This document shows, one piece after another, positions 1-39,471 of a stretch of DNA of 39,471 bases. This stretch comes from a virus. The stretch spans positions 1 to 39,471 of the IMG/VR virus record IMGVR_UViG_3300033149_000835. The stretch is one strand, 5' to 3'. The translations under genes and the position numbers were made by a program. Below the pieces are notes generated by a model, which saw nothing but the letters and a program-made list of their open reading frames with translations, was not told the DNA's origin and did not search any database. How positions within the stretch are numbered: the first letter of the stretch is position 1; every line of letters begins with the position of its first letter.

Positions 1-114
1 CGTTTGACAATTCAACACCAGGCGCAACTCTGGAAAGCGTAGGGCTTACTGACCTTGAATTAGCTGTTTGGAAATTAGTAGGATATGGGTTTAATACTAG
101 AGGAGATATTGCGG
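1..114. repeat. Terminal direct repeat, left copy (circularisation overlap)
   Basis: Bases 1-114 are identical to 39358-39471. The reading frame of the connector gene passes through the join without interruption, so the molecule closes into a 39,357-bp circle. The repeat lies inside a gene, which favours an assembly overlap of a circular or circularly permuted genome over a physical virion end. Confidence 0.95.
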
Positions 115-239
115 ACATACTATCTGAAAGCATTGGTGATTATTCAGTGTCATATGGCCGTGTAGGAAGTGCTGGTAAGGGGGTTATGCGAGATTTTAAA
201 GAAATAATTAATAAATATAGACGACCACATTTAAATTAA
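1..239 (+). CDS. Head-tail connector protein, C-terminal part (continues from 38961)
   Basis: This is the 3' part of the gene that begins at 38961. The codon at 3 is in frame with the right-end part once the ends are joined at the 114-bp repeat, and the gene ends at TAA 237-239. The joined protein is about 211 residues. Its size, the position two genes after the major capsid gene, and the helical C-terminal half containing 'LTDLELAVWKLVGYGF' fit the gp6/gp15-like adaptor family that docks below the portal ring. Family assignment comes from context and general look rather than a catalytic motif. Confidence 0.75.
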   Translation, partial: FDNSTPGATLESVGLTDLELAVWKLVGYGFNTRGDIADILSESIGDYSVSYGRVGSAGKGVMRDFKEIINKYRRPHLN

Positions 240-244
240 AACAT

Positions 245-421
245 ATGGATATAGTTCAATTAGTAGTTCAATTTGGCGCAGTTGGTATCGCAGTTTATCT
301 TATTCATTCTCAAAGAAAAGAAAGAAGTGCATTTTTAAGAATAATCGGCAATCATATTACCGATAATACTAAGATACTTCAAAAACTTTATGACTATTTA
401 AAACGAAATGGCGATTCATAG
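245..421 (+). CDS. Small membrane protein in the head-tail joining cluster
   Basis: A 58-residue protein, MDIVQLVVQFGAVGIAVYLI at the N-terminus followed by a basic segment (HSQRKERS) and a polar helix. It looks like one N-terminal transmembrane helix with a cytoplasmic basic flank. It starts five bases after the connector stop and its last 14 bases overlap the next gene, so it is probably translated with the cluster. Such small hydrophobic proteins occur among phage connector genes and are sometimes holin-like. I see no specific family motif and assign no function. Confidence 0.6.
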   Translation: MDIVQLVVQFGAVGIAVYLIHSQRKERSAFLRIIGNHITDNTKILQKLYDYLKRNGDS

Positions 422-758
422 ATTTTACAATTACAGAATAACTATAATGCGGATAAAAGATGTGGGCGGTGCTTCATTTCACGCTAGGCCGGTTACAAGT
501 TCCACTATTGACGCACATATACAGAGAGTTGGAGATAGCAATGATCCACTTGCTATGGGTGTTGGCGCTACGCATAAGGCGTGGTGCGATATATCCCACG
601 AAATTCAGGATGGTGATGTTATCAAAACAACTGACGAAAGAGAAAGAGAAGTTTTGTATCAGGTTTTAGCAATTACAAATGAGGGCAGAGATACAGCTAT
701 AAATGAACATAAGGAACTGATGCTTAAAATCTATGATGACGAAAGGCCGCTACCTTAG
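408..758 (+). CDS. Probable head closure / head-tail adaptor protein
   Basis: A 116-residue soluble protein. Size and order (connector, this gene, HK97 gp10-like, terminator, tail tube) match the head-completion slot of siphophages, the SPP1 gp16-like stopper position. The start at 408 overlaps the upstream gene by 14 bases; an in-frame ATG at 447 (MRIKDVGG) would give 103 residues and remove the overlap, and I cannot decide between them. The residues alone give no diagnostic motif, so the call rests mainly on synteny. Confidence 0.6.
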   Translation: MAIHRFYNYRITIMRIKDVGGASFHARPVTSSTIDAHIQRVGDSNDPLAMGVGATHKAWCDISHEIQDGDVIKTTDEREREVLYQVLAITNEGRDTAINEHKELMLKIYDDERPLP

Positions 759-774
759 TTAACATATGTTAACT
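757..774. promoter_or_regulatory. 18-bp perfect palindrome
   Basis: AGTTAACATATGTTAACT reads the same on both strands and overlaps the stop codon of the head-closure gene. A third GTTAAC lies at 788-793. No T-run follows, so it is not a classical terminator. It could be a protein-binding site or an RNA processing hairpin. The function is unknown. Confidence 0.5.
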
Positions 775-807
775 TAGAGAATTATAGGTTAACAAAATAT
801 CAAAAAT

Positions 808-1203
808 ATGGCTAAGAATAACATAGAAATAAAAGGCTTAGATAAATTCCAAAAAGCGCTTAGAAGTTCGCCGGAGATTTCTGCACCATTTATGCAAGAA
901 GCAATCGTTAAAAGTATTGCAAGTATTCAAAGGGAAGCTGTGCCGAGAACTCCACTTGATACTGGTGATTTAAGAAAAAGTTATAGGCCGAAGTTTAAAC
1001 TGCTAACAGGTATATTGGGATTTGGTTCACCGGGAGTTAAATATGCTTATATACAACATGAGGGAAATTTCAGACATCCTAGAGGCGGAGAACGAAAGTT
1101 TTTAGATAAAGCGGTTAAAGCACAAAAGACTGAAATTAATAAAATATTTAAGAAAGCGCTTGGAAAAATAATGGGCGCAATAGCATTAAAAAGTAAATTC
1201 TAA
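808..1203 (+). CDS. HK97 gp10-like neck/tail completion protein
   Basis: A 131-residue basic protein. The order N-terminal 'IKGLDKFQKAL', then 'PRTPLDTGDLRKSYR', then 'YAYIQHEGNFRHPRGG' is the signature of the HK97 gp10 family: the T-x-x-D-T-G-x-L-R core and a Y-x-x-x-x-x-H-E-G-x-x-x-x-x-R-G loop. This family sits at the neck between the head connector and the tail terminator. The stop codon overlaps the next start by one base (TAATG), suggesting coupled translation. Confidence 0.85.
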   Translation: MAKNNIEIKGLDKFQKALRSSPEISAPFMQEAIVKSIASIQREAVPRTPLDTGDLRKSYRPKFKLLTGILGFGSPGVKYAYIQHEGNFRHPRGGERKFLDKAVKAQKTEINKIFKKALGKIMGAIALKSKF

Positions 1204-1637
1204 TGGCACAAACATCATACCAAATTTTAAGGGATCAAATACTTAGTAAATTGAATGCAATAACTGATTTTTATGAAGTTAAAAGATACCCGAAATTACA
1301 GTTTAGCGGTTATCCGGCAGTTTGTATTGAGCCGTCAGATGTAGATTCTGATTATGAAACCAATGCAGAACATTTGAGGGTTTATGCATTTAATATCTAT
1401 ATATTTTATGAGAATAAAACAACAGGAAATGATACGGCACTAGACAGACTTTATAATGTAATAGACCAGGTGCTTAACAGTTTTGACGGCGATCAGGTAT
1501 TAACAGGAATTACTATGCCAGCAGGCCGTGATGTATTGGGCGTAAAGCCGACAACGCAAGGCTGGGAAGCACTTGCTGATAATGAAACTATACAAGGAAA
1601 AATTTTAATACAGGTTATGGTATCCGTAACCTACTAA
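1203..1637 (+). CDS. Tail terminator / tail completion protein
   Basis: A 144-residue protein between the gp10-like neck protein and the tail tube protein, the usual place of the terminator ring protein that stops tail tube growth. The N-terminus 'MAQTSYQILRDQILSKL' leads into a mixed alpha/beta protein with a C-terminal strand 'KILIQVMVSVTY', as in gpU-like folds. No catalytic motif is expected. The call rests on order, size and the predicted fold pattern. Confidence 0.65.
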   Translation: MAQTSYQILRDQILSKLNAITDFYEVKRYPKLQFSGYPAVCIEPSDVDSDYETNAEHLRVYAFNIYIFYENKTTGNDTALDRLYNVIDQVLNSFDGDQVLTGITMPAGRDVLGVKPTTQGWEALADNETIQGKILIQVMVSVTY

Positions 1638-1655
1638 TAACTAAGAAAGAAAAAT

Positions 1656-2657
1656 ATGGCAAAAATTACAGGCGGAAGAATAAATTTAGGAGTAGCTAGG
1701 GAAGCTGCAAGGGGAACTTGTTTGCTGCCTACATTCTGGATTCCCTGGACAACTATTGATTTTGAAGACAAAGTAACTTCAATTAATTCAGCAGAAGCAT
1801 TGGGAGTAATTTGTGATTCACACGAAAAGCACAATGTTGAAAAATATGGACAGGGCAGTATTGAAGGTGAAGTCAGGGATGACAGTTTCGGACTTTATCT
1901 CTATGCATTAATGGGAACATTAACAGGTTCAGTTGCAGTGGTAGCTAGTTCATACGACCACACATTTAACATTGCAAACACAAATCAGCACACATCATTA
2001 ACACTGACAACCGAAGATCCAAACGGCGACAGACAATGGTGCTTGGCTATGATTAATACAATGGAACTTAATGTGGTCTTAGGTGAATATGTGAAATATA
2101 ATATTGAGTTTATTTCAAGACATTCACATCCAACGGCTGCTGATCACGATATTGGAAGTTTTGGAGTAGAGCATAAATTCAGATGTATTGATGCTTATAT
2201 ATTACTTGCGGCCAATAGGGCGGCTGTTGATGTGTTAGACAAAACCGACAGGGTTAAGATACAGAGTTTAAGGCTCACATTCAACAAGAATATATTGAGA
2301 AAGCATATGACAGGCACTATTGAAATGGATGATGCAATTAATCAGGCATTCAGTGTTGAGGGGGAATTTACATTACCTTATGAAGATCAAGTTTATCGGG
2401 CTTTGATGAATCTGAATACTTATCAGGCAATGAAAATTGTAATAGAAAATCAAGAAGTTGCTTTAGCTGACGGTGCTGCAATCCATCCGTCAATCACTAT
2501 TAACCTGCCACGCTGTGGGTTCTATGATTGGACACCTGACAGGCCGGTTGGTGAGTTAGCAGAACAGACAATAGGATTTAAGGGATATAGGGATCACGCT
2601 AACGACGAAGATTGTGTTTATTCAATAGTTTTGCGAAACGATACAATTACTTACTAA
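1656..2657 (+). CDS. Major tail tube protein
   Basis: A 333-residue protein immediately before the G/GT chaperone pair, the fixed position of the siphophage tail tube subunit. The N-terminal segment 'INLGVAREAARGTCLLPTFW' and later 'SIEGEVRDDSFGLYLYALMG' resemble tube proteins with a beta-sandwich core, and the chain is beta-rich throughout. At 333 residues it is longer than minimal tube proteins, so it may carry an extra surface domain. No Shine-Dalgarno is visible; an A-rich stretch precedes the ATG. Confidence 0.8.
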   Translation: MAKITGGRINLGVAREAARGTCLLPTFWIPWTTIDFEDKVTSINSAEALGVICDSHEKHNVEKYGQGSIEGEVRDDSFGLYLYALMGTLTGSVAVVASSYDHTFNIANTNQHTSLTLTTEDPNGDRQWCLAMINTMELNVVLGEYVKYNIEFISRHSHPTAADHDIGSFGVEHKFRCIDAYILLAANRAAVDVLDKTDRVKIQSLRLTFNKNILRKHMTGTIEMDDAINQAFSVEGEFTLPYEDQVYRALMNLNTYQAMKIVIENQEVALADGAAIHPSITINLPRCGFYDWTPDRPVGELAEQTIGFKGYRDHANDEDCVYSIVLRNDTITY

Positions 2658-2676
2658 ATACTAATTAATATAAATT

Positions 2677-2937
2677 ATGTCCGAAAGAGAAACGACAAAA
2701 ATTACCACTCCAGTCGGTAAGATTGAGGTTGTCTTAAAAGCATGGCTTACGGGTGGTGAAAAGTTGGAAATGACTAAAATAGATCAAAAAGCAGCAGTTG
2801 AATGGATGCTTAAAACAATTATTGTTAGTCCAGATTTAGAAACTGTAAAGAATATGCATGGAAAAGATTTTGATTTTCTTTTAGTAGAAATGAATAAAGT
2901 AGCAGAGGCAAGCACTTGGACTGAAAAAAAAAACTGA
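2677..2937 (+). CDS. Tail assembly chaperone G (short product)
   Basis: An 86-residue protein between tail tube and tape measure genes, the place of lambda gpG. It starts with 'ITTPVGKIEVVLKAWLTGG', typical of tail chaperones, and ends 'TEKKN' just after a run of ten A. The short form is made by ordinary termination at TGA 2935-2937, and a -1 shift gives the longer GT form. Its known role is to coat or recruit the tape measure protein during tail assembly; it is absent from the finished tail. Confidence 0.85.
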   Translation: MSERETTKITTPVGKIEVVLKAWLTGGEKLEMTKIDQKAAVEWMLKTIIVSPDLETVKNMHGKDFDFLLVEMNKVAEASTWTEKKN

Positions 2938-3149
2938 TTGAAAGACAATATAGAAACATTAAACATTTAGGAAGTGGCAGAGCAGAAAAAGAATTAAAAA
3001 TACTTGAAATTTGTAAGTATATGAATTGGGATTATTGGACATATTTAAGACAACCACAATGGTTTTTGGATATAGTTTTATCAAAAATAAAAATAGATAA
3101 TGAATTTGCTGAAATTGAAGTTAAAAAATTAAAGTCAAAAAATGGCTGA
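2677..3149 (+). CDS. Tail assembly chaperone GT (-1 frameshift product)
   Basis: If the ribosome slips back one base in the A-run, translation passes the G stop and continues for about 70 codons to TGA 3147-3149, giving about 157 residues. The -1 extension is fully open, contains 'YMNWDYWTYLRQPQW', and has no ATG start of its own near the junction, so it makes sense only as a fusion. It ends overlapping the tape measure start (ATG 3142), as in lambda-type G/T modules. Transcriptional slippage on the A-run could yield the same product. Confidence 0.85.
2924..2933 (+). other. Slippery site (A10) for G/GT frameshift
   Basis: Ten consecutive A bases, zero-frame codons GAA AAA AAA AAC TGA. Tandem slippage of two AAA-decoding tRNAs by -1 keeps full pairing and opens the 3' frame. 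The zero-frame stop follows directly. Ratio and mechanism (ribosomal or transcriptional) cannot be read from sequence. Confidence 0.85.
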
Positions 3150-4791
3150 TGTAAAATTACAAGCAGTCCTTACTCTAAAAGATAAGATGACTTCAGAATT
3201 AAAAAAGTCTGAAGGGTCTTTGAAGCGTTGGGCTGGAGTTGCTGTTGCTGCTGCTGGTGCGGCTGCTATTGCTATTGGTGTTAAATCTGTTCAGGCTGCT
3301 ATTAAATATGAAACTGCTTTTGCTGGTGTAAGAAAAACAGTTGATGCAAGTGAGGAAGAATTTAAACAAATGAGTGATGCTTTTATTGAAATGTCTAAGA
3401 AATTTCCTACTTCGGCCAATGAATTAGCACGAATTGGTGAATTGGCTGGACAATTAGGTATTGCTAAAGAAAATGTAGTGGATTTTTCAAAAACTATTGC
3501 AGATATAGCAACAACAACTAATCTTACATCTGAAGCAGCCGCTACTGATTTTGCACGAATAATAAATATAATGCAAGAAAGTCAAGATAATGTTGATCGT
3601 ATGGGATCAACGGTTGTTGAATTGGGTAATAATTTTGCTACGACAGAAGGGGAAATTGTAGATTTTGCTACTAGAATTGCTGGTGCAGCGCAAGTATCAG
3701 GATTAGCAACTTCTGATATTTTTGGAATAGCCACAGCTTTTACATCTGTTGGTGTTCAGGCTGAACGGGGTGGAACTGCTGTTAGTAAAACATTATTTGC
3801 AATGGCAACGGAAGTTGAAAATGGTGGTGAAAAATTAGATGATTTCGCTAGAGTTGCTGGTGTTACATCAGATGAATTTGTTACTGCCTTTCAGGAAGAT
3901 GCAGCAGGTGCATTTAATATGTTTGTGGCAGGTTTAGGTGAAAGAGGAATCGAAGCAACTGGATTATTAGAAGAACTAGAATTATCAGATGCAAGATTAA
4001 TGCAAGCATTTATATCTGTGGCTGGTGCTGGTGGTATTATGACTGACGCTATTGAAACAGCAGGTGAAGCATTTGAAGATAATACTGCATTAACTGAAGA
4101 AGCTCAAAAAAGATATAAAACTACCGAGAGCCAAATTGAAATATTAAAAAATACTTTAATTGCATTAGGAATAGATATAGGGAATCAATTATTACCACAT
4201 ATTCAAAATATGTTGAAATGGATTCAGGATAATGAAACTGAAATAAAAAACTTTATAAAATCAGCAATGGGTTTAGCTAAATTTATAATTAATGTTTTAG
4301 TTAAAGCATTTACTTCTATTACAATGGTATTAGAAAATGTAATATTCTGGGTAATGCAAACATGGGATTGGTTTAAAAAAGTATTTGATTTTTTAGTTGG
4401 TGGAATTGGAAAAACTGTATTTGATTCTATTGCAGATCAAATCAGAGGAGTAGGTGATGCTATTAGAAATGTAATTGAGTGGTTTGGTAAATTAAAAGAT
4501 AAGGCTTCTGGAGTTGTCGGTAATGTTACTGGATTTGTAGGGGGATTATTAGGCAGACAGCACGGCGGTTCTGTATCTAGAGGACAGCCATATATGGTTG
4601 GTGAACGGGGGGCAGAGTTGTTTGTGCCAAGACAGGGCGGCACGATAGTTCCAAGCGATAAAACTGGCACATCAATAAAAGTAGATTTAAGGGGTGCTAC
4701 TGTCAGAAGCGATCAGGATATACAGGTTATTATCGAGGCGGTAAAGAATGCATTTAATCGTGATTTAAGCATTGAACAGTTAGGAGTTTAA
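3142..4791 (+). CDS. Tape measure protein
   Basis: A 549-residue protein. The N-terminal 30 residues are polar, followed by a hydrophobic Ala/Gly-rich segment (about 31-50). The central part is helical and carries the phage tail tape measure (TIGR01760-like) core with 'SANELARIGELAGQLGI' and 'VGVQAERGGTAVSKTL'. Residues about 375-425 are hydrophobic and aromatic (IINVLVKAF, VIFWVMQTWDWF). The C-terminus has 'GRQHGGSVSRGQPYMVGERG', a common tape-measure tail motif. At roughly 0.15 nm per residue it predicts a tail near 80 nm, short for a siphovirus. Confidence 0.92.
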   Translation: MADVKLQAVLTLKDKMTSELKKSEGSLKRWAGVAVAAAGAAAIAIGVKSVQAAIKYETAFAGVRKTVDASEEEFKQMSDAFIEMSKKFPTSANELARIGELAGQLGIAKENVVDFSKTIADIATTTNLTSEAAATDFARIINIMQESQDNVDRMGSTVVELGNNFATTEGEIVDFATRIAGAAQVSGLATSDIFGIATAFTSVGVQAERGGTAVSKTLFAMATEVENGGEKLDDFARVAGVTSDEFVTAFQEDAAGAFNMFVAGLGERGIEATGLLEELELSDARLMQAFISVAGAGGIMTDAIETAGEAFEDNTALTEEAQKRYKTTESQIEILKNTLIALGIDIGNQLLPHIQNMLKWIQDNETEIKNFIKSAMGLAKFIINVLVKAFTSITMVLENVIFWVMQTWDWFKKVFDFLVGGIGKTVFDSIADQIRGVGDAIRNVIEWFGKLKDKASGVVGNVTGFVGGLLGRQHGGSVSRGQPYMVGERGAELFVPRQGGTIVPSDKTGTSIKVDLRGATVRSDQDIQVIIEAVKNAFNRDLSIEQLGV

Positions 4792-4795
4792 TTTT

Positions 4796-5602
4796 ATGGC
4801 TAGGGTTTTATGTGAATATGACGGCGTAAGCCTTCAAACAAATAATATAATAACACAGGAATTTGAACACGAAAGTATTGACAGTAAGACTTTGGATATT
4901 CAAAGATTGGCAAGCCGTGATGGCGGCAAGCTGTTAGCGGCTACATTCTCGCCTAAGATTATCAGGTTGCGTGGCCAAATCAGGGACACATCACAAGGCG
5001 GATTGGAGGATAGAATTGATGACTTTAAACAGCTATTAAACAGGCAAGGAAAACATTTAGATATAGAATTTGGGTCAGGCACAGGTAAACAGTCCAGAAG
5101 GCGCTATACAAGCGACTTAAGCCGAATAACGCTATTGCGTAGGCATTGGCATGTTACATTTGCCGACTGGGAGGCGGAGTTTGTGGTTAATAGAAACCCA
5201 TTTGGCAAAGAACTTGATACCTCTACTACGGAATGCGATAGCATTGAATCGGTAGCTACGGCAGTTTGCTATTACACGCCGACAGGAACTTATCCGCCAT
5301 TGCCTCTTATTATAATTACCTTTGTTGAATGCGCCGGGATTGACGGAGTTGTGGTGCGGAATCTAGCCACCGGCGATTGGATTGAAGTAAATAGCGCTAA
5401 TGAGTTTGCTAATGGAACTGTTATAAGGATAGATTGTAATAATTATACTGTTACACTTAATGATGTAGCGTGGGATTATAGCGGATTCTTTCCGCAGTTT
5501 GTGGTTGATAAATCAAATACTCTGCGAATCTCTGTTAAGGGAGATGGCGCTTTGCATTATAAGATGAATGTTAGGTTAATTTATTATCCATTTTATTTAT
5601 AG
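4796..5602 (+). CDS. Distal tail protein (Dit-like)
   Basis: A 268-residue protein immediately after the tape measure. It has an N-terminal hub-like region (about 1-140, with 'LAATFSPKIIRLRGQI' and 'RRHWHVTFADWEAEF') and a C-terminal beta-rich region, as in Dit proteins that form the hexameric ring joining tail tube to tip. Its base composition is less A/T-rich than the tape measure gene beside it, as is common in modular tails. The call rests on order plus the two-part organisation. Confidence 0.75.
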   Translation: MARVLCEYDGVSLQTNNIITQEFEHESIDSKTLDIQRLASRDGGKLLAATFSPKIIRLRGQIRDTSQGGLEDRIDDFKQLLNRQGKHLDIEFGSGTGKQSRRRYTSDLSRITLLRRHWHVTFADWEAEFVVNRNPFGKELDTSTTECDSIESVATAVCYYTPTGTYPPLPLIIITFVECAGIDGVVVRNLATGDWIEVNSANEFANGTVIRIDCNNYTVTLNDVAWDYSGFFPQFVVDKSNTLRISVKGDGALHYKMNVRLIYYPFYL

Positions 5603-5605
5603 AAT

Positions 5606-7390
5606 ATGCCGTTACATACTTATCAAATTCAATCAAATTTTGCTGATGCTTATGAACTTGATACCAGTGGTAGTATAAATCCTCATTGGATTGTTTGGTT
5701 AGGTAATCGAAGTGCTACTTATGCCCGTTATAATTTTCTTCGTTTCATTAATATAGATATTCCAAATGGTGCAATAATTAATTCAGCAATACTTACTTTT
5801 ACTGGATATACTGTATCTGCTTCTATTGGCGTTCCACCAAATGTATCTATTTATGCCGAAGCAAATGATAATCCAAGTGCTTTAAAATTTAATAACTTTG
5901 ATATATCAAATAGGAGAAGCACAACAGCCGTAGTTGCTTGGAATAATCCAATAGCTTTCCAAGTAAATACTGAACACAATAGTCCTAGTGTTGTAACAAT
6001 TATTCAAGAACTTATAAATCGCACTGGTTGGGAAAGAGGTAATGCAATTAACTTTATTTTAGATGTTGGTGGTGCAGTTGTAGAAGGTAATTTGAATAAA
6101 GCCTGGTCGTATAATACAAATTTAGGTAAAGCAGTTAAGTTAAATATAAACTTTTCAGTCCCCTCTGGCACAATACAAGAAGAAGGCAAGCCAAAACAAA
6201 AAGTATTTTTACATAAAGTTCACGATAAAGACGGAAACTATTTAGCTACCTGGGGCAGAGAGGTTATTAACCGACCTGATTTCAGGTGGACAGTAAATGG
6301 TGGAATGGGTGAAATGATTATTGACCTTAAAAGAGAATGGAAAAATTATGGTGAAAATGTAGAGGTCAAAATGGGGAATATCGTTGAAACATATATACAG
6401 GATGGCGATCAGGAACGGGGCAAGTTAGTATGGTCTGGAATTATAAATCGGTATGAACCATTAATATCATCTGACGGCACACAATTTATAAAAGTGCGTG
6501 CTACATCAAGGCTTATTGACCTACAATTCAGATTAGTTAAAGACGGCAACGATAACACAACGGTTGCTTTTAATACACTTGATCCGACTAACTTTTTCAA
6601 AGCTCTTATAAATGGTGCAAGCTCTGGCGGTTTTCTAAAAGTAGGTGAAATGGATGATACGGGAACTAGCGTTTCACATACTTTAACAGCCAATACTTTC
6701 AGGGAAGCGTTTGAGGATATACTTAAACTTTCTCCCCAATACTGGTTCTGGCGATTAAACGCTGATAATAGCATAGACTATAAGCAAGCAAACTATGACG
6801 AGGTTCAACATAAACTTTATATAGGAAAAGAGATTACTAAGATTAAGGCCACAAAGTCAAATGAGAAATTAATCAATCGAATTTATTTTATGGGCGGTGG
6901 AAGCCCTAACCTTTACAAAACTTATGAACGGACTACATCACAAAGTGAATGGGGATTAAGAGAAAAGTTTATAAAAGACGAAAGGGTTACATTAGCAGCT
7001 ACGGCTTCAACTATTTCCACTCGGCATTTAGATGATTTTGACCACCCTATATCAGAAATTGAAATTGAGGTGGTAGATTCTAACATTGATCCGATAAACG
7101 GCTATGATATAGAAAGATTTAAACCAGGTGATATTGTGCAGATATTCCATCCGCAACAACAGAGCAGATTTACTGAATGGGATGAAGCTGATTGGGATAT
7201 TGATTACTGGGATTGGAGTATTATATATTCAGTTGGCCAGCCTAATCAAATAATAGAAATTAATTATAAATTTAACAAAGTTGTTTTAAAAGTATCATCT
7301 AAGTTAGAGGATGTGCAGAAACGGATTGAGGATATTAAACGCAATCTTGATGTAACCGCTAAAACTGATATACCTATTAAGCCAACTTAA
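5606..7390 (+). CDS. Tal-like tail tip protein with N-terminal carbohydrate-binding-like domain
   Basis: A 594-residue protein. Residues about 1-185 resemble the DNRLRE/CBM96-type beta-sandwich seen in secreted and virion proteins: 'YARYNFLRFINIDIPNGAII', repeated beta strands and 'IIQELINRTGWERGNAINFI'. Residues about 200-560 look like a tail hub/Tal domain: 'VFLHKVHDKDGNYLATWG', 'KLVWSGIINRYEPLI', and a D/W-rich loop near 545. The C-terminus is a short helix. Baseplate hub proteins attach to the Dit ring. The N-terminal domain suggests direct glycan contact at adsorption. The fusion order is unusual; Tal proteins usually carry extra domains at the C-terminus. Confidence 0.75.
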   Translation: MPLHTYQIQSNFADAYELDTSGSINPHWIVWLGNRSATYARYNFLRFINIDIPNGAIINSAILTFTGYTVSASIGVPPNVSIYAEANDNPSALKFNNFDISNRRSTTAVVAWNNPIAFQVNTEHNSPSVVTIIQELINRTGWERGNAINFILDVGGAVVEGNLNKAWSYNTNLGKAVKLNINFSVPSGTIQEEGKPKQKVFLHKVHDKDGNYLATWGREVINRPDFRWTVNGGMGEMIIDLKREWKNYGENVEVKMGNIVETYIQDGDQERGKLVWSGIINRYEPLISSDGTQFIKVRATSRLIDLQFRLVKDGNDNTTVAFNTLDPTNFFKALINGASSGGFLKVGEMDDTGTSVSHTLTANTFREAFEDILKLSPQYWFWRLNADNSIDYKQANYDEVQHKLYIGKEITKIKATKSNEKLINRIYFMGGGSPNLYKTYERTTSQSEWGLREKFIKDERVTLAATASTISTRHLDDFDHPISEIEIEVVDSNIDPINGYDIERFKPGDIVQIFHPQQQSRFTEWDEADWDIDYWDWSIIYSVGQPNQIIEINYKFNKVVLKVSSKLEDVQKRIEDIKRNLDVTAKTDIPIKPT

Positions 7391-7401
7391 AGGATAAAAA
7401 T

Positions 7402-7935
7402 ATGCCAAAAACAACGATTACTAATACATTTACAGCAGGAACAAAAATAAAATCAGCCGAAGTCAATCAAAACTGGATTGACAATCGGACACATTTTGGT
7501 TCACGGGCATATCTGTCCGCAGATATGGATAATTTAGTAACTGGTGCTTGGACAATAGTTCCATATGATCTAACAAGCCACAATAATGGTGTTGCTTTTG
7601 ATGTTGCAAATTATAGATATGTAATTCCAGTAGATGGATATTATTTTTTGTTTCAACAAGTAAGGTATGAAACTGCCGATCTTGTAGTTGATAAAGCGTA
7701 TACTTGTGCTATTTATAATGGAATACAGGCGGCAGCCGGAGTTCAATTATCTGTCGGAGTTAATCATTCATCACTTGCAAATTCCTTGAAGGTATCATGT
7801 GGGCCGGATATAAGATATTTAACTGCCGGAGATCATATTTATTTTTATGTAATACAAGCATCTGGTGTTAATACGATTGATATAGATAGTGGAGAATCAG
7901 TATCTTATGGAGTAGTAGAATTTAGAGGAATATAA
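7402..7935 (+). CDS. C1q/TNF-like tail tip or receptor-binding protein
   Basis: A 177-residue protein. Residues 1-30 ('TITNTFTAGTKIKSAEVNQN') form a short attachment region often found in phage fibre proteins. Residues about 40-177 have the strand pattern of the C1q/TNF jelly roll, including 'YVIPVDGYYFLFQQVRY' and 'LTAGDHIYFYVIQASG'. C1q-like domains trimerise and often form the knob of short fibres. It is the last gene of the tail module before lysis genes, consistent with receptor binding. Confidence 0.65.
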   Translation: MPKTTITNTFTAGTKIKSAEVNQNWIDNRTHFGSRAYLSADMDNLVTGAWTIVPYDLTSHNNGVAFDVANYRYVIPVDGYYFLFQQVRYETADLVVDKAYTCAIYNGIQAAAGVQLSVGVNHSSLANSLKVSCGPDIRYLTAGDHIYFYVIQASGVNTIDIDSGESVSYGVVEFRGI

Positions 7936-7944
7936 CAAAAACAA

Positions 7945-7962
7945 AACCTTATTATTAAGGTT
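7945..7962 (+). other. Short perfect hairpin between tail and lysis genes
   Basis: AACCTTA-TTAT-TAAGGTT forms a 7-bp stem with a 4-base loop directly before the 7968 ATG. It has no T-run, so it is more likely an mRNA boundary or processing element than a strong intrinsic terminator. Confidence 0.4.
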
Positions 7963-7967
7963 AATAT

Positions 7968-8081
7968 ATGAAACTTAGTAAATTTTCAAGTATTGCTGCT
8001 ATTCTTATTACAATCTTTGTTTGGGCGGTAATATTCTGGCTTGTTTACCATTTAATCCGGATAGTAATAATTATGTTCTAA
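7968..8081 (+). CDS. 37-residue membrane peptide overlapping the endolysin gene
   Basis: ATG 7968 opens a 37-codon frame. It begins 'MKLSKFSSIAAILITIFVWA' and stays hydrophobic to the end, ending at TAA 8079-8081. A basic N-terminus and a long hydrophobic stretch look like a single transmembrane helix or a signal peptide. Its 3' half overlaps the endolysin frame. It may be a separate holin-like peptide, or it may be the true secretion signal of the endolysin separated by a one-base shift (see findings). I cannot decide which. Confidence 0.45.
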   Translation: MKLSKFSSIAAILITIFVWAVIFWLVYHLIRIVIIMF

Positions 8082-8734
8082 TAAATAATAATTCACCGAC
8101 AGTTATGTTAGAATCAAGTAATTGGAAAATTACGCAAGGATATGGTCTAACCGAGTTTGCTAAAACGCATCCCGGGTATTATAAATCATTTGGTGGGATT
8201 CATCCCGGGATCGACTTCGTTGGGGACACCGAGATTATGCCTTTTGTATCAGGCACAGTAACGCAAGCTGGTTGGCAAGAGGGCTGGGGGTTTACAGTAA
8301 CCATTTATGATGGGCGGTTTTATCATTTATACGCCCATTTAGCAGGATTTTTTGTAAAGAGGGGTATGCCGGTTACGGCTTGGGAAACTAAGATAGGCAA
8401 TATGGGATCAACCGGAATATCAACTGGCGTGCATCTTCATTACGGGAAATACTATAAAGTGTTCTGGAAGAAGATTTATATTGATCCGACTGACGATTTA
8501 ATTTTTAATGAAAAAGATATGTTAATAAAAAATCATGTAAATCACAACAAAAAGAATATCGAGGATTTACTTAATGGGATTAAAGCACTTGGTTTTGATA
8601 AGGGTAGGGAGAAACCTTACCTTATTCAAAATGGAGTTAAACAATATTATAGGACAACCGAAGAACTATTTGCTTCACAATTTTGTTTGTGGGTAAAGAG
8701 TTCTGACGCTGATAAAATACCAAATAAGACTTGA
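8021..8734 (+). CDS. M23-family peptidase, probable endolysin
   Basis: A LytM/M23 zinc metallopeptidase of up to 237 residues. Numbered from TTG 8021, all the zinc and catalytic residues are present: H61 and D65 in 'GIHPGIDF', H106 in 'YHLYAHL', and H138/H140 in 'GVHLHYG'. Such enzymes cut peptide cross-bridges in peptidoglycan. A 90-residue C-terminal region of unknown family follows the catalytic domain and may bind the wall. The start is uncertain: TTG 8021 gives an N-terminus containing ILAC, a possible lipobox, while ATG 8105 gives 209 residues with the whole catalytic domain. Neither has a Shine-Dalgarno. Confidence 0.85.
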   Translation: MGGNILACLPFNPDSNNYVLINNNSPTVMLESSNWKITQGYGLTEFAKTHPGYYKSFGGIHPGIDFVGDTEIMPFVSGTVTQAGWQEGWGFTVTIYDGRFYHLYAHLAGFFVKRGMPVTAWETKIGNMGSTGISTGVHLHYGKYYKVFWKKIYIDPTDDLIFNEKDMLIKNHVNHNKKNIEDLLNGIKALGFDKGREKPYLIQNGVKQYYRTTEELFASQFCLWVKSSDADKIPNKT

Positions 8735-8758
8735 CAAATTCAATCAATCGTGTATAAT
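8731..8758 (+). promoter_or_regulatory. Sigma-70-type promoter
   Basis: TTGACA (8731-8736), 16-base spacer, TATAAT (8753-8758): both hexamers match the consensus perfectly. It overlaps the last codons of the endolysin and is followed within three bases by a strong Shine-Dalgarno and a 9-codon leader frame. Confidence 0.8.
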
Positions 8759-8768
8759 GAAGGAGGAA

Positions 8769-8798
8769 ATGATGGCAATTACTCAAAACTATGGTTGA
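8769..8798 (+). CDS. Possible 9-residue leader peptide
   Basis: AGGAGG (8761-8766) lies three bases before ATGATG at 8769, opening a frame that encodes MMAITQNYG and stops at TGA 8796-8798. The Shine-Dalgarno is among the strongest in the genome, yet the frame is tiny. The promoter -10 is so close that the transcript would begin at or inside the Shine-Dalgarno, so this could also be a chance frame or a leaderless start. The second promoter begins inside its stop codon. Confidence 0.35.
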   Translation: MMAITQNYG

Positions 8799-8824
8799 CA
8801 GCTTACCCTTTTTCTCAGTTTAAT
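8795..8824 (+). promoter_or_regulatory. Second promoter with operator-like repeats
   Basis: TTGACA (8795-8800), 18-base spacer, TTTAAT (8819-8824, five of six). The -35 is part of an inverted repeat, GTTGACA (8794-8800) with TGTCAAC (8828-8834), and GTCAACAA occurs twice in direct order (from 8829 and from 8840). The arrangement looks like a repressor-controlled promoter feeding the phosphoesterase gene. Confidence 0.5.
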
Positions 8825-8866
8825 AGTTGTCAACAAGTCGTCAACAAAGGAGGTTAATAAAAGAAA

Positions 8867-8900
8867 AGGAGGGCAAAAGTAAGTTAGCTTCTGTCCTCCT
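8867..8900 (+). other. Hairpin enclosing an AGGAGG sequence
   Basis: Left arm 8867-8879 pairs with right arm 8888-8900 (AGGAGG with CCTCCT at the base); 12 of 13 positions pair, including one G-U, with an 8-base loop. The left arm contains a Shine-Dalgarno-like sequence without a start codon behind it. The hairpin ends eight bases before the phosphoesterase ATG and may act as a transcript boundary or translational control element. Confidence 0.5.
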
Positions 8901-8908
8901 ATATATTT

Positions 8909-9688
8909 ATGATTTACCTGGAGGAAGAAATACCCAATAAATGCGGTTATATAGTTCCCATAGGTGATTGTCATATAGGCGACAAGGCCTTTTCTAAGCA
9001 CGCTGAAAACAAATTAAAAGGCTATATTAAATGGATACAGGATAGAGATAATGCCCGGGTAATACTTATGGGTGATATTTTGAATTGTGCTACACGGATT
9101 TCTGCTACTGATCCGTGGGATCAAACCGAGGGTCAGGAAGAACAGGCCATTGAATTGTTTACTCCGATAAAGGATAAGATTGTAGTGGCTATTGACGGCA
9201 ATCACGAACAGCGTCTTATAAAGTTTGCTAACTACCGGGTTACACAATCTCTCTGCCGGGCATTGGGAGTTAAGTATGGCGGCACAAGTTGCGTAGTAAA
9301 TTTTAAGGTCAGGAAATATTATAGGAAGGAAGTTAAGCGTGGAACTTGGCGACAGCAATATAAATTCTATGCCCACCACACGACAGGCGGAGGTGCAACA
9401 GTTGGAGGTAAAATAAACAGGGTTGACAAATTAAGGCAAATGGTTTCTAATGCAGATGTATATTTGGGTGCGCACAACCATATGCTAGGTGCAATTCCTG
9501 TATCAACTGGTATAATAGATAGTAGTAGAAAGAAAATTAAATACCCTAAACAATGGATCGTAGATTGCGGATCGTATCTGGACTGGGAGAATTCCTATGC
9601 TGAACAGGCACAATTCCCACCGAATAAACTAGGAAGCCCGAGGATTCGATTAAACGGATTAACCCACGATATTCATGTATCATTATAG
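8909..9688 (+). CDS. Calcineurin-like metallophosphoesterase
   Basis: A 259-residue protein with the complete metallophosphoesterase motif set: D20-x-H22 in 'GDCHIGD', G55-D56 in 'MGDILN', 'GNHE' at 97-100, H156/H157 in 'AHHTTGG' and 'GAHNH' at 187-191 (G-x-H-x-H). These residues bind two metals and cleave phosphoester bonds; the substrate cannot be read from sequence. Homologues are common in phages. A Shine-Dalgarno-like GGAGGA lies inside the first codons, so a slightly later start cannot be excluded. It is expressed from the two promoters upstream. Confidence 0.85.
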   Translation: MIYLEEEIPNKCGYIVPIGDCHIGDKAFSKHAENKLKGYIKWIQDRDNARVILMGDILNCATRISATDPWDQTEGQEEQAIELFTPIKDKIVVAIDGNHEQRLIKFANYRVTQSLCRALGVKYGGTSCVVNFKVRKYYRKEVKRGTWRQQYKFYAHHTTGGGATVGGKINRVDKLRQMVSNADVYLGAHNHMLGAIPVSTGIIDSSRKKIKYPKQWIVDCGSYLDWENSYAEQAQFPPNKLGSPRIRLNGLTHDIHVSL

Positions 9689-9718
9689 ATATTATAATTA
9701 TGAGAGTGAGGTGAAATA

Positions 9719-9886
9719 ATGAATTATTTTTTAGACGGATACAAAACCTATTTAGCCGGATTAGCAGCAGTAGTAGTAGCTGTTTTATCACAGATATTTG
9801 GGTGGTTTGATCTAGCTGTAAATATTGAAGTGTTGTTTATTGGCCTAGTAGCTTTAGGTTTAAGACGGGCTTTAGACGAAGAATAG
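9719..9886 (+). CDS. Holin candidate, two transmembrane helices
   Basis: A 55-residue protein: 'MNYFLDGYKTYLAGLAAVVV' continues into a first hydrophobic helix (about 11-28), a short loop with FGWFD, a second helix (about 37-48), then a charged tail RRALDEE. The 'LDGYKTY' start followed by two helices is a common small phage holin-like pattern. GAGGTG six bases before ATG 9719 is a good Shine-Dalgarno. It lies two genes after the endolysin. Function is inferred from topology and location only. Confidence 0.6.
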   Translation: MNYFLDGYKTYLAGLAAVVVAVLSQIFGWFDLAVNIEVLFIGLVALGLRRALDEE

Positions 9887-9914
9887 CTTGACAAATAAAT
9901 TTAGCTATGCTAAG

Positions 9915-9923
9915 TTATCCACA
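9915..9923 (+). promoter_or_regulatory. DnaA box
   Basis: TTATCCACA is a perfect match to the strong bacterial DnaA-binding consensus and lies in non-coding DNA. It overlaps the position where the -10 of the TTGACA at 9888 would sit, so DnaA binding could also repress transcription there. Confidence 0.6.
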
Positions 9924-9949
9924 TACGAATCTGGCGTATTAATTTAGCT

Positions 9950-9984
9950 AAAGAGCTGTGTAGCCAGATTCTACATGGCTCTTT
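9950..9984 (+). other. Long hairpin, 14-bp stem with 7-base loop
   Basis: Left arm 9950-9963 pairs fully with right arm 9971-9984 when G-U pairs are allowed (AAAGAGC with GCTCTTT, TGTAG with CTACA); the loop is CCAGATT. An alternative stem, GAATCTGGC 9927-9935 with GCCAGATTC 9963-9971, uses the loop bases, so the two folds exclude each other. Confidence 0.55.
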
Positions 9985-10052
9985 GCTTATATAAAATGCA
10001 TACAAATACAAATAAACCAATACAACAGAATGTCCTATTTATAGAGAAACAT

Positions 10053-10141
10053 TGTTCCCTATGGTATAAAAGGAGAACAGACCACAAATCCAGGCCATGT
10101 CCCGCCCCTGACAACCTGGTCTAGGCTTGTTCTTCTTTTTT
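10053..10141 (+). terminator. Intrinsic terminator with a competing upstream stem (attenuator-like)
   Basis: The terminator form pairs 10068-10079 with 10128-10139 and encloses CCAGG (10090-10094) with CCTGG (10115-10119) and TGTC with GACA. A T-rich run follows from 10134. The left arm can instead pair upstream: TGTTCCCT (10053-10060) with AGGAGAACA (10071-10079). The interior is much more GC-rich than its surroundings. Lying just before the CAP-domain gene, it could terminate the preceding transcript or gate this gene. Confidence 0.6.
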
Positions 10142-10196
10142 ATTTATTAATTTTTAATTAAACAGGTATTTCCTTCTTACCTAGAATAGAGGGGCT

Positions 10197-10658
10197 ATGG
10201 ATATGAAAACATTAATATTTATTATCTACATTAAAATACTTATTCTTCTTGGGTTATTAGGGTCTCCAATTATGCCGGTTGAATCTATTGTAATTCCAGA
10301 AATTCAATCTATTGAATTAAACCAATTAGAAAAAGAAGTTAATCAATATCGTTTAGAAAATGGTTTTAATATTTTAGAGGCTTCAGAGTGTTTAAGGGAT
10401 AGGGCTACAATGCGTTTAGGAGAGATCAAAACGCAATTTAGCCATATACGCCCTAATGGTAATTATTCAGTAAGTGAGAAGTATTGTGGGGCTACTAAAA
10501 GGGGTGAGAATTTGGCTAGGGATATAATTGATCCGGCGTTTTTAATTTTGGCGTGGCAGAAAAGCCCTACCCACAATGCAGTTTTATTAAATCCGAAGTA
10601 TAAAAAAATAGGGATATTCATAGAAGGCGAATATGCTGTTTTAGAGGTGAGTAATTAG
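10197..10658 (+). CDS. Secreted CAP (SCP/YkwD-like) domain protein
   Basis: A 153-residue protein. Residues 4-22 are a hydrophobic signal or anchor (TLIFIIYIKILILLGLLG). Residues about 43-150 carry the CAP fold: 'EVNQYRLENG' at the start, 'FSHIRPNG' at 81-88, 'GENLA' at 103-107, W120 with 'SPTHN', and 'PKYKKIGI'. These are the hallmark positions, including the two histidines, of bacterial YkwD-like CAP proteins. ATG 10203 (codon 3) is an equally possible start. CAP domains are extracellular and of mixed or unknown activity; a role at the host envelope is inferred. Confidence 0.8.
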   Translation: MDMKTLIFIIYIKILILLGLLGSPIMPVESIVIPEIQSIELNQLEKEVNQYRLENGFNILEASECLRDRATMRLGEIKTQFSHIRPNGNYSVSEKYCGATKRGENLARDIIDPAFLILAWQKSPTHNAVLLNPKYKKIGIFIEGEYAVLEVSN

Positions 10659-10661
10659 GGT

Positions 10662-10670
10662 TGTGGATAA
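10662..10670 (-). promoter_or_regulatory. DnaA box (reverse strand)
   Basis: TGTGGATAA is the exact reverse complement of TTATCCACA, the strong DnaA consensus. It sits between the CAP gene stop and the promoter at 10676, five bases before the -35. The two boxes face opposite directions about 750 bp apart. Confidence 0.6.
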
Positions 10671-10675
10671 CTTAC

Positions 10676-10704
10676 TTGACAATTATATCATATTGATATA
10701 TACT
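10676..10704 (+). promoter_or_regulatory. Sigma-70-type promoter for the RHH regulator gene
   Basis: TTGACA (10676-10681), 17-base spacer, TATACT (10699-10704, five of six). The ATG of the regulator gene follows only seven bases after the -10, so the transcript would be leaderless or nearly so. The ATATATAC/TGATATAT repeats around the -10 could be an autoregulatory operator for the RHH protein. Confidence 0.75.
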
Positions 10705-10711
10705 GATATAT

Positions 10712-10849
10712 ATGAAGATAAAAGAAAAAGAATATCTATTAAGACTACCGAATAATTTATATATTCAGATCAAGCAATATTCCCGGGATAACGATATGTC
10801 CATAGCTAGAGCAATACGCAAAGCTATAAAATTATTATTAAATAAATAA
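10712..10849 (+). CDS. Ribbon-helix-helix (Arc/CopG-like) DNA-binding protein
   Basis: A 45-residue protein, MKIKEKEYLLRLPNNLYIQI followed by a helix 'KQYSRDND', a turn, and a helix 'MSIARAIRKAIKLLL'. The beta strand 'YLLRLPNNL' then helix-turn-helix with S-x-A-x-A-I-R is the ribbon-helix-helix pattern of Arc, CopG and MetJ-type repressors, which bind DNA as dimers through the N-terminal strand. It is preceded by its own promoter and a DnaA box and followed one base later by the WDSV-repeat gene. A regulator of early or replication functions is a reasonable inference. Confidence 0.8.
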   Translation: MKIKEKEYLLRLPNNLYIQIKQYSRDNDMSIARAIRKAIKLLLNK

Positions 10850-10850
10850 T

Positions 10851-11642
10851 ATGTGTCAAGCATTTAGTGCATTAGTAACAAAATCAAAAAAGGTCTATTG
10901 GAAAACAGGGGTGGATTCTCATGATGAATTACAGGTGATGTATGTTAAAAAGGATAAGGAATTAAAAGATGATAAAGAACCGCCTAATAATACTTTTGCT
11001 CGGATTGAAATTGCACCCAAGAATAGGGATTATTTAAATCCTGATAAATGGATTTATAATATTGATGAGAGAGTAAAACCTAAATGGTTAAAAAAATCTT
11101 ATGAGAAGCCTTGTCGAGAGGCTTGGAAGCTATGGAAAGAGGAGGTTTATAGCTTAATAGATTTGGAAGGATTAAAGAATTTAATACATCCTTTCAAGAT
11201 TACTCCGCCAAAAAAGATTACTAAGAAACATCTTAATTTATTGCGACAATGGGATTCAGTCTGGGATTCAGTCAGGGGTTCAGTCTGGGATTCAGTCAGG
11301 GATTCAGTCAGGGATTCAGTCGGGGGTTCAGTCTGGGATTCAGTCAGGGATTCAGTCTGGGATTCAGTCAGGGGTTCAGTCTGGGATTCAGTCAGGGATT
11401 CAGTCGGGGATTCAGTCGGGGGTTCAGTCGGGGGTTCAGTCAGGGATTCAGTCTGGGCTTATACTGGTTCGCATTTCGAGATTAAGAAATGGAGATATAC
11501 TGATAAGATAAAAATTAAAGGCTATCCATTTCAGAGTGTAGTCAAGTTATGGAAAATGGGATTAGTGCCTAGTTATGACGGAAAGGTGTGGAGATTGCAC
11601 GGAGGTAAAAAAGCTAATATTTTATGGGAAGGAAAAATTTAA
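10851..11642 (+). CDS. WDSV-repeat protein of unknown function
   Basis: A 263-residue protein in three parts. The N-terminal domain (about 1-132, starting MCQAFSALVTKSKKVYW) resembles a family seen in many phages and environmental genomes that starts MC-x-F-S. The central 68 residues are seventeen 4-residue units of the form [W/R/G]-[D/G]-S-V. The C-terminal part (about 203-263) is basic and aromatic. The repeat periodicity suggests a regular beta-solenoid-like or extended structure. It begins one base after the RHH gene stop. I do not know its function. Confidence 0.75.
   Translation: MCQAFSALVTKSKKVYWKTGVDSHDELQVMYVKKDKELKDDKEPPNNTFARIEIAPKNRDYLNPDKWIYNIDERVKPKWLKKSYEKPCREAWKLWKEEVYSLIDLEGLKNLIHPFKITPPKKITKKHLNLLRQWDSVWDSVRGSVWDSVRDSVRDSVGGSVWDSVRDSVWDSVRGSVWDSVRDSVGDSVGGSVGGSVRDSVWAYTGSHFEIKKWRYTDKIKIKGYPFQSVVKLWKMGLVPSYDGKVWRLHGGKKANILWEGKI
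11250..11453 (+). repeat. Tandem 12-bp repeat, 17 units, coding
   Basis: Seventeen consecutive 12-base units of the type TGGGATTCAGTC lie in frame inside the WDSV gene. Variation is confined mostly to the first codon (Trp, Arg, Gly by T/A/G changes) and the second (Asp/Gly). Near-identity makes copy number changes by slippage or recombination likely. Confidence 0.95.
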
Positions 11643-11662
11643 TAACAATTAATAATAAAATT

Positions 11663-12037
11663 ATGCAATGCCCAGTTTGTTCTGGCGATATGTGGGATAA
11701 TCGCCAAAAGAAAACAAAAGCCACTCAACCTGATTTCCGGTGTAAAGACCCAGAGTGCAAAATGGAATGGGATTACCAGGCCAAGATTTGGAAAAAAAGT
11801 GAGTTTACAACGGCGGTGTGGGAGAATACTAAAGACCAAAATAAAGAGAAAGACCGGAAGAACGCAGAGAATACTTTTAAGGGTGATCTAAAGGATAGTC
11901 AGATACAGGAGAATATTGAGAAGAAAAATCAAAGCATTAAAGAAGCCCAGGAGATTAGGGCGGCGGAGAACGACAAACTTATTGTAGCTATCGAGGGATT
12001 AACAAACGCTATTAATAATCATAGCCTAACTAAATAA
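11663..12037 (+). CDS. Zinc-ribbon protein with charged helical C-terminus
   Basis: A 124-residue protein from ATG 11663. The N-terminus has 'MQCPVCSGDMWDN' and later 'FRCKDPECKMEW', a CxxC...CxxxxC zinc ribbon. Residues about 60-124 are highly charged (KDQNKEKDRKNAEN, IEKKNQSIKEAQEI) and predicted coiled coil. An in-frame ATG at 11624 exists but lies inside the upstream gene, and the later start also places the ribbon at the N-terminus. The role is unknown; DNA or RNA binding is possible. Confidence 0.7.
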   Translation: MQCPVCSGDMWDNRQKKTKATQPDFRCKDPECKMEWDYQAKIWKKSEFTTAVWENTKDQNKEKDRKNAENTFKGDLKDSQIQENIEKKNQSIKEAQEIRAAENDKLIVAIEGLTNAINNHSLTK

Positions 12038-12038
12038 T

Positions 12039-12191
12039 ATGAAACCCAAACAAGAGTGGTATAGACTTAGGAATACTACACTAGATCAATTCACTGTTGA
12101 AAAGGGTGCTAAATATCCTGAACTGATAGCTTTCTTATTGCAGCAGATTGATAGCATATATAGATTAGAGTTTATAAGAAAATTAAAATAA
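12039..12191 (+). CDS. Small hypothetical protein
   Basis: A 50-residue protein starting MKPKQEWYRLRNTTLDQFTV, with a helix 'YPELIAFLLQQIDSIYRLEF' in the second half. It starts one base after the preceding stop, which supports a real translated gene. No family is recognised. Confidence 0.55.
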   Translation: MKPKQEWYRLRNTTLDQFTVEKGAKYPELIAFLLQQIDSIYRLEFIRKLK

Positions 12192-12198
12192 AAACAAA

Positions 12199-12657
12199 AT
12201 GTTAAAAAGCAAATACACATCTAAACATGCTCTTTATTTTTTAACAATCTGTGTCCTCACCTTTTTGCTTATATTTGGGATAGAAGCGCAAAAACCAATA
12301 GATATACTAGAATATGGGGTTAAAGTTGATACAGGACAACCTCGTAACGATTATGACCCTAATATAGCGAGTTTAGCTGTTGTGGAATATGACAAATATA
12401 GGGTTACTGGCTTTTCATCAGTTGAGTGTAAAACTACTTGGTGTAATGCAAATGCTGGAGAACCAAGAGGACAAAAGGTAGCACTTAATTCAAAGTATGG
12501 AAAAGTTAAACAAATCTATATTCCGAAATATGATAAGACTTATGAAGTGATCGGAACGACTGATTATAAAACGGATTTAGATATATGGTTTGGTGATGAT
12601 TATAAAACTGCATTGGAACAGGGATTACAGTATCTTGATTTAGAATTTATATATTAA
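12199..12657 (+). CDS. Secreted 3D-domain-like protein
   Basis: A 152-residue protein. An N-terminal signal or anchor covers about 10-28 (HALYFLTICVLTFLLIFGI). The C-terminal 90 residues resemble the 3D (Asp-Asp-Asp) double-psi barrel domain: 'YRVTGFSS', 'GQKVALNSKYG', 'YEVIGTTDYKTDLDIWFGD', then a short helix and a final strand 'QYLDLEFI'. The T-D and D-L-D carboxylates match the family's acidic positions. 3D proteins act on or near peptidoglycan and glycans outside the membrane. It is a moderate-strength call. Confidence 0.6.
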   Translation: MLKSKYTSKHALYFLTICVLTFLLIFGIEAQKPIDILEYGVKVDTGQPRNDYDPNIASLAVVEYDKYRVTGFSSVECKTTWCNANAGEPRGQKVALNSKYGKVKQIYIPKYDKTYEVIGTTDYKTDLDIWFGDDYKTALEQGLQYLDLEFIY

Positions 12658-12671
12658 TTATATGAGATTAT

Positions 12672-13052
12672 ATGAGACCAATAAAATTTAGAGTTTGGGA
12701 AAAAATGAATAAAATGATGTTAAAAATAGATTCTGTTGACTGGAAAGATGGACATCCATATTTTACTGACGATATTTATATCCCAATGCAATACACTGGC
12801 TTAAAGGATAAGAATGGGAATGGGAAAGAGATATATGAGGGGGATATTGTTGAGTTTGAAGAACCACAAATGGAATCTGGTATGAGAATTGCAAAGATAA
12901 TCTTTGAAGATGGTTGTTTTTTAGCAGATGTTCTATATTATGATGCAAATTTCAAGGATAATAACTCTGAATCTGAAAAATATTCTTTATCAATTATTAA
13001 TAGCTTAGAAATTATCGGTAATATAATGGAGAATAAAGAATTACTAAAATAA
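12672..13052 (+). CDS. YopX family protein
   Basis: A 126-residue protein with the YopX signature: 'MRPIKFRVWE' at the start, 'MQYTGLKDKNGNGKEIYEGD' in the middle and 'LEIIGNIMENKELL' at the end. YopX proteins form small barrel-like multimers and are widespread in phages; their job is unknown. An extra Asn-Gly (a 6-base insertion) lies between DKNG and KEIYEGD compared with the neighbouring copy. A 31-base stretch around the middle motif is identical to the next gene, evidence of a recent duplication. Confidence 0.85.
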   Translation: MRPIKFRVWEKMNKMMLKIDSVDWKDGHPYFTDDIYIPMQYTGLKDKNGNGKEIYEGDIVEFEEPQMESGMRIAKIIFEDGCFLADVLYYDANFKDNNSESEKYSLSIINSLEIIGNIMENKELLK

Positions 13053-13056
13053 TACT

Positions 13057-13376
13057 ATGAGAACAATAAAGTTTAGAGCATTTGAAACAGAAACAAAAGA
13101 AATGGTTAATGATATTTGGATAGCACCTGAATATGATTGGGCTGTTTTTGCTGATAATGATGCTATGTGTGAAAGGGAAAGAAGTGAAAACTGGAAATTA
13201 ATGCAATACACTGGCTTAAAGGATAAGAATGGAAAAGAAATCTACTTGTATGGAATAATGAGTGTGCTAGATGGGGATTAAAACATAAAGAAAATTATCC
13301 AGTATCAATTCATAGTAAAGGAAAATCACTTGAAATCATAGGCAATATATATGAAAATAAAGATTTATTAAAATAA
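13057..13376 (+). pseudogene. Second YopX copy, frameshifted
   Basis: The first frame starts at ATG 13057 (MRTIKFRAFETETKEM), carries 'MQYTGLKDKNGKEIY' and stops at 13279-13281. The missing C-terminal half continues in another frame from about 13250: 'ECARWGLKHKENYP' and 'LEIIGNIYENKDLLK', stopping at TAA 13374-13376. The tail closely matches that of the upstream YopX gene. The usual segment after KEIY (EGD...) is also deleted. A 74-residue truncated product might still be made. Confidence 0.8.
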
Positions 13377-13377
13377 C

Positions 13378-13522
13378 TATCCCCTTTGGATATAATTTTG
13401 TCTAGTTCTTCAAAACTTAGGAGGTTGGAAGCCTAGTAATCAAATCAATTTTTGAGCAGAGTTATATCCTTTTGGGATGGTATTCGCCACTTGGCGAGGT
13501 TATCCCTCTTTCACCTCGCCAA
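13378..13522 (+). ncRNA. Candidate structured RNA element, unknown class
   Basis: Non-coding. GGATATAA (13388-13395) pairs with TTATATCC (13462-13469), enclosing several smaller hairpins (for example TCAAA with TTTGA). Two small repeats of the type ATCC-N5-GGAT occur at 13379-13391 and 13466-13478. Downstream, TTGGCGAGGT (13491-13500) pairs perfectly over ten bases with 13513-13522, and an alternative hairpin TCGCCA/TGGCGA (13484-13497) competes. It could be a riboswitch-like leader for 13539 or a stand-alone RNA. Confidence 0.4.
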
Positions 13523-13538
13523 CTGATAAATACATATT

Positions 13539-13808
13539 ATGTCTATTATACAAAACGACTATTTAGAATTTATAAAAGTTCACCCAACTAAACAAGGCAC
13601 AATGGGATTTTACCAGCGTCTTGAATTTAAGGATCAAAACGGAAAATGGTATAAAACTGACACTGTTATAGGCTTCCGGAATTATGCCCGGTGGCGGAAA
13701 GTATTAAGGCTCGGAATCGGAACTCACATCACTAATTATATAATCAAAGACGAACTTACTATTGATGCTGACAGTCCAATTAAGATCGTAGGAGATAAGT
13801 TATTATGA
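13539..13808 (+). CDS. Hypothetical protein
   Basis: An 89-residue basic protein beginning MSIIQNDYLEFIKVHPTKQG, with 'GFRNYARWRKVLRLGIGTHI' in the middle. It lies downstream of the structured RNA candidate, and its stop overlaps the next ATG (TTATGA). A small beta-rich fold is suggested. No family is recognised. Confidence 0.6.
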   Translation: MSIIQNDYLEFIKVHPTKQGTMGFYQRLEFKDQNGKWYKTDTVIGFRNYARWRKVLRLGIGTHITNYIIKDELTIDADSPIKIVGDKLL

Positions 13809-14047
13809 CAAACAAACAAAAGTTAGAGGAAGAGTTTAGAAAATTATTTCAATCAGTTGAAGGTGGAGGAAAAGTATTAGAATCTGGTATTGCTAAATGG
13901 TTTATTGATAAGCAATTACAATTCATTTCCCAAAACTTTATACCAAAAGCGGAACATAAAGAAATAGTAAAAGAAATAGAAGAGCGACTTGAAAATATAC
14001 AGCTTGAACATTTACGACTAGACCAAATGGATAGATTAGATACTTAA
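13805..14047 (+). CDS. Small cassette protein, MTNKQKLEE family (copy 1)
   Basis: An 80-residue charged helical protein: 'MTNKQKLEEEFRKLF', then a linker, 'QFISQNFIPKAEHKEIV', and a charged C-terminal helix. Copies at 14732, 15710 and 18263 share parts of it, so this is a local paralogue family. It overlaps the upstream gene by four bases. Just after its stop lies a sequence that in another frame encodes F-N-Q-L-K-G-stop, the normal end of copy 15710, suggesting loss of the original C-terminus. The function is unknown. Confidence 0.6.
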   Translation: MTNKQKLEEEFRKLFQSVEGGGKVLESGIAKWFIDKQLQFISQNFIPKAEHKEIVKEIEERLENIQLEHLRLDQMDRLDT

Positions 14048-14073
14048 ATTCAACCAACTAAAAGGATAAGTAT

Positions 14074-14292
14074 ATGGAAAAGAAATTAAGGATAAAGAAA
14101 AAAGGTATGACCAATCAAAAATTAGAGAAACAGCATCACTGGTATTGCTATTTGTGTGGTAAAGAAGTTGAAAATGATTTTTTAGTATGGTCTTTGAATG
14201 ATAGAACGGATAGGGTATTTTTATTATGCTCAAGGGACAATTGTGCAAATCAATTAGGTGAAGATACAATAGTAATAAATCCAAAGCTATGA
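14074..14292 (+). CDS. Putative zinc-binding small protein
   Basis: A 72-residue protein with 'HHWYCYLCGKEVEND' and 'LLCSRDNCANQLG', giving CxxC plus CxxxxC, a likely treble-clef or zinc ribbon. ATG 14107 (MTNQKLEKQHHW) is an alternative start that would place the shared MTN-QKLE cassette at the N-terminus; ATG 14074 adds a basic segment EKKLRIKKKG. It overlaps the next gene by four bases. The function is unknown. Confidence 0.55.
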   Translation: MEKKLRIKKKGMTNQKLEKQHHWYCYLCGKEVENDFLVWSLNDRTDRVFLLCSRDNCANQLGEDTIVINPKL

Positions 14293-14426
14293 CCAAACAG
14301 AATGGAGAGACAGAAAAAGACCCAAGAGATGAACCGATTGCAGGATTGGAATGGCGATTTTATGAACTTGAAAAAGACATTGAAGAATTAAAGGATTTTA
14401 TTAATAAGAAATTAGTAAAGGGATAA
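14289..14426 (+). CDS. Small acidic/helical hypothetical protein
   Basis: A 45-residue protein, MTKQNGETEKDPRDEP then a helix with 'EWRFYELEKDIEELKDF'. Its ATG overlaps the preceding TGA (ATGA), which supports coupled translation. It begins with the same MTKQ-type codons as neighbours. No family is recognised. Confidence 0.5.
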   Translation: MTKQNGETEKDPRDEPIAGLEWRFYELEKDIEELKDFINKKLVKG

Positions 14427-14431
14427 TTATT

Positions 14432-14614
14432 ATGAAGAAGATAAAAGCGTGGGCTATAGTGAATAAAAAGAATAATTTTAATAAAGCTAGATTTGAATAT
14501 GGGTTATGGTCATTTCCAATTTTTAGTTCTCAATATAGGGCAAAAGAGCAATTAAAACTCATTGATAATCCAACGAAATTCAAAATAATCCCCATAGAAA
14601 TTAAACCTTTATAA
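14432..14614 (+). CDS. Hypothetical protein
   Basis: A 60-residue basic protein beginning MKKIKAWAIVNKKNNFNKAR, with 'SQYRAKEQLKLIDNP' and a C-terminal strand 'FKIIPIEIKPL'. The pattern (strand, helix, strand) is that of small phage proteins that record instructions or modify regulators, but no family is recognised. Its end belongs to a 25-base stretch duplicated near 15306. Confidence 0.5.
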   Translation: MKKIKAWAIVNKKNNFNKARFEYGLWSFPIFSSQYRAKEQLKLIDNPTKFKIIPIEIKPL

Positions 14615-14622
14615 CTATATGA
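14597..14622. repeat. 25-bp duplicated leader (first copy)
   Basis: About 25 bases ending in the ATGACA of the 14619 gene recur almost exactly at 15306-15331 ahead of the 15328 gene. Both genes encode short membrane proteins. The shared part includes AAACCTTTATAACTAT before the start codon, suggesting duplication of a small gene-start module. Confidence 0.7.
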
Positions 14623-14726
14623 CAAATGAACAGATAGCATTTTTAATATTATGGATAGCATTTATATTATGTATTTGTATTTTTCTTGGGATAATTTTTA
14701 AGGATATAGATAAAAAAAATAAATAA
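14619..14726 (+). CDS. Membrane mini-protein
   Basis: A 35-residue protein: MTNEQ, one strongly hydrophobic helix (IAFLILWIAFILCICIFLGI), and a charged tail KDIDKKNK. The start lies in a 25-base duplicated leader shared with the membrane mini-protein at 15328. Topology suggests N-out or N-in single span. The function is unknown; a holin/antiholin or envelope role is possible. Confidence 0.45.
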   Translation: MTNEQIAFLILWIAFILCICIFLGIIFKDIDKKNK

Positions 14727-14731
14727 AGGTT

Positions 14732-15013
14732 ATGACAAACAAACAAAAGTTAGAGGAGGATAATTTAGAGAAAGTTTTATACAAAAGAGCAAGTAAGGTA
14801 ATAAATTATTTAGAACTAGGTAGTGGAAATGATAAAACGGAAGCAGTTTTAAGTATTGTAGATATAGCAATAGGAATGGTTAATAGATTATACATACCAA
14901 AAGTGGAGCATAAAAAGATAGTAAATGAAGAAGTGAGAAAAGCACGGATAGAGGAAAATCGTCCAGAAGATGTAATGTCTAAATATCCAGAAATGTTTAG
15001 TGAAGAAGAATAA
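14732..15013 (+). CDS. Small cassette protein, MTNKQKLEE family (copy 2)
   Basis: A 93-residue charged helical protein. The N-terminus 'MTNKQKLEEDNLEKVLYK' and the middle 'YIPKVEHKKIVNEEVRKAR' match copy 1 (IPKAEHKEIVKEIEER). After the stop, the displaced sequence for K-L-N-Q-L-K-G-stop appears in another frame at about 15014, as after copy 1. The region between the shared ends differs, so copies have diverged or recombined. The function is unknown. Confidence 0.6.
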   Translation: MTNKQKLEEDNLEKVLYKRASKVINYLELGSGNDKTEAVLSIVDIAIGMVNRLYIPKVEHKKIVNEEVRKARIEENRPEDVMSKYPEMFSEEE

Positions 15014-15056
15014 TAAACTCAACCAACTAAAGGGATAATTAAGAAAGGATAAAATT

Positions 15057-15284
15057 ATGGCAAAAATGGAAGAAAGAATAATTTATCTAATTACTACAGA
15101 GGGAAAAGAGGTAGAAGTAAATTATAGGTGGGATGATACTGATGATGAGATTTTAGAGGAATTACAAAATGCTTTAAGAAATAATGATGTTTATTTTGAA
15201 GATTGGGCTGATTTTGAAATGAAACTTGGTGGGAATACTATGATGGAATTAGACTTCAAAAAAATTATTGGAATTAGATGGTAA
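15057..15284 (+). CDS. Acidic hypothetical protein
   Basis: A 75-residue acidic protein beginning MAKMEERIIYLITTEGKEVE, with 'DDTDDEILEELQNALRNND' and a C-terminal 'MELDFKKIIGIRW'. It looks like an alpha/beta fold with an acidic helix. It is preceded by GAAAGGATAAA, a weak Shine-Dalgarno. No family is recognised. Confidence 0.55.
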   Translation: MAKMEERIIYLITTEGKEVEVNYRWDDTDDEILEELQNALRNNDVYFEDWADFEMKLGGNTMMELDFKKIIGIRW

Positions 15285-15305
15285 AAATTTTAGGTATTGT
15301 AGAAT

Positions 15306-15331
15306 ATAATTAAACCTTTATAACTATATGA
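15306..15331. repeat. 25-bp duplicated leader (second copy)
   Basis: Second copy of the leader described at 14597, here ending in the ATG of the 15328 membrane mini-protein. After the start codon the two genes differ in sequence, so only the leader and the first codons are shared. Confidence 0.7.
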
Positions 15332-15450
15332 CAGAGAGAGAAAAATTTATACTTACTGTAACGATAGTAGTTCTTATAATTTCATTTATGGCACTCTTTT
15401 GGTTAATTGGCGGAGCAGTATTTCAATATTTAATTTTACCAATTATATGA
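15328..15450 (+). CDS. Membrane mini-protein
   Basis: A 40-residue protein: MTEREKF then a long hydrophobic segment (ILTVTIVVLIISFMALFWLI) and a short C-terminal part (GGAVFQYLILPII), possibly a second hydrophobic span. The ATG sits in a 25-base leader identical to that of 14619. Its stop overlaps the wHTH gene start (ATGA). The function is unknown. Confidence 0.45.
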   Translation: MTEREKFILTVTIVVLIISFMALFWLIGGAVFQYLILPII

Positions 15451-15713
15451 CCAAACAAAAGTTAGATAAAAATGAAAAGGAAGTTTTATTAGCATTAGTT
15501 GAAGATAGTGATTTATATTATCCATTTGTTACGATAATGGATATAGCTCGCCTTACTAGAAAAGAAGTTAGATACGCCTGTCGTTCTTTAACCAATAAGG
15601 GATTAGCGCAATATGCAAAAGGTTTAGTTAAATTAGATGATATTGGTGTTGCTGGTAGTGGTTATGGAATTACCGAAAAGGGTATTGATTTTTTGAATGA
15701 TAAATCCCTATGA
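15447..15713 (+). CDS. Winged-helix DNA-binding protein
   Basis: An 88-residue protein starting MTKQKLDKNEKEVLLALVED. Residues about 25-70 form a winged helix: 'VTIMDIARLTRKEVRYACRS' is the helix-turn-helix, followed by 'LTNKGLAQY' and a wing, then 'GSGYGITEKGIDFL'. This is the layout of MarR/PadR-like or replication-associated regulators. The ATG at 15447 overlaps the upstream stop; a TTG at 15399 in the same frame is unlikely. It and the RHH protein are the only clear regulators. Confidence 0.7.
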   Translation: MTKQKLDKNEKEVLLALVEDSDLYYPFVTIMDIARLTRKEVRYACRSLTNKGLAQYAKGLVKLDDIGVAGSGYGITEKGIDFLNDKSL

Positions 15714-16036
15714 CAAATAAACAAAAGTTAGAGGAGGAGTTTGATAGAAAGTTTGTTGTTGGTAATAACATAAAGTGCTGTTTACCAGCTAAAGGTATCA
15801 AACAATTCATCTCCCAAAACTTTACACCAAATAGTCAAATAACAGGAAAATCTGAAATACCTATTGAATGTGAATGTGGAAGAAAATGGACATTTAATGC
15901 TTATTTTCCTGATTACATCCCAAAAGCGGAGGTGGAGAAGTTGATTAAAAATGCTGATAAAGATGTATTATTTGGGACTGAAAGTAATAATATTAAAAAC
16001 TGGTATATTCGTAAACTCAACCAACTAAAGGGATAA
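15710..16036 (+). CDS. Small cassette protein, MTNKQKLEE family (copy 3, longest)
   Basis: A 108-residue protein with N-terminal 'MTNKQKLEEEFDRKFV', then 'IKQFISQNFTPNSQI', a short segment with 'CECGRKWTFNAYFPD', then 'YIPKAEVEKLIKNADKDV', ending 'RKLNQLKG'. It looks like the most complete member of the family. Its C-terminal codons are the source form of the displaced tails found after copies 1 and 2. The CxC may be part of a metal site. It overlaps the wHTH gene by four bases. The function is unknown. Confidence 0.6.
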   Translation: MTNKQKLEEEFDRKFVVGNNIKCCLPAKGIKQFISQNFTPNSQITGKSEIPIECECGRKWTFNAYFPDYIPKAEVEKLIKNADKDVLFGTESNNIKNWYIRKLNQLKG

Positions 16037-16037
16037 T

Positions 16038-16265
16038 ATGGTAAGACGGGGACAACTTAATCCTAATGCGATCCACTATTGTTGTGATTGCAAGTATAGG
16101 AAAGCGATAGGTTATACAAAGGTTAAGGCAAAACATCATTGGTTTTGTGTAGTATGTCTTAGGCGGTGGGAAGGGGATATTAGATTTGATAATTGGCACG
16201 AAAATGAAACGAAGCGAAATAAAAAAATTAGACAAAGCGTGGTCAGAGGCTATCAGGTGGCGTGA
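16038..16265 (+). CDS. Zinc-ribbon hypothetical protein
   Basis: A 75-residue basic protein with 'YCCDCKYRK' and 'HHWFCVVCLRRWEG', giving a CxxC...CxxC zinc ribbon, and a basic C-terminus. The 'KHHW-x-C-x-x-C' part resembles the same piece in the 14074 protein, pointing to shared ancestry. It overlaps the HNH gene start by 62 bases. A nucleic-acid-binding accessory is possible. Confidence 0.55.
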   Translation: MVRRGQLNPNAIHYCCDCKYRKAIGYTKVKAKHHWFCVVCLRRWEGDIRFDNWHENETKRNKKIRQSVVRGYQVA

Positions 16266-16542
16266 TACTTATTGCCAGAAATGCGGATCAGAGGAACGAT
16301 TGTCAGCAGCGCATCTATTCAGCCGGACAAACAGATCAGTCCGGTGGGATTTAGATAATGGAATATGCCTCTGTTATCGCTGCCACATCCATTGGAGTCA
16401 TAAAGAGCCTATTGAATTTGTCAGGTGGCTAGCACAGACAAAGGGATCAAAGTTTATTGATATGGTAAGGCGGAAAAAAAATAAAATAGCTAAGAACCAA
16501 AAATACCAGGAGATACTTGACAAATTAAAGATAGTATGTTAG
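16204..16542 (+). CDS. HNH endonuclease
   Basis: A 112-residue protein from ATG 16204 (MKRSEIKKLDKAWSEAIRWR). Zinc knuckle 'CQKCG', catalytic 'LSAAHLFSRTN' (H of HNH), 'WDLDNGICLCYRCHIHWSH' (N, C-x-x-C and final H). A TTG at 16186 in frame is less likely as a start. HNH nucleases lie next to terminase genes in many cos phages and help the terminase cleave DNA. A terminator and a 55-codon gene separate it from the small terminase here. Confidence 0.85.
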   Translation: MKRSEIKKLDKAWSEAIRWRDTYCQKCGSEERLSAAHLFSRTNRSVRWDLDNGICLCYRCHIHWSHKEPIEFVRWLAQTKGSKFIDMVRRKKNKIAKNQKYQEILDKLKIVC

Positions 16543-16603
16543 GCTTTAGGTGAAATCATTTTAAGGCTTAAAATATGAACAAAACTAATCTAAAAGACTT
16601 TTG

Positions 16604-16641
16604 AACTACCCTATGTTCCGGTGAGGAAGGGTAGTTTTTTT
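16604..16641 (+). terminator. Rho-independent terminator
   Basis: AACTACCCT (16604-16612) pairs perfectly with AGGGTAGTT (16628-16636) over a 15-base loop, followed by a run of seven T (16635-16641). It separates the variable early region from the terminase transcript. The next ATG is at 16644, so no promoter fits between them and the terminase genes may depend on read-through or antitermination. Confidence 0.8.
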
Positions 16642-16643
16642 AT

Positions 16644-16811
16644 ATGAAAATAACATTTAGCGGAGAAATAAAAGAGTTTAAAGCGTCTAAGTCGGTATCA
16701 AACGACAAGATCAGACGGCTTGTTATACTTACAGAAGATAAAGCGGCTAATGATCTAATTAACTTTGAGGCGGAAACAACTTATAAAATAATTATTGACG
16801 AAAATGACTGA
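16644..16811 (+). CDS. Small hypothetical protein before terminase
   Basis: A 55-residue protein, MKITFSGEIKEFKASKSVSN, ending 'FEAETTYKIIIDEND'. A strand-rich pattern suggests a small OB- or barrel-like fold. It overlaps the terminase small subunit gene by eight bases (ATGACTGA), indicating coupled translation. No family is recognised. Confidence 0.6.
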   Translation: MKITFSGEIKEFKASKSVSNDKIRRLVILTEDKAANDLINFEAETTYKIIIDEND

Positions 16812-17109
16812 ACTAGATAATACTAGCAAAAAACCTGAAAGAGATGAGAAGGGTAGGTTGTTGCCTGGCCAAGAAAGCCTTAATCCTAAAGGTAAACCCA
16901 AAGGCACTCTATCATTTACGACAGAGATAAAGAAATTCCTAATGGAAAATCCAGAGGACTTTAAGGAGATATGCCGGTATTATATTAAAGATAAGCGGAT
17001 GAGGGACTTGTTGTGGAAGATGATAGACGGCCAACCTAAGCAGGCAATAGAACATGGCCTAGACGATACTATCGAGGAGGTGAATATTAATATCAGAAAA
17101 AATGAATGA
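16804..17109 (+). CDS. terS: Terminase small subunit (probable)
   Basis: A 101-residue protein. 'RDEKGRLLPGQESLNPKGKP' is the N-terminal sequence of a phage family usually annotated as terminase small subunit or packaging accessory. A helical core 'FLMENPEDFKEICRYYI' and an acidic C-terminus follow. It lies directly before the large subunit with a four-base overlap. I take ATG 16804 instead of TTG 16795 because the preceding gene ends at 16811 and the ATG gives the usual family start. DNA binding to the packaging site is its expected role. Confidence 0.65.
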   Translation: MTELDNTSKKPERDEKGRLLPGQESLNPKGKPKGTLSFTTEIKKFLMENPEDFKEICRYYIKDKRMRDLLWKMIDGQPKQAIEHGLDDTIEEVNINIRKNE

Positions 17110-18266
17110 AGTTAAATTTAGATGTTTCAAATGTATTTGAGAAAAACTGGGAAGCCTATCAGAAAGGCATTCGCAATATTGTTAATCAGGGCGGTAGCAG
17201 ATCGACAAAGACTTATTCAATAGCGCAGTTATACTTAACAGTTCTTTACACAGCGCAAAATACGATATTGTCAGTTTGCCGTAAGACATTGCCAGCATTA
17301 AGAGTATCGGTATTAAGGGATTTTCTGGATATTATGAAGGCCGCCGGAGTATATCGGGATGAGAGGTTTAACAAGACAGAACTTATTTATTCCTATGGTA
17401 GTAATCTTATTGAGTTTTTTAGTATTGATGAGTCGGCAAAGGTAAGGGGCAGGAAACGGAATTTGCTTTGGCTCAATGAAGCTAATGAGTTCAGCCGTGA
17501 AGATTACCGGCAATTAGGTTTACGGACTATTGGGCAGATATTTTATGACTATAACCCAAGTGATGAGTTCCATTGGATATATGACGATATACTGACCAGA
17601 AATGATTGCACGCTGATTAAGTCAACTTACCTTGATAATCCGTATTTAGAAAAAAGTATTGTTAAGGAAATTGAGAGGTATAAGGAGATAGATAAGAACT
17701 ACTGGACAATTTATGGATTAGGGGAAAGGGGAGTTGGCGAGTTGAAGATATATACGCATTGGCAGTATTGCGACAAGTTGCCGGATAATCCTGATGAGAT
17801 TATATATGGCCTGGACTTCGGTTATAACCACCCTACTGCTTTGGTAAAGATAGCTTTGAAAGATGACAATATGTATTGGCAGCAGGAGATATACGAAACA
17901 CACCTTACTACAACAGATATTATTGACAGGTTAAAGACGCTAGGACTTTCTAAGAATGTTTATATCTATGCTGACAGTGAAGCGCCGGATGCGATTAAGG
18001 AGATAAGGAATGCTGGATATAATATTAAACCGGCAAAGAAGGAAAAAGGAAGCGTGGTAGCTGGCATTAAATTTATGAAGACTAAGAAATTTTATATAAC
18101 AAAAGATAGCCCTGGTCTGTTAAAAGAGGCTAAGTCGTATAGCTGGAAAGAGAAAGACGGCAAGCCGTTAGATGAGCCAGTTAAACAAAACGATCACGGA
18201 ATGGATGCTGGCCGGTATGCTATCTATACTCACATAGCTGGGTTAAAAGCAGGATTATTTGTATGA
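17106..18266 (+). CDS. terL: Terminase large subunit (Terminase_3 type)
   Basis: A 386-residue packaging motor. ATPase domain: Walker A-like 'GGSRSTKT' at 29-36, Walker B 'LLWLNEANE' at 120-128. Nuclease domain: 'YGLDFGYNHPTALV' with D237, 'IYADSEAPD' with D290 and E292, and 'DHGMDAGRYA' near 368-377, giving the three acidic clusters of the RNase H-like fold. It is slightly shorter than many Terminase_3 proteins, but all motifs are present. It is normally followed by portal; here a 14-kb island intervenes. Confidence 0.95.
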   Translation: MKLNLDVSNVFEKNWEAYQKGIRNIVNQGGSRSTKTYSIAQLYLTVLYTAQNTILSVCRKTLPALRVSVLRDFLDIMKAAGVYRDERFNKTELIYSYGSNLIEFFSIDESAKVRGRKRNLLWLNEANEFSREDYRQLGLRTIGQIFYDYNPSDEFHWIYDDILTRNDCTLIKSTYLDNPYLEKSIVKEIERYKEIDKNYWTIYGLGERGVGELKIYTHWQYCDKLPDNPDEIIYGLDFGYNHPTALVKIALKDDNMYWQQEIYETHLTTTDIIDRLKTLGLSKNVYIYADSEAPDAIKEIRNAGYNIKPAKKEKGSVVAGIKFMKTKKFYITKDSPGLLKEAKSYSWKEKDGKPLDEPVKQNDHGMDAGRYAIYTHIAGLKAGLFV

Positions 18267-18499
18267 AACAATCAAAAGAAATGGAGGAGGTAAAAGAAAA
18301 ATTGGAAACAATGATATATAATTTAGGTAGTTCATATTATATGGAAGATATACATGATTATATCTCCCAAAACTTCATACCAAGAAGCGAAGCGATACAT
18401 AAGATTGGCGAGGTGGAGGAACTAATAAAGATGGAGTTTGAAAATTGGCAAACTGCGGTAAAAAACTATAACAAACTAACCTCCCTCCTAAAGAAATAA
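18263..18499 (+). CDS. Small cassette protein related to the MTNKQKLEE family (copy 4)
   Basis: A 78-residue helical charged protein. 'YISQNFIPRSEAIHKIGEVE' corresponds to the 'ISQNFIPKAEHKEI' segment of the paralogues at 13805 and 15710, and the end 'KLTSLLKK' recalls 'KLNQLKG'. Its N-terminus (MKQSKEMEEVKEKLE) has diverged. It shows that the family extends beyond the variable region, past the terminase. The function is unknown. Confidence 0.6.
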   Translation: MKQSKEMEEVKEKLETMIYNLGSSYYMEDIHDYISQNFIPRSEAIHKIGEVEELIKMEFENWQTAVKNYNKLTSLLKK

Positions 18500-18503
18500 G
18501 AAT

Positions 18504-18755
18504 ATGAAAACAAGACTAGATCACTTAAAAGAGATTAGAGAAGCCAATGAAAGGCAAGCTATTTTGCTTGAAGTGCAAATGTGCATTGCTGAAAGGCACA
18601 AAGCAACTATGTCGTTAAAGCCTAATGCCGGTAATATGCTGGAATTGCAGAACATTATTACAAAAGCAAAATCACAAATAAAAGATTTAGAAGAAGGTAT
18701 AGATGTTCTAAATGACAAAATCATTACTGAATCTAAAAAACAAAAGAAAACTTGA
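18504..18755 (+). CDS. Coiled-coil hypothetical protein
   Basis: An 83-residue protein with helices 'IREANERQAILLEVQMCIA' and 'LELQNIITKAKSQIKDLEEG', mostly predicted coiled coil. It overlaps the next gene by 44 bases. It may be a scaffold-like or packaging accessory, but nothing diagnostic is visible. Confidence 0.55.
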   Translation: MKTRLDHLKEIREANERQAILLEVQMCIAERHKATMSLKPNAGNMLELQNIITKAKSQIKDLEEGIDVLNDKIITESKKQKKT

Positions 18756-19377
18756 TGTAGTTATTACTACATCTTGGGATGACTTTACTGAACAAGATGA
18801 ACGATTAGTCCAGTTGCTTTTAGAATACAGAATACCGGCTATCTTTTATATCCCATATAACGCATTGCTAAGAGAAGGTGCTATGCGATTGGCCAAGCGG
18901 GTGTCTAAGAGATTTGGTATAGGCTCGCATACTGTCAATCACAAGATACTGACAAAGATTTCAAATGACGAATTGACAGAAGAAGTGTTTGGTTCTAAGC
19001 AACTGTTAGAAAGTAGCCTGGAGATTCCGATTAATTCATTCTGCTATCCTCGGGGGCGGTATAATCAGAAAGTAATTAATGTGGTTAAGGAAGCCGGATA
19101 TACTTCGGCCAGGACAGTTGATGTTTTGAATACGGATATACTGACTGATCCTTACAGGATTAAAACAACTATACACGCATTTTCTGGAAGGCAGGAATAT
19201 AAGGGGGATTGTTGGGTAGATATAGGATTGAGAAAACTGGATGAGGTGCTATTATGCGGTGGGTATTTCCACTTATGGGGACACAGCAAGGAGATAGAAA
19301 AAAATAAGGAATGGACTAATTTAGAATGGTTTTTAAGTTATTTAAGCAATCGAATAAATGAAGATATACTTAGCTAA
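18712..19377 (+). CDS. Polysaccharide deacetylase (NodB/CE4-like)
   Basis: A 221-residue protein with NodB-fold motifs: 'SWDDF' (D23, D24) in place of the usual TFDDG, 'GSHTVNH' with metal histidines 73 and 77, 'CYPRGRYN' at 111-118, and 'FHLWGHSKE' near the C-terminus with the catalytic His. CE4 enzymes remove N- or O-acetyl groups from glycans such as peptidoglycan or extracellular polysaccharides. No signal peptide is seen, so a cytoplasmic substrate or intermediate is more likely. It is the first gene of the island. ATG 18712 is the only clear start. Confidence 0.8.
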   Translation: MTKSLLNLKNKRKLDVVITTSWDDFTEQDERLVQLLLEYRIPAIFYIPYNALLREGAMRLAKRVSKRFGIGSHTVNHKILTKISNDELTEEVFGSKQLLESSLEIPINSFCYPRGRYNQKVINVVKEAGYTSARTVDVLNTDILTDPYRIKTTIHAFSGRQEYKGDCWVDIGLRKLDEVLLCGGYFHLWGHSKEIEKNKEWTNLEWFLSYLSNRINEDILS

Positions 19378-20260
19378 TCAATCAAAACAAAGTCTTGGCG
19401 GTGGCTGGACTTTTATGCAGAATTTAAAGACTGTTTTAAAAGATAAGGTTGAGTTTGTTGATAATGCGTGGGATTGTGATATTTACTTTATATCCGGTGC
19501 AACAATGGTTAATAGAGATGAGGTTAAGGCGGCTAAGGAGGAGGGCAAGAAGATTGTATTGAGGGTTGACAACATACCCAGAAACAGCAGGAACAGGAAT
19601 ACAGGGACTACACGACTGTATGACTTTGCGCAGTTGGCCGATCATGTAGTGTTCCAGTCAGAGTGGGCTAAGGATAAAATGCTGCCATTACTGGATGCTG
19701 AACGGGATGAGATTAGTAATGATAATAATAACTTTCTATATGGCCAGGGCGGTAAGAAACAGTTTAAAGATTGGTCAATAATTTATAATGGTGTTAATAC
19801 GGATATATTCAAGCCAGAGGGTGGCCATATAGTTAAATCACCTGATTGGAAATATTATTTAATCAATCGGCTTAACCGGGATAACAACAAACGCTTAGAA
19901 GAAGCCCTTGACATATTCACAGATATATGGCGTGAGAATAAAAAATCTAAGTTATATATAATTGGTAAGTTTTCACCTGAATTAATAGATGCTTACTTTG
20001 ATTTTTACTTAGGTGAATCTTTTGAGTGTTTGGGAGTTATAAGTAGTCAGGAGAGTTTGGCTGAAATTTATAGGACTTGTGATACGCTTATCTATCCTAG
20101 TTATTCAGACGCTTGCCCTAATGTGGTGCTGGAGGCCAGGGCTTGTGGATTGAGTGTATGGCATAGTGGACACGCTGGAATACCGGAAATTATGGCTTTA
20201 GAGGATATTTCTTTAGAGAGAATGGGGAGGGAATATTATAATTTATTTAAGAAGTTATAA
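19358..20260 (+). CDS. Glycosyltransferase, GT4-like (GT-B fold)
   Basis: A 300-residue protein. 'QSLGGGWTFMQNL' is the N-terminal glycine-rich loop, 'SIIYNGVNTDIF' the linker of GT4 proteins, and 'YPSYSDACPNVVLEARACG' the C-terminal nucleotide-sugar site with the E-x7-E type motif. It is shorter than many GT4 proteins (350-400) but both Rossmann halves look complete. It transfers a sugar from a nucleotide donor; donor and acceptor cannot be predicted. It overlaps the deacetylase gene by 20 bases. Confidence 0.85.
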   Translation: MKIYLANQSKQSLGGGWTFMQNLKTVLKDKVEFVDNAWDCDIYFISGATMVNRDEVKAAKEEGKKIVLRVDNIPRNSRNRNTGTTRLYDFAQLADHVVFQSEWAKDKMLPLLDAERDEISNDNNNFLYGQGGKKQFKDWSIIYNGVNTDIFKPEGGHIVKSPDWKYYLINRLNRDNNKRLEEALDIFTDIWRENKKSKLYIIGKFSPELIDAYFDFYLGESFECLGVISSQESLAEIYRTCDTLIYPSYSDACPNVVLEARACGLSVWHSGHAGIPEIMALEDISLERMGREYYNLFKKL

Positions 20261-20318
20261 ATGTGCCCTAGCGGGGGAAAAATCCCCCAATGGGGCTAAA
20301 GAATATTATAATTTATTT
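20231..20318 (+). repeat. 18-bp direct repeat flanking a GC-rich hairpin
   Basis: GAATATTATAATTTATTT occurs at 20231-20248 (end of the GT4 gene) and again at 20301-20318. Between them a strong hairpin (20265-20296) pairs GCCC with GGGC and GGGGGA with TCCCCC around an AAAA loop. It may be a transcript element or the trace of a small duplication at the gene boundary. Confidence 0.6.
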
Positions 20319-20330
20319 GATAGATAAATT

Positions 20331-21215
20331 ATGAAAATACTCATAACAGGTAGCTCTGGCTTTATAGGCAATAAGATATTTGCTGATCTTGATTGTTGTG
20401 GGCAGAAAGACAAGCTATTCCCTTACGATATAAAGACAGGAGATGATATTAGGGATAGGCGGAAGCTGGATCATATATTCGAAACAGAGAACTTTGATAT
20501 TGTAGTGCATTGTGCCGCTTTAACTGGTGTGAGGCGAGGTGAAGAATATCCGGAGGAGTATATCGCCACCAATGTATTGGGAACTAAGAACATAGTAGAT
20601 ATGTGCGATAAGTATGATGTTGATCACCTGATTAACTTTTCATCTTCATCTATTTACTTTCAGACTGGGAGTGAACCTGTTAGGGAGGAGGAAGAAATAA
20701 ACCCACATTCAATTTATGGAATGACTAAGTTAATGGCAGAGCATATTGCTATGCGTGCTGACAGTAAGGTTACGACTATCAGGCCATTTACTGTGTTTGG
20801 TGAGAATGGGAGGCAAGACCAAGTTATACAAAAATGGATTAATCAGATAAACGCTGGTATGCCTATTAGCTTTTACGGAGATGGCCGGACTGGGAGAGGT
20901 TATACTTTTGTTGACGATTTGGTTAGGGGGGTAAGAATGTTGATTGACTTGACTTATAGCGAGCATCATTTTACTAATATATTGAAGCGGACTTACAATA
21001 TAGGTGGGGATTTGTTTATAACACTAGATGAGTTGGTGGATTTGTTTAAGGAGGTTGTGCCAAATTTAAAGATTCATAAATTACCACTTCCTAAAGGGGA
21101 TAATATGTATAATCTAGCAGATACCAGTTTTATTAATGAGGAACTTGGCTGGCAACCTGAATGTAATTTTAATAATACGCTAAAGAAGATTATTAAGTCG
21201 CAGTTAAATGATTAA
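20331..21215 (+). CDS. NAD-dependent sugar epimerase/dehydratase (extended SDR)
   Basis: A 294-residue protein. 'GSSGFIG' at 7-13 is the NAD-binding glycine motif. S-S-S-S-I-Y (about 103-108) and Y-G-M-T-K (about 128-132) supply the catalytic Ser, Tyr and Lys of extended short-chain dehydrogenases. 'IRPFTVFGENGRQDQVI' and 'GDGRTGRGYTFVDDLV' are substrate-domain motifs typical of UDP-glucose/GlcA 4-epimerases. It likely makes or changes an NDP-sugar for the glycosyltransferases of the island; exact substrate is not determinable. It overlaps the dehydrogenase gene by eight bases. Confidence 0.85.
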   Translation: MKILITGSSGFIGNKIFADLDCCGQKDKLFPYDIKTGDDIRDRRKLDHIFETENFDIVVHCAALTGVRRGEEYPEEYIATNVLGTKNIVDMCDKYDVDHLINFSSSSIYFQTGSEPVREEEEINPHSIYGMTKLMAEHIAMRADSKVTTIRPFTVFGENGRQDQVIQKWINQINAGMPISFYGDGRTGRGYTFVDDLVRGVRMLIDLTYSEHHFTNILKRTYNIGGDLFITLDELVDLFKEVVPNLKIHKLPLPKGDNMYNLADTSFINEELGWQPECNFNNTLKKIIKSQLND

Positions 21216-21969
21216 GAATTACAGATCAGAGGTTGGTATAATAGGACTTGGTTTTGTCGGTGGCTGTGTCAGGAGATATTTTAAGGGTGCTGATACATAT
21301 TCTTTGACAAAGGGAGATTTTAAAAAGGTAAATAGACAGAAGTATATATTTCTATGTTTGCCTACACCGTTTAACAAGAAAATGGGAGGCTTTGACTTGA
21401 CTGCTTTGCATCAGAATATATCACAGCTATCTGGCAAAAAGAATATTATTATAAAATCAACTATATTGCCGGGGACTACTAATTACTTTCAGCAAATGTA
21501 TCCACAGCACAACTTCTTCTTTAATCCGGAGTTTCTGCGAGCCAAGCACGCTTGGAAAGACTTTATAAATCCTAGTCGGCAGATAGTTGGTTATGTGAAA
21601 CCGCACCTCAAAAGCATAGCGAATAAGATTATAGAGATGCTTCCGTTGGGAGAGTTTAACCAGATATGCAGCGCTAAGGAGGCAGAGGCGGTTAAACTAA
21701 TCAGTAATTGCTATCTAGCAAGCCGGGTAGTGTTTGCCAATCAGATGTATGACTGGATAACGGAGAGAAACCTGGATTATAAAAAGGTAATTAGAATGGT
21801 AAAGTTTGACCCACGCATAGGCGCAAGCCATTGGGATATATTCACTGATAAGCATAGGGGATATGCCGGGCTGTGCTTTCCTAAAGATATGCAAGCGGTG
21901 ATTATGGATAGCGGCTCACCATTATTAGAATTAACTGATAAATTAAATGATGAATATTTAAAGAAATGA
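21208..21969 (+). CDS. UDP-glucose/GDP-mannose dehydrogenase homologue, short form
   Basis: A 253-residue protein. 'GLGFVG' at 13-18 binds NAD. 'KSTILPGTT' (83-91), 'NPEFLR' (106-111), 'KLISNCY' with K163 and N167, and 'GYAGLCFPKD' with catalytic C223 and K226/D227 match the catalytic set of UDP-sugar dehydrogenases. The C-terminal UDP-binding domain of usual enzymes (total 400 or more) is absent; the gene ends soon after the catalytic cysteine. It may be a minimal active form or act with a partner. Expected product: an NDP-uronic acid. Confidence 0.75.
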   Translation: MIKNYRSEVGIIGLGFVGGCVRRYFKGADTYSLTKGDFKKVNRQKYIFLCLPTPFNKKMGGFDLTALHQNISQLSGKKNIIIKSTILPGTTNYFQQMYPQHNFFFNPEFLRAKHAWKDFINPSRQIVGYVKPHLKSIANKIIEMLPLGEFNQICSAKEAEAVKLISNCYLASRVVFANQMYDWITERNLDYKKVIRMVKFDPRIGASHWDIFTDKHRGYAGLCFPKDMQAVIMDSGSPLLELTDKLNDEYLKK

Positions 21970-22526
21970 GTTATTACAAAGACCAGTTAAATAATTGGCT
22001 AAAAACAATAGATGTAAAAGCCGACAGAGTATTAGATGTCGGTGGTGCTTCTAATCCGGTTAAAGGGAGGACTAAAAGTTGGGAGGTTGAGGAATATGAT
22101 ATTGCTGATAATGGACTAGAGAATAAAGACTATGATACTTACCTAAATCTTAATTCTAATGTTGGGGTATATGCTGGTAATATTTATAAAAGAAAACAAT
22201 ACGATATTATATTTTGTTTAGAAGTAATGGAATATGTTTATAATCCTTATCTCGCCATAGAATGGCTTAAATCTTATACGAAAAAAGGTATTCTTTATAT
22301 TTCATTCCCATTTATTTATCCAATACACGATCCATATAAAAATGACTACTTACGCTATACCAGATTTGGAATAATTAAATTACTGCAATCTTTTGAGATA
22401 GAGAAGATGATAGGCCGGGAAGCTAAAGAGCCAGATAAGCTGATAGACTTCTATAAATCAGACGGAATGCATATTAAGACAGACAGCACTATAACTGGTT
22501 ATTTAGTTAAAGCTATTAAGGTATGA
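21966..22526 (+). CDS. SAM-dependent methyltransferase-like protein
   Basis: A 186-residue protein with 'VLDVGGASNP' (motif I, SAM binding) at about 22-31, 'YDIADNG' (motif II acidic residue), and 'YDIIFCLEVMEYVYNPYLAI', the class I methyltransferase post-II segment. It has no membrane segments. O- or N-methylation of a sugar fits its place between a UDP-sugar dehydrogenase and a glycosyltransferase. ATGA overlaps on both sides. Confidence 0.75.
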   Translation: MSYYKDQLNNWLKTIDVKADRVLDVGGASNPVKGRTKSWEVEEYDIADNGLENKDYDTYLNLNSNVGVYAGNIYKRKQYDIIFCLEVMEYVYNPYLAIEWLKSYTKKGILYISFPFIYPIHDPYKNDYLRYTRFGIIKLLQSFEIEKMIGREAKEPDKLIDFYKSDGMHIKTDSTITGYLVKAIKV

Positions 22527-23122
22527 AGATAGCGGTAGTATCTCACGGAGATGATAAAGTAAAGAAGTGGCGAGAAATATCATTTGCTAATAAGGAGAAG
22601 TATTGCAAAAAACACGGCTACGATTTTATAGGAAGTGATAGAGATACTAATATTGACAGACACCCTTGTTGGGAGAAATGTATTTTAATAAAAGAAGCGA
22701 TTGATAGCAATAAGTATAATTGGATATTCTGGTCGGATATAGACAGTTTAGTAGTGAATATGAATATAAAGTTAGAACAGTTTATTAGCAGCAGATACGA
22801 CTTGATAATCTCACATACTACATTACGCCTGAACTTCGGCAATGCCTTTATAAGTAATAGTGAGTTGAGCAAAAAGATAATGCGTGGCATAGAGGGCATG
22901 GTAAATAAGTATACTCAATATAAGTGGAAATGCGGTTGTGATGAGGGTGCGTTGATTAGGTTGTTAGGTAAGCCGGAATTTGCAATATACTTAGACAGGG
23001 TGAATGTAACTTATTATGCAACATATAATAAATTTCCATATGAATATCAGAAAGGCGACTTTATAATTCACTTCGCTAATAAATGGAAAAACTTTAATCA
23101 ATTTAAGGAGATGGCAATATGA
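22523..23122 (+). CDS. Glycosyltransferase, GT34 (GMA12/MNN10)-like
   Basis: A 199-residue GT-A protein. 'ANKEKYCKKHGYDFI' is typical of the GMA12/MNN10 (GT34) family, 'WIFWSDIDSLV' carries the DxD metal motif (D72, D74), 'FGNAFISNSELSKK' the acceptor loop and 'GDFIIHFANKW' the C-terminal His motif. Known GT34 enzymes are alpha-galactosyl or alpha-xylosyl/mannosyl transferases. The protein is small but all motifs are present. No transmembrane segment. Confidence 0.8.
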   Translation: MKIAVVSHGDDKVKKWREISFANKEKYCKKHGYDFIGSDRDTNIDRHPCWEKCILIKEAIDSNKYNWIFWSDIDSLVVNMNIKLEQFISSRYDLIISHTTLRLNFGNAFISNSELSKKIMRGIEGMVNKYTQYKWKCGCDEGALIRLLGKPEFAIYLDRVNVTYYATYNKFPYEYQKGDFIIHFANKWKNFNQFKEMAI

Positions 23123-23331
23123 AAATATCAATATATACACCAATAGCAAAACATAGAAGGAAACTTGACGAACTTAATATTGATGATGAAATTGTTATTA
23201 AAGTAGATACTCAGAATTATTATTGTAAGGTAAGAGGCTGGAATAAATATCAAGGCAGTATATTTGTGTTAAGAGTTAAGGGAGAACCAAAAACTGATAA
23301 AGAAATAATAAATATATTAAAACGAAAATGA
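23119..23331 (+). CDS. Small hypothetical protein in the glycan island
   Basis: A 70-residue protein, MKISIYTPIAKHRRKLDELN, strand-rich, with 'IVIKVDTQNYYCKVRGWN'. Its ATG and stop overlap its neighbours by four bases each, so it is translated within the operon. The first codons (ATGAAAATATCAATAT) resemble those of the next gene (MKISIF). No family is recognised. Confidence 0.55.
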   Translation: MKISIYTPIAKHRRKLDELNIDDEIVIKVDTQNYYCKVRGWNKYQGSIFVLRVKGEPKTDKEIINILKRK

Positions 23332-24206
23332 AAATAAGTATTTTCACAACTCTAGGTAATATAGGCAACACGCCTGATTATTGGCAGTATGCTTGGCGTG
23401 AAGCATTACAATCATATTTAGATTTTGCTGATGAAGTGGTGGTTGTATGGGGTGGAAAAAAACCATCAAGACCAGATCCCTACGAAGAAAATTTAAAAAC
23501 CATTGATTTATTTTGGCCATACGACTTTAGTTGGGAGGAGATAGCCAAGCACTTTAACGCTGGACTAGAGGCTTGCACTGGCGACTGGGCTATTAAAATG
23601 GACATAGACTACATAATACACGAAAAGGATATGGAGGGCTGGAGAACACAGTTAGAGGGCTATTTAAAAGAGAATTGGGCGGTATGTTCGTTTATGAAGT
23701 TTACAGTGCTTAATGTATTTAGGGCATATCAAAAGGTTCACTTGCCGTTTATTATAAATAAGAATAGTCTTCTGCCGGTTAAGTTTGGCATACCAACAGA
23801 CGATCCGGGTAGTGCGTGGGGTTATCCTATTTTGGCACAGGGTTTTGATGATAGGCGTGGACTGCCTGTCGGGACTACTATTCCAGACGAAATGGTGCGG
23901 TCAACCGGAGTTGATATATTTAACTACGATAATACATTCAGGAATAAGGAGAAGACTGGAGAACACTTTTTAAGGTTTAGTAATGCCAGGGCAAAGGCTG
24001 GATTTAAACGACAATGGGGAAATACTAAGGAAGAAGCACTAAAGAAGTTCTGTGATATGATGGCTTCACGGATTAAAAAGACAAGTGGAACTTATAAGCC
24101 ATTAAACCATATGTGCCACCCTAAATATATTAGGGACAGGATTAAGGGCTTAACTGTTGATGAGTTCGGTGCTAATAATTGGAATAATTTTAAGGGGATA
24201 TTATGA
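23328..24206 (+). CDS. Glycosyltransferase, GT2-like (GT-A fold)
   Basis: A 292-residue protein. 'ISIFTTLGNIGNTPDYW' begins the Rossmann-like domain, and 'NAGLEACTGDWAIKMDIDYI' holds the DxD (D92, D94) in the usual place after the A/G-rich helix. The rest of the protein has extra loops and a basic C-terminus. The GT2/GT-A class is secure; donor and acceptor are unknown. The gene opens with the four-base overlap typical of this operon. Confidence 0.75.
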   Translation: MKISIFTTLGNIGNTPDYWQYAWREALQSYLDFADEVVVVWGGKKPSRPDPYEENLKTIDLFWPYDFSWEEIAKHFNAGLEACTGDWAIKMDIDYIIHEKDMEGWRTQLEGYLKENWAVCSFMKFTVLNVFRAYQKVHLPFIINKNSLLPVKFGIPTDDPGSAWGYPILAQGFDDRRGLPVGTTIPDEMVRSTGVDIFNYDNTFRNKEKTGEHFLRFSNARAKAGFKRQWGNTKEEALKKFCDMMASRIKKTSGTYKPLNHMCHPKYIRDRIKGLTVDEFGANNWNNFKGIL

Positions 24207-24709
24207 AACTTAATCTTGGCTGTGGGCTTACATTACTTAAAGGTTTTATAAATATAGATTTAGAATATCCTGATAATATAGATTTCTTTATTGCACAGGC
24301 AAAAGGCACAAAATTTATAAGGCGAGATATTACAAGGGGTTTGCCGTTCAGTAACAATTCTATTGATGAAATTAGGGCAATATCGGTTCTTGAACATTTG
24401 GATAGTGATGACTTCTTGTTTGTAATGAATGAGTGTTGGCGTGTATTGAAAGAGGAAACCTTTTTAATAGTGAAAGTTCCTTACTGGAAATCAGACGCTT
24501 GCTGGCGTGATCCGACACATAAAAGGGGATTTAGCCTGAATACGATTAGATACTTTGATCAGATGAGCATTAAACATTATCCGACATACGGATTTATGCC
24601 CTGGAATATAATCAATGAACGGCTAATGAATAGCCGGCATGAAAAAGAATCTATTATAAATTGGGTGTTAAGCCCATATAAGAAAGGAGATTGGAAAAAA
24701 TATGCCTAA
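24203..24709 (+). CDS. SAM-dependent methyltransferase-like protein
   Basis: A 168-residue protein starting directly with motif I 'LNLGCG'. 'GFINIDLEYP' supplies the acidic motif II, 'SIDEIRAISVLEHLDSDDF' and 'ECWRVLKEETFLIVKVPYW' follow the Methyltransf_11/predicted-MT pattern common in capsule loci. It is small but complete. It likely acts on a sugar or lipid-linked intermediate; substrate unknown. Confidence 0.75.
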   Translation: MKLNLGCGLTLLKGFINIDLEYPDNIDFFIAQAKGTKFIRRDITRGLPFSNNSIDEIRAISVLEHLDSDDFLFVMNECWRVLKEETFLIVKVPYWKSDACWRDPTHKRGFSLNTIRYFDQMSIKHYPTYGFMPWNIINERLMNSRHEKESIINWVLSPYKKGDWKKYA

Positions 24710-25241
24710 TACATTTTGGGAAAATTTAAAAGAATACGCTAAGCCTGAACGCACAGAATATGTTGCGCCGATACTTTATTTTCTAGCTAAATATATGAAC
24801 GCTAAAGTAACGGCAGAGATAGGTTCGCTTAATGGTTATTGCACAGTAGCGTTGGCAACTGCTATGAAAGAAAATGTTGGAGTGCATTATGTTATTGAAT
24901 TGAGCAAAACTAATATCAAAAAAACAGAAGAAGTTTGTAAGATTTATAATATTCCAGAATATGTTTTTTATTACGAAGGAGATAGTCAAAAGATTGAATT
25001 TACCCGCAAACTAGATTTGTTGTTTGTTGACGGCGATCACGGTGAGAATAAAGTTATCCACGAAATTCAGAAATACTGGCCGCTTATAAACAAGAACGGC
25101 TTGATGTGCTTTCACGACCACCTTGCGCCTAAGTCAGTTGGTGTTGCCCTAAACGGTTCAAGCGTTAGGGAATTTAGGGAACAAGCCGAAGTAATTAATT
25201 TACCTTACGATAGTGGATTAACTATATGGAGAAAAAAATAA
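24702..25241 (+). CDS. SAM-dependent methyltransferase (Methyltransf_24-like)
   Basis: A 179-residue protein. 'AEIGSLNGYCTVALATAM' is motif I, 'HYVIELSKTNIKKTEEV' the second beta strand, 'LDLLFVDGDH' the D-G-D-H motif of the Methyltransf_24/TylF-like O-methyltransferases, and 'GLMCFHDHLAP' the following His motif. These families O-methylate sugars or hydroxylated natural products, with Asp/His metal ligands visible here. It overlaps the preceding gene by eight bases. Confidence 0.75.
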   Translation: MPNTFWENLKEYAKPERTEYVAPILYFLAKYMNAKVTAEIGSLNGYCTVALATAMKENVGVHYVIELSKTNIKKTEEVCKIYNIPEYVFYYEGDSQKIEFTRKLDLLFVDGDHGENKVIHEIQKYWPLINKNGLMCFHDHLAPKSVGVALNGSSVREFREQAEVINLPYDSGLTIWRKK

Positions 25242-26288
25242 ATGGATAAAAATATAGATTTAAAAACACCCGAGAATGTGGCAAGATTATATAATGGTAT
25301 TCGGAGTAGTGAGCTTTATAATATACCAAGACCAGTAAAAAAGGAAAATAGAGTTTCTGTAATGGTTGCTTTTACGCCAAACCCTTATCTTGCTTTGCAC
25401 TTTTTTGATCATATGAAAAACTGGATTGGTGATGTTGATGAGGTATTTATTGCGGTTGAGGGTGAGAATACAAAGTTTAATGGGGAGATAAAAAATTTTA
25501 TTAGTAATCTATTTTTGCACAATAAAATAAGCAACTTTGAATATGGACAGCCAATGGATCAAGGAGAAGTATTTGATAAAATGTTTCCGTTTGTTACAGG
25601 TGATATTCTGGTTACAATGGATAGCGATTATATTATTAAAAAGAGAGGCTATTTAAAAAAGTATCTGAAACAGATTGAGAGTGGCACTTACGATATTATA
25701 GGTTCAAGAGGTGGTGCTTGTTATAAAGAATTGAGGGCATTTTTAGATCCTTATGTGGCACATGATAAAGATAAAAATTTGAGAGTTAATCCGTTCCTTT
25801 CATTTTGGAAAGTGGAAACGCTAAAAAAGATTGTAGGACTTTCTTTTGCAGGCAAAGAGATTAAAAAGGGTGATATAATATTTCCTAAAGCGGAAGTTAA
25901 AGCGCCTGCTGACGGTTGGGTTGATCCGTTTGTTTTAGCTTATCTGGCCTATACGGAATATGATAAAAAAATATTTATAACAAAACAAGACGCTGAACCG
26001 CCGGATACTTTCCATTATAGCGGTATGTCTTGGACTTATAGATATTATCTAAGTAATGAAAATGGATTAACGCCTGACGGAACATTGGTGGGTAATAAGT
26101 TTAAGTTAAGAATATTCCATTTGGCTTTGCATATAGCTTTATATGAGAATTATAGAGGCCGTTATCCTGACAAGGAATATAATGATTTTGTGGGCGAAAC
26201 GCTGGAACAGCATAGGGGTTTTGCCAAAGACCATAAACAATTATTAGAAGATGATATTAAGATATTTAATGCGATAATAAAATTATGA
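25242..26288 (+). CDS. Glycosyltransferase-like protein with DxD motif
   Basis: A 348-residue GT-A-type protein. A short N-terminal segment precedes 'VSVMVAFTPNPYLALHFF', and 'GDILVTMDSDYIIKK' carries DSD (D127, D129). 'APADGWVDPF' and 'PPDTFHYSGMSWTY' are conserved-looking acceptor-side loops. It starts directly after the preceding stop. The class is inferred from fold pattern plus the acidic motif; it is less typical than the other members. Confidence 0.65.
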   Translation: MDKNIDLKTPENVARLYNGIRSSELYNIPRPVKKENRVSVMVAFTPNPYLALHFFDHMKNWIGDVDEVFIAVEGENTKFNGEIKNFISNLFLHNKISNFEYGQPMDQGEVFDKMFPFVTGDILVTMDSDYIIKKRGYLKKYLKQIESGTYDIIGSRGGACYKELRAFLDPYVAHDKDKNLRVNPFLSFWKVETLKKIVGLSFAGKEIKKGDIIFPKAEVKAPADGWVDPFVLAYLAYTEYDKKIFITKQDAEPPDTFHYSGMSWTYRYYLSNENGLTPDGTLVGNKFKLRIFHLALHIALYENYRGRYPDKEYNDFVGETLEQHRGFAKDHKQLLEDDIKIFNAIIKL

Positions 26289-26899
26289 AGGAAGATAGGG
26301 TTCACTTATTCCAAGACTATTTAAGGAAGTTTAATGTCAATCCTGATTTAGTTTGGTCGTGGTTGCTATATGACCGCTATTACGAAGCGAATATATTAAG
26401 GCGTTATCTATTAAAAAAAGGTATAACTAAATTTCACGGATTGGATTATGGCTGTGGTGTTGGGGATTATGGTGTTTATTTATTGAAACATTTTGATTGT
26501 TCAATGGACTTCCACGACTTTGATTATATGCTTGACTTTGTAAAGTTTAGATTAAAAGATCAAACCTTTAATGCAAAATATATTATTGCTGTTCCATCTG
26601 CATTGAAAGATAAATTGGGTGATTATACAGATATAGAAAAGCATGATTTAGTGATTTTCGGTGAGGTGCTTGAACATTTAAAGAATCCTGATGAGGTGCT
26701 TGAAGAATGTTTAGATAATAAAGTAAGATTTGTATTAACCACATCTTATCCTTATCGGGAGGATTTAGACCATTTTAAAAAGGGAGGACATTTAATGGAG
26801 GCTGGTAAATTGCAACCTGTCTGCCGAAAATTATTAGAAAATAATTATAATTTTTATAACCCAGAGGGTGGGTTAAGAATTTGGGAATTAAAACTATGA
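26285..26899 (+). CDS. SAM-dependent methyltransferase-like protein
   Basis: A 204-residue protein. 'GLDYGCGVGDYGVYLL' is motif I. 'FHDFDYMLDF' gives the motif II acidic residue. 'DLVIFGEVLEHLKNPDEVLE' is the usual post-II stretch of class I methyltransferases seen in polysaccharide clusters. The C-terminus ends with 'GGLRIWELKL'. Overlaps of four bases on both sides put it firmly in the operon. Substrate unknown. Confidence 0.75.
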   Translation: MKEDRVHLFQDYLRKFNVNPDLVWSWLLYDRYYEANILRRYLLKKGITKFHGLDYGCGVGDYGVYLLKHFDCSMDFHDFDYMLDFVKFRLKDQTFNAKYIIAVPSALKDKLGDYTDIEKHDLVIFGEVLEHLKNPDEVLEECLDNKVRFVLTTSYPYREDLDHFKKGGHLMEAGKLQPVCRKLLENNYNFYNPEGGLRIWELKL

Positions 26900-28509
26900 G
26901 AATATTAATGACACCTGACATTTTAGAGTGGGCAATCGGTAGTCTATCAAAAGCTATTATAAAACATAACCCACGATTTAACTGGTCGCTTATACCAGTT
27001 CACCCGAGGGGCGTAGCTAACAGTTTGCCTGCTATTGTAGAGGCACTTAAAAAGGGTGTTGATTTTTGGCACGCACAATATTGGAATAGTGCAATACAGA
27101 TGTTAAATGTATTTCCTGAACTTAAACATAAGCCTTCATTATTGACGCACCATAATCATCACTGTTTGGAGAAAAAGGACTGGCGAGTATTTAGTGGGGT
27201 AAATGAAATGACTAATTGGGGTTGTGATGTGTTGAGAAAAAAACACAATAAAGTTTATCATATACCACACGGCATTGATTTAGACAGGTATAGCTTTATA
27301 GATGATTACCCATCTAAGAATGATATACCAACAGTCGGTTATGTTGGCCGGGTAGTTCCCTGGAAAAAACTGGATAAAATTTGTGAGGCTGCTAAAAATC
27401 TGGATTATAAAGTGGTTGGTTATGGATATATTGATAAACCTGATTATTGGAATAGGATCAAAGAATTATATGTGCAAGAGAGTGATTGGGATAGGTCTAT
27501 ACTTGACTTTACTGGTCAGGTAGGCAGGCATGGAATGGCACCGGCTAATATGAAAGATGACGGCTATAAAAAAATGGATGTATTTGTGGCATATTCAGTA
27601 GGTGAAAAGGAATCAGGAACTTTACCTCTGTTGGAGGCTATGGCCAGAGGAGTGCCTGTAATGGCCACAGCACAGGGTATGGCAAGGGATTTGATTGAGC
27701 ATAACAAAAATGGTGTTATATTCAATGAGGATAATTTTGAGAGTGAACTTAAAAGAGTTATGGAGGATGTTGAATTGCGGAAACAGCTAAGGAAAAACGC
27801 TTGGGAAACTATAAAAAACTATCCTGAACAGAAAATGGCCAGGGCTTATGCTAAAAGTTATTACGATATTATATGGTCAGGTAATCCGGTAGTGTCGGTT
27901 ATAATCCCGACATTTGAAAGGGCTGAACATCTTGTCAATACGATAACCTCTATTGAAACACAAGAATACTTAGCTAAAGAGATAATTGTCGTTGATGACG
28001 GATCACAGGATAAGGGTGCTACCGAACTATTATGCCGAAAGCTAAAGGAGAAGATAAGAACACCACTTTTATACCTAAACACCAACCACAAAGGATATGG
28101 ACTTGCTAAAGCACGGAATATGGGTGTAGTAGAGGCATTGGGGGATATACTGTTATTCTTAGATGATAGGCTTACACTTGAAGATAATGCACTAGCAGAA
28201 ATTGCCAAAGTGCCTGATAAGAAATGGCATCACGGCGCAAAACTTTCAAAGGGCAAGATTTCAACCAAGCGGACTTTTATTGAAAACTTTAGCTGGATTA
28301 AGAAATCTGATTTTGTTTCAGGCGGAATGTTTAATGAACGAATGGGATATTATGGCGGTATGAGCCAGTTATTAAGAGAGCAATATTCTGAAAAGGTTGA
28401 GTTTAAATATAATAACAAGGCTACTGCCTATGAAGCTGTCAGGGCCAGGCGTGGGCGAAAGACAGATATATGGAAAGCTAAAGAAATAATTGCTAAGTTA
28501 AACGCATGA
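26896..28509 (+). CDS. Bifunctional GT4-GT2 glycosyltransferase fusion
   Basis: A 537-residue protein from ATG 26896 (the TTG at 26881 lies in the preceding gene). Residues about 1-330 form a GT4: 'IPHGIDLDRY', 'PTVGYVGRVVPWKKLD', 'ESGTLPLLEAMARGVPVMAT'. Residues about 340-537 form a GT2: 'VSVIIPTFERAEHL', 'EIIVVDDGSQD', and 'GLAKARNMGVVEALGDILLF' followed by LDDR in place of the DxD. Two transfers in one chain suggest sequential sugar addition. The C-terminal GT2 lacks a long acceptor domain, so it may be small. Confidence 0.85.
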   Translation: MRILMTPDILEWAIGSLSKAIIKHNPRFNWSLIPVHPRGVANSLPAIVEALKKGVDFWHAQYWNSAIQMLNVFPELKHKPSLLTHHNHHCLEKKDWRVFSGVNEMTNWGCDVLRKKHNKVYHIPHGIDLDRYSFIDDYPSKNDIPTVGYVGRVVPWKKLDKICEAAKNLDYKVVGYGYIDKPDYWNRIKELYVQESDWDRSILDFTGQVGRHGMAPANMKDDGYKKMDVFVAYSVGEKESGTLPLLEAMARGVPVMATAQGMARDLIEHNKNGVIFNEDNFESELKRVMEDVELRKQLRKNAWETIKNYPEQKMARAYAKSYYDIIWSGNPVVSVIIPTFERAEHLVNTITSIETQEYLAKEIIVVDDGSQDKGATELLCRKLKEKIRTPLLYLNTNHKGYGLAKARNMGVVEALGDILLFLDDRLTLEDNALAEIAKVPDKKWHHGAKLSKGKISTKRTFIENFSWIKKSDFVSGGMFNERMGYYGGMSQLLREQYSEKVEFKYNNKATAYEAVRARRGRKTDIWKAKEIIAKLNA

Positions 28510-28907
28510 AACTTGATATAGGCTGCGGCAAGAATTGTAGAGAAGGATATGAAGGTATTGATAAACAGAACTATGGACAGAAATTTGTCGGTGATGCCCT
28601 GTGGATTATTGAAACAGAATTTAGGAGGGAAACTATTGACGGAATATACACTTCTCACTTCTTAGAGCATTGCGAACAGGATTACATTATAAATCTATTG
28701 AAAAACTGTCATAGGATTTTAGTAAAAGACGGGATACTCTGGATTATAGTGCCGCACAAAGAACACGATAGAGCCTATATATTATGGCACAAGACTTTCT
28801 TTACCGAGTGGACATTTAGGGATTTAGAGGGTTATAAGGACTGGGAAATAATTGAATTGGTAACCAATAGCAGAATGGATATACATTGTAAACTAAAAAA
28901 GATATAA
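28506..28907 (+). CDS. Short SAM-dependent methyltransferase-like protein
   Basis: A 133-residue protein: 'MKLDIGCGKNCREGYEGID' is motif I plus the motif II acid, 'IDGIYTSHFLEHCEQDYII' and 'ILVKDGILWIIVPHKEH' the post-motifs. At 133 residues it is near the lower limit for a complete class I methyltransferase fold. It may be minimal, or a partner of one of the other four. Confidence 0.65.
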   Translation: MKLDIGCGKNCREGYEGIDKQNYGQKFVGDALWIIETEFRRETIDGIYTSHFLEHCEQDYIINLLKNCHRILVKDGILWIIVPHKEHDRAYILWHKTFFTEWTFRDLEGYKDWEIIELVTNSRMDIHCKLKKI

Positions 28908-28910
28908 GAG

Positions 28911-29705
28911 ATGCTTAAATCGGTATATATACAAACAAATACTCTGTGCAACAGCCGTTGTATTATCTGTCCTTACAAAGATACCTATGCTGGTAAGCGT
29001 GTTGGTAGAATGAGTTATGATTTGGCTATAAAGATATTCAAAGATTTAGGGGAAGATTATGAAGGCGAGATAGGGTTTTATTTTCAGTATGAACCTCTAA
29101 TGGATAGCCGGTTGCCTGAATTTCTAAAGTTAGCTAGGTGGGAATGCCCTAAGTCGAGAATTACAATATCAACCAACGCACAACTATTAGTTAAGAACTG
29201 GCAGAAACAGTTGATTGATTCACCACTTGATTGTGTTTACTTCAATGTATTAGGCGGAACTAAAAAGACTTATGAAAAGATAATGCATCCGCTTAACTGG
29301 GAAACGACTATTAAGAATATCAATGAGTTTGCAAAGAAATTTAAAGGCTCAATGTTCATTAACTATATAAAGATAAAAGAAAATAAAAAGGAAATTGGCG
29401 CTTTAATGAAAGTGCTACCGAATAATATCGGATTTATAACTGAATACTGGGCAAGTGATAGAAATAAGCGCATTAAAATAAATAAGCCCAAAGGTGCAAA
29501 AACTAGGTTTGTAACCGATCATAACTGCAATGTAATCGGGAAAGGTTTATATATTTACTATGACGGCAAAGTTCCGTTATGCTGTGAGATATGGGATAGA
29601 GAAGTTATTATAGGTGATGTCAAAAAACAAAATCTTTATAATATATTTAATTCACCTAAAAAGCATACACGATATGATGTGTGCAAGGAGTGTTTAATGC
29701 AATGA
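28911..29705 (+). CDS. Radical SAM protein with SPASM-like C-terminal Cys cluster
   Basis: A 264-residue protein. 'TLCNSRCIICPYKD' has the CxxxCxxC motif (C13, C17, C20) that binds the 4Fe-4S cluster and SAM. 'GEIGFYFQYEPLMDSRL' is the 'GGEP'-like SAM-binding strand and 'ITISTNAQLL' the next conserved strand. The C-terminus has 'CNVIGKGLYIYYDGKVPLCC' and 'YDVCKECLMQ', a SPASM/twitch-like cysteine set for extra clusters. It would catalyse a radical modification of a sugar or peptide; substrate unknown. Confidence 0.85.
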   Translation: MLKSVYIQTNTLCNSRCIICPYKDTYAGKRVGRMSYDLAIKIFKDLGEDYEGEIGFYFQYEPLMDSRLPEFLKLARWECPKSRITISTNAQLLVKNWQKQLIDSPLDCVYFNVLGGTKKTYEKIMHPLNWETTIKNINEFAKKFKGSMFINYIKIKENKKEIGALMKVLPNNIGFITEYWASDRNKRIKINKPKGAKTRFVTDHNCNVIGKGLYIYYDGKVPLCCEIWDREVIIGDVKKQNLYNIFNSPKKHTRYDVCKECLMQ

Positions 29706-29944
29706 AAAAAATATATAAAGAAAAATATTATAAAGTTAAGTTTTATAGTAAGGGTAATAAGTTAATGGCAACATCTTTTTTATGGAAAAGTGTAGCTGAA
29801 CCAACACCATTTAATTCTTGGGGGGCGCTATTAAACGCAATTTCAATACATAATTTTGATAAAGCAACAGCGAATAAACATGAAGCAAGAGCTTGTAAAG
29901 AGATAGAAGAAAAAACAGTTAAAATAATAATTGAAAAATTATGA
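29702..29944 (+). CDS. Small hypothetical protein in the glycan island
   Basis: An 80-residue basic protein, MKKIYKEKYYKVKFYSKGNK, ending 'EIEEKTVKIIIEKL', with strands at both ends and a helix between. ATG 29702 overlaps the radical SAM stop (ATGA); a GTG at 29681 in frame is unlikely. No family is recognised. Confidence 0.55.
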   Translation: MKKIYKEKYYKVKFYSKGNKLMATSFLWKSVAEPTPFNSWGALLNAISIHNFDKATANKHEARACKEIEEKTVKIIIEKL

Positions 29945-30627
29945 TAGGCGCATTTATATTATCAACAGGGCAAGAAACAGAAGGATCGTCAATAGCTTCA
30001 ATAGCTAAGCAGGTCAAGTTCCTTAGAATTATTAAACAACGCCCTGTTAATCGGTCAATCAATTTATGTTTCCGTTTGGCAGAAGAATATAAACTAACTT
30101 ATTTTGTGATACTCGGTGCTGACACTATCCATTATGAACACTCAATTAAGACAATGGCCAAGTATATGACTGATAAATTATGGTGTGTAATGGGTAAACT
30201 AGACGACTATTATAGGGGATCAGACAGTTATGGCAACCATTTATATAACGCTAAAGCACTTAAAGGGTATAGAGTTGATGAATCTGATCCGCTTTATGAC
30301 CATGCTATACACGCTGATATGGATAAAAAGGGATTTAAGAAAGTATTAACTAAGGAGATTATTGGCAAGCATCATCCTATGTGGACAACCCAAGAGGCTT
30401 TTGAGAAACATTTATTTAGCGGTAAGCGGTATAAAGATAAGGATTTTAGAATATACTATAACCAGGTAAAGAAACGGCACACAGAGAATCCCTGTGAAGT
30501 TAATCGGGCTGCCTATGAAGGATTTAAGGCTGGCATTGGTAATAAGCCTAAACCATTAATTCATTCTGAAACGCCGGAATGGAAAAAAGTTAAACATTTA
30601 TTTAAACAGGAAAAATTAATATGGTAA
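29941..30627 (+). CDS. Glycosyltransferase-like protein, GT2-type half
   Basis: A 228-residue protein. 'RPVNRSINLCFRLAEEYKL' followed by 'TYFVILGADTIHYEHSIKTM' fits the GT2 helix and acidic strand, with D61 at the DxD place (A-D-T). The N-terminal nucleotide-binding beta strand is short (MIGAFILSTGQ), so it may be an unusual or partial GT-A domain. A possible acceptor-binding C-terminal domain follows. Lower confidence than the other GT calls. Confidence 0.55.
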   Translation: MIGAFILSTGQETEGSSIASIAKQVKFLRIIKQRPVNRSINLCFRLAEEYKLTYFVILGADTIHYEHSIKTMAKYMTDKLWCVMGKLDDYYRGSDSYGNHLYNAKALKGYRVDESDPLYDHAIHADMDKKGFKKVLTKEIIGKHHPMWTTQEAFEKHLFSGKRYKDKDFRIYYNQVKKRHTENPCEVNRAAYEGFKAGIGNKPKPLIHSETPEWKKVKHLFKQEKLIW

Positions 30628-30854
30628 AGAAATATAAAAAAATTTCTTTTAGAACAAATGGTGTTTTTGTGCCTTGTTGTTTTACAATAGATGATGGTAA
30701 TTATGTTACTCACATATATCCACCTAAAAAATTTAATGTTAAATATTTACAAAAATGGTCAGATGATTTTATGAAAGAATATAAGCTCGAAGGTAAAATA
30801 ATTTTTAAAAAATTGAAAAGGGGAATAAAATATGAATACAAAGAAAAAACTTAA
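30621..30854 (+). CDS. Small hypothetical protein
   Basis: A 77-residue basic protein, MVKKYKKISFRTNGVFVPCC, with aromatic strands and 'YLQKWSDDFMKEYKLEGK'. It overlaps the next gene by 23 bases and the previous by seven. No family is recognised; it may be a small partner in the operon. Confidence 0.5.
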   Translation: MVKKYKKISFRTNGVFVPCCFTIDDGNYVTHIYPPKKFNVKYLQKWSDDFMKEYKLEGKIIFKKLKRGIKYEYKEKT

Positions 30855-31851
30855 AATTGTTTGCACACATTGGCAGATTATGCACTGGTGGGATTTATTC
30901 AATGCACTTAAGGAACACGCTGACTTTTATTTGATAACAAATAATCACCGAGACTGGCGCAAGCCACAATATTTAGCAGCTAGGTCAATACCTGACAATG
31001 TTTACTTTGTGCCTTATTATGAAAAGGGGAAATACGATTTTGCTATTCTTAATATTGATCAGCAATGTTCTAATCCGAGGCTTGGCAAAACTAGACTGTT
31101 TATAGAACTCAACGAATTGATACAGGATATTCCGAAGGTCATTATAAACCACGCAACACCTGTTTATCCTGAACTTCTTGCTAAGGCCGGAGAAACATAT
31201 TTGGAAGCTGAAAAAGAATGCAGGAAGATTATTAAGGGTATGGTTGGCGATACTCTAATGGTTACGAATAGTTATCAAGCTGCAACAGAGGCAGAGTGGG
31301 GTTGGGGTTATCCCATATGGCACGGATTAAACGCTGACGAATGGCTGGATTTACCAAAAGAGCCACGCATATTTTCTGCGTTATCACCGGGTGGCTGTGA
31401 TGAATATTATAACAGGTCTATGATGAATGAGGTTATACGGCAGATGTCAGAGAAGTGGGGACATACAATTTATTGGGCTAAAATAAATGTCGGCACACAA
31501 AGATCAATAACAGACTATAAAGAGTATCTGGGCAAGTCGCTTATTTATCTTGATGTATCATTTAGAACTCCAATGAACAGGGCTAGAGCAGAAGCTATGC
31601 TATCGGGCTGTTGCGTAGTGCAAGTTGACGGCGGACACGATTTGAAAAGATTTGCTAGAAATGGTGAGAATATGATTTTAGTTAATAACAAACCTGAACA
31701 GATAGTGCAGACTTTGATTGAATTGGTTGAGAAGCGGTATAAGAAGTGTGTGAAGATTGGACAAGCTGGAAAGGAAACTGCTAAGAAATATTTTAATAGG
31801 GAACGCTATCGTGATGATTGGCTTAAACTTATAAAGGAAAAAATATTATGA
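30832..31851 (+). CDS. Glycosyltransferase, GT-B fold (GT4-like)
   Basis: A 339-residue protein. 'LKIVCTHWQIMHWWDLFNAL' opens the N-terminal Rossmann domain, 'VGDTLMVTNSYQAATEAEWG' links to the second, and 'MNRARAEAMLSGCCVVQVDG' with 'GENMILVNNKPEQIVQTL' is the nucleotide-sugar end of GT4-like proteins (E in R-A-E-A). AAGGGG at 30819-30824 is a weak Shine-Dalgarno for ATG 30832. Donor unknown. Confidence 0.75.
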   Translation: MNTKKKLKIVCTHWQIMHWWDLFNALKEHADFYLITNNHRDWRKPQYLAARSIPDNVYFVPYYEKGKYDFAILNIDQQCSNPRLGKTRLFIELNELIQDIPKVIINHATPVYPELLAKAGETYLEAEKECRKIIKGMVGDTLMVTNSYQAATEAEWGWGYPIWHGLNADEWLDLPKEPRIFSALSPGGCDEYYNRSMMNEVIRQMSEKWGHTIYWAKINVGTQRSITDYKEYLGKSLIYLDVSFRTPMNRARAEAMLSGCCVVQVDGGHDLKRFARNGENMILVNNKPEQIVQTLIELVEKRYKKCVKIGQAGKETAKKYFNRERYRDDWLKLIKEKIL

Positions 31852-32708
31852 AAATAAGTATATGCACATTTGAAAAGTGGAATGGCCGAGAACCTGGCAC
31901 AATAGGTTCATCAATGATTAGAGGTAAATGGATTGCCGAGAAATGGCCGGAGGCTAAGATATGGAGTAATGGCCAGAAGGCTGATGTTATGATATTCCAA
32001 AAGGTTTATTCAAAAGAAATGATGACTGACTTTAAGGGAATTAAGATTTTAGACCTCTGTGATCCTGACTGGTTCAGCACTGAGCAGACAAGATGTTATA
32101 TCAACGAACTGTCCACTATGGTTGATGCTATTACCTGTTCAACCCAAGAACTTGTTGATTTCATAAAAACATTTGCTAAAATTCCAGTGGTCTATATTCC
32201 GGACAGGCTTAATTTGGATTATTTCACTACTAAAAAGCAACACACTGAACGGGCTAAGATAGTTGTTTGGTTCGGTTATAGCTACAACGCCAAAGAAGTG
32301 TTGCCGAGAGTATTACAATCTTTGAAAGCACGACAGCTTAATTTAAAAGTAATTTCTAATGCACCATTTGAACCCAACGAAGATTTTGGAGTGAGAATTG
32401 ATAATGTTGTGTGGATACCGGAAAACGCTTATATGGAAATACAAGCTGGGGATATGTCTATCAATCCTCCGGCGCTAGTAAAACAATTCAGGTTTAAATC
32501 AAATAATAAAACACTTATATCCTGGGGACTTGGTTTGCCAGTTTGTAATCTAGCTGATGATATGGATAGATTTTTAGACCCGAAGGAAAGGGAAAAGGAA
32601 GTCGATATACGCCGAAAAGAAATAGGCGAGAAGTGGGATATTATAGATAGTGTTAAACAATATAAGGACTTAATATGTCATATACAGAAAACGAAAAAGA
32701 ACAATTAA
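31848..32708 (+). CDS. Glycosyltransferase-like protein, GT-B type
   Basis: A 286-residue protein with two Rossmann-like halves: 'ISICTFEKWNGREPGTIGSS' and 'VVWFGYSYNAKEVLPRVLQS' as domain starts, 'AITCSTQELVDFI' and 'VVYIPDRLNLDYF' between them. The C-terminal half contains 'KSNNKTLISWGLGLPV', a loop where GT4 proteins bind the donor. It lacks the clear E-x7-E, so the activity is less sure. It is the last enzyme gene of the island and is followed by a promoter and portal. Confidence 0.6.
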   Translation: MKISICTFEKWNGREPGTIGSSMIRGKWIAEKWPEAKIWSNGQKADVMIFQKVYSKEMMTDFKGIKILDLCDPDWFSTEQTRCYINELSTMVDAITCSTQELVDFIKTFAKIPVVYIPDRLNLDYFTTKKQHTERAKIVVWFGYSYNAKEVLPRVLQSLKARQLNLKVISNAPFEPNEDFGVRIDNVVWIPENAYMEIQAGDMSINPPALVKQFRFKSNNKTLISWGLGLPVCNLADDMDRFLDPKEREKEVDIRRKEIGEKWDIIDSVKQYKDLICHIQKTKKNN

Positions 32709-32863
32709 ACAAGGAATTAATTAAATATTGTGAAAAAATAGGCTTTGGGAAATTCACAGTTGAAGTTCTTAATGGCACGCCAATAAATATAGAAAGGGGT
32801 TTACAGAGGATAAGACTGGATAAGGGCTTGACAAATTTTCCAGGTAATGCCACAATGAAATAA
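32675..32863 (+). CDS. Small DUF2292-like protein
   Basis: A 62-residue protein, MSYTENEKEQLNKELIKYCE, then 'IGFGKFTVEVLNGTPINIE' and 'LQRIRLDKGL'. The G-x-[FV]-x-[FV]-x-V-x-[ND]-G-x-[PV]-[IV] stretch resembles small DUF2292 proteins. It overlaps the last glycosyltransferase gene by 34 bases and contains the -35 of the portal promoter in its 3' end. Confidence 0.5.
   Translation: MSYTENEKEQLNKELIKYCEKIGFGKFTVEVLNGTPINIERGLQRIRLDKGLTNFPGNATMK
32828..32856 (+). promoter_or_regulatory. Promoter for the portal/late gene block
   Basis: TTGACA (32828-32833), 17-base spacer, CACAAT (32851-32856, four of six). The context 'CTTGACAAAT' is shared with the promoters at 8731 and 36309 and the TTGACA at 9888. 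A stem-loop leader follows at 32884-32914. Confidence 0.6.
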
Positions 32864-32883
32864 GAAGTCAAACTTACCACGAC

Positions 32884-32914
32884 AGACGGGAAGTTATTTA
32901 ATAATTTGCCGTCT
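32884..32914 (+). promoter_or_regulatory. Stem-loop leader with ACGACAGACG element (portal)
   Basis: AGACGG (32884-32889) pairs with CCGTCT (32909-32914). The 5' arm is part of ACGACAGACG, found again at the same place in the leader of the prohead protease (36357-36366). A T-rich run follows the stem and the ATG is at 32921. It could be an early terminator needing antitermination, or a translation control hairpin. Confidence 0.55.
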
Positions 32915-32920
32915 TTTATT

Positions 32921-35182
32921 ATGAAAATATTTGGAATAAATATAGGCAGAGAACCAAAACAAGTGCCTAAAACAGAAACAAAAGAGAAGAATCTAGTGCC
33001 GTTTTCAGCTCTTACTTACTATAATCAATATTCAACAGACTTGTCGTTAGAGGCACAAATGAGGGCTTATAAGTCGTGGGTATATGCCGCAGTCAGCAAG
33101 AGATCGCAGGAAGTGGCTGGAATACAACTTACATTAAATAAAATAACAACAAAGGGTGGAGAACAAGTGGTGGAGGAGGTTAAAGTTCATCCTGTTTTGG
33201 ATTTGCTGGATAAGGTAAATCCATTTATGACTTACGCTGATTTAGTGGAAACAACTTTTACTTATTGGGATTTAACAGGGAATGCCTATTGGTGGCTTAT
33301 AAAATCAGGTGGTAAGATAGTGGAGATATGGCCGTATTTACGCCCTGATCGCATGATTGTAGTGCCAAGTGAATCAGAATTTGTTAGCGGATATAACTAT
33401 CATATACCGGGAACTGCTAACTATAAACACTATGAACCTGATGAGATTATACACTTTAAATATGTGAATCCGCTTGATCCTTATTATGGTGTATCGCCTG
33501 TTAAGGCAGCAGAACTAGCCATAGCCACAGATGAGAAGGCCGGCTTTTGGAATTATAGGTTTTTCGGTAATAGTGCCAGGCCTGACTTCCTTATTAGCTT
33601 TGAGGAAGGTATATCAGATGACCAGGCAGAGAGGTTTAGAACACAGTGGGAGAACGCACATAAGCAAGGCAAAGAGCATAGGGTTGGCTTCATTTCAAAG
33701 GGTAAGGTTGAGAAAACTAGCTATTCACAGAAGGATATGGACTTTATCAGCCAGCGTAATTTTGCAAGAGATGAGATATTGGCTGCATTTAAAGTGCCGA
33801 AAGCTATACTCGATCCGCAGGAGATTAACTTTGCTGCCAGTAAGGTAGCTAAGGAGATATTTTTAGAGGAGGTTATTGTGCCTAATATGAAGCGGTTTGT
33901 AGGATATTTGAATGAGTTTTTACTGCCGCAGTTTGGCGGAGATAACCTATTCTTTGACTTTATTTCTCCTATGGAAGAAGATGTTGAACAGAAGTTAAAG
34001 CGTTATGAAAGCCTGGCAAGGGTTGGCGCAATTTCACCTAATGAGGTCAGGGAAGATGAGGGTATGCCGCCATATGAGGGTGGAGATAATATCTATCTGC
34101 CGTCTATGCAAATTCCTGTTGGCGGAACAGAGGGTGCGATTGAACAAGAGCCTATAAAGTTAGGAACTGTCAATGATAGAAAACGAATTAAAAAATATAA
34201 TGTAAGGGTGCGATCACACTCTAAGACAGCAGAGGAGATTGAGAAGATTAAAAAGGATTTAAAGAAATCCGGAGTGTTAAAAAAGAAAAAGTTTGTAATG
34301 CCTAAAAAGAAAATATATAAGAGTGATGAAGAATTAGCTAAGGAAATGGTATGGAAAGAACTAATGAGAAAGAATGAAAAGGATGCCGAGAAAATGGCTA
34401 AACTTGTTAATAAAGAATTTAAGCGGCAGGAGGCCAGCGTTCAGCGTTCTTTACACGAAAAAGACTTAGCATTTAAGTTTAATGTAGAAACAGAAACAGA
34501 AATATTTACTAAAGTGTTTACTCCTTTGATACTGGAGTTTGTAGAAAAGTATGGGGAGGAGGCACTGAACAAATTAGGCCTTGCTAACTTTGATACCACT
34601 AAAATAGTGGCAGACCATGTTGGAGAAACGACTAGAGCGTTTGCTAAAGATGTATCTGTTACTACTGAAAAAAGAATAAGGACATCAATTAAGAATGGAC
34701 TAACACAGGGAGAAACTACTGTGGAAATTAAAAAACGGATTGGCAATATATTCATACCAAGCAGGGCTACTGCGATTTCAAGAACAGAAGTTGGCAAGTC
34801 ATCTAATTATGGAATTGTTGAAGGGTGGAAGCAATCAGGCGTAGTTGAAAAGAAAGAATGGTTTACAAATCCCGGTGCTTGCCCGATATGTGTGCCAAGA
34901 CATGGCAAGACGATTTCTATAAATAAAAGTTTTCATTTTACAGGCGAAGCTAATGATCCGTTGTTCGGTGATGTATCTGCACCGCCAGCCCATGTGAATT
35001 GCCGTTGCACAGTATTACCTGTTGTAAAAACCAGATCGCAGATAATGGTGGAGGGTAAAGCTAAGATGACTGAATTAGATAATGTTATAAAAGAAACTAA
35101 AGAAAAAGGTGATAAAGAAATTGCTGGTGTCAGGGAGATTAAGGAAAATCTTAATAAGGAATTAAGTAATGGACAAGAATAA
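32921..35182 (+). CDS. Portal protein fused to a Mu F-like head morphogenesis domain
   Basis: A 753-residue protein from ATG 32921 (MKIFGINIGREPKQ); a TTG at 32906 lies in the leader stem. Residues about 20-415 are an HK97-type portal: 'WVYAAVSKRSQEVAGIQLTL', 'ETTFTYWDLTGNAYWWLI', 'YWLH'-like stem and 'VPKAILDPQEINFAASKVAK'. Residues about 440-560 are charged and helical. Residues about 570-715 are a Mu F (PF04233)-like domain: 'SRATAISRTEVGKSSNYG', 'FTNPGACPICVPRHGKT' and 'PPAHVNCRCTVLPV' with its Cys/His pattern. Usually these are separate genes. The portal is the dodecameric DNA channel; Mu F-like proteins are few copies inside the head. Confidence 0.9.
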   Translation: MKIFGINIGREPKQVPKTETKEKNLVPFSALTYYNQYSTDLSLEAQMRAYKSWVYAAVSKRSQEVAGIQLTLNKITTKGGEQVVEEVKVHPVLDLLDKVNPFMTYADLVETTFTYWDLTGNAYWWLIKSGGKIVEIWPYLRPDRMIVVPSESEFVSGYNYHIPGTANYKHYEPDEIIHFKYVNPLDPYYGVSPVKAAELAIATDEKAGFWNYRFFGNSARPDFLISFEEGISDDQAERFRTQWENAHKQGKEHRVGFISKGKVEKTSYSQKDMDFISQRNFARDEILAAFKVPKAILDPQEINFAASKVAKEIFLEEVIVPNMKRFVGYLNEFLLPQFGGDNLFFDFISPMEEDVEQKLKRYESLARVGAISPNEVREDEGMPPYEGGDNIYLPSMQIPVGGTEGAIEQEPIKLGTVNDRKRIKKYNVRVRSHSKTAEEIEKIKKDLKKSGVLKKKKFVMPKKKIYKSDEELAKEMVWKELMRKNEKDAEKMAKLVNKEFKRQEASVQRSLHEKDLAFKFNVETETEIFTKVFTPLILEFVEKYGEEALNKLGLANFDTTKIVADHVGETTRAFAKDVSVTTEKRIRTSIKNGLTQGETTVEIKKRIGNIFIPSRATAISRTEVGKSSNYGIVEGWKQSGVVEKKEWFTNPGACPICVPRHGKTISINKSFHFTGEANDPLFGDVSAPPAHVNCRCTVLPVVKTRSQIMVEGKAKMTELDNVIKETKEKGDKEIAGVREIKENLNKELSNGQE

Positions 35183-36305
35183 ATTATCTCAAAATCTTAA
35201 CAGAGCCTTTGGAGAAAAGACTGTTAATGTGATAATGCCTAAGCAATTCTTGGCTAACCTTAGCAAAATAATAGAACAACAGAATAAAGAGATCAGCGAG
35301 GTAATTGCAGAAAAAGGAAAAATGAACGAAGCGCTTTTAAAAGAATTAGTTGGCCAGCAAAAAATTGCACAGGAGTTATTTGTTAATTTAGAACAGGCTA
35401 TCAGAGAAAGCCGTGTTGATAGAGTTGAAATTGATAACTTTCCAGAGCAGAAAGAAATTAAAATACCCGAAACCAAGATACCTGAATACCCGGAATATCC
35501 AAAGGAAATTGATGTTAAAAAACCAAAGTGGTATGAACGATTTTCTGACGCAAAGATTTTAAAATATATTAAGGAGGGTTTTGAATGGAATGCAAAACAG
35601 GAACAGAAAGTAAATCTTGATAAATACCAGGATAAAAAAGAAGCACTTGCTGTTCGGTTAGTAGATAAATCTGGTAAAACTTTTTATGACGCTATAACCC
35701 AAGCTATTGCTGGTGGCATAGCAAGCCCACTAGATACTCATATGTTTTATTACTGTGATATGGATAATCAATGGGAAAGTGTAAAGGCGCATCACGGCAA
35801 TTTAACAATAATGTCGCATCTTGAACACGAAACTGTTAAAGGACATTCATTTTATGCTAGCACTTTTGATGAAACATTAGCTGATGAAGAAGGTCTTATA
35901 TTGGCGTTTAAGACAGATCCTACTCAACCTATGTTTTTTGATATTCACGCTTGGGGGTTACTTATGACACATATTCAAATTTATGAGGGCAGGACTTGGA
36001 CAGCAGGAACAGGCACACAATTAGATATATTTAACAGAAATAGAAATTCAGTCAATACATCAACAGTATGGGAAGATACAACCGGCGCTTTTTTACAGAC
36101 CAACCATGTTATTGAAAAACCAGCACCTAATGCAGACGGAACACTTATAGTCACGCATTATTTCGCTGGGAAACAAATTGGTGCAAGAATAGATATCCCT
36201 TTATTCTTGGAACTAAAACTTGATCAAACTTATGTTATTTATTTAGCAAGTAATAAAGCTAACAATTCTGGGGAATTAGGATTAAGCTGGCATGAACACG
36301 AATAG
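35169..36305 (+). CDS. Structural protein, probable head decoration or fibre
   Basis: A 378-residue protein. Residues 1-75 are helical (KIIEQQNKEISEVIAEKG, coiled coil), 90-120 are rich in proline (EIKIPETKIPEYPEYPKEID), and about 170-378 form a beta-rich domain beginning 'ALAVRLVDKSGKTFYDAI'. This order (coiled coil, Pro-rich hinge, beta domain) suits a head fibre or decoration protein. Gene position between portal and protease also supports a head role. It overlaps the portal gene by 14 bases. No family motif is recognised. Confidence 0.55.
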   Translation: MDKNKLSQNLNRAFGEKTVNVIMPKQFLANLSKIIEQQNKEISEVIAEKGKMNEALLKELVGQQKIAQELFVNLEQAIRESRVDRVEIDNFPEQKEIKIPETKIPEYPEYPKEIDVKKPKWYERFSDAKILKYIKEGFEWNAKQEQKVNLDKYQDKKEALAVRLVDKSGKTFYDAITQAIAGGIASPLDTHMFYYCDMDNQWESVKAHHGNLTIMSHLEHETVKGHSFYASTFDETLADEEGLILAFKTDPTQPMFFDIHAWGLLMTHIQIYEGRTWTAGTGTQLDIFNRNRNSVNTSTVWEDTTGAFLQTNHVIEKPAPNADGTLIVTHYFAGKQIGARIDIPLFLELKLDQTYVIYLASNKANNSGELGLSWHEHE

Positions 36306-36308
36306 GTC

Positions 36309-36338
36309 TTGACAAATACAATTAAATAGTCTTATAAT
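36309..36338 (+). promoter_or_regulatory. Promoter for protease/capsid block
   Basis: TTGACA (36309-36314), 18-base spacer, TATAAT (36333-36338): both hexamers perfect. It starts three bases after the preceding stop. High capsid demand fits a strong dedicated promoter here. Confidence 0.8.
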
Positions 36339-36363
36339 ATAAGCGAATCATTAACTACGACAG

Positions 36364-36391
36364 ACGAGTAATGTGTATCGCACTTACTCGT
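36364..36391 (+). promoter_or_regulatory. Stem-loop leader with ACGACAGACG element (protease)
   Basis: ACGAGTAA (36364-36371) pairs with TTACTCGT (36384-36391), continued by GTG with CAC after one bulged T, around the loop TATCG. The 5' side begins inside ACGACAGACG, as in the portal leader. TTTATTTTTAA follows, giving a terminator-like shape only 25 bases after the promoter -10. Confidence 0.6.
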
Positions 36392-36411
36392 TTATTTTTA
36401 ATGGAAAAAAT

Positions 36412-37314
36412 ATGAAAAAACTTAGAGGTTATGTAAAAAACAAAGAAGCTGAAATTATAACTGTCGTGGCTTCAACCAGTTCAAAGGACAGAATGGGAGA
36501 AAGCATAAATGCTGACGGCTGGCTTTTGGATAATTTTAAAAAGAATCCGGTGCTTTTATGGGCGCATAGGGCAGATCAACTGCCTATTGGTAGAGTTTTA
36601 AAGGTTTATACAGAGGGTAATTCTTTAATAGCTGAAACCGCCTTTGCTGATCATCCTTTTGCTAGAGAAGTTGAAAAAATGGTCAAAGGAGGCTTTATTA
36701 ATGCTGTTTCAGTAGGATTTAAACCTGAAAAATATGATGAAACTGATGCGTCAATCGTTAAGGAACAGACGCTTTTAGAGTTATCGTATGTTAATGTTCC
36801 GGCTAATGAAGAATCGCTTGTTACTAGGGAATATAAGGATTTTAAAGCAAGTGCTAAGGAATTTGAAAAGGCAGAAAAGTTTAACTGCGAATGTATTAAA
36901 TGCGGACATAAAATGGTTTCTGAAAAACATTGTAAAGATATTAAATGCCCAAAATGCGAAGGCAAAATGCGAAGGCAGGAAAGGCCCGGGCCAGGGAAAG
37001 ATGAGGATGAAGAAAAAGAAAACAAACAGATCGAAGAGTTAAAAAAGATAATCAGTGAAATGGAAGTTAAGGAGGGTAGGATACTATCGCAACAGAATAG
37101 GAAAACTATGTCTGTGGCTATTGATGCTATGCATAATGCAGTTGATATATTAAAAGAGTTATTAATGATAACAGAACCACCCGAGAAAAAGGGTGCAAAA
37201 CATATTAGCGTTAAACGGCCTTCTAAGAGGCTAAGGGCGTTAAGACTTATTGACAAAGCTGTTGAAGGGCTTATCAGTGAAGAAAAGAATGGAGGTGAAA
37301 AAGATGAAAACTAA
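36412..37314 (+). CDS. Prohead protease (HK97/S78-like) with C-terminal zinc ribbon
   Basis: A 300-residue protein from ATG 36412; a GTG at 36373 lies in the leader hairpin. Protease domain about 1-150: 'PVLLWAHRADQLPIGRVL' carries the catalytic His, and 'KGGFINAVSVGFKPE' the catalytic Ser. 'EQTLLELSYVNVPANEESLV' is the conserved end of the S78 core. Residues about 160-200 contain CxCxxC...C...CxxC (CECIKCGHKM, IKCPKCEGKM), a zinc ribbon. A charged helical tail follows, possibly a scaffold piece. It overlaps the capsid gene by 11 bases. Confidence 0.9.
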   Translation: MKKLRGYVKNKEAEIITVVASTSSKDRMGESINADGWLLDNFKKNPVLLWAHRADQLPIGRVLKVYTEGNSLIAETAFADHPFAREVEKMVKGGFINAVSVGFKPEKYDETDASIVKEQTLLELSYVNVPANEESLVTREYKDFKASAKEFEKAEKFNCECIKCGHKMVSEKHCKDIKCPKCEGKMRRQERPGPGKDEDEEKENKQIEELKKIISEMEVKEGRILSQQNRKTMSVAIDAMHNAVDILKELLMITEPPEKKGAKHISVKRPSKRLRALRLIDKAVEGLISEEKNGGEKDEN

Positions 37315-38656
37315 ACAAGACGAAGAAAAAAAAGAAGAGGAAGTAAAAGAAGATGAGGAAGTTGTAGAACCAACAGAGGAAAAAGAAGAAGTTAAAGAGG
37401 AAGAAAAACCAGAGGAGGAAAAAACAGAGGAAGCCTCTGAAGAAGATGTTGCTGAAAAGATAATGGAATTGGTAAATAAAAAGGCAGCCGAAGCCACTAA
37501 AAAGGTAGAAGCTAAGAAAAAAGTTTACCCAACGCCAGGTCTTAAAGTCAACGACTATGACTTGAAGTTTTACGAAAGTAGAAATGGCGACAACATTATG
37601 ATTAAAAAATCAGAAGTTGATGCGCTTTCAGGCTGGTTTAAGAACTATGTTGGATTTGCAAAGACAAAGAATCCGGATGCGTTTGCTTCTATGAAAAAGG
37701 AGTATAACAAATTAGAAGACATGGCTTATGCTCAAAAACTTGAACCATTACAGACCGGAGTTGCTGCCGAGGGTGGCAATTTAGTTCCGACAATTCTGTA
37801 TAACAAGTTAGTTCCTATACTAGAGGACATTGCTATCGTAAGGAAACACGCAACGATTATAGATATGAAAGGTATTAAAACATTGGATTTACCGGGTATT
37901 GCCAGTAAGCCATATGTATCTTGGAACAGTGAAACTGCACAAAAGGCAACGACCAGTGCAGAGTTCAATAAGATAAGTTTAACGCCTTATATCCTTGCAG
38001 GTATTGTTGTGATTACACAGCAATTAATTGATGATGCGCCATTCCAGATGCTGAAAATAATCTCTCAAATGTTAGCCGAGGCTATCGCAAGAGAGGAAGA
38101 TAATGCATTTATGACAGGATCAGGTGCAGGTCAGCCAACGGGTATTACAACCTATGGTGCTGGAACAACAGTGGCGGCTGGCGGTAATCTAGCATATAAC
38201 CACTTCAACGCAGTCTATTTCAATATGCCAGTTGGGCATAGGACATCAAAATCGTTGAAATGGGTGATGCATAGAACCACATTAGCAACTGTTGCTAATA
38301 TGATTGACGGCAACAATAGGCCAATTCTTGACTTGTCAGGTGCTTTGACTGCACCTGGAATTCCAACTATCAGAGGTGCTGAAGTATTAGAACAGAATGA
38401 TGTTTCAAATAACATTATTTATCTAGTTGACTTCAAGTATTACTGGATTGGTTATTCTAGGACAATGTCAATAGATACATCAGATCAGGCCACTATCGGT
38501 GGAGATTATGATGCTGACAGAGCAGGCGGAACATTAGTTGCGCTAGGCCAGAATATGTGGGAACGGAATGAATTAGCAATCAGGGCAGAGGAAAAAGTTG
38601 ATGGTGAACTTGTAACTACAAGGGCGCTAGGAACAATTACAGCAGTTAGATCTTAA
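37304..38656 (+). CDS. Major capsid protein, HK97 fold
   Basis: A 450-residue protein from ATG 37304, chosen for GGAGGTG six bases upstream, the strongest Shine-Dalgarno in the late genes; an in-frame ATG at 37250 lies inside the protease gene. Residues 1-85 are very acidic and helical (EEKKEEEVKEDEEVVEP...), a delta-domain-like scaffold removed by the prohead protease. The core has HK97 E-loop and P-domain pieces: 'ALSGWFKNYVGFAKT', 'IDDAPFQMLKIISQMLAEAI', 'FMTGSGAGQPTGI' and 'ADRAGGTLVALGQNMW'. It is the shell subunit. Confidence 0.93.
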   Translation: MKTKQDEEKKEEEVKEDEEVVEPTEEKEEVKEEEKPEEEKTEEASEEDVAEKIMELVNKKAAEATKKVEAKKKVYPTPGLKVNDYDLKFYESRNGDNIMIKKSEVDALSGWFKNYVGFAKTKNPDAFASMKKEYNKLEDMAYAQKLEPLQTGVAAEGGNLVPTILYNKLVPILEDIAIVRKHATIIDMKGIKTLDLPGIASKPYVSWNSETAQKATTSAEFNKISLTPYILAGIVVITQQLIDDAPFQMLKIISQMLAEAIAREEDNAFMTGSGAGQPTGITTYGAGTTVAAGGNLAYNHFNAVYFNMPVGHRTSKSLKWVMHRTTLATVANMIDGNNRPILDLSGALTAPGIPTIRGAEVLEQNDVSNNIIYLVDFKYYWIGYSRTMSIDTSDQATIGGDYDADRAGGTLVALGQNMWERNELAIRAEEKVDGELVTTRALGTITAVRS

Positions 38657-38658
38657 AG

Positions 38659-38715
38659 ATTATCTCTTTATATACTACTTCTCTCTCAACAGGGGAGTAG
38701 GAATAAAAAGATAAT
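38659..38715 (+). terminator. Hairpin after the major capsid gene
   Basis: Inner stem CTACTTCTC (38675-38683) with GGGGAGTAG (38692-38700), nine pairs including two G-U; outer stem ATTATCT (38659-38665) with AGATAAT (38709-38715). No T-run follows, so it is a weak terminator or an mRNA-stability or processing element, as is common after capsid genes. Confidence 0.5.
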
Positions 38716-38728
38716 TAATCATAAATCT

Positions 38729-38959
38729 ATGAGAAAAATAAGACTGACAAAGGATTTTATGAAAAACAAAAGGATCGGTGGGGATGATATTTTTGAAGTG
38801 GATGATGATAGAGCAATGGAACTGGTTAAACAGGGCAATGCTGAATATTTAGATGTTGTAGGCGATCCAATCTTAGGAAAAGAAATAAAAGAACTCCGTC
38901 CAATAACTAGACGGGGCAGACCAAGAAAGGCAAGAAAGAAAAGATATAATATAAAATAA
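38729..38959 (+). CDS. Small capsid-associated protein with basic AT-hook-like tail
   Basis: A 76-residue protein with the pattern 'MRKIRLTKDFMKNKRIGGDD', then 'VDDDRAMELVKQGNAEYLD' (typical of small proteins found just after major capsid genes), and a basic tail 'RRGRPRKARKKRYN' that contains the AT-hook core RGRP. It may be a head accessory that contacts packaged DNA. It ends one base before the connector ATG. Confidence 0.6.
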   Translation: MRKIRLTKDFMKNKRIGGDDIFEVDDDRAMELVKQGNAEYLDVVGDPILGKEIKELRPITRRGRPRKARKKRYNIK

Positions 38960-38960
38960 T

Positions 38961-39471
38961 ATGGCTATTAATACAAATGGCTTAACAACTGTCGCAAGAC
39001 AGAAAACTTTTTTAGACATAACAGTTGCAGCACACGATACGATAATTGAAAGATTAATAAATGCTGTTAGTGATTTTGTTGAGATGCATTGTGATAGAGT
39101 GTTTAGAGAAACTGTTTATACTGATGAGATTGTTGATGGGACTGGTTCTAACAAACTCTTACTGCCGCATTATCCAGTATCAACAGTAGGTGCGTTTATC
39201 CTAAAAGAACGGGCAGGCAATTTGAATAATGCAAACTGGGACACGATTAACAGCGAACTGTATCACATTCTATACACTAAGGGGATTGTTCATTATTTAA
39301 GTAGAATATTCAGTGATGTGCCTAGAAAATACTCAATCACATTTACAGCAGGTTGGGCGTTTGACAATTCAACACCAGGCGCAACTCTGGAAAGCGTAGG
39401 GCTTACTGACCTTGAATTAGCTGTTTGGAAATTAGTAGGATATGGGTTTAATACTAGAGGAGATATTGCGG
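38961..39471 (+). CDS. Head-tail connector protein, N-terminal part (continues at 1)
   Basis: ATG 38961 opens a frame that runs past the window end and is completed by 3-239 of the left end, giving about 211 residues. It starts MAINTNGLTTVARQKTFLDI, with 'IIERLINAVSDFVEMHCDR' and 'PVSTVGAFIL'; the helical 'ERLINAVSDFVE' stretch is typical of gp6/gp15-like connectors. No Shine-Dalgarno; it follows the preceding stop by one base. Confidence 0.75.
   Translation, partial: MAINTNGLTTVARQKTFLDITVAAHDTIIERLINAVSDFVEMHCDRVFRETVYTDEIVDGTGSNKLLLPHYPVSTVGAFILKERAGNLNNANWDTINSELYHILYTKGIVHYLSRIFSDVPRKYSITFTAGWAFDNSTPGATLESVGLTDLELAVWKLVGYGFNTRGDIA
39358..39471. repeat. Terminal direct repeat, right copy
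   Basis: Identical to bases 1-114. It shows that the window is a closed circle with one copy counted twice. Any gene list should merge the connector gene across this join. Confidence 0.95.

Follow-up and report, generated by a model that had tools for sequence, protein, structure and literature searches.

What do two perfect DnaA boxes do in a phage genome in which no replication initiator is recognized? The window analyzed here comprises positions 1-39,471 of the IMG/VR record IMGVR_UViG_3300033149_000835, and an initial annotation of it placed a candidate DnaA-dependent replication origin at positions 9887-10711. The alternative that we favor, with a probability of roughly 0.55 and on the basis of sequence features, is that this interval is a junction between the late genes and the next operon that carries promoter-linked DnaA-type sites.

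Phage map and gene order around the interval

The window begins and ends with a 114-bp direct terminal repeat (1-114 is identical to 39358-39471), and, when the repeat is counted once, a head-tail adaptor gene stays in frame across the joined ends. Hence, the window represents a phage map of 39,357 bp (~39.36 kb) assembled as a circle, and the phage is a siphophage. The terminal repeat in another phage record, G010, has the same length (114 bp), which suggests that the repeat is an assembly overlap. Nearly all genes share a single orientation (+), and intergenic DNA amounts to 2,164 bp, or 5.5% of the genome. According to Pfam and PHROG scans, head-tail and tail genes, an M23 peptidase, a metallophosphoesterase, and a small membrane protein occupy the region up to 9886, while the DNA 3′ of the interval carries small genes, an HNH/NinG-like gene, the terminase, a sugar-/methyl-transferase island, and the portal, protease, and capsid genes. 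Among sequenced bacterial genomes, the closest terminase (49%) is found in a Patescibacteria contig; the host may therefore belong to the Patescibacteria.

The island between terminase and portal is long (18712-32708) and consists of glycosyltransferase, methyltransferase, radical-SAM, and nucleotide-sugar genes; a comparable island is present in two other records (G009 and L002). The conserved protein encoded at 31848-32708 was considered as a hidden initiator and rejected, as neither a family nor a strong structure match was obtained; its location among the sugar genes points to a glycosyltransferase-like role. Directly ahead of the portal and protease genes, ACGACAGACG occurs at 32879 and 36357, in both cases downstream of a promoter-like CTTGACAAAT element.

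The 825-bp interval had been described as non-coding. Both boxes do lie outside credible genes, but a CAP-domain gene (cysteine-rich secretory protein family; 153 aa) is situated between them at 10197-10658 on the + strand (PF00188, E 4.6e-9; phrog_16914), so that over half of the interval is coding. At 10712-10849 (+) follows a 45-aa gene for an Arc-like ribbon-helix-helix repressor (phrog_3180, E 2.6e-5; weak match to the CopG-family chain 9kkd), in which the family match spans residues 10-45, covering the ribbon-helix-helix region. The next gene (10851-11642, 263 aa) has relatives that are 44-66% identical in four loci (L089-L092), in which no TTATCCACA was found. This gene also contains 24-bp tandem repeats at 11251-11457, giving an SVWDSVRD-type peptide.

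Upstream of the CAP-domain gene, two RNA hairpins are predicted on the + strand. Hairpin 1 (9928-9990) has a 14-bp stem with two G-U pairs and a 7-nt loop, CCAGAUU, and its 9946-9990 part is far more stable than shuffled sequences (z -4.6). The loop is fully complementary, as read from the sequence, to AAUCUGG just upstream, raising the possibility of a pseudoknot or of an alternative stem, i.e., a switch between two stems. Hairpin 2 with its U-rich tail (10063-10162; z -4.4) has a 13-bp stem (10068-10080/10127-10139), a branched top, and the tail UUAUUUAUUAAUUUUUAAUU. As modeled, hairpin 2 is probably a terminator-like end of the late/lysis operon; a simple terminator scan with a loop limit of 8 nt did not call it. 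The initial annotation had also pointed to the AT-rich tract at 10134-10162. Its composition stands (28/29 A+T), but it lies 211 nt from the first box and 500 nt from the second, is one among five equally AT-rich 29-bp windows, and is formed by the 3′ arm of hairpin 2 plus its U-rich tail, on which ground it was rejected as an unwinding element. Rfam returned no RNA family at the gathering threshold, only chance-level matches; a tRNA or attachment-site reading was dropped, as no tRNA was found and the family scans revealed no integrase. The intergenic DNA at 9887-10196 matched no homologous DNA in phage records. Long stable hairpins are also predicted in the intergenic DNA at 13282-13538 and 8735-8908.

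Two identical 13-bp sites beside putative promoter elements

Both boxes are real: the exact word TTATCCACA is present at 9915-9923 (+) and 10662-10670 (-), and the window holds no other exact copy. They are 738 bp apart in opposite orientation with one gene between them. Moreover, the identity between the two sites reaches 13 bp, making them a perfect inverted pair of TAAGTTATCCACA, referred to here as site A (9911-9923, +) and site B (10662-10674, -).

The TTGACA elements that were noted beside the boxes are present at 9888 and 10676, and we read them as promoter -35 boxes. At 9888-9916 (+), a putative promoter, A, is composed of TTGACA, a 17-nt spacer, and TAAGTT; this is a consensus match only, with a weak -10 (3/6) and a TG one base upstream of it. 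Promoter B (10676-10704, +; TTGACA-17-TATACT) matches the consensus at 11/12 positions, again as a consensus match only. Its predicted start at ~10711 is one base ahead of the ATG of the Arc-like repressor gene, so the repressor transcript would be leaderless or near-leaderless. Site A and the putative -10 of promoter A overlap and start at the same base, and site B ends 1 bp ahead of the -35 of promoter B with its center at approximately -45. Hence, at both sites a DnaA box overlaps or lies within ~60 bp of promoter elements. The placement of site A at a putative -10 and of site B beside a -35 favors control of transcription, and the promoters beside the boxes appear to fit transcriptional control at least as well as they fit an origin.

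In the scanned AT-rich region, promoter-like matches number 43 compared with 43.8 in shuffles. Of the 18 TTGACA words on the + strand, 6 lie between genes in promoter positions, where intergenic DNA makes up only 5.5% of the genome, and a strong -10 accompanies those at 8731 (TTGACA-16-TATAAT), 10676 (TTGACA-17-TATACT), and 36309 (TTGACA-18-TATAAT). This placement suggests that TTGACA marks phage promoters here.

Is the occurrence of the boxes themselves within the reach of chance, as the initial annotation had conceded? Counted over the whole genome it is unremarkable: two exact 9-mers were seen where 0.54 are expected (P(>=2) ~0.10), and the relaxed consensus TTWTNCACA gives four matches compared with 6.0 in shuffles, so boxes are not enriched genome-wide. 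The intergenic DNA alone (2,164 bp) tells a different story, with 0.024 expected and two seen (P(>=2) ~2.8e-4), although this value is optimistic, as the finding was picked after the whole window had been read. Among 98 related and unrelated viral loci, 4 of the 11 occurrences of the 9-mer fell in intergenic DNA (a near-identical pair of records accounts for two of these), compared with 0 of 25 for three control words. Judged from these sequence data, the two sites are probably functional.

Outside the 9-mer, the additional bases of the 13-mer (AGTTATCCACA) agree with DnaA-type boxes that precede dnaA in Patescibacteria (TGTGGAAAACT, equal to AGTTTTCCACA), and three Patescibacteria genomes share the AGT prefix in boxes directly 5′ of dnaA; this comparison concerns box type only, covers ~300-400 bp upstream of dnaA, and involves a putative host of uncertain identity. 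The recurrence of the prefix supports the 13-mer being a DnaA-type site.

The word AAGTTATCCACA occurs in apparently intergenic DNA of other phage loci (L038 at 4539, L056 at 10451, and L060 at 1681), in L056 and L060 22 nt ahead of a start codon. The exact 17-mer TAAGTTATCCACATACG was discarded: it is present in six viral-collection contigs, about the number expected by chance, of which at least three have the same local sequence and none has a gene in common with the window.

Transcription junction, origin, chance, or insert

In our preferred reading, the interval would be a transcription junction that leads from the end of the late (tail/lysis) genes to the next operon. Late transcripts would enter the two strong hairpins, the second of which, with its U-rich tail, probably ends transcription. 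A strong sigma-70-type promoter at 10676-10704 would drive the Arc-like repressor gene along with the small genes that follow, while the weaker promoter-like element at 9888-9916 would start a short structured RNA. Both 13-bp TAAGTTATCCACA sites would act as DnaA-type binding sites tied to the adjoining promoters. On site A, host DnaA, presumed here to be the regulator that occupies the 13-mers, would cover the putative -10 and thereby block RNA polymerase; on site B, just 5′ of the -35, it could activate or modulate. In favor of this reading are the intergenic concentration of the 9-mer (P ~3e-4), the 13-bp identity, the promoter placement of the intergenic TTGACA words, hairpins far more stable than shuffled sequences, the agreement of the additional 13-mer bases with Patescibacteria dnaA boxes, and the like layout of the junction in a syntenic relative, G009. 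Against it count the 3/6 match of the promoter A -10, promoter matches that are no commoner than in shuffles, the long branched top of hairpin 2, which is unlike a textbook terminator, and the lack of conservation of the 13-mer sites in relatives.

The relatives deserve a closer look. A syntenic circular phage, G009, has the same junction layout without a DnaA box there; its six relaxed boxes are all away from the junction, and no initiator was found in it. After the last lysis-side gene, a terminator hairpin (GCCCCTC...GGGGGGCTTTTT; z -4.6) is predicted, followed by a 740-bp structured stretch (z -8.8) with a promoter, TTGACT-17-TATAAT, at 19707; the strongly structured non-coding DNA at this junction (L117 19328-20000) includes the terminator, the promoter, and several hairpins. 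G010, alone among seven phage records, has a Phage_rep_O gene, and zero relaxed DnaA boxes were found in it. Scanning viral contigs with the CAP and portal proteins yielded no relatives, and no relative was close enough for its intergenic DNA to be aligned; in the relatives examined, the sites are not conserved.

The origin proposed in the initial annotation can be moved to site B, where host DnaA would open the adjoining AT-rich repeats at 10675-10766 and load the host helicase, with site A helping or being incidental. Several observations agree with this unlikely scenario. As had been claimed, a phage initiator, a helicase, and a polymerase all went undetected in the Pfam/PHROG scans of the window, and six-frame searches (Phage_rep_O, HTH_36, DnaB_C, and Rep_3) gave no match. 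High-affinity boxes are present in the form of the two exact TTATCCACA words. By nearest-neighbor energies, no other 100-bp duplex in the genome is as unstable as 10666-10766; this stretch adjoins box B and includes 10-bp AT-rich direct repeats, TGATATATAC, at 10685-10712, thus providing an AT-rich element, though one that is also promoter DNA. The detrended GC-skew minimum falls at 10350, between the boxes, the third-position minimum at 9790 (p 0.10), and the G009 minimum at 20944, near the same junction. However, the skew stays positive over the full circle without a sign change, and its detrended amplitude falls short of significance (p 0.09-0.30), with the near-uniform + orientation of the genes as a confounder. 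In some plasmid origins, an AT-rich region is accompanied by no more than one or two DnaA boxes, which counts in favor of an origin here, but these plasmid origins also have iterons and their own Rep protein, and neither was found at this locus. Theta origins typically have an initiator that binds multiple sites beside an AT-rich region, as exemplified by the eleven 9-mers of E. coli oriC (PMC5043065). Here a single box adjoins the unstable stretch and the other is 738 bp away; within a few hundred bp no box cluster was detected, the inventory being two exact boxes and one 1-mismatch word in the CAP-domain gene, and a cluster of relaxed-consensus boxes was not found either. Moreover, the equivalent junction in G009 is free of boxes, and that phage too yielded no initiator. 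The initial sequence observation is largely borne out; the origin drawn from it is possible but has less support than the junction. A still bolder variant, that replication of a phage without its own initiator starts by DnaA only at such a minimal site, strikes us as quite improbable. One box would then stand beside AT-rich repeats that double as the promoter of the Arc-like repressor gene, and the repressor could gate transcription and origin opening alike.

It is also doubtful that the boxes are two functionless 9-mers that fell into the intergenic DNA of an otherwise ordinary operon junction by accident. The genome-wide P of ~0.10, a relaxed consensus below expectation, the lack of conservation in relatives, and the choice of the finding after a look at the whole window all speak for accident; the intergenic P of ~3e-4, the 13 bp of identity, and the more frequent intergenic location of the 9-mer than of control words in other phage loci speak against it. 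Finally, the inverted 13-mers might be the ends of a ~760-bp insert composed of the hairpins and the CAP-domain gene, with terminal inverted repeats like AGTTATCCACA flanked by TA. The perfect 13-bp inverted pair does bracket the CAP-domain gene, TA is present on the outer side of each 11-bp arm, and a CAP-like gene is found at a different place, beside the terminase, in G006. An insert is nevertheless very hard to credit, given that the family scans revealed no transposase or recombinase gene, there is no longer target duplication, a 13-mer is short for such ends, and the 9-mer core is a known DnaA word, which would be an unlikely coincidence.

Comparison with known DnaA-linked systems

If DnaA binds the sites, the phage would read the replication state of its host, using it for gene timing or for replicating its own DNA; if the locus is a promoter junction only, it represents ordinary phage anatomy. 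The fragment also offers a concrete place for testing how phages of very small bacteria replicate when they lack an initiator. Tailed phages without replication genes are already known (PMC11348598).

The window phage resembles RSA-ATP1 and related tailed phages of Patescibacteria (PMC13059738) in being a circularly assembled ~39-kb tailed phage with a NinG-like gene, and the host phylum is likely related, a likeness that does not imply sequence kinship. RSA-ATP1 differs in its use of code 25 and in having the recombination genes Exo and Bet (PMC13059738). With oriC-type and plasmid theta origins (oriC, pSC101, F, and P1), the window shares a box, at site B, beside very AT-rich direct repeats; unlike in these origins, no box cluster, iterons, or Rep protein was found, and the skew does not change sign. 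In phage lambda, DnaA-box-like sites that are protected by DnaA are located downstream of pO (PMC3985674). The lambda pR/pO region is similar in that host DnaA-type sites adjoin the promoters of a tailed phage, one whose size is comparable, but lambda encodes an initiator, O, as well as P and has iterons, and none of these was found in the window.

DnaA is an established promoter regulator, acting as activator or repressor (PMC8203912), and the E. coli promoters that it regulates include dnaA, nrdAB, mioC, and rpoH (PMC8203912, PMC5835720). As in these promoters, a perfect high-affinity DnaA word is positioned at or next to predicted promoter elements in intergenic DNA; the differences are that the putative sites reside in a phage and that there is only one site per promoter. 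A promoter-linked DnaA-type junction would thus be ordinary in kind, and only a demonstrated DnaA-only origin would come as a surprise.

Follow-up and report, generated by a model that had tools for sequence, protein, structure and literature searches.

A Conserved, Ordered Module of Glycan Enzymes beside the Portal Gene of Uncultivated Tailed Phages

Why does a small phage carry a long series of sugar enzymes between its terminase and its portal genes? The phage in question, IMGVR_UViG_3300033149_000835, is small and uncultivated, and its record of 39,471 nt was analysed over its full length (the window). From 18712 to 32708 it presents a single run of carbohydrate enzymes, all on the + strand, comprising one deacetylase, eight glycosyltransferases (GTs), five methyltransferases, an epimerase, a short sugar dehydrogenase and a radical-SAM protein. 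The ends of the record are an identical 114 bp, so that it is complete, with 39,357 unique bases; the block makes up 35.6% of these, close to the 36% first estimated. A head-tail connector ORF (38961-39471) runs in frame through the end joint, resuming at base 3.

The block and its neighbours

The features of the region are as follows.

17106-18266, +, terminase large subunit, left neighbour of the block (PHROG terminase large subunit, E 5e-41)
18263-18755, +, two small ORFs of 78 and 83 aa, separated by 4 bases, the second overlapping the following gene by 44 bases; no family match
18712-19377, +, NodB-like polysaccharide deacetylase, the conserved first module gene (PF01522, E 1.7e-17)
19358-20260, +, GT4a, GT4-type glycosyltransferase, core (PF13692, E 4e-12; 50 sequences aligned)
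20331-21215, +, SDR sugar epimerase/dehydratase (PF01370, E 5e-42)
21208-21969, +, short UDP-sugar dehydrogenase homologue, with the N-terminal and central domains (PF03721, PF00984) and without the C-terminal domain
21966-22526, +, MT1, class I methyltransferase, core (PF13489, E 5.5e-6, just under cut-off; 57 sequences aligned)
22523-23122, +, GT34-like glycosyltransferase, cargo special to the source genome (PF05637, E 1e-14; sole copy among the loci compared)
23119-23331, +, 70-aa ORF with no assigned function; 4-base overlaps
23328-24206, +, GT2a, GT2-like glycosyltransferase with DxD (PF00535, weak)
24203-24709, +, MT2, class I methyltransferase (PF08241, E 2e-6)
24702-25241, +, class I methyltransferase (Methyltransf_24, PF13578, E 2e-13)
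25242-26288, +, GT2b, GT2-like glycosyltransferase, cargo (PF00535, E 0.001, below cut-off)
26285-26899, +, MT3, class I methyltransferase (PF08242, E 3e-7)
26896-28509, +, GT4-2, two-module glycosyltransferase, GT4 then GT2, core (PF00534, E 4e-18; PF00535, E 2e-19)
28506-28907, +, MT4, class I methyltransferase (PF08241, E 2e-5)
28911-29705, +, radical SAM/SPASM protein, cargo (PF04055, E 4e-14; PF13186, E 9e-8)
29681-29944, +, 87-aa ORF without Pfam match
29941-30627, +, GT2c, GT2-like glycosyltransferase (PF00535, weak; kept in loci L084 and L085)
30621-30854, +, 77-aa ORF, with overlaps of 7 and 23 bases
30832-31851, +, GT4b glycosyltransferase, core, next to last (PF13692, E 2e-5, just under cut-off; 95 sequences aligned)
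31848-32708, +, GTx, phage-specific GT-B glycosyltransferase, core, last (without GT match in Pfam; 111 sequences aligned)
32675-32863, +, small ORF between GTx and portal; in relatives, one of two unrelated small proteins at the same position
32921-35182, +, portal protein, right neighbour of the block (PHROG portal, E 2e-113)
35169-36305, +, protein encoded between the portal and protease genes, its start conserved and its end swapped in alignment

Pfam and a check of the ORFs bore out the coordinates, strand and gene families of the initial annotation. The genes mostly overlap, as it had stated: 16 of the 19 junctions within 18712-32708 are overlaps of 4-25 nt, and gaps of 0, 3 and 70 occur once each. 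The small ORFs before the block (18263-18499 and 18504-18755) and after it (32675-32863) are part of the same run. GT4 domains were recognised by Pfam in three block proteins, those starting at 19358, 26896 and 30832 (the last just under the curated cut-off), and the GT2 domain is clear in the 26896 protein and weak in those at 23328, 25242 and 29941. In a promoter scan, candidate sites were no commoner than in shuffled sequence, and between 16500 and 36400 the + strand showed no terminator-like site, an outcome weakly compatible with read-through through the block region. A defence system was considered and rejected, as PADLOC gave no match.

The number of GTs depends on GTx, which matches no GT profile in Pfam and, in sequence, no solved structure. 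The E-x7-E motif of GT4 enzymes is absent from it; FKSNNK (K217, S218, N220, K221), with no glutamates, precedes the conserved P231-V232. Its AlphaFold model (pLDDT 90.8) has a GT-B fold, and comparison with BshA (6d9t) gives a Z of 22.7 and an rmsd of 2.7 over 268 residues. Therefore, the total of eight GTs first given is correct. The fold resembles those of soluble GT4 enzymes, and its matches, which as matches of fold do not establish function, include SdgB, GtfC/Gtf3, BshA and MshA.

The catalytic residues of the block enzymes are kept. Residues D23, D24, H73, H77 and H191 of the deacetylase are conserved in 30-32 of 33 sequences, and Y129 and K133 of the epimerase, as well as K163, C223 and K226 of the short dehydrogenase, are present in all 33; close relatives of the latter are likewise short (257-263 aa). 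In GT2a, D92 is found in 38 and D94 in all of the 39 aligned sequences, and the CxxxCxxC and SPASM cysteines of the radical SAM protein occur in 8 of 8. The pN/pS values of the core enzymes, 0.24-0.50, are similar to those of portal and terminase.

Recurrence and gene order in other phages

Both terminal GTs, GT4b and GTx, were found in 103 further distinct environmental contigs, 104 with the window. Viral scans with single sequences (portal; deacetylase) gave nothing, the patterns apparently being over-specific; alignment-based scans succeeded. The module has a fixed order: deacetylase, GT4a, methyltransferase, variable genes, GT4-GT2 fusion, GT4b, GTx, portal. GTx lies upstream of the portal gene, and in the same orientation, in 88 of 88 cases, GT4b precedes GTx in 88 of 88, GT4-2 precedes GT4b in 70 of 70 and NodB precedes GT4a in 29 of 29; the loci extend only 10 kb to each side, so that only nearby portals are visible, a limit that does not bias these counts of order and strand. 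Four other contigs carry the block, with GT4-GT2 proteins of 65-70% identity.

The module occupies one of two positions, between terminase and portal or directly upstream of terminase. The idea of an island inserted between these two genes needs correcting: the block is not a one-off insertion but a phage module whose order is conserved and whose middle cargo varies. Terminase and portal, first described as normal neighbours, do adjoin in module-less relatives such as L299, L283, L285 and L320. In 28 contigs the module lies upstream and terminase is situated between it and portal. The module is missing from some relatives of the same portal type, and is therefore not essential for the virion type.

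The adjacency of terminase and portal in some relatives would suit a bacterial polysaccharide locus recently caught by one phage, or a misassembly. This explanation is scarcely credible, and it is already contradicted by the evidence: the same block stands at the same place in independent assemblies, two of which, the window and contig G003, close on themselves, and the block has the GC content of its genome (0.358 versus 0.356 for the rest), so that composition gives no sign of foreign origin. A chimeric assembly, the initial annotation's own caveat, is rejected given the matching ends, the in-frame joint and the independent copies. Nor was the module found in a bacterial chromosome, also in a contig scan with narrow patterns, and no copy accompanied by Wzx/Wzy, the other caveat, came to light among the chromosomes searched. 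In 1,123 bacterial genomes of four phyla, GTx was strong only in two phage contigs. Two bacterial bins (Nitrospirae and Saccharibacteria) contain module phages; since these entries are metagenome bins, they are poor evidence of the host. Among 50,697 deposited phage records, tblastn found no match to GTx or GT4b, and GT4-2, the third of the eight GTs so compared, matched only Bacillus and faecal phages.

The divergence of GTx follows that of the portal, with a rank correlation of 0.69 (n = 82), or 0.63 in a fixed set of 29, as compared with 0.59 for portal versus head protease and a poor 0.34-0.35 for GT4a. Thus, inner core and head genes move together, and the outer genes exchange. The GC content of the module-bearing contigs ranges from 33 to 57%; they probably infect different hosts with the same core enzymes, which would be easier to reconcile with an acceptor encoded by the phage than with one of the host. 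In module phages with genomes of 36-42 kb, soluble glycan enzymes take up 23-36% of the genome.

Possible product and acceptor of the pathway

An ordered gene set that lies by the capsid genes in about 100 environmental phages, and in no phage isolate searched, probably makes a custom sugar coat on the particle. The explanation we favour, and judge rather probable, is that the block encodes a cytoplasmic pathway for an O-methylated glycan carried by a protein of the virion, most probably one that belongs to the head or is associated with it. The virion glycosylation initially suggested thus stands as the best interpretation, although the virion glycan itself is something that we infer.

We likewise infer which substrates are used, in what order the steps run, what the acceptor is and how the phage profits. 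The epimerase and the short dehydrogenase would adjust UDP-sugars, so that the module would make its own sugar donors, and the oligosaccharide would be assembled in the host cytoplasm by soluble GTs. The conserved last three transferases (the GT4-GT2 fusion, GT4b and GTx) would prime and extend a core on the protein, and the outer sugars would be added by GT4a, GT2 and GT34. The deacetylase may then expose amines and the methyltransferases O-methylate. As the variable middle genes differ between phages, the outer structure would change. With the glycan attached to a phage structural protein, the virion would be already glycosylated on leaving the cell, and the phage might gain shielding or receptor mimicry.

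The protein encoded at 35169-36305, whose predicted structure has a pLDDT of 35, is a candidate head appendage and a possible acceptor. Collagen-like repeats are a classic O-glycosylation substrate; as a general acceptor they were rejected, being present in 2 of 103 module contigs and 0 of 70 comparators. Several considerations speak against a virion glycan: some portal relatives manage without the module, the GTx-portal correlation could stem from mere adjacency, the late-gene position could serve timing only, and deacetylase and uronate-type chemistry are also found in cell-surface polysaccharides.

A second possibility is that the block acts, from within the cytoplasm, on a glycan of the host surface or its lipid-linked intermediate, with superinfection block or receptor change as the result. 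GT4, GT2, deacetylase, epimerase and dehydrogenase are families of surface polysaccharide loci, and a module-less relative, G011, carries GT2, LicD, epimerase and cytidylyltransferase genes with DUF2061 upstream of terminase; LicD-type enzymes usually work on surface glycans. We nevertheless consider this unlikely. In the window and 31 related records, the Wzx flippase (PF01943; 13 of 14 controls positive) and the initiating phosphoglycosyl transferase (PF02397; nine controls positive) are found in 0 of 32, as expected from the initial claim of cytoplasmic synthesis with neither. No block protein exceeds 1.1 in a Kyte-Doolittle scan with a 19-residue window, so that, as first claimed, none has an obvious membrane span. 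Among 693 ORFs of 64 blocks in relatives, five, all short, have two membrane-like segments, and none encodes a flippase-like protein, polytopic or otherwise. Moreover, the core is kept across phages of very different GC content, where host glycans should differ, and the block is tied to head genes, with no lysogeny gene among the window ORFs examined.

Phage DNA glycosylation exists, and viral GTs that hypermodify DNA with diverse glycans have been described (Pyle et al. 2024, as cited in PMC12619734), so the enzymes might glycosylate modified phage bases and confer restriction resistance. We regard this as improbable, since the thymidylate synthase/hydroxymethylase family (PF00303; nine controls positive) occurs in 0 of 32 records and no base-making enzyme is among the window ORFs scanned. 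The TET/JBP dioxygenase (PF12851) gave 0 of 32, but its control was silent. Natural-product clusters often contain radical-SAM enzymes and methyltransferases, and the presence of both in the block, together with the closeness of the GTx fold to BshA, MshA and other GTs with small acceptors, would be in keeping with a small glycoside or free glycan, such as a decoy or signal, with no protein or DNA conjugate. Such a product is very improbable in our view, as it leaves the tight, ordered linkage to head genes in about 100 phages without obvious reason.

Relation to known glycosylation systems

To our knowledge, few phages are documented to have glycosylated virions, each with one GT or a few. 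In mycobacteriophages, capsid and tail-tube proteins are glycosylated by GTs that the phages themselves encode (PMC12363180), and Che8, Corndog and Myrna are the examples named (Freeman et al. 2023, as cited in PMC12363180 and PMC12619734). The module phages are likewise tailed phages with their own GTs, the window being a complete phage genome with eight; those of mycobacteriophages act on structural proteins, and here the system is known from its genes. In contrast to the one or few GTs named per mycobacteriophage, a single conserved portal-side cassette here holds 7-8 GTs, a deacetylase, donor-making enzymes and up to five methyltransferases. The GTx and GT4b families had no tblastn match in mycobacteriophages with virion glycosylation (Corndog left out). 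Phage virion glycosylation is thus known, but a multi-enzyme, head-linked form appears to be undescribed.

Chlorovirus PBCV-1 makes its capsid glycans independently of ER and Golgi, using enzymes of its own (PMC7826918), and this virus has a GT-methyltransferase fusion (PMC4691112). PBCV-1 and mimivirus resemble the module, as judged from its gene content, in their virus-encoded, organelle-independent, methylated particle glycans, multidomain GTs and conserved core glycan (PMC7826918, PMC4691112); they are, however, giant eukaryotic viruses with unrelated capsids, whereas the module is one uninterrupted run of genes in phages with genomes of 36-42 kb. It is tempting to propose, tentatively, a head-linked glycan factory of widespread, so far uncultivated tailed phages, in which GTx, perhaps with GT4b, would prime a conserved core on a protein of the head, and interchangeable middle genes for GTs and methyltransferases would provide a phage-specific methylated coat, as in giant viruses. 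If the product is on the virion, the surface glycans of phages would be a major trait that has been overlooked, with possible effects on adsorption, recognition and host choice. With GTx and GT4b as signature families, such phages can be found and the question put to a direct test.

Among cellular systems, SdgB and GtfC/Gtf3 glycosylate serine-rich proteins, such as adhesins, in the cytoplasm, with soluble GT-B enzymes acting in sequence on a protein, and GTx shares their fold; unlike them, it belongs to a phage and has no sequence counterpart of solved structure. Flagellin islands are another system of cytoplasmic protein O-glycosylation. The gtrA-gtrB-gtr serotype-conversion cassettes of temperate phages use a membrane flippase, a membrane GT and a lipid carrier. 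The block has none of these: GtrA-type flippases and membrane-anchored GTs were sought, and neither a membrane-like segment in its own proteins nor a flippase-like protein in the blocks of relatives was found; no integrase was seen beside it. It does share with these cassettes the phage-borne GTs, and the GT2 half of GT4-2 matches GtrB-like PHROGs.

Integrity and content of the block

The initial annotation had placed a run of carbohydrate-modifying enzymes between the terminase and portal genes, and had allowed for a chimeric assembly at 18.7 kb or 32.7 kb, which did not come true. The record is a virus contig whose ends are identical over 114 bp, and a head-tail connector ORF crosses the joint in frame. 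A relative, G003 (37.7 kb), also has a 114-bp end overlap; its record carries the terminase large subunit and the NodB deacetylase near one end and GTx, the last glycosyltransferase of the block, with the portal near the other, and once closed into a circle it has the gene arrangement of the window. Because of the matching ends, the in-frame ORF and the circular arrangement of G003, a chimeric join at either position is, for practical purposes, excluded. The end matches of three divergent genomes (the window, G003 and G019) are all exactly 114 bp. Being of one length, they suggest that the assembler left an overlap on closed genomes, more than that the phages have biological terminal repeats.

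The existence and coordinates of the block were correctly described, and its enzyme inventory is borne out by Pfam and structure prediction:

18712-32708, + strand, block of one NodB-like deacetylase, eight glycosyltransferases (one, GT4-2, with a GT4 and a GT2 module), one SDR epimerase, one short UDP-sugar dehydrogenase, five class I methyltransferases and one radical-SAM/SPASM protein

At 16 of the 19 gene junctions there is an overlap, of 4-25 nt, and the widest gap is 70 nt. Of the 39,357 unique bases the block takes up 35.6%, and its GC equals that of the remaining genome. As had been said of the enzymes, no block protein has an obvious membrane span.

Judged from alignments of homologues, the module enzymes look active. 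Conserved residues are two aspartates and three histidines in the deacetylase, Y129 and K133 in the epimerase, K163 and C223 in the dehydrogenase and the DxD of the glycosyltransferase GT2a; every cluster cysteine is retained in the radical-SAM protein. Their pN/pS values, 0.24-0.50 with synonymous sites near saturation, are akin to those of portal (0.46) and terminase (0.33). Since close relatives also have a dehydrogenase that lacks the C-terminal domain (257-263 aa), the short form is a stable variant, not the product of a broken gene. For GTx, neither a glycosyltransferase profile of Pfam nor any PDB sequence gave a match; its predicted structure is a confident GT-B fold, with GT4 enzymes as the nearest (BshA, Z 22.7). 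The E-x7-E motif usual for GT4 is absent; in its place stands a nearly invariant K217-S218-x-N220.

A recurrent module beside the head genes

With the GT4-GT2 protein as query, the viral scan gave four contigs at 65-70% identity. One, L083, carries NodB, GT4a, epimerase, dehydrogenase, MT1, GT2a, GT4-2, MT4, GT4b, GTx and portal (MT, methyltransferase); L082 has terminase and then the same left part, and in G003 and L085 the right part is joined to the portal. Since the GT34, Methyltransf_24, GT2b and MT3 genes are near unique to the window, the middle of the block is cargo.

Viral relatives numbered 90 with a GT4b alignment and 107 with a GTx alignment; once loci that share k-mers were merged, GTx or GT4b is present in 104 distinct contigs, the window counted among them. 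The order is fixed and on one strand: NodB before GT4a (29/29), GT4a before MT1 (41/41), MT1 before GT4-2 (47/52), GT4-2 before GT4b (70/70), GT4b before GTx (88/88) and GTx before portal (88/88), order and strand being unbiased by the extent of the loci, 10 kb each way, which leaves portals further off invisible. The GTx-portal gap is below 600 bp in 46 of the 88, the window among them; terminase, of two unrelated recognised types, lies between GTx and portal in 28, and in most remaining loci none was recognised within the examined stretch. The GTx-portal slot (window 32675-32863; L083 12180-12374; L157 6008-6190) holds one of two unrelated small proteins, either of 60 aa with a ...YG...GxPxK...RFDL pattern or a zinc-ribbon (CP..C...C..C). 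In G003 the epimerase gene (35529-36307) is split into two overlapping ORFs, perhaps by a frameshift or sequencing error.

Among 32 portal relatives with sufficient upstream sequence, 15 have the module and 17 do not. Terminase adjoins portal in several module-less relatives (L299, L283, L285, L320), which bears out the earlier remark that these genes normally lie side by side. That part of the proposed insertion stands; a unique island it is not, as the set recurs in order, and the block is an inherited or exchangeable module at its place. G011 (ends matching over 75 bp) lacks the module and has a different glycan gene set at a similar place, with GT2, LicD, epimerase, cytidylyltransferase-DUF2061 and C5 DNA methylase upstream of terminase (L011 3311-10047). 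In L312 (6174-9472) large proteins, one GT2-like by eye, directly precede the portal.

GTx and GT4b gave zero matches among 50,697 deposited phage records. Against bacterial and archaeal contigs, GT4-2 had two relevant matches: a 36,078-bp contig in a Nitrospirae bin, with 100-bp matching ends and the whole module upstream of terminase and portal, which resembles a complete phage rather than a chromosome, and a contig of 7.6 kb binned with Saccharibacteria. Strong GTx occurred in only these two among 1,123 bacterial genomes from four phyla. In a Saccharibacteria-binned phage contig an ORF (L099 456-1787) links a glycosyltransferase-like part, a run of undetermined bases and a part for a C5 DNA methylase, probably through a scaffold join.

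The probable acceptor

What, then, does the module glycosylate? Its enzymes are soluble, and neither flippase (PF01943) nor initiating transferase (PF02397) was found in the module blocks and records searched. Modification of a host glycan is therefore rather improbable, since the membrane machinery is missing. Glycosylation of DNA seems less probable still: the base-making enzyme is missing, with PF00303 (thymidylate synthase family) absent while controls were detected; a TET/JBP profile had no match in the records searched, its control being silent too. A small-molecule product, the least probable of these, would leave unexplained the tight tie to the head genes seen in the order and strand counts.

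Divergence correlates with that of portal (pairwise rank correlation) at 0.69 for GTx, 0.59 for GT4b and 0.64 for GT4-2, and at 0.34 for GT4a and 0.38 for MT1; in a fixed set of 29 contigs the values are 0.63, 0.49, 0.58, 0.35 and 0.52, respectively, and part of the pattern could be explained by adjacency alone. Because the first three track portal more closely, we propose that an inner core is conserved and travels with the particle genes, with an outer set exchanged. The GC of module contigs spans 33% to 57%, so the core is probably kept across different hosts, as would be expected of a phage-encoded acceptor. Given the soluble enzymes without flippase or initiator, the head-gene tie, the portal correlation and the GC spread, glycosylation of a virion protein is the best explanation and a fairly probable one. 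The conserved core enzymes would glycosylate a phage-encoded virion protein in the infected cell, with no membrane machinery.

In the protein encoded directly after portal (35169-36305) the start is conserved and the end swapped, as would suit a head appendage. Collagen-like tracts are rare among the contigs compared; the module phage G005 encodes, shortly after portal, a collagen-like protein of 49 GxY triplets (GATGPTGPTG..., L171 19556-20828).

Mycobacteriophages use glycosyltransferases of their own to glycosylate capsid and tail-tube proteins (PMC12363180), and in chloroviruses and mimivirus virus enzymes build methylated glycans on particles (PMC7826918, PMC4691112). If virion glycosylation is right, the module would work alike. 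Its size, fixed order at the portal, phage-specific glycosyltransferase families and absence from deposited phages had no description in the literature searched.

Other features of the window

36309-36338, perfect 12/12 sigma-70 consensus (TTGACA, 18 nt, TATAAT), after the 35169-36305 gene and ahead of the genes for protease and major capsid protein
10851-11642, protein in which near-identical DSVRDSVWDSVGGSV repeats form a run; no Pfam match
10197-10658, CAP-domain (PF00188) protein with a hydrophobic N-terminal segment, likely secreted or membrane-bound
7402-7935, after the tail genes, protein with a weak TNF/C1q-like domain (PF00229, E 6e-4, below cut-off), which could be a receptor-binding tip
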